The notes beneath the pieces were generated by a model. The model saw nothing but the letters and a program-made list of their open reading frames with translations, made no database searches and had not been told where the DNA came from. A program made the position numbers and the translations under genes. A stretch of DNA of 64,000 bases from Antedon mediterranea (Eukaryota > Echinodermata > Crinoidea > Comatulida > Antedonidae), in NCBI RefSeq assembly GCF_964355755.1, contig NC_092672.1:13140501-13204500 (forward strand), given 5' to 3'. Below, piece by piece: positions 1 to 64,000 of this stretch (position 1 is the first letter of the stretch; every line of letters begins with the position of its first letter).

Positions 1-59
1 CTGCGAGAAACAGACGCGGTATTGCACCAAAAGTAATTGTAAGCTCAAAAATATCAAAG

Positions 60-1011
60 TTGCCCCGTGATTTCAACAATTTCCTTGCCAACGGCGAGAA
101 CAAGACCAGATTGATTGAGCTTATTCGCTGTGTACTAGTGTCAAAGAAAGAAAGCATTCTAACAGATATGAGGAGTGATGTTATTTACTTTTCATCGTAC
201 AAAGAATGCATCTACGTTACTAAACTGAGATGTTGTATTGGTTCCGGAGCTTAATAGTAGCCAAGAAGAAGCCGACACGAAAGTCATCCTGCATGCAAAG
301 CATGCTTTAACAAATAACAATCAAGGCGTAGCAATAATTCGTTCCCATTCTGGAGACATTGACATTCCAGTCATTTCACTATCTCATTTCATAGATGATG
401 GGCAGAGGGTAATTATTGATACAAACACTGGGAAATACCGAAATGTACTGAAATTGAGTGACATTGATTTAACAAGAGCGCAGAAATCATCCCTTATTGG
501 ATTCCATGCTTTTACAGGTAACGAGTATAACTCCGCTTTCGTTCGGAAAGGAAAACGTACCTGCTGGAAACTTCTGGAATCAAAAGCAACATTTGTTGAC
601 ACATTCTGCAACCTTGGAGTGTCAGATGTTCCATCAAAAGAGTTGTATGAGGAACTTGAAGAGTATGTTTTACCATTGTATGGAGTGAAGGGGAAAAGTG
701 TAAATCAAGCAAGATATGATATCTTCAACAGAAAGTTTTCCAGACACAACAAGATTACAGATATATCATTACTGCCACTATGTCAGCAGACCCTTGAGTT
801 TTATATACTTAGAGCAAACTTCATTACTAAAGAATGGCAATCAGCAGACGTCAATGATTTTGTCAACAACAGTACACACAATGGATGGAACGAACAAATG
901 GAGCCTAAATGGATTGAGACAGTGATGCCTACTGATGTCCAGGAACTGTTTACACATAATGAATATGAAGACTTTTCAGATTGCAGTGATGTGAGCGATC
1001 TTGAAGATTAA
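60..1011 (+). pseudogene. PIN/FEN-like nuclease-fold hypothetical ORF, frameshifted and 5'-incomplete
   Basis: The reading frame runs from the window edge region in one frame (60-254) and continues in another frame (about 229-1011), so one frameshift lies near 225-240; the 5' part lies outside the window. Visible motifs are an EEADTK block followed by LHAKHA, an SGDIDIP block, and GFHAFTGNE. They resemble the acidic positions (ADT, D.D, TG.D) of PIN/FEN-like uncharacterised proteins that are widespread in marine invertebrates and often tied to mobile elements. In the last motif the usual D is an E. The C-terminus is acidic (EYEDFSDCSD). No intron signals are needed. Family placement is from memory of the motif pattern and is moderate. 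It is unrelated to the receptor genes downstream and could be a decayed transposon gene. Confidence 0.45.
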
Positions 1012-1679
1012 TACACGACATACAGACTGAAACACTAAAGGGAAGCATGTATGTAGTAAAAGAATTAAATTCTTGGCCTTGTTTTGGCTTATTTATCTCA
1101 TATATTCGGATTGCACATGAAAAACTGGTCCAGAAAATAATATGAGAATGTCAACCTCCAATTGGCACAAAATGAATTAATTGACAGGATTAACGTGATC
1201 AGATAGGAGAAATGTCTTGCATTTTGGGTCAAAGGTCAGTAACGTTATTTCCGGTCATTTTTACAGATAATGTTCTATTAGTTTGAATATAAACATCTAT
1301 ATTTTGGAGAGTTTGACACCAATTACAACTTTCTGTGTCGAGTAGTTACGGAGATATGATATCTGTTAGATATTGGGTCAAAGGTCAATAGAGGTATTTC
1401 CGGCCATTTTCGGACAAAATGTTCTATTACATCAAATAGGAACATGTACATTCCAAACAATTTGACACCAAAATCAACTCTCTATGACCAGTGGTTGCCA
1501 AGATATCATAGTCTACTCTAACTGGCAGCCATTTTGAAAAAAAGTGCCCTCACGCAAGTTCTCAGGTTACAGCCCGTTTACCCAATATATTTGGATTCCC
1601 CAGAAAAAACTGGTCTAGAAAAGTTATATGAGAATTTCTACCTCTCCGGGTGGCACCTACCTCATTCATGGCCTAGTCT
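1012..1679. repeat. Intergenic stretch with a degenerate tandem repeat of about 150 bp
   Basis: No coding signal is seen. Two imperfect direct repeats start near 1223 and 1372 and run to about 1520. Each opens with GGGTCAAAGGTCA (1226-1238 and 1375-1387), followed by a shared TTTCCGG.CATTTT block, a TGTTCTATTA block and a TTTGACACCAA block. Upstream of about 1680 the sequence has no counterpart upstream of genes B and C, so this stretch probably arrived with the neighbouring ORF remnant. Confidence 0.6.
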
Positions 1680-1878
1680 ATTGGAGCGTAATTGTTGTTG
1701 ATATGAACTACTTTTGTACTTTTTTATTGTCTGATTTACTCCCTGGAGTGAGGGTGACTATGTAAAAAAACTTTCAACGTTACAAAGCCACACGGAAATG
1801 AACGTATAATAATGAATTCAATTTCAAAGATAAACTAGTTACACTCAGTTAATCGTCACATGCTTACTGCTTTCTACC
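1680..1878 (+). promoter_or_regulatory. Conserved 5' flank / putative core promoter of gene A
   Basis: About 200 bases directly before the start codon are conserved before all three genes, whereas the sequence further upstream of A differs. The block holds a TATA-like TATAATAA (1805-1812), 74 bases before the ATG, and a near-perfect palindrome TTACTCC-CT-GGAGTGA (1736-1751). The transcription start is not known; promoter function is inferred from conservation and position. Confidence 0.5.
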
Positions 1879-1945
1879 ATGTTGAACGCTAAAGAGTATC
1901 TGAGTCTGGCAATTCTGATATTTGGTGCGTCAATGACGTCTGCAG
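1879..1945 (+). CDS. Gene A exon 1: start codon and signal peptide
   Basis: Encodes residues 1-22, MLNAKEYLSLAILIFGASMT then SA: a short charged start, a hydrophobic core and small residues at the end, which is a typical secretory signal peptide cleaved near the exon border. Donor GTTAG follows in phase 1. This start is chosen because the same ATG, peptide and donor recur in B and C. Confidence 0.85.
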
Positions 1946-4900
1946 GTTAGTAACCAACTTATTGTAGATAATGTTGTATATCTTGAATTTGTATCTATTT
2001 TATATTTTGAGAAAAATTGTTTATATTCTCTTTCAATTACTGCATATTGTTTCTTTTAGTTTCCACAAAGCAAAATGTATAATTATAGTCTTAAGCGCAG
2101 TAGGTTACTATACTATAACTATAATTATAAATAAAATGGGCACTGCGATACATCTCCACCAACAATTGGAAATTAATTAATGTTAGGCCTACCTTAATCA
2201 ATTTAAACGGAAACTAATATCATACTCCACCTTCTCATATGTACTAATATTTCGTACACTAATAACTTTGCTGTAATGTTTTTAAACTATTTTTAAACAT
2301 TATTTGTATATTTTCTTCCATAATAGTACCTGTAATTGTGTCCTTTAATTCTATTGAAGACTGAAATTATACACGTGTCTGTATCAACAATGCCGTGTCA
2401 CGGTTTATGGGTTTTTATTTGTATTGACTTGGTTTACTTTGATCCAAGTGCTTTTAAATTCAAATTATACACAGTAATAGAGATCTATTATTCCTGGAGT
2501 AAGGTATTATTGAGCACAATGGCAGTATAATAATGTGTTTTGAAGAGGTGACATGATGTTATTGCTTTTTTTGTGATGGGAAGTTTTACTAAAATTTGTA
2601 CCATATTTTGTTTTTAGCCAATACCACAATGGTATCTATACGTAAATAAGATACAATATTATATTTTACAGATGTTTTGGATTTCACAATAGTGGTTAAT
2701 AGTGCCGTGGTTGATGCAAACGATGAGGTTAATTTTGGTGGATACCTACATAAATCAGAAGAATCAACATCAATATTTCTAGGTCAAAATATCCTTACAG
2801 AAACTGATTCTAATGAAAATGAAGTGGAATGGACGGATGGTGATAACCCGCCGATAGTCTTAGATAATTCATTCTTTCCAACTGGAACAAGTTTAGGCAC
2901 AGAAACGACTTCAGAATACCAGGCTTTGATAATGAAAATGCCGAACAGTAGTGGTATTGCAAAAGTAGGATCGTTTTACGGAAAAGCAATGGCTCAAAAC
3001 AAAGAAGAATTTATACCTTTTGTTATTCTAAATTCAAATGGTAGTTTTCTATTTTTGTTTTTGGTTTCATTTTCTATAGACTGATCGTCTGAAATGGTAT
3101 GGGGAAAGGAAAAGTCATCGGCATCAATAACAATACAATTATCAACACTTCTGTATGTCATAGGCCTTATAGTATAAGATCATTTTAAAGACCAAAATAA
3201 TATTCAGTCTTGTGTAAAGTCTATACTTCCATGCTTAAACATTGACCCGACACGATTGACATGATCTTTTTTTTTCTTTACGCCTTCCGTCGGACAATAT
3301 TAACGATGGCGACAGGTACATGAACTCATTTAGACATAAACTGCATACATCGCACATGTGTATTGTTTTTCGTTCTTAATCTCTATTTTCCATTTTTATT
3401 ACTTGTAATGTCTTTCTTCTATTTGTATTGTTGTTACATTATTGTTGTTATGGTATGCGTAATGTAACTGTAACAAAAATAAAACTAAAACATTAACAAC
3501 TTAATATAATTAATATAATAATGAATTTAATTCAACACTGTTTTTCCGCATAGCAACTGTTGTTCCTAAGTATCGATCTTTAACTGCAAGCATCGGTGAT
3601 GATTTGACAGGCTTAATAATGGTAACCAGCTATGGGACAGGTAGTTACAGGTGGCGACATAATGGCGGAAATGTTATAACCTCATACAATGGTAAAAGTA
3701 ACCTTGAATTGACCAATGTTCGTATGGCAGATGCGGGTGTGTATGAGTGTTACTTACATGAAACAGGAAGAGACGGAAGGCATGCCATTATTCAAATAAA
3801 TGTTAAAGGTATGCATGACCTGATTGTTTAGAGTGTAGCATTTTAGTGTTCAACTATACTAACTTGTTGAAGGTTTGGTTTAATAAAAAGTTTAAATCTA
3901 AAAATGTAATGCAACTTATAAATAAGCGACTAATAATTATGGTATTAATATGTTATGTACGAAAATTACGCAATATCTGGAATATACAATATGAAAATAA
4001 CTATAATTAAAACGGAATAAGACAATTTTTAAAATAGCATAAAAACACATTAGGCCTGATACTGATTTTTGTAAAAATCAGCAATTAAGTATTCTGCATG
4101 TCAAAAGCGATTTTAAAGAGAAGGGAATCAAATGGAATTAAAGGAAATGATAAAATAGCATGTAGAAGAATAATTTTTCCTGATTTGACCATTTGACCAA
4201 TAGGAGAACTTTGAAGCCATGTGATAACTTGTGTAATCAATAAACGATAGACGTTTGATTATAATCTGATAAAGCCTGAATGCCTGAAGAAAGACAGAAC
4301 CATAGTTATTATAAGGATTATCTTATATCAAATTTTTCGAATAGGATGTTCGAAAAGGAAGTGGGGAACAGATTGTGATTTAAATTGTCCTGTATGTTAC
4401 AACGGTGGAATATGCGATCACATTACCGGCTTATGTATCTGCGCGGCTGGGTTCGAAGGCGTAGATTGTTCAAAAGGTAATGTTTACACACAATGTTTTA
4501 CATTTCATTTTATTGTAAATTTAAACATAAATCCTCCAATTTGATTTCGTGTAAATAACGTCACTGCTGTCTATCTATTGTACAGTTGACATGGTACAGT
4601 TTTGGACCCTAAATAGACAGTAGCTGCATTTGTAGTTTTGTTGGTATGTGTAATTATAGCTGTACTAGCAGGGAAGATTGAGCAATACTTTAATCTTCCC
4701 TGCTACTGTATGGAAGTTAAATATTATGGTTATGTTTACTTTAATATTAGCCTATATGGGAACCGTTATTTGAAAATCGAATTGTTTGGCTTTAATTATA
4801 TACCATCTATTTACTTTCTGTAAATCGGCTTAGAATATTTAGCAAAAGATAAATAACAGTGAGAAAGACCGTATTTATAATTTTGGATGTATTTCTGTAC

Positions 4901-7900
4901 AAATTGCATGTTTTATTACTCAACTGAGGCTTTGTATTTCAGGTTGTGAATCGTCGAACTGGGGAAGAGAGTGTTCTATAAATTCTCTAACGGAACACAT
5001 TGGAAAGACGTTTTGCCCTCCACATCCACTCAGTTGCTCTTGTTATGCTGGGTACACTGGACATGTATGTGATCAAGGTAATGAGACGAAATTGCTAGAT
5101 ATCGTTATGTTGATTTGTATCTCAAAAATGTATCATTCAAATTGCTATAGTCCTACTTTTTTTTTTTATAGAAAACTGAGTTCTTTTGCATTGCAAATAA
5201 TAGTGTCGCGCTACCAGATCTTGAATTAAAATGAGATAACAATATTATTATTCGTCTATCAAAGTGTATTAAAAACTTAGGTGTAATGTTTGATAGCTCT
5301 TTAAATATGTCCTCTAAAGTAAATGCTTTATGAAAGTCATTGAATTACCAACTCCGTAAGTGGCACATACTTCAATATATTTCTAAGGATGCAAGCCCCA
5401 ATGCCTGTCCCGCCTTGACTACGTTAACTCGCTCTTGCTTGGTGCCCTCGAAGTTGATCCTAAACGATTACAGCGATTGCAGAACAAGACTGGTCGTTGC
5501 GTGTGGACGGGATCAGCATTCGGGTGTGTTATTAAAAGATCTCCATTGGCTTCATATAAAAAAAAAAGAATTTTGTACAGAATTATTGTTTTTGTTTATA
5601 AATGTATTTACTCTGTTGTTCCTTTGTACCTTTTTGATTTAATTACGTTTAACCGTGATCAGCTTTCATTTAATTACTAATGTCGACTTCACTCCTCCAA
5701 TGATCCCACCCGACTTTTCGTTCCACGATCTAATCGGAAAGCTGGTGACGGTGTTTTTTCTGTCACCGCTGAACAGATCTGGAACACGCTACCTGTCGAT
5801 TTGAGAGGAGCGATTTCGGCACTCTTGTCTTCAGTTAAAATAAATAATAAATATAAATAACTTTTAAATTATGCATAGAATGTATACTGGGAATGTATGG
5901 TCCGGACTGCGCATGTGTGTGTCATTGTCCGACGAATGTGTGCGATAGACACAAAGGTTGTGCCGAGGATTCTGTGTGTCATTTGGGTTATGCAGGAAAG
6001 ACATGTCTAGGTGAGTGCAGCATCAGTCAAACGATCGTTACTTTTCTATCTATTCAAATGTATTTATGATTGTTAATTTCAAAACAATTAAACTTGTTTA
6101 ATATTTTACAAATCAGAACACCTCTCCTGTCCACCTGGTATGTTCGGTGAATTTTGTCAATATACTTGTCACTGTGAGAGTAAAAAAACAGACATCATAG
6201 CAGGCTGTGACAAACATACTGGAGAATGTTTAAATGACGTCAGCTGTTCTAGTGGATGGGGTGGGTCTGATTGTCAAATAGGTAAATTAGTTTATATTCA
6301 ATAAATCGTATATGATATTTTTCTTTGTAGTTCGATCATCAATTAAATAAATAAGCAATGCTCATATGCATACATTTTAATATATTATTTACTCACTAAA
6401 TATTAATAGTATAAATAAATTCGATCTGAATTTCATTTTTTTTTTTATACGATCGTCGTTATGTAACACAATATGCTTTAAAACATTCAGACTTTATCAT
6501 TATCAGCTTTGCCAATTCTCAAACGTAACCCAACTACAAGTGTTACAGAAAACAGTATAACTATAAGCTGGGAACCATGGAGGAGTAGTATTGACTACGG
6601 AACCGGACCCGTCATAAAATACCAAGTAATTTATCGGACACCACCGAACTCTGGATTTCCATTTATAGTATGGCGGGAAGTAAATGTGGACGATTTAATG
6701 CGAGTGGACATTGATGATTTAGAACCAAGAACTAACTATGAAATAAGAATTATTTTACATAGGCAGATTGATGGAGAGAATTATACATCAATTGGTTCAA
6801 GTAAAATAGTTGTTACCTCAGGAGAAGGTAAGAAAGATATACTAACTCATTTGCAAGATATATTTTATTACCGTTTTTATACAAGTGATATTACTACGGA
6901 GAGTAACATATTTTGGTTATTTTCAGACAAAATCATGGATTTTACATTTTATTGTGCCACACCACGAGTTGACGTTGATGATAATACGATGTCTACCTTT
7001 ATTGGCGGATATAGTGGCAGTGATCATCAAACAAGTGATATACAAATCGGAAAAATTGTAACTGAAATTGGAGAAGATTTTCTCGGTCGTGAAATAACAT
7101 GGAACGATGGATCCAGGGTAGGAGTGATATTGGGCAATGAAACCATGTTTCCAGTTGGAACTCGTGTCCAAATCGCAACTCCGAAACACTTCAATGCCTT
7201 ACGTGTGTATATTGACTCTGCCAGTGGCGTTAATAAACTGGGAGTATTTTACGCAAAAGCTAATAAATTACAAATGTGTAGTTATATATCTAGCGAAATT
7301 GTGTTAATCGTCTTAAGTAAACATGGTAAGTTTTTGAAAAATCTTTCCACGGTAATGGAATTGAATGATTATGACGTTGGTGGGACACAAGGTGCACATT
7401 AGCGACCATACTATAATTATTTACATATTGTATATAATGATAGGCATATATGAAAGAATGCAAAAGACCCAATGTGTTTTAATGTTTATCTATAGACCGA
7501 CCATTTATTACCATCAATATACCATTGAAAAAAAAGTGTATCCAGTCAAAGCAGTCATCAATTCAATTTTGGTCTTCATCAAATACAGCATGTTGAAGTT
7601 GTAATAATATAATTTAGAATTATAATTATTATTAATAGTTTCTAATACGGAATTTTATAAAATGTGGTTATTGTTTATATTTTACTTTGTTCAGTCATTG
7701 GTTAATGTTAATTATAATGTTGTAGCATCAGTAATGTCTGTTAGAAAAACCTGGACAACCGGTACAGGAGAACGTGTAATGATGAACATGGTTGGTGACA
7801 ACTCGACAGATAAATGGTGGCGCCACAATGGCATTACTTTAAACGAATGGAACAACAGTCTTTTTATCAAAATTGATGTAGTAAGAAAACAAGATGCTGG

Positions 7901-10900
7901 AATATACGAATGCTTACCTACAGAAAATTGGGAGAATGGGAATAAAGGAATTACAAATCTAATTGTCAGAGGTAAAACAATTGTTTACTTTCAATGTTCA
8001 AATGCTAACAGACTTGTAATAAACAATCGATTATTACTTCAAATAAGTGAAATTTTATTTTCAGAGTGTCCTCTTCGTAAATGGGGACCACCTGATTGTT
8101 TACGGAACTGTCCAACTTGTTACAATGGTGGAGCTTGTGATGACGTAACAGGAGCATGTGTCTGTACCGTCGGGTTTCGTGGTATCAATTGTGAAATAGG
8201 TGTGTGAAGTGTTCCTCATTTGTTCATAGCCTATTAGTGTAGACCACTATGTAATTTCGTGTCATTTTTTTGTTAAAAGCAAAATTCCAGCTGATTTAGC
8301 GTTTTTGGGATTTAAAGTAAAATATATAAAAATTATTATTATATTCATCAGTATCTTTAGGATGTAAAGTAATAAAAAAAACATGTTGCAATTTTTTTTT
8401 AAAAAGCTTAAGGTTGTCAAATCCAAGATGGCCGCCAATACGTAAGATATCCAATAAATGTACCATTTTGGACAAAGTAACACCCATTATGAATAATATT
8501 TAGTTACAATTAATGACATATGGGTTTTCTGCTATATAACAATTATTATAAACCTATATTCATCAGTATATCATTTTTTTAAATCGATTACATTTCTTAT
8601 TAAAACGTGACCATGGCCCTGAAGGTTCAGACATTGAATTACCTGGCAATAACGGATTTATTATTTAACACCATATTTTTACAGGATTTCACAATCTATA
8701 TTATAAGTGAGAGAGTTTGTACGTCTGTTTTTTCGTTATGCAAATTTTTGCTACTGCACATAGGCCTAATCTTGCATATTGGGTATCAAAATGACCAGAA
8801 TTGTACCGGGAAAGTTCTAAACTACATTTTAAAGATATATTGTCCCCAAAAACATGAAAAATGAAGATTAGTTAAATCAGACTTTGAATATGTGTGTTTA
8901 GTTTTGTAGTGTTAATAAAGTTAATCACTTCCATAAAAAAAACACAACAAAATATTTTTTCACTTGTAAAATGACAAAGAAAATGGTTAATTCAACCAAA
9001 AATTCATTGGCTGGCAGCAATTTTGACAATTGGCTGGCAGCCAATTTGACAATGTTTGCTTTAAATTACATTTTTTCGGGTAAATACATTTTTTTCCGAT
9101 CCGATTTTTGGTCGAAGTCGATAACTATTATGTTACATTAAAATAGAATATTCAACAAAAATGTTGTTAAGAATTATTTTTTCACGGGGACAATACATCT
9201 TTAACATCATCAGCCATCTAGGATCAAAGTTAAGCTTGGTTTCCACTAGGTCGCAAGGCAAGGACGTAGACGCAACGCAAACCAGTTGACCAATGACAAG
9301 CGACCATCGCTTGTGATTGGTTAAATCCCTTACGTTGCGTTACGTCGTTGTGTTGCGTCTCTAGTGGGAACCAGGCATTAGGGGTCAAAATGTGGTCAAA
9401 ATGGCCCACTTTTCCTCACTTTCAATGTTTGTTCTATTTCAGCACGTAACCATACATATGGTGTATCAAAATGCCCGCAATTGTACCGGGAATTTAATTT
9501 TGCTTAGACCAGAACTGTGTGGTAGGAAATTGTTATGAAGTATTTTAATTAGCCCTGGCGTAATGAAGTATAACGTGATTGAAATTGTACTAGGGAAAGT
9601 TACTACATTTCAATTGCCATGGAAAGAGTTAGGTTTGTTATTGTGGCTAGAATGGTGATAGGAGAAAGGTGGATGCCGCTCCAAAATTTCAGGTCAAAGG
9701 TCATTTTCAAGGTTATAAGGTCAAATATGGTAAAATAGAAGTTTCAGTTGTTTTCAACAACGTATAAGCTAATTAAAAGAAATGTAACCATTATTGGATC
9801 ATTATTGACATATTGCTGTAGATGGTCAAGTTCATCAATTTTTCAACTTACAAGTTTAAAGTCATTTTCAAGGTCATAAGGTCAGATAGAGCACAGGCCT
9901 GTTAATTATCGGTATTAATAATTGAAATAAATATAATTTTCATTGGGCTGATGGTTATAGTGTGGTGTCAAAAAGACCAGAATTGTACTGGGAAGATTTA
10001 AACTTTTTGAGTCACTCCTGGAAGATGTTCAATGGATGGGGAGGATGAGTCCTACAGTATCAAAATAGGCCGAACCTAAATTGGAGTCCTACTGGAATGT
10101 CTTAAATTTTATTTTAAAACGGTCACAGGGGGTTTGAGGGTTCGGAGTAATGGGCAGCATGGGCCCATGCCAATATTCGAACTTTTTCTGGGATGGAAGA
10201 AGGTAAACGCTCTGAGGTGGGTATTTCTTCCAGCACTAATATATAATGGCCATCTGGGTTACGGCAAACGATTGAATTACAACCACACATGCATGCTTTC
10301 GGTCACAACTTCATCTGACTCTTTAGTTTACAGAATACATACACATGTAACAAGTTCCAAACTGACAACTCGGTCAGGGGCTTCCAAACGACCCCATTCA
10401 TTTAGGCCACATACTGATCTCTGCCTGATAGTTGGCTCGTATGTTTAGTTTCTGATGTCTGTATTTACCTTAGGTGAGTTTTTGAAATTTTAAGTATTTC
10501 CCTAAAAGTGGAAATACAGTACTTAAATATTTATTGAGTAAAGTGAAATACTTAATATTTAAGGTTAAATTTATATCACTAATGTTAATGATATATGGTC
10601 ACTGAATCTAGATGGAGGTAGCATTTTAAGACCCTCCAAAGAGTAGTCTTTTATTATACAGTTATCTGCTCAAGCCGATGAGTGTGGCCTAAAACACATA
10701 CGGAAGTACAGATTAGTACATTGAGACTATCCTTTCAATCGTGTCACTGCTTTTATCCACCCCTTTTCAATGTAATGATCAAATACAACAAAATGACGAA
10801 ATATCCAGGTAACTTGCATAAATACTTGCATAGTCACCAAATGTTTTAAGGCCATGTTTACTGAATCCTATAGTGCATGACCATCATGTTTTTAACTTTT

Positions 10901-13900
10901 CTTCTGGAACATCTGTGGGTATTTCAACGCCATCCATCAAGGTATGTGAAGTCATAATTATTTGGTTAAAGATATAAAAATTGGGCTATGATCATACTCC
11001 AATGGTTGATCAGCAGATTTTCTGTCAGTTTTTTTGTTTTTATATACTTTATCGAAACAGTTGCCTTATAGAAATCCGATGCTTTCTCAGTGGTTTTTTT
11101 TTCTTTCAATAAGTTGTTAATTTAAATATAAGATCTTCTTTATCATCTGTCAGGTCGAAAGAATATTGTGTATTATGTGTGATTCGTGATCAGTCTGACC
11201 ATGTCATGCAGAATCAATATTTGGTACTTGGTTCTGATTAGTTTAGATAGGTAAACTTGTTTATCCTTTTAACCTCATTCTACAACAAATTTAATCGGTT
11301 TTTAAATGTGTTAGTGGTTTCAGAAATGACGACTTCGGTTGGCAAACTATTCGAATATATGATTACTCATTGTGAAAAACTGGATCTCCATCAGTCCTTT
11401 GTGAAATTTATTTCAGCTTAGATTGCATCTCATTTGAAGGAAGTCTTCCTTGGCTACACCTTCGAAACCTTTTGAAAAATTTCAATCAAGTCACAACGAA
11501 TTCGTCTGTCATACAGGGTTGTTAGGTCAAGAAACTTTAAACGATTTTCATATGAATAAGAATGGATAGCTGGAATTTGATTTGTCGCATGACATTGTCC
11601 TCTTTCAAGTGCGTTTATGTCTTTTTGGAGAATGGATTCCATACCTGGACACAGTACGTAACGTAATGTTTGTAAATAACGTTAAAACCGTATCCATGTA
11701 TATAAAGGACCTCTTAATTACTTAAGGAGTTTTATATCTGTTATCACCGTCAGCCAAGATAGCATAGATGCGAAGGCCTCAAGAAGGAGAACCCATTTAC
11801 CACTCCTTCCAACCTTGATAAAGTCCAATAGTTAGGGTTTGTGAAAACAAAGAATCGATACCCAGGATCCTTTTTCGAGATTTCTGGAAACAACAAATTT
11901 CAACAAAAACTTGTATCATTGAAAGAATGAAAAAAATGTTTATATAATTACATTACAGGGGGTCTCTGACCCCAACAAACACATCTCGACATTAGGTAAT
12001 ATAGGGGGTCCCTGTTTTCGAATTAAAAAAAAAAATTTCTAAATATTATTACATTATTAATATTAATAATATTATAGTAAAAAAACAATCTTTTGGCACA
12101 TATGGCGTTTCATACATATAACACCGACAAAAATCAAAATGATGACTGGTGGACAACACAAAAAAGAAAACAGACTGGTGACAGCCTATTAACAAGGCCA
12201 TATAGATGGCTGCAGTCGCGTGCTCATTAGTGTTTACCGACCGACCAACCGACCGAACAACCTACCAACTGACCGAAATTGCTGAACATGTTTAAAAATG
12301 TTGAAATGTTCAAAAACATTTATATTTTTTTAATCTACACGTGCGTAGCCTGTCACTTTTGACGTGTTCGTATAACGTAATTTCAAGTTGAAAAGTAAGT
12401 CAAGAAAACAGAAATCGGGCAAAAAGAGTGCGTAATAACATTTAACCAACCGACCAACCGACCGACATAGTGAGGTGTAGAGTCGCGTTGCACGCGACTA
12501 AAAGATGTGTGTACTTTACAGAAGTATGTAAAAACAACATTTTGAGAAAATGACACTTTTATATTTAATTTCTAATGTATTTATGTGTAAAATAAAATGT
12601 TTATCTCATAATTACTATAATATAAAGTTTTAAATCAGTTTTTTGGATAGATCTGACGATGTAGATGATTTTCCGTGAATAAAAAAAAATCCTATATTTT
12701 GACCTTTTTTGACCTCTTGACCAGATAAACTGACCATAAAACCCAAAACTGAAGATGGCATCCACCTCTATCGTTTTTTCACCCCACAAAGGATACATTC
12801 AACATGGTTGCCTGCTATTAACAAAAAATTCCACACAAACTTTTTATAGAGGACTTTTGTGTATATGGCCTCTCTACTATCAGGTTGAATTGAAATTTGT
12901 CCTGTGAAGAATTTGTTTTTAAAAAAGAGTGTGGGATCTTATTGAAGAGGGGTGGTATAGGGAGACACTGGGGTCTGTGAAGGCTTTAAACTAATCTAGA
13001 AACCCGCCCTGGGGCGGATATAATTGCTAGTAAGGTATAAATACACTTGTTTTATATTGTGGTAAATACAAGTTTCACTTTTATGGAAAGAAATGAGATC
13101 TATAATTTAGATTTAGAAGTAATTGTTGCTGAATATTTGATACCAACGTAAGTTGTTCCATACTTTTTGCAACTCCAACTTTGAACGATTAGGTAATTAG
13201 TAGGGGTATTATATATCTATTATATAGACAACTTTAGACAGCCTTATATTTAGACAATCCTATGATAAGTGACTATTTTAGAACATTGTGTACAAACAAC
13301 AACCATTATTTAAAGAATTTAATTTTAGTGGCGGCCATTTTGAAATCCAAGATGGTCGACAGATTATCGCTTTACATAGTTATGATTGTATAATGTGTAA
13401 CACCATCAAAACGGACTTGTTCCACATTCATAATTTGTGTTATTGGTGATATTCTAGTTTTAAATAGGGTTATTTAAATGTTGGCGGCCATCTTGAATTT
13501 GGTCCTTAAATTTCTTTATAAAAAATGGCAACACATTTTTTTCCATTCCTTATATTATCAAGATATGAAATCAAAGTCAAAGTTTGCTTTTAACAAAAAT
13601 ATACACGACATTCATATAAACGACATACCAGCCTACACTATATGTGCAATTGTATACCGTATAACATATATTTAATGTAACAGAGAAACAAAATATGAAC
13701 ACATATCAAGCCAAGTTTCCAATAATCAAAGTTTGGTATTTAAGACCTGGAAAGACATAATTCATCTGATACTTCAACGAGTTTTATCTAATACATGTTT
13801 TCAGATTTAATTCAAACATGCTCAATAATAATTTCGACACTAAAACAAATTGTTGCACATTAACTGTCGCATGATTTCATCAATTCAAAGCACAGTTCTT

Positions 13901-16900
13901 GATCATTTGTGTACATGCCTAAGTAGAACTTACGTTCTGTACATCCTAGGTCTACATTTAAATAATTACTAACAATAATTCATAAGTATCTACCTTATTA
14001 TAGGCAAACCTTGTACGGTACAATATTACGTAATACGATTTCGTAATTTCAAGAAAACCATATCCTGAAGTATCATTTTTATAAATACATCATGAGATAG
14101 TTTTCCTTCTTTCCTAAAGGTGACTACTACTGTACAAAAAACAGTAACAATAAACTTATCAAGAGGGTATAACATATATAAGATAACAAGTATCAGTAGT
14201 AGTAACATATTATGAAATAACTACTTTTTCATTACTTTTATTCGAAATATAGCATGTGGTTCGGATACGTTTGGAAGATATTGCAGTATAATTTGTTCAA
14301 GTAAAGATATCGAATCGTGTATGAGAAAGGTGATGTGTCCGCCGTCACCACAGGGATGTTCGTGCACCGATGGATATACTGGTCCAGACTGTCTTGACGG
14401 TACGATACATCTAATATTTATTTTTACATAATATCAATTTTATTCAGTGCTTGGTTTCTGAGTAACGGGACCCCAGCTCCATATACAGCACCCGCTATTC
14501 CCAGATGGTCTACCATCCAAGCTCTAACCAGGCCCAACGTTGCTTAACTTCGGTGATCTGACGAGAACCGGTGTTTCAACGTGGTAAAGCCGTATTACGT
14601 TTAATATGCTTCCATTGCATGCGCAACTAATTATTGTGAGATTCTGAAAGCGTTAGTGGTTATTTAGTGTGTCTGTCAAAAAGAGTACCGTACCAAAAAC
14701 AATCTTTAAATTTGTATAATGATTACAAATAGTATATTAAAGATGTATTGTCCCCCTGAACAAAAATTTTTTTTTTTTTAAAGGCCATTTTAATGATACA
14801 TAAAAGTTATTCACTTTGAAAAAAAATTGGATCAAAAAAAAAATTATTTACCTTAGAAAATCGTAATTTAAAGTAAAAGATAGTCAACCGGAAGTCGGTT
14901 GGCTGGCAGCCAGCTGGCTTCCGGTTTAATTTAACCCTTGACCTGAATTAGCTTATGAATTATGCATATTGTATGATTCTTGTGCGTGTATGTGACCTCT
15001 AGGTCATCAGAAAAAAAATACGACGTGATATGGCGAGACGACGATGTGGGAAAGTTCTGTAGTTTAACAACAAAAAAAACAACTCCTACTTGAAGAAAAG
15101 ACTATGGCTAGGCCCTAGCAGATTGGTAAGTAAGAACTGTAGTTTCTATGGTGTAGCTTTGTTAGTTAGTATAGGCCTAGGAAGCCTAGCTAGCCCATTA
15201 CAGCTGTACTGGCTATCTAGTGTACTATCCCCTATCTATTGGCTAGGCCTAGAGTAGTAGCTAGTCTAGTAGGGGTAGTAGTACTAGGCCTAGTTGTAGG
15301 CCTGAGTGAGGGTTCACCCTGAGTGAGTAGCAGGCCTAGCTAATACTAATAGATACAACTTGTAAGCCTTATTAATAGTTATTGCCAACCTAGCTTTAAA
15401 TAGGATTAGGCCTATAACATTCATCTGTGAGCATGGAGTAAGGAATAAGGTTTTAGCATGGAGGTATAAAAATAAAATATTTTATACCTCCATGGTTTTA
15501 TTGTGACTTGTGTGAATTTCGACACCACCAACTCGTCTTATTTTTAGTATAATACTATAATATTAATAATAGTCTTTAATTTATCATTATTCATATCACT
15601 TTTCATTCATTTTAAAACATTTAATTTTCTTTTCTATGTAGAGTTTGTGATTTAAAAAAATTATACATAAGAGCAGCGAAACTCAAAAAGCGAAAACTTG
15701 TGAATGGCTGCCAAAAATAGAAAATAAGGTCACCACCAGGGCCAGGAGAGATTATGGTGCTTGGTTTTTCCTTCATGATTAATTAGATTTTAATGCTAAT
15801 ATAAATTTGTGAAAATTGTAACTAGGCCTATACTGTACATCCAATAATGTAATTATTTTAGGAAAAATGACCAAATAATCTAAGTTGAATATTTTTTGGA
15901 ATGTGTACTTTACAGTACTTAGTACCGTTATGTTGAAAATTCTTCCAAAGCAATAACGTTCAAACCAACATTCACACAATTAAACTTTTTATGTACATAT
16001 TTTAATAAATAATGTCTTTCTTTTAATAGGTATTAACACACTTGAATGAACAATATGAGCAAGTAGTGGAAAATGGTGAAGAAATCAACACAAAATGTGG
16101 TAGCAACATTCACAATATTTATTTGAACGTTTCTTACTATGACACTTTAAAATGGATGAACAATCACAGAAGACAAGCTATTGCTGTAATGCCACAATCA
16201 ACACATCAATTAATAGTTGAAAATAAATTGTCAACAATAATGCAGAAATTCAATGAAATATACAAGTAATTAACTCATTTTTTACTGTACTGTACTGTAA
16301 ATCTTCACACATTAAAATTATGGTGATTTTATCTCATGTACTGTAGTAGTATTTTTTATTTATTTAATGCTGTATACAAATGTTATTGCTCTAATTATGA
16401 AAACTATACAACATTTTAAAAGCTGGAAAACAACCGACACATTTGCCTAATGCTTTATGATAGTCATCCAATATTTATCTTGTGTTCCACTACCGAGTCT
16501 ACTGCCAGTTGCCTTTAAAATGCTGTATGGGTGTAACTTCTGTTCCAGTCTTCATTAGCTTAAGTCTATAAATTGAAAAACAATGATGTATAAATACAAA
16601 AATCAAATAGAAAATTTAAATATTTCACAATTTATTGCATACATATAATTATTATTTCTGTACATGAATCTGAAGTTTTCAATTTGGGGTACTAATGTAC
16701 AGTAAGGAATCCCTGAAAAGTGCATCTCCTCCCTAAAAAAGGCCTAGTCTAATTACTAGTGTTTTCGTTTTGGTTGCTATCAACAACAATCTATTCTACC
16801 GTCAACTTCTTTGGTACTGTATGCTGATCATTTTCCAAATGTTCGTTTTTTGTCATCAGTTAGTCTTTTTTAGACTTTAAAATTAATTCGAGCTCCAAAT

Positions 16901-19900
16901 GTATATCAGTGGTACATCAACATAGTAGGCCTATTTCCTGTAGCTAGTTGTGGAGTGATGGCTTAGCTAGGTGAGTACGACATATAGGACCTAGCTAGGC
17001 CTCAAAGTGGGTTCCCGTCTACTTTTCTGACCCGATTATCTGCCTGCCTACAGCTGCTGCTACACTACACTACACAGTAGTAAACTGCAGTACTAACTCT
17101 AGGCCTAGAGGCTAGGCCCTACTAGATAGTAGAAGTAGGCTTATATTATAGCCCTAGCCTAGATAGCTAAGCCTATAACTATACGCCAAAAACTATTATA
17201 GGAGGATGTGTCATTCATCTAAAATAGAATTCTACTTACCAGCAAATTAACGGCAGAGCTTTTTACATCATACGATCAGGGAAACCCCAGCACTTTCTTC
17301 TGTTCTTCGCACATGTTTGTTTACGTGGTGAACAGATCGGATCTCCCCTGTTTGGATACTCATTAACATATCATGCATATTTATGAGCTGTTAGCTAACC
17401 ATCGTTATTTTGGAATTTCTGAACTTATGAGTTCGAAAAAATGGTAAACTTATTTTGATTTTTTATAAGCGAAATCAATATTTTTTTCGGATTTTTTTTC
17501 GGCGAAAGTGAATAACTTTATTATAACTACAAAATGGTCTATTCAAAATTTGATTTTTTTTCATCTTTATTTTTCATGTTTTGGGGGACAATACAACTTT
17601 AAGGTAACAAGGACATAAATGTGATTATGGACATTTTGTAGAATGTTCACCTGGAATGTATGGCTCTGATTGTCAGCAGAGGTGCCAGTGTGACGTCAGT
17701 CATTGTGATCGAAAGTTTGGATGTAATGGAACATGTTACGAAGGATATACTGGACCTCAATGCCAAGGTAACCAAACTTAATCGAAGTAGTTAAATATTT
17801 CATCATAATAATCGCCTATCTGTCGAGTACTGATAATGATGACGGTGCTTGTATAACATTAAAAACATATAAAGCTAACAACTAGGCTTATACTCAAATT
17901 CCTAACTTGTGCATCATGCGTAGTCTTTGCTTACCATTTTTAAATATTTTAAGTGTATTTGGAGTCCGTTGCAGCTAAAATGGTTTTATTGTTATTCGCA
18001 CATAATCCTAAATTTATCGTTTTCGATTTTTTTAGATTTTCATATAATATATTATATTTCCGAAAAGTCGATTATTATTGTTTCACACGTCTTTTTGGTA
18101 TAATTGTAAGTAATTCTTTGTATCCGTCTGTGAACATCAACACCAAGTAATTGTAATCAGAGTGGTCTCAACTAACACCTGTACATCTACTTCTCGGACA
18201 ACTGCCACCCGAACAAACCACCCTCCATACCCATTAGGACAATGTTTTTGAGATGTGGCCTCACTAAACTCACTTCTATTTAGTTATAATAGAGCCATGT
18301 TATCAAGGTTTCTTAAAATTCCAAGTGGAAAATTCAATTTGTTCTGGTTTGGACCAGTCTAACCTTTGACCACAAATGTTGAGTGTTTCTATTTAAATTC
18401 GTGTAATTCTGTACCAAATCGCGTTTCAGCTTTGATATTGTACATTTTTCATTGTCAAAATATTTGTGAAACTGTGTTTTAAAAAATATGTCATCAAGAT
18501 CCATTTTTAATAACAATTGTAATTTTGAATAAAAAAATTCAAAAAGTACAATTTTGACCAAACCACTTTACCATATTATTATTTGCATGTAAACTTAATG
18601 TTTTGTATCATTAGACTGATAATTAGAAATAGCTCCTATAGGGTCGTTTGATAATGTTACATCAGTCAGTCCCGATGTTTATAGATTTAAAAAAAAGTAC
18701 TAGGTACTAAAATCAGATTTTAAAAAAAAGGTTTAAAAAGTATTGTAACTTGTTTTGGGTGACTAATATTTTTCATAGGTTTCCTGGAAAAATAGGACGA
18801 CACACGAGTTTCCTTTCTAAAGGTCCCTTCGTGTCGAGTGCCACCAAACGGCGCTCATTCGTATGTTCGCAACGACATGGATTGACCAGCCCATCGGGGT
18901 AACCTCTACTTTTCCGAAAGCACATACGAGGGTTTACACTGGACCTCCAGTTTTAAGTCCTTATCCGCGAAGACTTGTACTACCATATCAACGGTCAATG
19001 AGTGACTTGTTTACCTAAAAAATTAAAATAAAAAATACAGTAGACCAATAATGATGATGAACATTTTAAGTGGGAAAAGGTTGTCATAGAGAGTGTCTAT
19101 AGTAGATTTTGGGGTGGGATATTTCTTTAGTCAAACCACAAAATATTAAATGATATTGAGTTTCTGATTTAAAGGGTAGGGCATTGGACAAGGAAGTTGC
19201 TTTAAATAAAAAAAAATGTTACAATATGAAGAAAGAGAACAATGAAGTAACTCTTTGAAGCACTGAATGGGATCTTTGTGGGTCCTGGTAAGATGAAATC
19301 TAGGGTAGTCCGGCGCGGAACCGGTGCAGCCCTAATAGCCACACTGCCTATTTGTTGCACCATCACCCGGACAACTTAAGAGTGCTGTTACAGTAGGCCT
19401 ATATATTTTTGTAATGTTATGTAAGAAATAGGCTACAGTTGTTTTCAAGGAGTGGTTAGTATTTTCTATGCCTAATATTGGACCAATTGCAAAAGGTTTA
19501 TGGATACTTTTTAACCATAATTTGTTATTGAAAAATGCGAACAAATTAAATGAAATAATTAATTAGCTTCGTACAGTTATCCAGGGGTGTATATGTTGTC
19601 CTGGAAGGTAGTTGTCCAAAAGGTTAATTGTACTTGGAGTAGATATCCTACGGGTGATTGTTCAGGCGGTAGTTGTCCGAGGAGGATAGTTGTCAAGGTT
19701 GTAGTTGTCCTGGTGGTGATTGTCAAGAGGTAGTTGTCCGAGAAAGAGCTTCTTCCAAGAACGATCTACCAGTGAAATGTAAATTTAAATGTTATTTTAA
19801 TTTCAGAATTGGTGCATGATCGTACTTGTTCCAATGGTCACTTTGGTGCTTTGTGTAACTATCCTTGTCACTGCCAACACTCATCAAATTGTCATCGTAA

Positions 19901-21011
19901 TGGAAGCTGTGATAATGGATGTACTTCTGAATGGACAGGGACCGACTGCAGTATTGGTATGTTTTACACAAGCATAGGTGTAACGTTAGTTTTAGGCAAA
20001 ATAATTCGCCATCTAAGGTATATTTTAGTTAAATAGGTAATATTTAAAGGTTTGCATGGCAAAAATTTTTTTATTAAAGTTAGATTTGAGGTAAATCATA
20101 TGATTTCAAAAGATGTATGATTGAGTATTCCTACTTTAATGTGTAATTTTATCTTTAAAGGGTATCTGTAAGGTTTCATTGATTGAATATTATATTATCG
20201 ATTAGCTTAATCATATCAACAAAGTCTTGGAAATTTTAAATCAATGTGATAGAGGCAGATGAAAACTATGCTTACCTACTACAGTAAAATCACAATTACC
20301 TTTCCGTGTAAAGGTATAGTCATTATATCAAAAATTAATTGTACAAAGATAATAATTAAAGTACATCATTTGTGTGTAAATTAATACAGCTTTGCCGTAT
20401 ATATTGAGAAGATTGAACGTGACTGATATACGAGCAACTAGTATAGATGTGTCTCACTTATGGGTATTTGGCGAAGACTTTGGAACTGGACCCGCTACTT
20501 CTTATGTATTGTGTTACCGTAGCACCACCGATTGGCTTTGTCAGAAAACAATACAAAGTCTGTCAACAATCAATGGCTTAATACCAAACACAACACTTGA
20601 AATAAAGGTTCAAGTTTTCAAAAGGATTGGTTATGATGACATTGGAGGTCCTATGAAAACTGTTACAAGAATCAGAACTATTTGTCTTGGTAAGTTCTAA
20701 ACTTGATCAATTAGTTTAATTTGTCTAGTTTTGATTATAGTTTAAAAATGAAAATAAACTCTATACAACTCGCAACAAAACGTATTCTCAGCATTATAAT
20801 CTCTTTTCCTTTTTATTTATTTTTTTACAAAATTCAGTTCTCACCCTTTTGGTGACGACAATATTGTCATTAAAACTGAGTGTGGTAGAATAATAATTGA
20901 CAATTTTATATACAATACTGTTTTATTCATAATTTTATCTTTTTGTATTCATTTTTATTGTAAAAACCTGTACAACCAATAATGGAAGTATAATTATATG
21001 TACAATATATA

Positions 21012-21069
<58 letters not shown>

Positions 21070-22625
21070 TTGAACATAACATTTACGCATAATATGACAG
21101 GGAGTATATCTTAACTGTAATGTTAGTACAATTTAATACAAAATCAAATATAGACTAGAATATAATAGAGCACTGGAAGGTAAGATTTACTAAGATGAAT
21201 TATCAATTACAGAACCTCTTGATTCGCCAAAGATAGAAACATTGTCAACCATCAAGGACACCATTGTAGTAAAATGGAAGGTGGGCCTTTTCAATGTATT
21301 TTTTAATTACCTTATTGTTGTTGTAGCTTAATAATACATCCATTTTTTGAGCTAATGTATTGTTTTATCTGTCTTAAAATCCCAAGTATATAGACAGTAG
21401 CGAATTTTGATCGATCAACTTTTATGTGTTAATAATAATGTAAACGACATTTTACTGTAGTTATGTTTACTTTTCTCCAAGGCTGTAGATTTCAATTCTA
21501 CACGGTTGCAGTGTGACAGTTTATTACATTACGACGTTGGTTACCAAACTGGGATTAAAGACGCTTGGGAAACATTTCAAGTTAATTATGATCAGACCGA
21601 AGCAACTATTAACTTTTTAGCTTATGACATGGTATATCAAGTTAGAGTTAGGGCAGTGAATACAGCAGGAATTACAGGACCATGGAGTGAAATATGGACA
21701 ATTAAAATTCCAGAAAATCAAACAGGTCAGGTTTCGTTCTTTATAATTGACAATAACTCAGACTCTATAAACTCAGCATTAGTGCGCTTACCGGTAAAAA
21801 ATTAAAATGCCTGAAAATTTCAAACAATAGTAAACGATATTTTGAATAATTGTGTTTGTTACTCTTGTTTCGATACTTTTTTCCATCTTCTAACTCTCAT
21901 CTACTAGGCCTAAGTAAACGAATTGCTTATACATTGATTTACACTCACCTACTAAAACGAATTATTTATACATTTGCTTTCATCTACTAAATTATTTAAT
22001 TGTTTATACATTTTCTTAATTAGGATCAAAGATAGCTATGTATGTGCTCTCATCAGTGGTCGCATTGTTAGTTATTTTTACCGTTGTGGTTCTTAACAAA
22101 TTGAGGTATGTGTCGAATGACCCTGGCTAGACCTATATTGTAATTAATTGTATTCATTTGAATAATCAACTGAAACTTACAACCTTTGATCTCTCATCAG
22201 TAACGCCATAACATTATTTAAACCTTTATCATTGAGTAATAATTATGCTTACTAATTCCTATTTCAGACGAATGAAACGCCAGGTTAACGGATATAAAAA
22301 GGATTATGGGAACGTTCAGATTAACACAATATCAAAGCCGTCACAAAATTACCAAGACGACAGTTACACTTCACTGCAAAAAGAAGCGCGTTGTTTGGCA
22401 GAATCTCCAAACAATACCTACGAACAAGAAACCCCAAAAGACGAGATATTTTATTTGAACGTTACCAATTTATCCCAAAATAAACAAACAGAAGACGCCA
22501 TAGCCGATACTGATACAACGTATGATGAAATCTGTGTTGGCGGCTTAGAGAAGGAAAGAGCAACTGATGCACGAATAAAACCTCCGGTGCCTAAGAAACC
22601 AACAATTACGAATGACAAAGAATAA
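1879..22625 (+). CDS. Gene A: kinase-less Tie-like receptor, 19 exons, 1276 aa
   Basis: Exons: 1879-1945, 2672-3040, 3554-3808, 4345-4476, 4943-5077, 5879-6010, 6117-6281, 6507-6827, 6927-7325, 7726-7971, 8065-8199, 14253-14399, 17642-17767, 19807-19956, 20390-20689, 21213-21280, 21482-21725, 22024-22105, 22268-22625. All borders are GT-AG. Introns 1-15 and 17 are phase 1, intron 16 is phase 0 and intron 18 is phase 2; the reading frame is open throughout. Order: signal peptide, Tie-type Ig1, Ig2, four EGF, FN3, then a second Ig1, Ig2, four EGF, FN3, one more FN3, a membrane helix and a tail. The Ig2-to-EGF junction (DAGVYEC, then a C...WG..C EGF) and the four-EGF series closely recall vertebrate Tie receptors, but no kinase follows: the tail exon ends in TAA at 22623-22625 in a context shared by all copies. 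Expected at the cell surface as a receptor; the ligand is unknown. Exon calls are by eye and lack transcript support. Confidence 0.85.
2672..3040 (+). CDS. Gene A exon 2: first Tie-type Ig1 domain (Ig1a)
   Basis: Encodes residues 23-145. It begins LDFTIVVNSAVVDANDEV, which recalls the N-terminal Ig1 of Tie receptors, and ends in a pattern (KVGSFYGKA) also found in exon 9. There is no cysteine in the whole domain, so no canonical Ig disulfide is possible. In copies B and C this exon differs from A by one residue only (K to T in the IMKMPNSS segment). Confidence 0.7.
3554..3808 (+). CDS. Gene A exon 3: first Ig2-like domain (Ig2a)
   Basis: Encodes residues 146-230. It has the Ig tryptophan (YRWRHNG) and the strand-F signature DAGVYEC, but the strand-B cysteine is absent, so the single cysteine is unpaired within the domain. 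The second-module counterpart (exon 10) shows the same pattern. Confidence 0.8.
4345..6281 (+). CDS. Gene A exons 4-7: EGF repeats 1a-4a
   Basis: Four one-exon EGF-like modules, all phase 1-1: 4345-4476 (residues 231-274), 4943-5077 (275-319), 5879-6010 (320-363) and 6117-6281 (364-418). EGF1a has the Tie-like start CSKRKWGTDC and a CYNGG.C core. EGF2a keeps only six cysteines, while its counterpart in the second module (exon 12) has eight. EGF3a and EGF4a have laminin-type spacing (GMYGPDC, GMFGEFC). Confidence 0.85.
5220..5845 (+). mobile_element. LINE fragment (RT C-terminal region) in gene A intron 5
   Basis: Broken reading frames translate to the C-terminal end of a non-LTR reverse transcriptase: LGVMFDSSLNMSSKVNALCK, then LQRLQNKTGR, LLKDLHWLHIK and a final WNTLPVDLRGA block. 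Frames shift several times, so it is dead. Introns 5 of B and C lack it and carry the 166-bp repeat instead. Confidence 0.7.
6507..6827 (+). CDS. Gene A exon 8: FN3 domain of the first module
   Basis: Encodes residues 419-525, a fibronectin type III domain in one exon: the early ITISWEPW tryptophan, VIKYQVIYR and the LEPRTNYEIRI strand-F tyrosine motif are all present. It closes the first Tie-like module; the next exon restarts with an Ig1-type domain without any signal peptide, which argues for one long gene and not two. Confidence 0.85.
6927..7325 (+). CDS. Gene A exon 9: second Tie-type Ig1 domain (Ig1b)
   Basis: Encodes residues 526-658. It is homologous to exon 2: an early DFTFYC for DFTIVV, then GGY, a WNDG for EWTDG, FPVGTRV for FPTGTSL and LGVFYAKA for VGSFYGKA. 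Copies A and C have 399 bases; copy B has 405. The domain is internal and phase 1 at both ends. Confidence 0.7.
7726..7971 (+). CDS. Gene A exon 10: second Ig2-like domain (Ig2b)
   Basis: Encodes residues 659-740. DKWWRHNG and DAGIYEC match exon 3 (YRWRHNG, DAGVYEC). The strand-B cysteine is missing here too. It is followed by EGF1b, repeating the order of the first module. Confidence 0.8.
8065..19956 (+). CDS. Gene A exons 11-14: EGF repeats 1b-4b
   Basis: Exons 8065-8199 (residues 741-785), 14253-14399 (786-834), 17642-17767 (835-876) and 19807-19956 (877-926), all phase 1-1. EGF1b starts CPLRKWGPPDC, like EGF1a. EGF2b has eight cysteines and a CPPSPQGCSC core. EGF3b (GMYGSDC) and EGF4b (GHFGALC) match EGF3a and EGF4a in order and spacing. 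Introns 11-13 are long because of insertions. Confidence 0.85.
8833..9200. mobile_element. TTAA-flanked MITE (368 bp)
   Basis: Terminal inverted repeats AGATATATTGTCCCC at the left and GGGGACAATACATCT at the right, flanked by TTAA on both sides (8829-8832 and 9201-9204). It holds internal TGGCTGGCAGCC motifs shared with the other members of this family in the window. It is nested in the larger intron 11 insertion. Confidence 0.75.
9233..9377. mobile_element. Short palindromic MITE flanked by TTA (145 bp)
   Basis: Ends CTTGGTTTCCACTAG and CTAGTGGGAACCAGG are inverted copies, with TTA at 9230-9232 and 9378-9380. The interior is nearly fully self-complementary, with a centre of the type CCAATGACAAGCGA / TCGCTTGTGATTGG. 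A three-base TTA duplication suits the Harbinger superfamily. Confidence 0.6.
11255..11645 (-). mobile_element. LINE fragment (RT C-terminus), minus strand
   Basis: Minus-strand translation gives LERGQCHATNQIPAIHSYSY, then RLKFLDLTTLYDRRIRCDLIE, the familiar end of non-LTR reverse transcriptases in which the line after the palm domain reads LERVQ...L.L..RR.RGDLIE. The frame breaks below 11454. It is nested in the intron 11 insertion. Confidence 0.65.
14477..14595 (-). pseudogene. 5S rRNA-like sequence, full length but degenerate
   Basis: The reverse complement reads as a 5S rRNA of about 119 bases: TACCACGTTGAAACACCGGT near the start, an intact box A region AAGTTAAGCAACGTTGGGCC, and CTGGGAATAGCGGGTGCTGT at the end. 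The internal part equivalent to box C (GGATGGTAGACCATCTGGG) departs from the consensus, and no T-run terminator follows. It sits in intron 12 of gene A at a point where gene C has none. It could be a retroposed 5S pseudogene or the head of a 5S-derived SINE. Confidence 0.75.
14741..17598. mobile_element. TTAA-flanked DNA element, 2.86 kb
   Basis: Left end AGATGTATTGTCCCCC and right end GGGGGACAATACAACT are inverted repeats, flanked by TTAA at 14737-14740 and 17599-17602. Gene C lacks the element at this place in intron 12. Inner flanks also look inverted (ATGCATAT motifs near 14960 and 17370, and AGGCCTAG-rich tracts near 15110-15420 and 16920-17170). The one sizeable reading frame (16042-16269, +, 75 residues) is not recognised; it may be a relic of the element's own gene. 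Same family as the small TTAA MITEs. Confidence 0.7.
15457..15494. repeat. Perfect hairpin inside the 2.86-kb element
   Basis: Fifteen-base arms CATGGAGGTATAAAA and TTTTATACCTCCATG around an eight-base AT loop. No function is apparent. Confidence 0.7.
17768..19806. other. Gene A intron 13, with a 1.8-kb block shared only with gene C
   Basis: Intron 13 is 2039 bp in A and 2111 bp in C (58047-60157), closely similar, but only 245 bp in B (38772-39016). It holds a GC-richer block (about 18776-18975) with self-complementary parts and the GTAGTTGTCC minisatellite. No coding signal is seen. Confidence 0.65.
19574..19745. repeat. Degenerate GTAGTTGTCC minisatellite
   Basis: GGTAGTTGTCC and variants (GATAGTTGTCAAG, GTAGTTGTCCTGG, GGTGATTGTC) recur at intervals of roughly 12-20 bases. 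The same array lies in intron 13 of gene C. Confidence 0.6.
20390..20689 (+). CDS. Gene A exon 15: FN3 domain of the second module
   Basis: Encodes residues 927-1026. It aligns with exon 8 (ALPYILRRLNVTD against ALPILKRNPTTS; FGTGPATSYVLCYR against YGTGPVIKYQVIYR; LIPNTTLEIKVQV against LEPRTNYEIRIIL). The early FN3 tryptophan is in a HLWVFG context. Gene B has one codon fewer near the start. Confidence 0.8.
21003..21066. repeat. (TA)n microsatellite in gene A intron 15
   Basis: Nearly pure TA run. The homologous site is shorter in B (about 40166-40190) and in C (about 61353-61385), so the length varies among paralogues. Confidence 0.9.
21213..21725 (+). CDS. Gene A exons 16-17: membrane-proximal FN3, split by an intron
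   Basis: Exons 21213-21280 (residues 1027-1049) and 21482-21725 (1050-1130). The FN3 has the early TIVVKWKAVD tryptophan, a YDVGYQ strand and MVYQVRVRAVNTAG near the end. The intron lies right after the VVKWK strand in phase 0. The acceptor is AAG before GCTGTAG; the TAG seven bases downstream would break the frame. Confidence 0.85.
22024..22105 (+). CDS. Gene A exon 18: transmembrane helix
   Basis: Residues 1131-1158. A 21-residue hydrophobic run from IAMYVLSSVV to FTVVVL (about 1134-1154) is followed by NKLRRMKR, a basic stop-transfer cluster finished by the next exon. Ends in phase 2. Confidence 0.9.
22268..22625 (+). CDS. Gene A exon 19: cytoplasmic tail with phosphotyrosine-type motifs
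   Basis: Residues 1158-1276, no kinase domain. Seven tyrosines: 1167, 1171 (YGNV), 1186, 1191 (YTSL), 1209, 1220 (IFYLNV) and 1243 (YDEI). YxNV is the known GRB2-SH2 form, IFYLNV also fits the ITIM consensus, and YDEI resembles Src-family SH2 ligands. Near the end PPVPKKP gives a PxxPxK class II SH3 motif. Binding is inferred from motifs only. The tail is almost identical in B and C. Confidence 0.85.
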
Positions 22626-22990
22626 CACAATTTGTAGGCGTATTACACATGAAAAATCTTTGAATGCATTCTGCTTATGCAGTAAATATGTCATAAATAT
22701 GGCTACATCGTTTTCTATAAAATATATAATTTCTTGAATCGCAGTGACCAAGTTACGATTAACGCGTTTTTATTAAATATTAAAATGATTTGAGTGTTTT
22801 TTATCTGTTTTTATTTAATTTATAATAATAGGTAAAATAAAATATATGCTAATTCTGCCAAGTGAAATACTGTTTATGAATGATTTGTTTTCTCTTTTGT
22901 GGGGATTTTACATTTCATTTTTATCATTATTATATTGAAAACAATTGTTATAATGGCAAACATGAAAAACAATGCACATCTAAATTTAAC
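22626..22990 (+). terminator. Gene A 3' UTR region with candidate polyadenylation signals
   Basis: ATTAAA at 22772-22777 and AATAAA at 22836-22841 lie 150-215 bases after the stop codon. The second is kept in C (63163-63168) but is AACCAA in B. The cleavage site cannot be seen from sequence. Confidence 0.45.
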
Positions 22991-22994
22991 TTAA

Positions 22995-23120
22995 ATATGT
23001 ATTGTCCCTTGAAACACAAAAAAATGAAGGTCAAAATATTCTAAATTTAAATTGGCCATATCAAAGTAATATTAAAGTTATTCACTTTAAGTCGAAAATT
23101 CGAGCCAAAAACAACAAGTT
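22995..23120. mobile_element. Left part of a TTAA MITE, cut by a LINE insertion
   Basis: The end ATATGTATTGTCCC follows a TTAA (22991-22994). The same element is complete after gene C (63314-63839). Here it is interrupted by a LINE at 23121 and its right end is missing. Confidence 0.7.
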
Positions 23121-25451
23121 CTTTTTTTCTCTTTTGTGATTAACCACCACCTTTATTCATTCTTTCATACATATTTCGTTCACATTTCATTTTCATATAT
23201 TAAATTTCCGTTTTCTACTTTTTTCGTTATTTTCTGATTTTTACTCTTTTAACCTTTATACATATAGTGGTTTGATTATATGCATACAAAAAACTGTACA
23301 TTTTAAAATACAAATATGGATGCCACTTATAAGTTACAACATGCCTAGTGTATTCATATCTTTTAAAATATATTTAAACTGAATCCAAGGATTCTGGCAT
23401 AAAGGTTTTTTAAGTTCAGTTTTAATTTTAATTATGTATATGACGTACACAGCTATTGAATACAATTGATTTTTTAATTGACATTTATTTCCTAACAGGA
23501 GTTCTTTGAACAAGCTACTGCTGTTATCTAGCTTTTTAAATATATTGTCAATTTTTTCCACAGTATTTGATTACGTCTACAATAATAAAACATATGTTTT
23601 TCGTCTTCAATGACTCCACAATTGTTACATATGTTATTATTTTTCAGTTTCCAGATATACAGTTTTAGATTTGTAGGTACAATTCTATTTAGTAATTTGT
23701 AATTCAGTTGGGCAAATTTCTGAATTTTTTCGTTTTTCACTTTTCTTTTCCAGACATCACACCACTTGATATCATCATTAAATATGTTATTCCATTTAAG
23801 TATGCTTTTCGGAGGAATAAAAACATTATTAACAAACTTAGAATAAACATCTTTTGTTGTCATCTTAATTATATTGTTGATATTGTATTACAGATTCACA
23901 TTCATATATTGGTTCATATTTGGCATATTATGTTTAATTATACTTAACCACTCTTTTGGAATAGCTCTGGTTAAAGAAACATATTCAGCTATCCAGTTTT
24001 TCTTAATACGTAATTGCTTAATTATTTCTATAGGTTTACAAGATACAAGATACAAGATACAAGATACAAGATAACTTTATTGTCAAAATTGTTTACAATT
24101 TCGAGATATGTTTTGTACCTGAGTAGAATAAATAATACGATGTGATAACAATATAAAATACAAATGATACAAGTGACTATCTTGAAAAGTTTTTGTTAAA
24201 TAAATAGCATGCTATGTACATTTGTGAAAATCTGAAAAGGTTTGTGGATATTTTTTTCTGTGTCAGTCTAACCCTTCCTGATCTACGTATAATGATGTCT
24301 GAATGTAATGGGTGTGATAGGTCTTGCATAATTGTGTCAACTTTCTTAAGTATGAATATATTAAACATTTCATCTAAAGATTTCACTCTGCTGGCCTTGT
24401 TTACTAATCTCTGAATTTGAATTTTACTGTTTACATTGACAAGAGAAAACCAAACAATAATACAATAAGAAATGATTGATTGAACAACAGAGGAATAAAA
24501 CATATGAATGAGATGAGAACTAACATTAAACCGTTTCATTTTGTATATAAAGTACATTCTCTTATTAGCCTTGGTACGGAGTTCTTTAGTGTTGCTCTCC
24601 CAATTTAGTTTATTATCAATTATTAATCCCAAGTACTTATGACTTTCTACAATTTCAACAATTTCATTATCGATTTCAATATTTATATGATTACTTTTAT
24701 TTTTCCTTCTAAAATCGACAATAACCTCTTTAGTTTTTTTGGCATTTAGTTCAAGAAAATTTTGTTTACACCAGACTACAAAATGTTCAACATATTCATT
24801 AAACAGGGATGTATCATTATTTGAAATTAAACCAACTAGGCAAGTATCATCTGCAAACTTAACATTGAATGATTTACTTGGGTCAATATCACTATAAAAA
24901 TCAGAATATAATGAAAAAAGTAAGGGTGAGAGAACGCATCCCTGTGGTGCACCTGTATTACAAGTTAACTGCTTAGATACGCTACCCCTAAACTTAACAA
25001 TCTGTGTTCTTTCATTTAAGAAGGTTTCATTAGACGATTGAAAATAATTATATCTCCAATTTGATTAAAACCTGTATCTATCCAGTTCTTAAAGAATAGT
25101 GGTTTGTTTCTATATTTAATATCATTATTACCCCATAAGTTTTGCTTTATCACTTCTTCATACTCGTTAATTGTACCTTCATTATTCATATTATTAAATT
25201 CAACACAACACTTTAGAACATTATAATAAAAAGATGGTATATTATCGATCTAAGCCCATGTTATTTTGAAAATTGATATTTGACATACTTAAAATTAGTT
25301 GTTCGGTTCCAAATTTGTTAAAATAGTATAGTGGTAAGATTTTCCATCTTACGTGTTTTCTACACAGTAATTTTCTTGCCCATATCATTTTCAGAGAGTT
25401 TATGTGTAGTGCGAAATCAGGCATACCTATGCCCCCTTTATTCATTTTACC
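23121..25451 (-). mobile_element. L1-like LINE remnant, minus strand, with a nested LINE
   Basis: Flanked by a seven-base direct repeat ACAAGTT (23114-23120 and 25452-25458); genes B and C have the uninterrupted site. Minus-strand translation reads GGIGMPDFALHINSLKMIWA (25445 downward), KPLFFKNWIDTGF (about 25080), then, after the nested insertion, KFAQLNYKLLNRIVPTN and CNNCGVIEDEKHMFYYC, the zf-RVT end of an L1-type ORF2 (23863-23528). A short poly(T) at the left end is its 3' poly(A). Frames are broken. Confidence 0.75.
24036..25040 (-). mobile_element. Second LINE fragment nested in the first, minus strand
   Basis: Starts with a (ATACAAG)n tail at about 24036-24073, the 3' end of a CR1/Jockey-like element. 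Minus-strand translation shows reverse transcriptase motifs GAPQGCVLSPLLFSL (near 24935) and FADDT (near 24850), then HKYLGLIIDNKLNW and the thumb region (24632-24177). It is 5'-truncated and frameshifted. Confidence 0.8.
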
Positions 25452-25755
25452 ACAAGTTTACGTAATTAACAGGTAGATTAATTTGATTACATTTCGTCTG
25501 GAAAATCGTCGCGAGCGAAAGTAAACACAGATTTCAAACCATGAGTATGCACGATGCTAATTAGGATTGTTTACAACTCGTAATGTCTCTTCATCTCTTA
25601 ATAGCCTTTTGAATAAAATATGTTATATAACTGTAAAGGTTACTCTTTGGTTAGGTGTCATTTATAGAACGACGTAATATAGTACAATATAAATACGTAG
25701 CAAGATTGTTAGGCTAATTGTATGTATTTGTAACAGGCCACGGTTGAAACTAACT

Positions 25756-25787
<32 letters not shown>

Positions 25788-26834
25788 CTGCCACAACAGA
25801 ACAAAATATGTTGCTAACTTAAAAATCGAGTCATCATTTCCTTTTCTTGTACATAATGTAGTTGCTTTTAGTATTGTTGATACATTGTTGTAGGCCTACA
25901 ATTCGAAAGGAGGACTTTAAAACAATCAAACGTTACTGCTGTGACGCAATTTATTACGTTACACGACTGTCCTTCTGCTTTGAGCCATTTTTTACTTTTA
26001 TATTATAACACCTAAATCTATCCCTGTCATTTGGGTCACATGGTGTGAATAGTACGCAAGATTTAACGATCGTTAAATATTGTTTTTTTTTCACGTACGA
26101 AAAAAAATTCTCATACGGAAAAAGATTACTCTGATTCTGAACATGAAATATAACAAATGTTAAATTTATAACAATATTAAACACTGACTGACTGCTGGCG
26201 GAATGTTTTGATAGAATATACGTACTAATTTTGACTAAAAAGCATTTAAATTAGCTTTAGATCGTTTATATGATTTTGATTTTTGATTAATTAATGGAAA
26301 CTCTTAAGACATGGAATCGTTGGAAAAACAGAGTTAGCCTAGATAAGTTTTAGTTACCTGGCTAAGTTTCGTAATGGTATCGCCAGGGGCGCAGCCAGTG
26401 GGTAGTCACGCAGAGACCTCGATATAAAATTATAATAAATATTTTAGATGTAGATTTGGGATATAAGCGGATACATACCCGTATCTAAATATTATCTAAA
26501 GCAGTATATTGTCAAATCAACAGTGCCTGTTTGTAAAACTTGTGCTACACTGTTCCTCTCTTTTGTTATTGCTCTGTATAGCCTAATAAAATGTATGCAA
26601 TCAGTTATTATTCAGTTTGTTTGTTATTATTCTTATGTTATCCTGTTTTGAGTGTGTTTGTATTGGTTTATTATCTTAAACCAGCTTCTAAGTTGTATAT
26701 TGACTCGTTCTCATTCTTGAAAAGCATTTTGTAAAATCCGGATAAACATAAACATTTTTTTTAGATTATATTCTACTACTATTTCGTTAAGATGAACTAT
26801 TATTTGTTTTGCTATATCTTCCGTAAAATTTACC
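25452..26834. other. Spacer upstream of gene B, shared with the spacer upstream of gene C
   Basis: No gene is seen. The stretch aligns well with 45358-47124, apart from a block of about 430 bp (45481-45908) that is missing here. It includes a (CTAA)n run and otherwise unique AT-rich sequence. The small reading frames in it are not supported. Confidence 0.6.
25750..25790. repeat. (CTAA)n microsatellite
   Basis: Seven uninterrupted CTAA units here against five at the homologous place 46078-46108. Confidence 0.9.
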
Positions 26835-27024
26835 ATTGGAGCGTAATTGTGTTGATATGAACTCCTTTTGTATTTTCCTATTGTCTGACTTACTCCCTGG
26901 AGTGAGGGTGACTATGTAACAAAAGTTACAAAGCCACACGGAAATGAACGTATAATAATGAATTCAATTTCAAAGATAAACTAGTTACACTTAGTTAATC
27001 GTCACATACTTACTGCTTACTACC
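26835..27024 (+). promoter_or_regulatory. Conserved 5' flank / putative core promoter of gene B
   Basis: Same block as before gene A: palindrome TTACTCC-CT-GGAGTGA at 26890-26905 and TATAATAA at 26951-26958, 74 bases before the ATG. Confidence 0.5.
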
Positions 27025-30000
27025 ATGTTGAACGCTAAAGAGTATCTAAGTCTGGCAATTCTGACATTTGGTGCGTCAATGACGTCTGCAGGTTAGTAAC
27101 CATCTTTTTGCAAAACGTTATATATTTTTTTATTTTGAAAAATATTTGTGTCCTATTTAAATTGCATATCGTTTATTTTAGTTTGCCACAAATCAATAAG
27201 TTTTACTTAGTCTCAAGAGTAGTAGGTTACACTATTATTATAATTATTGTTGGAGAGACACACCTTACCGGTGACAGCGTTTGTTTAATGCTTTTGTCTT
27301 TCCTCGGCCTCGTGTCTTGTTTTTCATATATATATATATTTTTATGTTTTTTTTGTAATTATTATTTATGAATAAAATAAATAAATAATAAATAAATAAA
27401 ATGGGCACTGTGATACATCTACATTGAAAATCAAATCATATTGGAAATTAATTAATTACCTTAAAGATGTATTGTGTCCCTGAAAAATAAACATTTTTTA
27501 ATCCACTCTGACAAAAAAAAATGGATCGAAACAAATTGTATTTACATGAAAAAAATGTAATTGAATAATAATTTAAAGCAAAAAATGGTAAAATTGGCTG
27601 CCAGCCAATGGGGTTTTGGTTGAGTTTAACCATTTATTTTGTAATTTTATAAGTTTTATATCGTTTTTAATCCCCATAAGCAATTAACTTTATTAAAACT
27701 ACAAAATAATGTATTCAAAGTCTGATTTAAATAATCTTCATCTTTCATGTTTTGGAGGACAATACATCTTTAATCAATTTAAACAGAAGCTAGTATCCTA
27801 CTCCGCCTTCTCATTAGATGTACGTACTAATATTTCGTACACCAATAAATTTGCTGTAATGTTTTTAAACGTTAGTATTTTTTAACATTATTTGTATATT
27901 TCTTGCATAATTTTACCTGTAATTGTGTTCTTTAATTCCATGGAAGACTAAAATAATATACAATTGTATGTATTAACAATGCCATTTCACGGTTTATGTT
28001 TTTTTTATATTTGTATTGACTTGGTTTAATTTGATCCAATTGCTTTTAAAATAAAATTGTACACAGTAATAGAGATCTATTATTCCTGGAGTAAGGTATT
28101 ATTGAGCACAATGTCAGTATACAAATAAAAAAAGTGTTTTTGAGGAGTTGACGTGATGTTATTGCTTTTTTTGTGATGGGAAGTTTTACTAAAATTTGTA
28201 CCGTAATTTGTTTTTAGCCAATACCACAATGGTATCTATACGTAAATAAGATTCAATATTATTATTTTACAGATGTTTTGGATTTCACAATAGTGGTTAA
28301 TAGTGCCGTGGTTGATGCAAACGATGAGGTTAATTTTGGTGGATACCTACATAAATCAGAAGAATCAACATCAATATTTCTAGGTCAAAATATCCTTACA
28401 GAAACTGATTCTAATGAAAATGAAGTGGAATGGACGGATGGTGATAACCCGCCGATAGTCTTAGATAATTCATTCTTTCCAACTGGAACAAGTTTAGGCA
28501 CAGAAACGACTTCAGAATACCAGGCTTTGATAATGACAATGCCCAACAGTAGTGGTATTGCAAAAGTAGGATCGTTTTACGGAAAAGCAATGGCTCAAAA
28601 CAAAGAAGAATTTATACCTTTTGTTATTCTAAATTCAAATGGTAGTTTTCTATTTTTGTTTTTGGTTTCATTTTCTATAGACTGATCGTCTGAAATGGTA
28701 TGGGGAAAGGAAAAGTCATCGGCATCAATAACCATACAATTATAAACACGTCTATATGTCATAGGCCTTATAGTATAAGATCATTTTAAAGACCAAAATA
28801 ATATTCAGTCTTGTGTAAAGTCTATACTTCCATGCTTAAACATTGACCCGACACGATTGACATGATCTTTTTTTTTTCTTTACGCCTTCCGTCGGACAAT
28901 ATTAACGATGGCGACAGGTACATGAACTCATTTAGACATAAACTGCATACATCGCACGTGTGTATTGTTTTTCGTTCTTAATCTCTATTTTCCATTTTTA
29001 TTACTTGTAATGTCTTTCTTCTATTTATATTGTTGTTACATTATTGTTGTTATGGTATGCGTAATGTAACTGTAACAAAAATAAAACTAAAACATTAACA
29101 ACTTAATATAATGAATATAATAATGAATTTAATTCAACACTGTTTTCCACATAGCAACTGTTGTTCCTAAGTATCGATCTTTAACTGCAAGCATCGGTGA
29201 TGATTTGACAGGCTTAATAATGGTAACCAACTATGGGACAGGTAGTTACAGGTGGCGACGTAATGGCAGAAATGTTATAACCTCATACAATGGTAAAAGT
29301 AGCCTTGAATTGACCAATGTTCGTATGGCAGATGCGGGTGTATATGAGTGTTACTTACATGAAACAGGAAGAGACGGAAGGCATGCCATTATTCAAATAA
29401 ATGTTAAAGGTATGCATGATCTGATTGTTTAGAGTGTAGCATTTTAGTGTTCAACTATTCTAACTTGTTGAAGGTTTGGTTTAATAAAAAGTTTAAATCT
29501 ACAAATGTAATGCAACTTATGAATAAGCGACTAATAATTATGGTGTTAATATGTTATGTACGAAAATTACGCAATATCTGGAATATACAATATGAAAATA
29601 ACTATAATTAAAACGGAATATGACAATTTTTAAAATAGCTGAAAACACATGAGGCCTGATACTGATTTTTGTAAAAATCAACAATTAAGTATTCTGCATG
29701 TCAAAAGCGATTTTAAAGAGAAGGGAATCAAAGGGTAACAAAGAAAATGATAAAATTGCATGTAGAAGAATATTTTGGCTGATTTAACCGTTTGGCCAAT
29801 AGGAGAACTTTGAAGCCATGTGATAACTTGTGTAATCAATAAACGATAGACGTTTGATTATAATCTGATAAAGCCTGAATTGTGTAAAAGAAAGACAGAA
29901 CCATAGTTATTATAAGGATTATCTTATATCAAATTTTTCGAATAGGATGTTCGAAAAGGAAGTGGGGAACAGATTGTGATTTAAATTGTCCTGTATGTTA

Positions 30001-33000
30001 CAACGGTGGAATATGCGATCACATTACCGGCTTGTGTATCTGCGCGGCTGGGTTCGAAGGTGTTGATTGTTCAAAAGGTAATGTTTACATGCAATTTGTT
30101 TTACATTTTTATGTAAAATACATAAATCCTACAATTTAATTTTGTGCAAATAACGTCACTGATTGCTGTCTATCTATTGTACAGTTGACATGGTACCGTT
30201 TTGGACCCCATAAACAGTAACTACATGTGTTGTGTGGTATGTGTAGGCCTACTGTGTAGGCTTTATGCCTACTAGCAGTGGTACTTGTATGGAAGCTAAA
30301 TATTATGGTTATCATTCCTTTGATATTTGCCATATGAGAACCATTATCATTTAAATATTGAATTATTTTGCCTTGTATTTATATACCATCTATTTACTTT
30401 CAGCAAATCGGCTTAGAACAGTTATCAAGGAATAAATGAACAGTGATAAAGACCGTTTTTAGAAGTTTGGATGTAATAATAATAATAATAATAATAATAA
30501 TATTTTTATAGCGCACATACCACTCCAGAGTGCTCAAGGCGCGTGTATTTCTGTATAAATCGCATGTTTTATTACTCAACCGAGGCTTTGTATTTCAGGT
30601 TGTGAATCGTCGAACTGGGGAAGAGAGTGTTCTATAAATTCTGTAACAGGACACATTGGAAAGACGTTTTGCCCTCCACGTCCACTCAGTTGCTCTTGCT
30701 ATGCTGGGTACACTGGACATGGATGTGATCAAGGTAGTGAAACGTATTAGATATCGTTATGTCGTGAGGTAATTTCCCGATTGATCGTAATCAAAACGGT
30801 ACTGGGTTTGGTCTACTAGCGTTCCTGCTCCCAACCAGTACATTCATTCATAGAAGCCTTAATGAAGTGAGCCTACCTGGTGGTGGCCATAGAACGGTCC
30901 CGAGATAACGACTATACTTCGGCTTTATGTTATGTATTTAATAAATTTGTTATATCAATTAATTAAATTATCGTAGATTGCATATTATGCGATAAATATT
31001 ATTTAATAAATTTTTGATATATTATTATTATTATAATATTAATAAAAAGATATTTGTTAGTATAAATTTTAAAATATAGATATAAGGAAGAAAAACAAAG
31101 AGATTATGGAGCGGCTGTACCAGAATATACAACACTAAGTATTGTAAAGTTAATATATTAACAATTTAGGCGATCTTGTCAAAGGTCAAGCGCCTTCAGC
31201 CTGCCGCGTTTCGATATTAAATATTGAACTTGAATAGGTTTGTATCTCAAAAATGTATAATTCAAACTACTGGAGTAAATAAACCAAAGCGTATAAACTG
31301 ACACTCTTGTCTTAAGTTAAAATAAATAATAAATAAAAATAACTTTTGAATTATGCATAGAATGTATACTGGGAATGTATGGTCCGGACTGCGTATTTGT
31401 GTGTCATTGTCCGACGAATGTGTGCGATAGACACAAAGGTTGTGCCGAGGATTCTGTGTGTCATTTGGGTTATGCAGGAAAGACATGTCTAGGTGAGTGT
31501 AACATCAGTCAACGATCGTTACTTTTTTATCTATACAAATGCATTTATGATTGTTAATATCAAACAATTAAACTTGTTTAATATTTTACAAATCAGAACA
31601 CCTCTCCTGTCCACCTGGTATGTTCGGTGAATTTTGTCAATATACTTGTCATTGTGAGAGAGAGAAAACAGACACAATAGGAGGCTGTGACAAACATATT
31701 GGAGAATGTTTAAATTACGCCAGCTGTGCTAGTGGATGGGGTGGGTCTGATTGTCAAATAGGTAAATTTTATATTCAAGAAATTGTAAACGCTTTTTTTT
31801 ATCATCAACAAAAGGCAAATAAGTATTGCTCATAATAAATACATTGTTATATATTATTTACTCACTAACCTTTAACAACATTGGAGAGGGTTAAGATTTA
31901 AACCATTCAGACTTATCATTATCAGCTTTGCCAATTCTCAAACGTAACCCAACTACAAGTGTTACAGAAAACAGTATAACTATAAGCTGGGAACGATGGA
32001 CGAGTAGTGTTGACTACGGAACCGGACCCGTCACAAAATACCAAGTAATTTATCGGACACCACCGAACTCTGGATTTCCTTTTATATTATTGAGCGAAGT
32101 AAATGTGGACGATTTAATGCGAGTGAACATTGATGATTTGGAAACAAGAACTAACTATGAAATAAGAATTATTTTATATAGGCAGAGTGAAGGAGAGAAT
32201 TATACATCAGTTGGTTCAAGTCAAATAGTAATTACATCAGGAGAAGGTAAGAAAGCTATACGTAACGTTAAAGTTGAATTTGCAAGATAGATATATTTTA
32301 TTACCATTTTTTTTTTAAGTCATATTACCACGGAGAGTAATATATTTTGGTTATTTTCAGACAAAATCATGGATTTTACATTTTTTTGTGGCACACCACG
32401 AGTTGACGTTGATGATACTACGATGTCTACGTTTATTGGCGGATATAGTGGCAGTGATCATAAAACAAGTGATATACAGATCGAAAAAATTGTCACTGAA
32501 AATGAAGAAGATTTCTTCGGTCGTGCAATAACATGGAATGATGGATCAAAAATAGAAGGAATCATATTGGGAAATGAAACCATGTTTCCAGCTGGAACTC
32601 GTGTCCAAATTTCAACTCAACTCACCTACTATGCATTACGTGTGTATATTGACTCTGCCAGTGGCGTTAATAAACTGGGAGCATTTTACGCAAAAGCTAA
32701 TAAATATTTAGGAACGAGTAGGCATATATCTAGCGACATTGTATCAATCGTCTTTAGTAAACATGGTAAGTAATTGAACGATAACAGAATTGAATTATTA
32801 TGACGTAGTATGTCTATTTGACCGATTTTATGTTCCTTATGTTGTTGTGAAATGATTCCTTGTGTTGCATTGCACAGCCACGAATAAAGTGGTTGTTGGG
32901 ACACTTCACATTAGCGACCATACAACATTAACAATCTTCATGAAGAATAACAACATTCTCTGGATGTATACAAAGATAAGAATATATGAAGAATGCAAAA

Positions 33001-36000
33001 AGACCAAATGAGTTTTAATTTATATCTATATTTATTTATTATCATCATTATACCGCGTATTCGCCGGGGTTTTATAATTATTTTTATTAGGCCTAATATT
33101 TTCTTTTATTACGAAATATTCTTATAAAATATGGTTATTATTTAGATTTTACTTTGTGATACTGTTCAGTCATTACTTAATGTTAATTATAATCTTTTAG
33201 CATCAGTAACGTCTGTTAGAAGAACTTGGACAACCGGTACAGGAGAACGCGTAATGATGGACATGGTTGCTGACAACTCGACGGATAAATGGTGGCGCCA
33301 CAACGGCATTACTCTTAACGAATGGAACAACAGTCTTTCTATCAAAATTGATGTAGTAAGAAAACAAGATGCTGGAATATACGAATGCTTACCTACAGAA
33401 TATTGGGAGAATGGGAATAAAGGAATTACAAATTTAATTGTTAGAGGTAAAACGAATTCTTTACTTTAAACAATGTGATGCCTAACGACTTGTAATAATT
33501 GATTTTAAAGTCGTGATACTTTATTTTCACACCAGACTGTCCACTTCGTAAATGGGGACCACCTGATTGTTTACGGAACTGTCCAACTTGTTACAATGGC
33601 GGAGTTTGTGATGACGTAACAGGATCATGTGTCTGTACCGTCGGTTTTCGTGGTATCAACTGTGAAACAGGTCTGTGAAGTTTAAATATTAGTAATTTTC
33701 TGTATAAATCCATAAGAATAATTATCGTGAGGTAATTTCCCGATTGATCGTAATCAAAACGGTACTGGGTATGGTCTACTAGTTTTTCTGCTCCCAACCA
33801 GTACATCCATTCATAGAAGCTTTGATGAAGTAAGCCTACCTGGTGGTAACCATAGAACGGTTCCGAGATAACGACTATACTTCGGCTTTATTAATTAAAT
33901 TCCGCCATCGCTGTTTGACCCGTAGTTCCCGACATCAATGAAAGAAAAGCAGTAGTCAGCATCGACCAGTGCTAGTAGCACAACTGAGTGTGTCGACTTA
34001 TAGTTATAAAACAATGACCCCGATCTATCTGGAGCTACAATCTGTACATGTTTGCCGTCTATTGCTCCAATGCAATTTGGGAAATTCCATTTCGAATTAA
34101 ACTCCTCCGCGATTTGCTTTCAATCGCTACGTGATGGAATAGCCATGTAAGTGTTTTTTAAATTATCCCAAATCGCCTGGCAGACTTCTGGAATAATTTT
34201 ACATATAGTCGACTTCCCAACACGATATGCAAAATACATCGTCGGATATGAATCACCCGTAGCAAGATACCTAAAACAAGACATAAAAACAAGTTTCAAA
34301 ATTACTCCAATGTAAACGGCAGTTAGGCTATTTAATATTACTAATTTGGCCTATAAAATATTATTTCAAAAAGCCTCATTTACGATGTAAAAATCTCTTC
34401 GTAAGACGTTCTACTAAGTTCATGCGTATTCATGAACTTTGGTAGAGTTAAATACTAAAACTGTATTATATTAAATTATTTAATAATTATTATGTTGGTG
34501 AAAATGATAGGCCCTAATGCCCGTAATTGCCTATAATCATATACAAGACCTACTACTAAACAATGGCCTATTGAAGTTTGGTGACAACTAAGTAGACGAA
34601 TATAATTTAAATTAATAAACCTCGGAGCATTACCGTACCTTAAACAGATGGATAAACGTTCTTCTGCTGAGATACTCTCTCTGAATCTTGTGTCCCGTTT
34701 TGTAATATCTTTAATTAAACTGACAAGATGACCGTATTGGTGAGGCGTCATTCTAAAATAATTGAAGAATTCGTCTTCATTGGTCGCCAGATTACGTTTT
34801 ACCAACGTTTCAAATTGACCAAATTTCTTTCTTTCTGAACAGACCTCGTTCACCCATTTTCTTTTCCTTCTTTTGGCTAAAATTATAGCGGAAAGAATAA
34901 TTTCGTCCTCACTACCATCCGATGACCATCCAGAAACGGCTGCCATTTTAACGTTTGCCCGTTCTCACGGAATACGTCACAAAACGGAACAGGTGTGAAT
35001 GTTTAAAACGGAACGGTGAACGGGCGCGTCACGTTGAAAGAAACGGCGCCGTCTTCCGTTCCGCGAAACGGAGCAGGTGTGAATGCCCCTTAAGTATGTA
35101 CATTTATACTAGTCACCGGTGTACTTTCAAACATGGAGTAAAGAATAAGAGGAGGCACAACTCGGCCTAGCTATCCAGTTAATCCAATTAGTATCACGCT
35201 GTGCGGTAGTGCTTAAGCATAGGGTAATAAACTTCCCATAACGATCCTTTGAAGAACATCCTGTTTACCCGTGCAGCTCGCTGCAGAGTCGGCTCTGATT
35301 ACGTAACACCCTAATTAAGGAAGAAGCCAGGCATGACATCGGTGACAAAAAAAGTAAACAGAGGCTGCGCAGTAGTTTCTAATACATCATAGTGAAGCAT
35401 GACCTTTGTGCAGTTGTTCATTGTTCTTTGAGCTTTTTTCTCGAAAAAACCGTTTAAAAATCGAGTAAATTTTCACGGAGATATCGCAGTTTTTATACCA
35501 GCTAACAAATTAATCATATTTTTTATCAAGCCATAGACGTATCATTTGGTAAATCGAAATTTTACCGTTTAAACAACTTTTTAATTTACGAACCCTAGTG
35601 CATTTTGTAGCATATTAAAGACTCCAACTTATTTTAAAATCACATTTTAGTGCGCGCAAATGCGCGCATGAAAAAAATTATATAATTTGTTCTCATGAAT
35701 ATTCAAAAATATACGTATAGTAGAATTCCAACGACACAATTTCTTATTTTTATTACTGTATATGACATTTAATTTATGTTTCAGTCTATATTATGACTGT
35801 TTAGCAAAACTAACATTCTTCTATTTTAGTCTGATATTGTATAATTAAATTATTTATGATATTAATATCATAAAATATATGATTTTTACGATCACATACT
35901 TAGAGTTCAGTGAACTTGTAGGACTTAAATTATATATCGTTTAACGATTTGTGGCTACACATAGGCCTAGTAGTTCGTAATATATTATTATTTAATAAAT

Positions 36001-39000
36001 AGCCTAAATAAGGATAATATTTAATCCCATAATGATGGACATATTTAGTGCATACCGTAACCGGTAGGCCTAATAGGTTCAGGCATAGGCGCGCCTATAG
36101 TAACAATAAACAATATCAATAATAATAATAGGTTTTTTTTATGTAGGTCTATATTAATATATTAATAATTGTAATAAGGTTAGAAAACAAATAGTAGTAA
36201 TATTTTATTAAAGAAGAAATCAATCAATTAGTTTTAGTTTTCGGTTGGTCGTTATTATAATATTATATAATATGGTATAAAATGGTACGGTACTACGAGA
36301 ATATTCGTTTAGTATCAACCCGTAACAACAACTACAAATGATATGTGTTGGTTAAAAATTCAATTACAAATATAGTCTATGCTCTTTTGTAATTATAAGC
36401 CATTGTATAAAAGGATTATGTACAGTTCGGTACATAGCGGTTAATCGTAAAATTAAAAAATCGGACATACGAACAATAGATCGCCAACATTATTCGTACC
36501 CTTTTGCTGTATTGCGTACGTCGATCACGACTGATGCGGCTGTAAACTTCGCCTGGAAAGTAACTAGTACAGTACACATTCTGGTCCCTGGATGGAACAT
36601 GATATCACACGTAAACCGCAATGGAGCAGGTCCAATGTTAAACAATTCGTACAAAGGGGAACCGCCAGACAAGTGCGTACCTAATCATTGTTTATTAGAT
36701 CGCTGGCAATAATGCATGCAAAGTGCAATTGCTCTCCGCTCCACCAAGCAACGTACAGTACTAAAAAAAATGGAACGTCGTGGTTTTTCTAGGCGCTGAA
36801 GTTATACGAAGTGAACGCGAATGATTTTTACTGTATATTATATTCCCCGACGAAAAGTACTCGCGTTTCCCAGACGGGGAAGAGGGGAGGGGGGGGGGGG
36901 GGGGGGAGACGACGAGGGAATACAGCCCCCGTAACCCCCCGCTGGCACCACCACTGGTCCTTATTAAACCCATTTATTCATCATGATTCATGATAAGTTG
37001 TCTGGAGAAATTACCAACATTTAGTACACAGTAAACCATATAAATATAATTCCTTTATTGGTGCCGTATAAAACTCGTATTATTAATTTATTAATAAAAG
37101 ATATCCAGTAGAATATATATATAGCGCTGCTTTTTAATAAAAATTAATAAACAAGGTCGGAATACAAGTTCAGTAGGTCTACAAACAGTATATAGTACAC
37201 CTTTCACGCTTGAACGCACATCGCCTAGCAAGAGTATTGTGACGTCCTAATACGCATGTGTACTAACACCAAAATTGACCGCGGGCAGTAAACATTGTAC
37301 TCTTTGCTAATTGGGTTACGTAACGGCAGTGTTTAGCACCTCCTTAAATACTCATTACAAGCATAGCCTTAAGCAAGCGGTAAACACGATGAACTGACTG
37401 AACTATTCAAGTTGTGCCTCCTCTTATTCTTTACTCCATGTTTCAAATAAAACAATCAAATCATCAAAATGTTTATCTTTTATTAATATTAAGACGACGT
37501 ATCGCCGACTTCAGAAACAATAACCCCGTTCAAGCATGATTCAAGCAATCCATCACTACATAACTAAGAACCAGATACCATTTAGTATTATAGAGTAGTA
37601 GCCTATATTTAGGAAATGGTTAACCTGTCTTATTTTTTCCATTAAATGTTATTCACAATATAGCATGTGGTTCACAATTTTTTGGAAGGAATTGTGATAT
37701 GCATTGTTCAACAAAGAGTGTTGAATCGTGTATGGGCAACATGATGTGTCCACCATCACCACAGGGATGTTCTTGCACTGATGGATATACTGGTCTAGAC
37801 TGTAATCAAGGTATGATACGTGAAAAAGATGACCTAAACAATATCATTATGACACAGCTTATGTTCCTGTTTATTGCTCAACACAATATTATAGGCCTTT
37901 AGCGAAAATAAAATAACAGTTTAATTATTTTAAACATAATTCTGTATTAATATACATTAGCACACATTTGATTATAACAGGATTAATTTACATGTACTTA
38001 TTGTGTATATAAGTTATATAATGTGCATTTTGGTGGTATCAGTTGTCGTTTTAAGGAATGTGATATTATCCATTGTGTATTTCGCTTTGTTTATCGAAGT
38101 CATCTTAATATTATTATGCGTATGTTCGTGAAGAATACTATGCATTCCTTAGTATGATAGCGATGATCCAAACTTGTATTGGTTTGGCGGTTGTTTAATG
38201 TGTATTTGCCAAATAAAACACCCTTCAGATCAGCAAAAAATACAGAGCTGGTATAAAATTACTTTAAGTAAATAAAATTATTAAGTCGAAACCAGTTTCG
38301 TTATTATAAATATTATTATTATAAAGTGGTACATTTTTGTTAAAACAATCTTTAATTTTTTATCAATTTATTTAGGTATATACTTACATATAAAAATACA
38401 AAAGAATATATAATTTAAGAGTATGCGTTAGTTAATGTATTCAATCTACACTTAATCTATCTTATTTATGCTTCTAGATACAAAATTACCGATATATTTA
38501 TGTGATAGTTTTTATTGTTTCCAATACTTTTGTTTTGGTCCTGTTATATTCTGTTATCTTTTAATTATTGTTATATTATTTATGCAAGTATTTTGAAATT
38601 AAATAAATTAAAATTATTAATGTTATATATAAATGCAATTTGCAGAATGTTCTTCTGGAATGTATGGGTCTGATTGTCAGCAGAAATGCCAGTGTGACGT
38701 TAGTCTGTGTGATCGAAAGGTTGGATGTTATGAACCATGTTACGAAGGATATACTGGACCTCAATGCCAAGGTAATACACTTATCGAAGAAGGGAACATT
38801 CCATATTTATCTGTCGAGTACGGTCCTATTTCCCAAAAAACATTGGATAATGTTTATTTATCAAAAATATATGGTTTTAAATTGATTTAAACTAGAATAA
38901 ATGTCTCTATGATGACTTTTAAAAGTTATTTTAGTAGATGTTGTGCGTTTCATAGTTATATACCAATTGCCCTTCTTGCCTTCTACCATTAAAAATGTAA

Positions 39001-42000
39001 ATTTGACTTTTTTCAGTATTAGTGCATGATCGTACTTGCTCCAATGGTCACTTCGGTGCCTTATGTAACTATCCTTGTCATTGCCAACACTCATCAAATT
39101 GTCATCGTAATGGAAGCTGTGATAATGGATGTGCTGCCGAATGGACAGGGGCCGACTGCAGTATTGGTATGTTTTTGTTCTAATATTAGTTTTAGGCAGA
39201 AGAATAATGTGCCACCTCGACGAATAAACAATAGTAAGGGTAGGTTTGCGATACACCATGTGTTTCCTAAAGGAAATATAGTATTGAGAATGCCTATTTC
39301 ACCATTTTGAAGAGTTTTTTGTGATATTTAATGCAGTAGTACCTGAATTGATGATGTATTACCAATTAGCTTAATCAACTTTTACTATGTGATAACAATG
39401 TTAAGTCTTCAAATAGAGACAGATAAACAGAGTAGGTTTACCTACTGCTATACAGTGTTCATAATTATTTACCTTTCCGTAAAGGGAATATTCCTATATT
39501 AAAATAATCAAGTCCATCAAGTGTGTGTAAATTAATATAGCTCTGCCGTATATGACGAAATTGAACGTGACTGATATACAAGCAACTAGTATAGAAGTGT
39601 CTCATTTGTGGGTATTTGGTGAAGACTTTGGAACAGGACCCGCTACTGCTTATACATTATGTTACCGCAGCACCATCGATTGGCTTTGTCGGAAAACAAT
39701 ACAAAGTCTGTCAACAATCAATAGTTTAATACCAAACACAACACTTGAAGTAAAGGTTCAAGTTTTCAAAAGGATTGATTATACTGACATTGGAGGTCCT
39801 ATGATAACTGTTACAAGAATCAGAACTATTTGTCTCGGTAAGTTCTAAACTTGATCAATTACTTTAATTTGTCTAGTTTTGATTATAGTTTAAAAATAAA
39901 AATAAACTCTATCCAACTCGCAACAAAACGTATTTATTCTCAGCATTATAATCTCACTTCCTTTAAATATCTTTTTAAAAAATTCAGTTCTCACCCTTTT
40001 GGTGACGACAATATTGTCATTAAAACTGAATGTGGTAGAATAATAATTGACAATTTTATATACAATACTGATTTATTCATAATTTTATCTTTTTTTATTC
40101 ATTTTGATTTTTCATTTTCATTGTAAAAACCTGTACAACCAATAATGGAAGTAGAATTACATGTACAATATATAATATATATATTATATTGGTTGAACAT
40201 AACAGTTACGCATAATATGACAAGGAGTATATCATCTATATATAAATTATGGTTAATTCTGACATAGGCGAGCACAATGCAAAAACTTCGGTACAAATCT
40301 CCGCCTTGGATACCTACCTTATCTATCTGAGATGTACCGCGAAACGTAGATTTGATAACATTAGTGTTCACGGCGACGCTATTGTTCCATATTTCTATCT
40401 TGGGAAGATATTATAAAGAGTTTTTTAACACAATTTATGATTTCAACATTAGATTTTCATCTCAATTTCAATTCTTCCCGGTCAAAGTAATTTCCGGGTT
40501 TAAGATAAGTTCACCTTGCAGCAACCTGGTTTCAAATATTTTCTCTCTTTTATACACAAGGGAGCAGTTAAAATAATAGATTTGACCCTAAAGGTGACTG
40601 GAAACAGGCACTTTGCATCAATCAATACAGTGTCCCTTTGGAAGACGAAAAAAAAATCAGTTATAGGCCATTAATCATAGCCATTTCAGTTTTTGTTTAT
40701 TTTAAAACATACCGCGGCGCGTTTGTGAAGGTACAGTAGTTAAATAATAGGAATTATCTATATATAAATTTACGTAAGGGCAAAATTCGGTAAATCGCGC
40801 GTTATTTCTAGAATGTTTACTCGATGGTATATAAAGTTAGTTCGTACTTTCGGTACTGATTTTAACCACTTGATGTAACCCTGTTTACTAATTAAATTGA
40901 GTTCGATAATTAGTTATTGACGATTAAAACGAATTTAGGTTCAACGATTTGCCCCAAATAGGGGTGTTTTTCGATCGTGGTATACACTGTCGAATGGATG
41001 TCCGTCTTGAAAAATACCCGCAGACGATAATACGAGGATGCTTCGCATTTTCCTATCTCCTCCTACGATAATTGTTTTTAATGGCTGAAAACCGGTTGAA
41101 CAGCTCGAGTACAGCATCATAATGTTGAAGACAGGCCGATTTTCTTTAAAAAATACTATTTTGATAGATTTAATATACGTTTATACAAATGTATTGATTT
41201 GCGATGAATGGAACATTCCAATCTCTGTTCCTCAAGTGTCTATTCCCTCAGGCGTCGTAAAGGCAAGTGCTGTATACTCATAACAGAAATTCGATACATT
41301 TTTTTTTTCAATCTGTGCTGCAGTGGTTGGATATACATTTTTCATCCTGCTGCTCTAGCCCGCTACGTCACACGAGATGACTCATTCATTAGATGAAATC
41401 AAGCAGCTTTATAGTACTACACTTTGACATTTTTGTTAAAATGGAAACTCCATTATAATTTATTGGTACCACCTGTTGAATCCAAAAACGGCTGAGAAAA
41501 GAGTCTAATGACAAATCCCAAAGCCTTCTGGTATTTATGAGTCCCATGATATAATTCGCTGTCAGATAATCATTGAATTATTATCAAAACAGTCCATTGA
41601 AGTTTTTGTTTGTAATAGGATACTTGAAGTATCTAGGCGTGATGAAGTGACCCCCAGACTTGACCTTAGCAATAACAATAAGCGAGCAGCGTTTTTTGTA
41701 AGAAATATTCTTGTTTTAAAACGGATAATGAGCTAGAGTTTTCACTCGCCGTATATTATGTACAAATCTTTATTATTGCAATTAAACCACCCACATCATC
41801 ACCCTTCTCTCACTGGCATGAGTAGCGTTGTAAATCCAGTAGAGGATAGGCCTACAGTACATCACATGCCGCCCTAAACTCAGAAAAACTTTGGTGGGTA
41901 GGGTAGGAACCAACTTAAGTATGAATTGGCTCTTAGAAACAATTGAAAACCATTAGGCCTACTTATTAAGTTGAGTTAGATAATTTAATATTTATTGACG

Positions 42001-44863
42001 ATTAAATCGAATTTATGATTTTCCCCGAATAGAGGTGGTTTTCACAAATTGTTTTACATTATATAAACATATACACGTCGTAGTGATGTATCGTTACATG
42101 TACTGTACTATTTCAATCGACTTGGACGGTGATAGTTTCAACAAAGTATTACATTGCAATGTTTTACTGTGTTTAGTGGTATATTATTTGTAAAACATGA
42201 AAACAGTTAATATTTTGTTACTAAATAGATAAAGAATATATTTAAAAATTGTTCCTCTTTGCACCCATCCTCTTCCCCCATCCCTCAACCCTAATGTTAC
42301 ATACAAAACACAAATTAAGTTTGTTTAAATTTGACTTAAACAATTGGTCTCATTTTGTGACAAGTTTCTCTTTCGGAAGTAATTCCCAGGGTGCTAATTT
42401 TAGTTGAGTACATAAATCACAGTGTCTATTTATTCGTTCCTGTAAACGACATGTATTTGTCCTGCGGTACGTACATTTGAAATCGCAGTTTTTTAACGCT
42501 GAAATTATTATGTATTCGAGAACCATATGTGGGCACGACCTAGATGGTACGCGAGCGAAGCGAGCGTACCATCTAGTACTGCAAATTAATAAAGATCAAA
42601 TTAAATATACGCCATATAGTATTATAAAATTACATAGGGAGATTTGATGATAAGACATTTTTCGAATGAAATCGCGATAGCTGAGTTTTATTGAGTAAGC
42701 TTGCAGGAATAACTGTAGGCTATCTTCCTGTGTCCTGTTAGGACCGAGATGTCTGCCCATGTTGCAAGCCGTACCATAATGTCTTCTTTCTTGGGCCCAC
42801 TCTGTCACGGCAGTTAGTTTCAAAAGATGATTAAATTAAATAATGTATTAATAATTATTAGGATGGTATTCATTTGAATAAACGCCTCTCCAATAAAACA
42901 TCACTTTGAATAATAAACCCCCCCCCCCCCCCCAACCCAACTATCTAATAAACGTCCATCCACATATTTATAACAACACAATTATACGGTACTATTTTTA
43001 GTAGAATTCACCGCACTGTTATCTACTATTTACCAAGCATTTGTTATTCTTTTTTAGCACTTTTCATATCTATTAGAGGATTTCATTTGATTATAAATGT
43101 TACCATATTATTAAAACTACAAAATTTAACATATATCCCTCGAATAAGCACCTCCCTCAAATGACCTCCGCCTCCCCAAAGGGCCCTACCAAACAATAAA
43201 AACTGTACTTTAAAATGTTATTAATCATCTAAAACACTGTGAAACAAAATAGTTTAGTTTTACGAATGTCAAGCATTTTCAATATGGTAACTGACAGAAA
43301 ACGTAGAACATTATCATTCCGAAAACCATCGTCTACACTTCCTAGAGGGGGAGCGAGTGAAGCGAGCTCACCCTCTAGTAACTGTAATTTTAGTACAATT
43401 TAATACAAAATCAAATATAGACTAGAATATAATAGAGCACTGGAAGGTAAGATTTACTAAGATGAATTATCAATTACAGAACCTCTTGATTCGCCAAAGA
43501 TAGAAACATTGTCAACCATCAAGAAAACTATTGTAGTAAAATGGAAGGTGGGAATTTTCAATCATTTTTTTAATTACCTTATTGTTGTTGTAACTTAATA
43601 ATACATCCATTTTTGGAGCTAATGTATTAGCCAATGCCAGTCACAAGTATATAGCCAGTATCGAATTTTGATCGATCAACTTTTAAATGTTAATAATAAT
43701 GTAAACGACATTTTACTGTAGTTAAGTTTACTTTTTTCGAAGGCTGTAGATTTCAATCCTACACGGCTGCAGTGTGACAGTTTAATACATTATGACGTTG
43801 GTTACCAAACTGGGATTAACGACGCTTGGGAAACATTTCAAGTTAATTATGATCAGACCGAAGCAACTATTAACTTTTTAGATTATGACATGGTATATCA
43901 AGTTAGAGTTAGGGCAGTGAATACAGCAGGAATTACAGGACCATGGAGTGAAATATGGACAATTAAAATTCCAGAAAATAAAACAGGTCAGGTTTCGTTC
44001 TTTATAATTGACAATAACTCAGCATTAGTGCGCTCACCGGTAAAAAATTAAAATGCCAGGACATTTCAAACAATAGTAAAGGATATTTTGAAATAGTTGT
44101 GTTTGTTACTCTTGTTTCGATACTTTTTTCCATCTTCTAACTCTCATCTACTAGGCCTAAGTAAACGGATTGCTTATACATTGAATTGCACTCATCTACA
44201 AACGAATTATTTATACATTTGCTTTCATCTACTAAATTATTTAATTGTTTATACATTTTCTTAATTAGGATCAAAGATAGCTATATATGTGCTCTCATCA
44301 GTTGTCGCATTGTTAGTTATTTCTACCGTTGTGGTTCTTTGAGGTATGTGTCGAATGACCCTGGCTAGACCTATATTGTAATTAATTGTATTCATTTGAA
44401 TAATCAACTGAAACTTACAACCTTTCATCTCTCATCAGTAACGCCATAACATTATTTAAACCTTTATCATTGAGTAATAACTATGCTTACTAATTCCTAT
44501 TTCAGACGAATGAAACACCAGGTTAACGGATATAAAAAGGATTATGGGAACGTTCAGATTAACACAATATCAAAGCCGTCACAAAATTACCAAGACGACA
44601 GTTACACTTCACTGCAAAAAGAAGCGCGTTGTTTGGCAGAATCTCCGAACAATACCTACGAACAAGAAACCCCAAAAGACGAGATATTTTATTTGAACGT
44701 TACCAATTTATCTCAAAATAAACAAACAGAAGACGCCATAGCCGATACTGATACAACGTATGATGAAATCTGTGTTGGCGGCATAGAGAAGGAAAGAGGA
44801 ACTGATGCACGAAAAAAACCTCTGGTGCCTAAGAAACCAACAATTACGAATGACAAAGAATAA
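27025..44863 (+). CDS. Gene B: Tie-like receptor copy with premature stop after the membrane helix
   Basis: Exons: 27025-27091, 28273-28641, 29155-29409, 29946-30077, 30599-30733, 31361-31492, 31597-31761, 31926-32246, 32361-32765, 33201-33446, 33536-33670, 37664-37810, 38646-38771, 39017-39166, 39541-39837, 43480-43547, 43743-43986, 44269-44343, 44506-44863. Domain order is as in gene A. Exon 9 is 6 bases longer and exon 15 is 3 bases shorter, both in frame. Exon 18 has lost 7 bases compared with A and C, so the frame meets TGA at 44340-44342 and the protein ends right after the hydrophobic helix (1155 residues). The tail exon is still open and nearly unchanged, so the lesion is recent, under unusual selection, or an assembly error. 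It diverges most from A and C in the second module (for example EGF2b). Introns 11 and 15 are swollen by transposons. Confidence 0.8.
27465..27769. mobile_element. TTAA MITE (305 bp) in gene B intron 1
   Basis: Inverted ends AGATGTATTGTGTCC and GGACAATACATCT, with TTAA on each side (27461-27464, 27770-27773). Gene A has the empty site with a single TTAA (2194-2197), so the target duplication is seen directly. Gene C carries the same insertion. Confidence 0.85.
30475..30543 (-). mobile_element. Short SINE/LINE tail fragment with (AAT)n
   Basis: A run of AAT units followed by TTTTTATAGCGCACATACC and GTGCTCAAGGCGC. This matches the common 3' end of CR1/L2-related retroposons, read on the minus strand. 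It is absent from the same intron in gene C. Confidence 0.55.
30762..30927. repeat. 166-bp structured repeat, copy 1
   Basis: Runs from TCGTGAGGTAATTTCCCG to ACTATACTTCGGCTTTA in intron 5 of gene B. Three copies in the window share the same ends (see 33725-33890 and 51001-51168). The minus strand can fold: AAGCC.GAAGT pairs with ACTTC...GGCTT, and GTACTGGTTGGG pairs with CCAAACCCAGTAC. No poly(A) or simple-repeat tail. Not recognised as a known RNA or SINE. Confidence 0.7.
33725..33890. repeat. 166-bp structured repeat, copy 2
   Basis: Same ends as the copy at 30762-30927 but in a different intron (gene B intron 11), so it is an independent insertion. It directly abuts the truncated edge of the Harbinger remnant. 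Confidence 0.7.
33891..35089 (-). mobile_element. Harbinger (PIF) transposase element, truncated and broken
   Basis: On the minus strand, 34946 down to about 34640 encodes the N-terminal part (KRRKRKWVNEVCSERKKFGQ, FFNYFRMTPHQYG, ISAEERLSICLRY). After an apparent intron (donor AAG/GTACGG, acceptor TTTTAG) it continues as YLATGDSYPT, FAYRVGKSTICKI, WNFPNCIGAIDGKH and VDADYCFSFIDVGNYG down to 33897. The DDE residues in IDGKH and DVG are present; the third acidic residue lies beyond the truncated edge. A W-to-stop change sits between RSD and KQIAEEF. The right end GGTGTGAATGCCCC is followed by TTA (35090-35092), as expected for a Harbinger terminus. Direct repeats AACGG.(A/G)CAGGTGTGAATG lie at 34984 and 35068. 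Confidence 0.85.
35132..37440. mobile_element. 2.3-kb DNA element with perfect 31-bp terminal inverted repeats
   Basis: The left terminus at 35132-35162 (begins CATGGAGTAAAG) and the right terminus at 37410-37440 are exact reverse complements over 31 bases. A seven-base direct repeat TTTCAAA flanks it (35125-35131 and 37441-37447). The inside has no recognisable transposase; it holds a G run near 36890-36906 and AT-rich sequence. Superfamily is unclear. Confidence 0.85.
37811..38645. other. Gene B intron 12, nothing recognised
   Basis: About 0.8 kb of AT-rich sequence without the LINE found in C or the 5S-like and TTAA elements found in A. Confidence 0.6.
40235..43378 (+). mobile_element. 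Helitron, non-autonomous, with a second Helitron inside
   Basis: Begins TCTATATATAAATTATGG after host A (40234) and ends in CTAG before host T (43379). Genes A and C have the empty site (...GTATATCTTAACTGTAAT). The 3' end carries a palindrome CTAGAGGG...CCCTCTAG around GCGAGTGAAGCGAGC. No Rep/helicase frame is visible. A C-run lies near 42918-42935. Confidence 0.8.
40757..42576 (+). mobile_element. Inner Helitron, 1.8 kb, non-autonomous
   Basis: Begins TCTATATATAAATTTACG after A (40756) and ends CTAG (42573-42576) before T. The terminal palindrome CTAGATGGTACGC...GCGTACCATCTAG encloses GAGCGAAGCGA. Same termini as the outer element, so the two belong to one family. Confidence 0.75.
44269..44343 (+). 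CDS. Gene B exon 18: membrane helix with 7-base deletion and TGA
   Basis: A reads GTTCTTAACAAATTGAG and C reads GTTCTTGACAAATTGAG before the GTATG donor, while B reads GTTCTTTGAG. The seven missing bases bring TGA (44340-44342) into frame after VVVL, one base before the donor. The stop-transfer cluster NKLRRMKR and the whole tail are lost. Confidence 0.9.
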
Positions 44864-47124
44864 CACAATCTGTAGGCGTATAACACATGAAAAATCTTTG
44901 AATGCATTCTGCTTATGCAGTAAATATGTCATAAATATGGCTACATAGTTTTCTATAAAATATATAATTTCTTGAATCGCAGTGACCAAGTTACGATTAA
45001 CGCGTTTTTATTAAATATTAAAATGACTTGAGTGGTTTTATCTGTTTTTTTTTTAAATTTATAATAATAGGTAAACCAAAATATATGCTAATTCTGCCAA
45101 GTGAAATACTGTTTATGAATGATTTCTTTTCTTTTTTGTGGGGATTTCACATTTCCTTTTTATCATTATTATATTGAAAACAATTGTTATAATGGCAAAC
45201 ATGAAAAACAATGCACATCCAAAATTAACTTAAATATGTATTGTCCCTAGAAACACAAACAATGAAGGTCAAAATATTCTAAATTTAAATTGGCCATATC
45301 AAAGTAATATTAAAGTTATTCACTTTAAGTCGAAAATTCGAGCCAAAAACAACAAGTTTACGTAATTAACAGGTAGATTAATTTGATTACATTTCGTCTG
45401 GAAAATCGTCGCGAGCGAAAGTAAACAAAGATTTCAAACCATGAGTATGCACGATGCTAATTAGGGTTGTTTACAACTCGTCACGGTTGATGAGAAGGTG
45501 TTTTCGATTGCGCGGAAATTCTATGATTATGCATAGAGAGTAGCCGTTGCATTATGAGATATATTTTGATCGAAACCTTTGACTGGAAGTCAAAGTTATT
45601 TTTTGAAAAAAAACGTCTGTATTTCAGTTAAATTATTTTTTTTTCGACAAATTTTTTTGGTGAAAGTTAATAACTATTATGATACTTCAAAATGACCCAC
45701 TTTTTTCGAAATCTTTTATTTTTATTTTTAATGGATGAGCTAATGCAATGTTTTATTACGTATTACAAGTATTTGTAAACACGAACTTTGTTTTAATGCA
45801 TATCCAAATGCAGGATTAGGTTTCTATCTCAACTTTCCTACATATATAAATATTATAATTATGTAGTATCGTATGGTATTACATCATTGTTTTCTTTTAC
45901 ATATTATAGTAATGTCTCTTCATCTCTTAATAGCCTTTTGAATAAATATGTTATATTACTGTAAAGGTTACTCTTTGGTTAGGTGTCATTTATAGAACGA
46001 CGTAATATAGTACAATATAAATACGTAGCAAGATTGTTAGGCTAATTGTATGTATTTGTAACAGGCCACGGTTGAAACTAACTACTAACTAACTAACTAA
46101 CTAACTACTGCCACAACAGAACAAAATATTTTGCTAACTTGAAAATCGGGTCGTCATTTCCATTTTCTTGTACATAATGTAGTTGCTTTTAGTATTGTTG
46201 ATACATTGTTGTAGGCCTAAAATTCGAAAGGGGGACTTTAAAACAATCAAACGTTACTGCTGTGACGCAATTTATTACGTTACACGACTGTCCTTCTGCT
46301 TTGAGCCATTTTTTACTTTTATATTATAACACCTAAATCTATCCCTGTCATTTGGGTCACATGGTGTGAATAGTACGCAAATAAAATTCTCATACGGAAA
46401 AATATTACTCTGATTCTGAACATGAAATATAACAGCGCCGACAAATGTTAAATTTATAACAATATTAAACACTTACTGAGTGCTGGCGGAATGTTTTGAT
46501 AGAATACACGTACTAATTTAGACTAAAAACCATTTAAATTAGCTTTAGATCGTTTATATGATTTTGATTTTTGATTAATTAATGGAAACTCTTAAGACAT
46601 GGAATCGTTGGAAAAACAGAGTTAGCCTAGATCAGTTTTAGTTACCTGGCTAAGTTTCGTAATGGTATCACCAGGGGCGCAGCCAGTGGGTAGTCACGGA
46701 AAGACCTCGATATAAAATTATAATAAATATTTTAGATGTATATTTGGGATATAAGCGGATACATACCCGTATCTAAATATTATCTAAAGCAGTATATTGT
46801 CAAATCAACAGTGCCTGTTTGTAAAACCTGTGCTACACTGTTCCTCTCTTTTGTTATTGCTCTGTATAGCCTAATAAAATGTATGCAATCAGTTATTATT
46901 CAGTTTGTTTGTTATTATTCTTATGTGATCCTGTTCCTGTGAGTGTGTTTGTATTGGTTTATTATCTTAAACCAGCTTCTAAGTTGTATATTGACTTGTT
47001 CTCATTCTTGAAAAGCATTTTGTAAAATCCGGATAAACATAAACATTTTTGTAGATTATATTCTACTACTATTTCGTTAAGATGAACTATTATTTGTTTT
47101 GCTATATCTTCCGTAAAATTTACC
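44864..47124. other. Spacer between genes B and C
   Basis: The first half matches the downstream flank of C (62953-64000); the second half matches the flank upstream of gene B. It includes a TTAA MITE from 45234, whose right end is lost near 45730, and a (CTAA)n run at 46078-46108. No gene is seen. Confidence 0.6.
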
Positions 47125-47314
47125 ATTGGAGCGTAATTTTGTTGATATGAACTCCTTTTGTATTTTCCTATTGTCTGATTTACTCCCTGGAGTGAGGGTG
47201 ACTATGTAAAAAAAGTTACAAAGCCACACGGAAATGAACGTATAATAATGAATTCAATTTCAAAGATAAACTAGTTACACTTAGTTAATCGTCACATACT
47301 TACTGCTTACTACC
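47125..47314 (+). promoter_or_regulatory. Conserved 5' flank / putative core promoter of gene C
   Basis: Same layout as before A and B: palindrome at 47180-47195 and TATAATAA at 47241-47248, 74 bases before the ATG. Confidence 0.5.
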
Positions 47315-50300
47315 ATGTTGAACGCTAAAGAGTATCTAAGTCTGGCAATTCTGACATTTGGTGCGTCAATGATGTCTGCAGGTTAGTAACCATCTTTTTG
47401 CAAAACGTTATATATTTTTTTATTTTGAAAAATATTTGTGTCCTATTTAAATTGCATATCGTTTATTTTAGTTTGCCACAAATCAATAAGTTTTACTTAG
47501 TCTCAAGAGTAGTAGGTTACACTATTATTATAATTATTGTTGGAGAGACACACCTTACCGGTGACAGCGTTTGTTTAATGCTTTTGTCTTTCCTCGGCCT
47601 CGTGTCTTGTTTTTCATATATATATATATATATTTTTATGTTTTTTTTGTAATTATTATTTATGAATAAAATAAATAAATAATAAATAAATAAAATGGGC
47701 ACTGTGATACATCTACATTGAAAATCAAATCATATTGGAAATTAATTAATTACCTTAAAGATGTATTGTGTCTCTGAAAAATAAACCATTTTTTAATCCA
47801 CTCTGACAAAAAAAATGGATCGAAACAAATTGTATTTACATGAAAAAAATGTAATTGAATAATAATTTAAAGCAAAAAATGGTAAAATTGGCTGCCAGCC
47901 AATGGGGTTTTGGTTGAGTTTAACCATTTATTTTGTAATTTTATAAGTTTTATATCGTTTTTAATCCCCATAAGCAATTAACTTTATTAAAACTACAAAA
48001 TAATGTATTCAAAGTCTGATTTAAACAATCTTCATCTTTCATGTTTTGGAGGACAATACATCTTTAATCAATTTAAACAGAAGCTAGTATCCTACTCCGC
48101 CTTCTCATTAGATGTACGTACTAATATTTCGTACACCAATAAATTTGCTGTAATGTTTATAAACTTTAGTATTTTTTAACATTATTTGTATATTTCTTGC
48201 ATAATTTTACCTGTAATTGTGTTCTTTAATTCCATGGAAGACTAAAATAATATACAATTGTATGTATTAACAATGCCGTTTCACGGTTTATGTTTTTTTT
48301 ATATTTGTATTGACTTGGTTTAATTTGATCCAATTGCCTTTAAAATAAAATTGTACACAGTAATAGAGATCTGTTATTCCTGGAGTACGGTGATTACTTA
48401 AGCACAATGGCAGTATACAAATAAAAAAAGTGTTTTTGAAGAGTTGACGTGATGTTATTGTTTTTTTTTTTGTGATGGGAAGTTTTACTAAAATTTGTAC
48501 CATATTTTGTTTTTAGCCAATACCACAATTGTATCTATACGTAAATAAGATACAATATTATATATTACAGATGTTTTGGATTTCACAATAGTGGTTAATA
48601 GTGCCGTGGTTGATGCAAACGATGAGGTTAATTTTGGTGGATACCTACATAAATCAGAAGAATCAACATCAATATTTCTAGGTCAAAATATCCTTACAGA
48701 AACTGATTCTAATGAAAATGAAGTGGAATGGACGGATGGTGATAACCCGCCGATAGTCTTAGATAATTCATTCTTTCCAACTGGAACAAGTTTAGGCACA
48801 GAAACGACTTCAGAATACCAGGCTTTGATAATGACAATGCCCAACAGTAGTGGTATTGCAAAAGTAGGATCGTTTTACGGAAAAGCAATGGCTCAAAACA
48901 AAGAAGAATTTATACCTTTTGTTATTCTAAATTCAAATGGTAGTTTTCTATTTTTGTTTTTGGTTTCATTTTCTATAGACTGATCGTCTGAAATGGTATG
49001 GGGAAAGGAAAAGTCATCGGCATCAATAACAATACAATTATAAACACGTCTATATTTCATATGCCTTATAGTATAAGATCATTTTAAAGACCAAAATAAT
49101 ATTCAGTCTTGTGTAAAGTCTATACTTCCATGCTTAAACATTGACCCGACACGATTGACATGATCTTTTTTTTTTCTTTACGCCTTCCGTCGGACAATAT
49201 TAACGATGGCGACAGGTACATGAACTCATTTAGACATAAACTGCATACATCTCACGCCGCGTGTATTGTTTTTCGTTCTTAATCTCTATTTTCCATTCTT
49301 ATTACTTGTAATGTCTTTCTTCTATTTATTTTGTTGTTACATTATTGTTGTTATGGTATGCGTAATGTAACTGTAACAAAAATGAAACTAAAACATTAAC
49401 AACTTAATATAATTAATATAATAATGAATTTTATTCAACACTGTTTTCCGCATAGCAACTGTTGTTCCTAAGTATCGATCTTTAACTGCAAGCATCGGTG
49501 ATGATTTGACAGGCTTAATAATGGTAACCAGCTATGGGACAGGTAGTTACAGGTGGCGACATAATGGCAGAAATGTTATAACCTCATACAATGGTAAAAG
49601 TAGCCTTGAATTGACCAACGTTCGTATGGCAGATGCGGGTGTATATGAGTGTTACTTACATGAAACAGGAAGAGACGGAAGGCATGCCATTATTCAAATA
49701 AATGTTAAAGGTATGCATGATCTTATAAACTTTAAAAGCAAATGATTGTTTAGAGTGTAGCATTGTAGTGTTCAACTATACTAACTTGTTGAAGGTTTGG
49801 TTTAATAAAAAGTTTGAATCTAACAATGTAATGCAACTTATGAATAAGCGACTAATAATTATGGTGTTAATATGTTATGTACGAAAATTACGCAATATCT
49901 GGAATATACAATATGAAAATAACTATAATTAAAACGGAATATGACAATTTTTAAAATAGCTGAAAACACATGAGGCCTGATACTGATTTTTGTAAAAATC
50001 AACAATTAAGTATTCTGCATGTCAAAAGCGACTTTAAAGAGAAGGGAATCAAAGGGGAACAAAGGAAATGATAAAATTGCATGTAGAAGAATATGTTGGC
50101 TGATTTGAGCGTTTGGCCAATAGAAGAACTTTGAAGCCATGTGATAACTTGTGTAATCAATAAACGATAGACGTTTGATTATAATCTGATAAAGCCTGAA
50201 TTGTGTAAAAGAAAGACTGAACCATAGTTATTATAAGGATTATCTTATATCAAATTTTTCGAATAGGATGTTCGAAAAGGAAGTGGGGAACAGATTGTGA

Positions 50301-53300
50301 TTTAAATTGTCCTGTATGTTACAACGGTGGAATATGCGATCACATTACCGGCTTGTGTATCTGCGCGGCTGGGTTCGAAGGTGTTGATTGTTCAAAAGGT
50401 AAGGTTTACATGCAATTTGTTTTACATTTTTATGTAAAGTACATAAATGATTTTGTCCAAATAACGTCACTGATTGCTGTCTATCTATTGTACAGTTGAC
50501 ATGGTACCGTTTTGGACCCCATAAACAGTAACTACATGTGTTGTGTGGTATGTGTAGGCCTACTGTGTAGGCTTTATGCCTACTAGCAGTGGTACTTGTA
50601 TGGAAGCTAAATATTATGGTTATCATTCCTTTGATATTTGCCATATGAGAACCATTATCATTTTAATATTTAATCATTTTGCTTTGTATTTATATACCAT
50701 CTATTTACTTTCAACAAATCGGCTTAGAACAGTTATCAAGGAATAAATGAACAGTGATAAACACCGTTTTTAGAAGTTTGGATGTATTTCTGTATAAGTC
50801 GCATGTTTTATTACTCAACCGAGGCTTTGTATTTCAGGTTGTGAATCGTCGAACTGGGGAAGAGAGTGTTCTATAAATTCTGTAACAGGACACATTGGAA
50901 AGACGTTTTGCCCTCCACGTCCACTCAGTTGCTCTTGTTATGCTGGGTACACTGGACATGGATGTGATCAAGGTAGTGAAACGTATTAGATATCGTTATG
51001 TCGTGAGGTAATTTCCCGATTGATCGTAATCAAAACGGTACACTGGGTTTGGTCTACTAGCGTTCCTGCTCCCAACCAGTACATCCATTCATAGAAGCCT
51101 TAATGAAGTAAGCCTACCTGGTGGTGGCCATAGAACGGTCCCGAGATAACGACTATACTTCGGCTTTAGTCGATAGAAGATTGAATAAATTGTTAGAGAT
51201 AGAGTATACGATGTTATGATTATGTGTAGATATGTGATTTGTTCTTTTTATTCAAATGATGTTATGTATTTAATAAATTTGTTATAACAATTAATTAAAT
51301 TATCATAGATTTCATATTATTATTATTATTAATAAATTTTTGATATATTATTATTATTATAATATTAATAAAAAGATATTTGTTAAGTTTAAATTTTAAA
51401 ATATAGATATAAGGAAGAAAAACAAAGAGATTATGGAGCGGCTGTACCAGAATATACAACACTAAGTATTGTAAAGTTAATATATTAAAAATTTAGGCGA
51501 TCTTGTCAAAGGTCAAGCGCCTTAAGCCTGCCGCGTTTCGATATTCAATATTGAACTTGAATAGGTTTGTATCTCAAAAATGTATAATTCAAACTACTGT
51601 AGTAAATAAACCAAAGCGTATAAACTGACACTCTTGTCTTAAGTTGAAATAAATAATAAATATAAATAACTTTTTAATTATGCATAGAATGTATACTGGG
51701 AATGTATGGTCCGGACTGCGCATGTGTTTGTCATTGTCCGACGAATGTGTGCGATAGGCATAAAGGATGTGCTGAAGATTCTGAGTGTTATCCGGGATAT
51801 GCAGGAAAGACATGTCTAGGTGAGTGTAACATCAGTCAACGATCGTTACTTTTTTATCTATACAAATGCATTTATGATTGTTAATATCAAACAATTAAAC
51901 TTGTTTAATATTTTACAAATCAGAACACCTCTCCTGTCCACCTGGTATGTTCGGTGAATTTTGTCAATATACTTGTCATTGTGAGAGTAAGAAAACAGAC
52001 ACAATAGGAGGCTGTGACAAACATACTGGAGAATGTTTAAATGACGTCAGCTGTGCTAGTGGATGGGCTGGGTCTGATTGTCAAATAGGTGAATTAGTTT
52101 ATATTCAATAAATCGTATAAGATTTTTTTATTTGTAGTTCGATCATCAATTAAAACAAATAAGCAATGCTCATATGCATACATTTTAATATATTATTTAC
52201 TCACTAAATATTAATAGTATAAATAAATTTGATCCGAATTTCATTTTTTTTCTTACACGATTTTATCGTTGAACAGTCGTCGTTATGTAACACAATATTC
52301 TTTAAAACATTCAGACTTTATCATTATCAGCTTTGCCAATTCTCAAACGTAACCCAACTACAAGTGTTACCGAAAACAGTATAACTATAAGCTGGGAACC
52401 ATGGACGAGTAGTATTGACTACGGAACCGGACCCGTCACAAAATACCAAGTAATCTATCGGACACCACCGAACTCTGGATTTCCTTTTATATTATGGCGG
52501 GAAGTAAATGTGGACGATTTAATGCGAGTGGACATTGATGATTTAGAACCAAGAACTAACTATGAAATAAGAATTATTTTACATAGGCAGATTGATGGAG
52601 AGAATTATACATCAATTGGTTCAAGTAAAATAGTTGTTACCTCAGGAGAAGGTAAGAAAGATATACTAACTCATTTGCAAGATATATTTTATTACCGTTT
52701 TTATACAAGTGATATTATAGTCAAGTCAAGTCAAGTATAATCTTTATTCGTTCCCACAAGGAGAAAATTACATTGCTCGTCTTCAAATACATCATAATTA
52801 CAATATATAAAATAACATGACAATACAACAATACCAATATTAAAAACTCACAACAAGAACATATTATTACATATTATTTCATGGTGCTCATCTGGATGAA
52901 TGTCGCTGATGTCTCCTGATACCTGTGGGCAGAAAGGAGAAAAGATATCGGTTTGTCTCCGCAGCCGCGGATCGCAATCTTCCACTGCGAGCACTCCTGA
53001 GACAGCCTAAATCGGAATTCACAGGATGACTTTCATCCCTCAACACCATCCCAAAAAGCCTGTCCAGGTTCTCGCAATAAACTTAATCCACCGACTGCTG
53101 ACACAAACCAGACATCCTCTCAACCCTTCTTACCACACGATCAATTCTACCCTTATCTCCCTCTGTAACATTTCCACCCCACCCTGCAATACAATATTTC
53201 CAAACCCCAACAATAATAGACTGATAGAATGTAATCAAAATATTATTATTTACACTGAACTTGTTTTATTACTACGGAGAGTAACATATTTTGGTTATTT

Positions 53301-56300
53301 TCAGACAAAATCATGGATTTTACATTTTATTGTGCCACACCACGAGTTGACGTTGATGATAATACGATGTCTACGTTTATTGGCGGATATAGTGGCAGTG
53401 ATCATCAAACAAGTGATATACAAATCGGAAAAATTGTAACTGAAATTGGCGAAGATTTTCTCGGTCGTGAAATAACATGGAACGATGGATCCAAAGTAGG
53501 AGTGATATTGGGCAATGAAACCATGTTTCCAGCTGGAACTCGTGTCCACCTCGCAACTCCGGAAAACTCCAATGCATTGCGTGTGTTTATTGACTCTGCC
53601 AGTGGCGTTAATAAACTGGGAGCATTTTACGCAAAAGCTAATAAATTACGAATGTGTAGTTATATATCTAGCGAAATTGTGTCAATCATCTTAAGTAAAC
53701 ATGGTAAGTTTTTGAAAAATCTTTCCACGGTAAGAGAATTGAATGATTATGACGTTGGTGGGACACGAGGTGCACATTAGCGACCATACTATAATTATTT
53801 ACATATTGTATATAATGATAGGCCTATATGAAAGAATGCAAAAGACCAACTGTGTTTTAATGTTTATCTATAGACCGACCATTTATTACCATCAATATAC
53901 CATTGAAAAAAAAGTGTATCCAGTCAAAACAATCATCAATTCAATTTTGGTCTTCATCAAATACAGCATGTTGAAGTTGTAATAATATAATTTAGAATTA
54001 TAATAAATTATTATTAATAGTTTCTAATACGGAATTTTATAGAATATGTTTATTGTTTAGATTTTACTTTGTCATACTGTTCAGTCATTAGTTAATGTTA
54101 ATTATAATCTTGTAGCATCAGTAACGTCTGTTAGAAGAACTTGGACAACAGGTACAGGAGAACGTGTAATGATGAACATGGTTGCTGACAACTCGACAGA
54201 TAAATGGTGGCGCCACAACGGCATTACTTTAAACGAATGGAACAACAGTCTTTTTATCAAATTAGATGTAGTAAGAAAACAAGATGCTGGAATATACGAA
54301 TGCTTACCTACAGAAAATTGGGAGAATGGGAATAAAGGAATTACAAACTTAATTGTCAGAGGTAAAATAATTGTTTACTTAAAATGTTCAAATGCTAACA
54401 GGCTTGTAATAAACAATCGATTATTACTTCAAAGAAGTGACATTTTATTTTCAGAGTGTCCTCTTCGTAAATGGGGACCACCTCATTGTTTACGGAACTG
54501 TCCAACTTGTTACAATGGCGGAGTTTGTGATGACGTAACAGGATCATGTGTCTGTACCGTTGGGTTTCGTGGTGTCAATTGTGAAATAGGTGTGTGTGTT
54601 ACCTTCTTTGTTCCTATAACTTATGTACAATTGTATACCGTATAAGATACAAAATATAAACACATATCAAGCCAAGTTTCCAATAATCAAATTTTTGTAT
54701 TTAAGACCCGGCAAGACATAGTTCAACTGATACTTCAACGGGTTTTATATTAATTCATGTTTTCAGATTGATCTCAAACCTGCTCAATAATAATTTCGAC
54801 ACTAAAACAAATTGTTGCACATTAACAATTCAATCAATTCACAGCACAGTTCTTGATCATTTGTGTACATGCCAAGTTGAACTTACGTTCTGTACATCCT
54901 AGGTCTACATTTAAATAATTACTAACAATAATTCATAAGTATCTACCTTATTATAGGCAAACCATGTACGGTACAATATTACGTAATACGATATTGTAAT
55001 TTCAAGAAAACCATATCCTGAAATATTATTTATAACTACATCATGAGATAGTTTTCTTTCTTTCCTAAAGGTGAATACTACTGTACATAACAAAGTATTT
55101 AAAAAAAAACCTCAAGAGAATGTAACATATATAACATAACAAGTATCAGTTAAGGTAGTAGTAAAATATTATGAAAAAAACTTATTTTTCATTACTTTTA
55201 TTTGAAATATAGCATGTGGTTCGGATACGTTTGGAAGACATTGCAGTATGTTTTGTTCAAGTAAGGATATCGAATCGTGTATGGGAAAGGTGATATGTCC
55301 GCCGTCACCACAGGGATGTTCGTGCACCGATGGATATACTGGTCCAGACTGTCTTGACGGTACGATACATCTAATATTTATTTTTACATAATATCAATTA
55401 TATTCAGGGCTTGGTTTCTGAGTTTATTTAAAATAAGTATTTCATTTTATTATGTCTTGGCCTCCATAAAAAAGTCATAAGTATATTTATATACTGTACT
55501 CACTAATTATATTATATATATATATATATACCAGTTGGTCGAAGTGACCATTGTTGTATTTTGTTGGAACCATCAACCAATCTTGCAGATGATAAATTAC
55601 AAGCCGGCACATTTGCTGTTTCGTCCACTAAGAGACTCCTCGATCAGATCATTTGGACAATGGATGACTTTGCATGATTGGAATCATCGTAGTGCTTATG
55701 AAAACTCTTCAGATTTTTTTGGAAATTTTTAATCAGGAGCTCAACAGTGCTTTTGAAGAGCATTTTCCTCACATTTTCACTAACAAGAGATTGAATGACA
55801 AGCCCTGGTTTACAACTAAATTAATAAAATTAATTTTGAAACGCCATGTGGCTTACCGAAATGGACAGGATATCCAGTAGAAAATCTTACGTTGTAATGT
55901 ACAGCAGGAAGTCAAACTAGCGAAGGCTTCGTTCTATGAAAAGTCTATTGCTCCCTTGAAAGGGAACAAACCTGGAAAATGGCACCGCAGTGTCCAGAAG
56001 CTCTGTAATATGAGAAAGAAATCAAGTCGTATTCCTGGCTCTGATGTTGACCCTATAAATACCGTTGAATGCATCAATAGCCATTTTGCACTTAATCAGC
56101 TTCCGGCTTTGAATATCAACAAGCTACCAGCCTTCCTCCCAGCAAGTGAACCACCAGTTATACATGAATGGGAAGTTCGTAAGGCTTTGAATGAATTGAA
56201 CTGTAAAAAATCAAGCCACCCATCAGACTTACCAATTAAAATAATTAAGGAATTTGCTATTGAACTTGCTAATTCGCTAACTAAATTATTTAATACCTGT

Positions 56301-59300
56301 CTCAATGAGGGAAACTCTCCACGTCAGTGGATAACTGCTACAATAGTTCCAGTTCCAAAACAAAACAAGATCCGCTCCTTTGATGATCTTCGTCCAATAT
56401 CATTGACGCCGGTCTTTGCTAAGATTTTTTAGGCATTTATTGCCAAAAGGATTATTGACGATATTGATAATAAATTAGACACTAAACAGTATGGTAATAC
56501 TAAAGGTTCATCTAATATACATTATCTTGTGGATATGTTAAATCATATTTATATGAAAGTCTTGACAAGCCCAAACAATCAGTTGAACTCTGTACAATTG
56601 ATTTTACTAATTTCTACTTCTGTGTGAAAGAACTCATACTACCAAACTTGGCACGCACATTTCTTTCACCAAATCAATCTCTTGTGGAGTACCACAGGGA
56701 ACCAAACTGGGACCCGTATTATTTTTGGTTCTAGTAAATGATGCTGCCATTGAAAGTTGTACACGTTGGAAATTTGTGGATGACCTTACTCTAGGGGAAG
56801 TAACCAAATGTGGTGCTTCCTCTAACTTAGAGAGTGTCCTTAATAGTGTCAGTGAATGGTGTGCATCTAATGATGTTCTACCTAAAGCAGCTAAGTGCCA
56901 AGTAATTGAATTTAATTTTTTAAAGCAACGGCAGCTTAATTTAGTATACACTATTGATAACTTTAATCTTCCAATAGTTAATAAGTTAAAATTGCTTGGT
57001 GTAATAATCCAAAATGACCTCAAATGGGGTTCAAATGTTAATAATATAACATCAAGAGCCTCACTTAGGCTATTCTCATTATGTATCCTGAAAAGGTCTA
57101 ATGCACCAGTCAGTAACCTGGTTACAGTATTTACATCATATATCAGACCTGTGCTGGAATATGCCTGCCAGGTTTGGCATTCATCAACAACTGTTCAGCA
57201 ATCTAATTTAATGAAAAAAATTAAAAAACGGGCATTGCGCATAATTTTAAGCCAACATTACGTTAGCTATGAATTAGCCTTAGAACACATAGGTTTGCTT
57301 TCTCTAAAGTCCCGTAGAGAACAGATTCTTCTAAAGTTTGGCAAGAGTCTTTTAGAATCTACCAAATTTAGAAATATGTTACCAGCATATCTGATAGGCA
57401 TTCAAGATCGTTAAGGATTAATACTATTTTAAATAGCAAATAACCCATTGGAACACTTTAAATTTAAGCATAAAACGTGATAGGTTTTAAGTAAATCAAA
57501 CATAATTATATCATATACCACAACAAAATGTATACATTTATTTGTCTGAAAAACTGTTTCAGCTATCATTTTCTGTAGGCCCTAAAACTTTTTAAAAATG
57601 TAATTTTTTAGCCTTTTATTGTTTTTGGCTGTCTCTACAAATCTATACAGGCGACTTATGTCTGATTTTGCTTGCATGTGCCACATTTAAGAGAACCTAA
57701 AGAAGAGAAAAAAAGATAATAATTGTTTTCTATTAATGTTTTATATTACGTTTATATGCTTCTATTCGTGCGCAATTAATTATCGTGAGATTCTGAAAGC
57801 GTTAGTGGTTGGTTAGTGTGTAAAAAAAAACCAAAACAACCTTTAAATTTGTATAATGATTACAAATAGTATATTGATTAAGTTAACAAGGGTATAAATT
57901 TGATTATGGACATTTTGTAGAATGTTCTTCTGGAATGTATGGCTCTGATTGTCAGCAGAGGTGCCAGTGTGACGTCAGTCATTGTGATCGAAAGTTTGGA
58001 TGTAATGGAATATGTTACGAAGGATATACTGGACCTCAATGCCAAGGTAACCAAACTTAATCGAAGTAGTTAAATATTTCAACATAATAATCACCTATCT
58101 GTCGAGTACGATATCCTATTCAGAAACACACTGTATAATGCCCTCCGATTGACTAGAATGATAATGATGACGGTGCTTGAATAACATTAAAAACATATAA
58201 AGCTAACAACTAGGCTTATACTCAAATTCCTAACTGGTGCATCATGCGTAATCTTTGCTTACCATTTTTAAATATTTTAAGTGTATTTGGAGTCCGTTGC
58301 AGCTAAAATGGTTTTATTGTTATTCACACATAATCCTAAATTTATCGTTTTCGATTTTTTTAGATTTTCATATAATATATTATATTTCCGAAAAGCCGAT
58401 TATTATTGTTTCACACGTCTTTTTGGTATAATTGTAAGTAATTCTTTGTATGCGTCTGTGAACCTCAACACCAAGTAATTGTAATCAGAGTGGTCTCAAC
58501 TAACCCCTGTACATCTACTTCTCGGACAACTGCCACCCGAACAAACCACCCTCCATACCCATTAGGACAATGTTTTTTTAAATGTGGCCTCACTAAACTC
58601 ACTTCTATTTAGTTATAATAGAGCCATGTTCTCAAGTTTTCTTGAAATTCCGAAAGGAAAATTCAATTTGTTCTGGTTTGGACCAGTCTAACCTTTGACC
58701 ACAAATGTTGAGTGTTTCTATTTAAATTCGTGTAATTCTGTACCAAATCGCGTTTCAGCTTTGATATTGTACAATTTTCATTGTCAAAATATTTGTGAAA
58801 CTGTGTTTTTAAAAATATGTCATCAAGATCCATTTTTGATAAAAATAAATTCGGGAACAATTGTAATTTTGAATAAAAAAATTCAAAAAGTACAATTTTG
58901 ACCAAACCACTTTACCATATTATTATTTGCATGTAAACTTCATGTTTTGTATCATTAGATTGATAATTAGAAATAGCTCCTATAGGGTACTTCATTTGAT
59001 AATGTTACATCAGTCAGTCCAGATGTTTATAGATTTAAAAAAAAAGTACTAGGTACTAAAATCAGATTAAAAAAAAAGGTTTAAAAAGTATTGTAACTTG
59101 TTTTGGGTGACCAATATTTTTCATAGGTTTCCTGGAAAAATAGGACGACACACGAGTTTCCTTTCTAAAGGTCCCTTCGTGTCGAGTGCCACCAAACGGC
59201 GCTCATTCGTATGTTCGCAACGACATGGATTGACCAGCCCATCGGGGTAACCTCTACTTTTCCGAAAGCACATACGAGGGTTTACACTGGACCTTCAGTT

Positions 59301-62300
59301 TTAAGTCATTATCCGCGAAGGCTTGTACTACCATAACAATGGTCAATGAGTGACTTGATTACCTAAAAAATTAAAATAAAAAATACAGTAGACCAATAAT
59401 GATGATGAACATTTTAAGTGGGAAAAGGTTGTCATAGAGAGTGTCTATAGTAGATTTTGGGGTGGGATATTTCTTTAGTCAAACCACAAAATATTAAATG
59501 ATATTGAGTTTCTGATTTAAAGGGTAGGGCATTGGACAAGGAAGTTGCTTTAAATTAAAAAAATGTTACAATATGAAGAAAGAGAACAATGAAGTAACTC
59601 TTTGAAGCACTGAATGGGATCTTTGTGGGTCCTGGTAAGATGGAATCTAGGGTAGTCCGGCGCGGAACCGGTGCAGCCCTAATAGCCACACTGCCTATTT
59701 GTTGCACCATCACCCGGACAACTTAAGAGTGCTGTTACAGTAGGCCTATATATTTTGTAATGTTATGTAAGAAATAGGCTACAGTTGTTTTCAAGGAGTG
59801 GTTAGTATTTTCTATGCCTAATATTGGACCAATTGCAAAAGGTTTATGGATACTTTTTAACCGTAATTTGTTATTGCAAAATGCGAACAAATTAAATGAA
59901 ATAATTAATTAGCTTCGTACAGTTATCCAGGGGTGTATATGTTGTCCTGGAAGGTAGTTGTCCAAAAGGTTAATTGTACTTGGAGTAAATATCCTACGGG
60001 TGATTGTTCAGGCGGTAGTTGTCCGAGGAGGATAGTTGTCAAGGTTGTAGTTGTCCTGGTGGTGATTGTCAAAATAAAAGGTAGTTGTCCGAGAAAGAGC
60101 TTCTTCCAAGAACGATCTACCACTGAAATGTAAATTTAAATGTTATTTTAATTTCAGAATTGGTGCATGATCGTACTTGTTCCAATGGTCACTTTGGTGC
60201 TTTGTGTAACTATCCTTGTCACTGCCAACACTCATCAAATTGTCATCGTAATGGAAGCTGTGATAATGGATGTACTTCTGAATGGACAGGGACCGACTGC
60301 AGTATTGGTATGTTTTACACAAGCATAGGTGTAACGTTAGTTTTAGGCAAAATAATTCGCCATCTAAGGTATATTTTAGTTAAATAGGTAATATTTAAAG
60401 GTTTGCATGGCAAAATTTTTTTTATTAAAGTTAGATTTGAGGTAAATCATATGATTTCAAAAGATGCATGATTGAGTATTCCTACTTTAATGTGTAATTT
60501 TATCTTTAAAGGGTATCTGTAAGGTTTCATTGATTGAATATTATATAATCGATTAGCTTAATCATATCAACAAAGTCTTGGAAATTTTAAATCAATGTGA
60601 TAGATGCAGATGAAGACTATGCTTACTTACTACAGTAAAATCACAATTACCTTTCCGTGTAAAGGTATAGTCATTATATCAAAAATTAATTGTACAAAGA
60701 TAATAATTAAAGTACATCAATTCTGTGTAAATTAATACAGCTTTGCCGTATATATTGAGAAGATTGAACGTGACTGATATACGAGCAACTAGTATAGATG
60801 TGTCTCACTTATGGGTATTTGGCGAAGACTTTGGAACTGGACCCGCTACTGCTTATGTATTGTGTTACCGTAGCACCACCGATTGGTTTTGTCAGAAAAC
60901 AATACAAAGTCTGTCAACAATCAATGACTTAATACCAAACACAACAATTGAAGTAAAGGTTCAAGTTTTCAAAAGGATTGGTTATGATGACATTGGAGGT
61001 CCTATGATAACTGTTACAAGAATCAGAACTATTTGTCTTGGTAAGTTCTAAACTTGATCAATTAGTTTAATTTGTCTAGTTTTGTTTATAGTTTAAAAAT
61101 AAAAATAAACTCTATACAACTCGCAACAAAACGTATTCTCAGCATTATAATCTCTTTTCCTTTTTATTTTTTTTTTACAAAATTCAGTTCTCACCCTTTT
61201 GGTGACGACAATATTGTCATTAAAACTGAGTGTGGTAGAATAATAATTGACAATTTTATATACAATACTGTTTTATTTTTAATTTTATCTTTTTGTATTC
61301 ATTTTATTGTAAAAACCTGTACAACCAATAATGGAAGTATAATTACATGTACAATATATAATATATATATATATATATATTATATTGGTTGAACATAACA
61401 TTTACGCATAATATGACAGGGAGTATATCTTAACTGTAATGTTAGTACAATTTAATACAAAATCAAATATAGACTAGAATATAATAGAGCACTGGAAAGG
61501 TAAGATTTACTAAGATGAATTATCAATTACAGAACCTCTTGATTCGCCAAAGGTAGAAACATTGTCAACCATCAAGGACACCATTGTAGTAAAATGGAAG
61601 GTGGGCATTTTCAATGTATTTTTTAATTACCTTATTGTTGTTGTAGCTTAATAATACATCCATTTTTTGAGCTAATGTATTGTTTTATCTGCCTTAAAAT
61701 TTGCCAGTCACAAGTATATAGACAGTATCGAATTTGATCGATAAACTTTTAAGTATTAATAATAATGTAAACGACATTTTACTGTAGTTAGGTTTACTTT
61801 TTCGAAGGCTGTAGATTTCAATCCTACGCGGTTGCAGTGTGACAGTTTATTACATTACGACGTTGGTTACCAAACTGGGATTAACGACGCTTGGGAAACA
61901 TTTCAAGTTAATTATGATCAGACCGAAGCAACTATTAACTTTTTAGCTTATGACATGGTATATCAAGTTAGAGTTAGGGCAGTGAATACAGCAGGAATTA
62001 CAGGACCATGGAGTGAAATATGGACAATTAAAATTCCAGAAAATAAAACAGGTCAGGTTTCGTTCTTTATAATTGACAATAACTCAGACTCTATAGACTC
62101 AGCATTAGTGCGCTTACCGGTAAAAAATCAAAATGCCAGAAAATTTCAAACAATAGTAAACGATATTTTGAAATAGTTGTGTTTGTTACTCTTGTTTCGA
62201 TACTTTTTTCCATCTTCTAACTCTCATCTACTAGGCCTAAGTAAACGAATTGCTTATACATTGATTTACACTCATCTACTAAAACGAATTATTTATACAT

Positions 62301-62952
62301 TTGCTTTCATCTACTAAATTATTTAATTGTTTATACATTTTCTTATTTAGGATCAAAGATAGCTATATATGTGCTCTCATCAGTTGTCGCATTGTTAGTT
62401 ATTTCTACCGTTGTGGTTCTTGACAAATTGAGGTATGTGTCGAATGACCCTGGTTAGACATATATTGCAATTAAGTGTATTCATTTGAATAATCAACTGA
62501 AACTTACAACATTTCATCTCTCATCAGTAACGCCATAACATTATTTAAACCTTTATCATTGAGTAATAATTATGCTTACTAATTCCTATTTCAGACGAAT
62601 GAAACGCCAGGTTAACGGATATAAAAAGGATTATGGGAACGTTCAGATTAACACAATATCAAAACCGTCACAAAATTACCAAGACGACAGTTACACTTCA
62701 CTGCAAAAAGAAGCGCGTTGTTTGGCAGAATCCCCTAACAATACCTACGAACAAGAAACCCCAAAAGACGAGATATTTTATTTGAACGTTACCAATTTAT
62801 CCCAAAATAAACAAACAGAAGACGCCATAGCCGATACTGATACAACGTATGATGAAATCTGTGTTGGCGGCTTAGAGAAGGAAAGAGGAACTGATGCTCG
62901 AAAAAAACCTCCGGTGCCTAAGAAACCAACAATTACGAATGACAAAGAATAA
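47315..62952 (+). CDS. Gene C: intact Tie-like kinase-less receptor, mosaic of B-like and A-like halves
   Basis: Exons: 47315-47381, 48571-48939, 49456-49710, 50267-50398, 50838-50972, 51688-51819, 51924-52088, 52331-52651, 53305-53703, 54116-54361, 54455-54589, 55213-55359, 57921-58046, 60158-60307, 60741-61040, 61533-61600, 61808-62051, 62351-62432, 62595-62952. Every exon has the length of its gene A counterpart, giving 1276 residues with the same domain order, an intact membrane helix (VVVLDKLR) and tail. Exons 1-6 and their introns track gene B (the intron 1 MITE, the intron 5 166-bp repeat, an exon 2 protein identical to B). From late exon 7 onward they track gene A (FN3a with WREVNVDDL and HRQIDGENY, the intron 13 block and minisatellite). 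No disabling change is seen. Confidence 0.85.
47759..48063. mobile_element. TTAA MITE (305 bp) in gene C intron 1
   Basis: Same insertion as 27465-27769 in gene B, TTAA at 47755-47758 and 48064-48067. Gene A has the empty site. Confidence 0.85.
51001..51168. repeat. 166-bp structured repeat, copy 3
   Basis: The intron 5 counterpart of 30762-30927, 168 bases here because of small indels. Same sharp ends. Confidence 0.7.
52718..53266 (-). mobile_element. 5'-truncated LINE 3' end in gene C intron 8
   Basis: A five-base target duplication TATTA (52713-52717 and 53267-53271) is confirmed by the empty site in gene A. The plus-strand left end is a (TCAAG)n tail. Minus-strand translation gives WKYCIAGWGGNV, DRVVRRVERMSGLCQQ and TNRYLFSFLPTGIRRH, the C-terminal end of a CR1-like reverse transcriptase. 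Confidence 0.8.
55508..55530. repeat. (TA)n run beside the LINE in gene C intron 12
   Basis: Pure TA run directly before the LINE-derived sequence; it may mark the insertion site. Confidence 0.7.
55535..57414 (+). mobile_element. LINE reverse transcriptase remnant in gene C intron 12
   Basis: Broken plus-strand frames give, in order, NDKPWFTTKLIKLI, KPGKWHRSVQKLCNM, ALNELNCKKSSHPSDLP, DDLRPISLTPVFAKIF, a CGVPQGTKLGPVLF motif (near 56687), the catalytic FVDDL (near 56779), KLLGVIIQNDLKW, and LEYACQVWHSS with a C-terminal thumb region. Stops and frameshifts interrupt it at about 55878 and 56432 and again near 56600. The endonuclease domain is missing. Confidence 0.85.
58047..60157. other. Gene C intron 13, counterpart of gene A intron 13
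   Basis: Near-collinear with 17768-19806, including the GC-richer block (about 59130-59310) and the GTAGTTGTCC minisatellite (about 59930-60100). No coding signal. Confidence 0.65.
61353..61385. repeat. (TA)n microsatellite in gene C intron 15
   Basis: Homologous to the longer run in gene A (21003-21066). Confidence 0.85.
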
Positions 62953-63309
62953 CACAATTTGTAGGCGTATAACACATGAAAAATCTTTAAATGCATTCTG
63001 CTTATGCAGTAAATATGTCATAAATATGGCTACATAGTTTTCTATAAAATATATAATTTCTTGAATCGCAGTGACCAAGTTACGATTAACGCGTTTTTAT
63101 TAAATATTAAAATGACTTGAGTGTTTTGTATCTGTTTTTTTTTAATTTATAATAATAGGTAAAATAAAATATATGCTAATTCTGCCAAGTGAAATACTGT
63201 TTATGAATGATTTGTTTTCTCTTTTGTGGGGATTTTACATTACATTTTTATCATTATTATATTGAAAACAATTGTTAAAAATGAAAAACAATGCACATCT
63301 AAATTTAAC
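62953..63309 (+). terminator. Gene C 3' UTR region with candidate polyadenylation signal
   Basis: AATAAA at 63163-63168 lies 211 bases after the stop, in the same context as in gene A. Confidence 0.45.
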
Positions 63310-63313
63310 TTAA

Positions 63314-63839
63314 ATATGTATTGTCCCTTGAAACACAAAAAAATGAAGGTCAAAATATTCAAAATTTAAATTGGCCATATCAAAGTAATATTAAAGTTAT
63401 TCACTTTAAGTCGAAAATTCGAGCCAAAAACAACAAGTTTACGTAATTAACAGGTAGATTAATTTGATTACATTTCGTCTGGAAAATCGTCGGGAGCGAA
63501 AGTAAACAAAGATTTCAAACCATGAGTATGCACGATGCTAATTAGGATTGTTTACCACTCGTCACGGTTGATGAGAAGGTGTTTCGATTGCGCGGAAATT
63601 CTATGATTATGCATAGAGAGTAGCCGTTGCATTATGAGATATATTTTGATCGAAAACTTTGACTGGAAGTCAAAGTTATTTTTTGGAAAAAAAACGTCTG
63701 TATTTCAGTTAAATTATTTTTTTTTCGACAAATTTTTTGGTGAAAATTAATAACTATTATGATACTTCAAAATGACCCACTTTTTTCGAAATCTTTTATT
63801 TTTTATTTTTTTGGAATTAGTCAAAGGGACAATGCATCT
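63314..63839. mobile_element. TTAA MITE (526 bp), complete copy downstream of gene C
   Basis: Left end ATATGTATTGTCCC and right end GGGACAATGCATCT, TTAA at 63310-63313 and 63840-63843. Counterparts after A (from 22995) and after B (from 45234) have lost the right end, so this copy shows the original borders. Confidence 0.75.
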
Positions 63840-64000
63840 TTAATGGATGAGCTAAGTATTTGAAAACGCAAACTTTGTTTTAATGCATATTCAAATGCGG
63901 GATGCGTGCGGGATTAGGTTTCTATCTCAACTTTCCTACTTATATAAATATTATAATTATGTAGTATCGTACGGTATTACATCATTGTTTTCTTTTACAT

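Follow-up and report, generated by a model that had tools for sequence, protein, structure and literature searches.

The Tie receptors are regarded as a small family of blood-vessel kinases. A 64-kb stretch of C3 of the crinoid Antedon mediterranea, analyzed over its full length and referred to below as the window, raises the question of what a Tie-type ectodomain does in receptors that carry no kinase. A sequence-only reading of the window had proposed a tandem array of three Tie-like receptor genes, each encoding an Ig-Ig-EGFs-FN3 ectodomain, a membrane helix, and a short terminal exon with its own stop, and had regarded the array as a branch of Tie devoid of kinase.

Gene models of the array

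Gene models were built from stop-to-stop frames and from the DNA compared across the three copies, after which the splice sites were fixed. The window holds genes A (1879-22625), B (27025-44863), and C (47315-62952), all on the plus strand, which are part of a tandem array of five copies (A to E) on C3. The three genes comprise 19 exons each, as proposed, with GT-AG at every internal exon border and consistent phases, and the limits given previously (1879-62952) were exact. Genes A and C are intact and encode the 1276-residue protein that had been deduced, ending at one terminal stop; on splicing, gene A gives one open frame to that single stop. Beyond the window, gene D (C3:13205917-13225600) is intact and encodes 1275 residues, and gene E (C3:13226900-13241630) is decayed, lacking D1 through EGF3 as well as part of its tail.

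Gene A (plus strand) illustrates the organization of the copies, as assigned by Pfam and the exon map. Exon 1 (1879-1945) contains the start codon and the signal peptide and has a counterpart in B, C, D, and E. Module 1 (2672-6827) consists of a domain designated D1 (2672-3040), an Ig domain (3554-3808), EGF1 to EGF4 (4345-4476, 4943-5077, 5879-6010, and 6117-6281), and FN3 (6507-6827). Module 2 (6927-20689) consists of D1b (6927-7325), an Ig-like exon (7726-7971), EGF1b to EGF4b (8065-8199, 14253-14399, 17642-17767, and 19807-19956), and FN3b (20390-20689). A membrane-proximal FN3 matching the fn3 family (21213-21725) is encoded by two exons (21213-21280 and 21482-21725), and is followed by the transmembrane exon (22024-22105; MYVLSSVVALLVIFTVVVLNKLR) and the tail exon, which contains the stop (22268-22625). 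The corresponding last two exons of gene C, also on the plus strand, are located at 62351-62432 (transmembrane) and 62595-62952 (tail). All introns of gene A are in phase 1, except for phase 0 within the last FN3 and phase 2 before the tail. Paralogues are 83-98% identical across most exons with dN/dS mostly below 1, far beyond chance. The gene models show the predicted products to be single-pass cell-surface receptors without an enzyme.

The ectodomain is a doubled Tie-like module

The ectodomain consists of two D1-Ig-EGFx4-FN3 modules followed by one FN3 split over two exons. Exons of the two modules pair one to one by similarity, D1 and D1b being 31% identical. The two modules are separated by an intron of just 99 bp in A and 114 bp in B, a shortness that speaks for one gene rather than two. 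Above the cut-off, Pfam recognized fn3 in three stretches and one Ig domain (Ig_3/V-set). Among solved structures, the best match was TIE2 (4k0v, E = 3.7e-37), spanning the second Ig-like exon to EGF3b, far ahead of any non-Tie family (contactin-3, E = 3.3e-8; SCARF1, E = 1.6e-5). A Tie-type EGF block was thereby recovered, over a stretch from Ig to EGF3.

The likeness to vertebrate TIE1 and TIE2 (TEK) and to sea urchin SpTie1/2 resides in the Ig-EGF-EGF-EGF core with matching cysteines (CxxxKWGPxC..C.NGG.C in EGF1; CLPDP.GCSC in EGF2), the FN3 domains, and the single membrane helix. In contrast to these receptors, the array genes have no kinase, a doubled module, no Ig between the EGFs and FN3, and a tandem rather than single-copy arrangement. 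Tie receptors have three EGFs between Ig2 and Ig3, and three are present in TIE2 and in the Tie kinase gene of the same genome, whereas both modules of the array have four EGF exons and then FN3. D1 could not be recognized as Ig1. It contains no cysteine in the module 1 copies of A to C, gave no match in Pfam, and yielded no hhalign alignment to the Ig1 of TIE2 (probability 0.3); its AlphaFold model was too poor for a fold search (pLDDT of 40). The previously proposed Ig-Ig-EGFs-FN3 composition therefore holds for the Tie-type EGFs, one Ig, and FN3 but not for the doubling of the module, and its Ig-Ig part is half supported.

Absence of enzymatic exons and motifs of the tail

No tyrosine-kinase exon was detected by tBLASTn (E of at most 0.1) in the 64-kb window or in the 40 kb downstream, apart from a meaningless 15-residue match, using a panel of queries comprising TIE2, one Tie kinase of the same genome, and seven other kinase frames of that genome. 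The same panel recovered most of the kinase exons at three control Tie-kinase loci, so that the claimed lack of kinase exons in the spacers stands with positive controls. Exons for protein tyrosine phosphatases (PTP), searched for with PTP exons of the same genome, were likewise absent from the window and from the 40 kb downstream.

The tail comprises about 119 residues, has its own stop, and is predicted to be cytoplasmic. Its exon occurs in this array only, according to a search of the whole 354-Mb genome, and comparison of the tail with the Tie-kinase loci and the other Tie-like clusters sampled gave matches at chance level only. The tail of gene A contains two YxN motifs, one ITIM-type motif (IFYLNV), one ITSM-type motif (TTYDEI), and one PxxPxK motif (PPVPKK). 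IFYLNV and TTYDEI, located 23 residues apart, are found in A to D (patterns [SIVL]xYxx[IVL] and TxYxx[VI] in an enzyme-free tail). The first YxN is altered in D (Y to S), leaving one, and PPVPKK is replaced by PLVPKK in B. The tail is open in A to D with dN/dS of 0.13-0.65.

An ITIM and an ITSM occurred together in 1% of composition shuffles, and an ITIM alone in 17%. The rarity of the pair is at most suggestive of a docking tail, and the fact that such motifs are short and individually common counts against a signaling role. In vertebrate ITIM/ITSM receptors such as PD-1, the tail likewise lacks an enzyme and carries one motif of each type, whereas the ectodomain is unrelated to that of the array. 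The adaptor-docking tails of the sequence-only reading thus correspond to a motif-rich tail in A, C, and D, where docking of SH2 and SH3 proteins may be expected from the motifs, but not to gene B, which is predicted to be tail-less.

Gene B and the state of the array

The transmembrane exon of gene B (44269-44343, plus strand) is 7 bp shorter than its counterparts and ends in GTTCTTTGAG, compared to GTTCTTAACAAATTGAG in A and GTTCTTGACAAATTGAG in C and D. The deletion creates an in-frame TGA ahead of the donor site, immediately after the helix and following ...STVVVL. The tail exon (44506-44863, plus strand) is still open and about 96% identical but beyond reach of the frame. Not every gene of the array therefore encodes a tail: the proposal of a helix followed by a tail with a conserved stop applies to A and C (and to D beyond the window) but not to B. 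According to the 50-nucleotide rule, a stop adjoining the last exon junction need not trigger mRNA degradation. As the stop of gene B adjoins this junction, its mRNA need not be degraded, and a tail-less receptor could be produced. The deletion could also be an assembly error.

Among A to D, module 1 gave dS values of 0.04-0.07, and most comparisons of module 2 gave 0.15-0.20. The EGF2b exons (14253-14399, 37664-37810, and 55213-55359 in the window; C3:13220434-13220580 in D) fall into two classes, A/C and B/D, with dS of about 0.5 between them in genes that are otherwise near-identical. Introns are also at least 90% alike among copies across long stretches. This mosaic looks like the outcome of tandem duplication with gene conversion at the ends. 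Since dN/dS among A to D was mostly 0.2-0.65, the few small comparisons above 1 resting on very few changes, the genes are under moderate constraint, without clear positive selection. LINE-like reverse-transcriptase frames are present between A and B (24180-25064, minus strand; RVT_1, E = 1.4e-12) and in an intron of gene C (56611-57411, plus strand; RVT_1, E = 3.1e-7).

Kinase and phosphatase genes with the same type of ectodomain

Tie-type kinase exons were found at three loci of C6 (4.27, 15.10, and 27.48 Mb). The gene at C6:4.27, with Tie-type EGF1 to EGF3 upstream, is an instance of the kinase-bearing Tie that was to be looked for in the same genome: its kinase, joined by hand, matched TIE2 (E = 1.2e-122) ahead of one EGFR construct (2e-80) and FGFR1 (4e-73) in the PDB. 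At C6:15.10, an EGF1 exon lies 24 kb upstream of the Tie kinase exons. At C6:27.48, no ectodomain or EGF exon was found in the 10 kb upstream. The latter gene (C6:27482500-27489000, minus strand) displays altered residues (GLLPLRWMAIES) and a kinase insert without TDPxYA.

A Tie-type EGF1 query (CxxxKWxPPDC..CxxCYNGGxCD) matched at least 99 exons at E of at most 1e-5, including those of the C3 array. These exons represent at least about 90-95 loci, most of which belong to tandem clusters (C3, C4, C5, C6, and C8). This EGF type is shared by about 20 clusters or single loci, the array among them. Between one EGF1 exon and the next, a PTP exon follows in at least 29 cases, a lower bound that makes the number of enzyme-free loci an upper bound; a Tie kinase follows in two cases, and neither enzyme follows in the C3 array. 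Receptor PTPs (RPTPs) and short-tail forms are mixed in clusters at C5:7.65-8.08, 12.02-12.14, and 25.20-25.33 Mb and at C6:26.05-26.39, 30.41-30.52, and 7.17-7.24 Mb. At least three loci of the C6:30.4-30.5 cluster have tyrosine-phosphatase exons. The completeness of the PTP domain was checked in one gene, C6:30.51 (C6:30509001-30519000, minus strand), whose exons, joined by hand, matched Y_phosphatase (E = 1.7e-64), with RPTP sigma and alpha as best PDB matches. The signature HCSDGVGRTG spans an intron, and WVD replaces the WPD loop, which may alter the activity of the enzyme; a divergent RPTP from sea urchin has likewise been reported to have WVD (PMC5336234).

A post-membrane exon common to genes of C5, C7, and C1 exists in two states. 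The long state (nine matches) has an open frame of 110-259 residues with a PTP exon about 2 kb further on in eight cases and 6.9 kb in the ninth. The short state (13 matches, two or three of which are fragments) has an open frame of at most 95 residues that ends in a stop, and PTP exons are lacking within 14 kb. About a dozen Tie-like loci end in short tyrosine-motif tails, and the short C7 form sits inside the C5 PTP clade (support of 99.2/98). The two states of a shared exon indicate that enzyme-free receptors arose beside PTP receptors with the same ectodomain. The short-tail receptors of C5 and C7 resemble the array in having a Tie-like ectodomain, a transmembrane segment, and a short tail with YxN and ITIM-like motifs and no enzyme, but their tail is unrelated, the one locus read has a single module, and they are much closer to the C5 PTP genes. 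Another Tie-like cluster, at C3:27.625-27.667 Mb, has paired EGF1 exons and D1-like exons and possibly consists of double-module genes too.

Origin of the array and mode of action of its products

The best non-array matches of D1b (35-39% identity), FN3b (42-45%), and FN3c (33-38%) all belong to the C6:30.41-30.52 Mb cluster. The RPTPs at C6:30.4-30.5 and on C5 have the ectodomain type in common with the array, which differs from them by its doubled module, its own tail, and the lack of a PTP domain. These comparisons point to phosphatase receptors with Tie-like ectodomains and their neighbors, rather than Tie kinases, as the closest kin. The array is best read as one branch of a superfamily with Tie-like ectodomains, marked by a double module and the lack of an enzyme.

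The sequence-only reading held instead that a true Tie receptor was duplicated locally and lost its kinase exons. TIE2 is indeed the best solved-structure match of the ectodomain, genuine Tie kinases exist in the genome, the C6:4.27 kinase being far closer to TIE2 than to FGFR1, and descent from Tie may be envisaged since the deepest branches of a tree based on concatenated EGF1-4 and FN3b had no support. Three domains nevertheless place the nearest relatives in a cluster containing PTP exons, so a Tie that lost its kinase is not the best reading. The four EGFs per module, the identity of about 45% to the Tie EGFs of the genome, no closer than to those of PTP-bearing genes, and the lack of a convincing tail match in the Tie kinase loci further argue against this origin, which we consider unlikely. 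What was borne out is that kinase-less receptors with a Tie-type ectodomain and a motif-rich tail have expanded locally in an echinoderm that has kinase-bearing Tie genes as well, as judged from the TIE2 match, the absence of kinase exons, and the C6:4.27 kinase.

We favor, with a probability of roughly 0.6, the explanation that the array encodes double-module receptors with a docking tail, derived from an enzyme-bearing Tie-like receptor. The latter probably lost or replaced its cytoplasmic part, as the short-tail receptors of the C5 clusters appear to have done, although the lack of a detectable relative of the tail in the clusters sampled counts against truncation as its source. The ectodomain would then have doubled and the locus would subsequently have been duplicated in tandem. 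Clustering of the receptors by a ligand or by cell contact would lead to phosphorylation of the tail by another tyrosine kinase, of the Src family or one of the Tie kinases of the genome. The phosphorylated tail would recruit SH2 proteins, of the Grb2 type at YxN and of the SHP/SAP or Src type at IFYLNV and TTYDEI, and PPVPKK would recruit an SH3 protein. The receptors might also compete or cooperate with relatives that bear an enzyme and may bind the same ligands. The product of gene B would be a tail-less decoy, unless the gene is newly dead.

Alternatively, the proteins could be non-signaling ligand traps or adhesion molecules with incidental tail motifs. The loss of the tail in gene B, whose ectodomain stays open, speaks for such a function, and the motifs are individually near chance. 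We nonetheless regard this function as doubtful because the tail is open in A to D, all motifs are kept, save for the first YxN of D and a single proline in the PPVPKK of B, and the short-tail relatives of C5 and C7 retain YxN and ITIM-like motifs. A largely decaying array, made of recent copies under loss, would account for the internal stop of B and the missing parts of E, but is improbable in view of the complete frames and perfect splice sites of A, C, and D and of dN/dS mostly below 1. Least probable of all, some transcripts might be spliced to a distant enzymatic exon, or the tail exon might be an alternative end, as could be suggested by the homologous exon of the C5 clusters, which exists in a short and a long form. 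The 40 kb downstream gave no kinase or PTP match, the nearest PTP exon of C3 among the matches listed (at 14.10 Mb) is separated from the array by about 0.9 Mb, and the terminal exon with its stop is retained in A to D.

Possible roles

In an invertebrate, some 90 loci with Tie-type ectodomains on kinase, phosphatase, and enzyme-free tails are a natural experiment on output change and a candidate recognition system in crinoids, a class in which immunity is little studied. One ectodomain type with three outputs (kinase, phosphatase, and docking tail) might tentatively be seen as a system of paired activating and inhibitory receptors for immune or self/non-self recognition, the array being its double-module docking branch, although we would not bet on it. 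Ligand capture and tuning of a true Tie, which the sequence-only reading had also put forward, would be further candidate roles. An immune role would be plausible, given the parallel with expanded families of paired receptors and the expression of the sea urchin orthologue SpTie1/2 in coelomocytes and the axial organ (Stevens et al., 2010, as cited in PMC13409769 and PMC12113024), which makes the immune link open to testing. In the open literature, we found no report of Tie expansions, Tie-ectodomain phosphatases, or crinoid immune receptors. A crinoid nonapeptide, CFWRTCPVG, is also encoded in the genome, with GKR after it and a neurophysin exon about 9 kb away; CFWRTCPVG is the sequence given for Antedon mediterranea crinotocin (PMC9793003).
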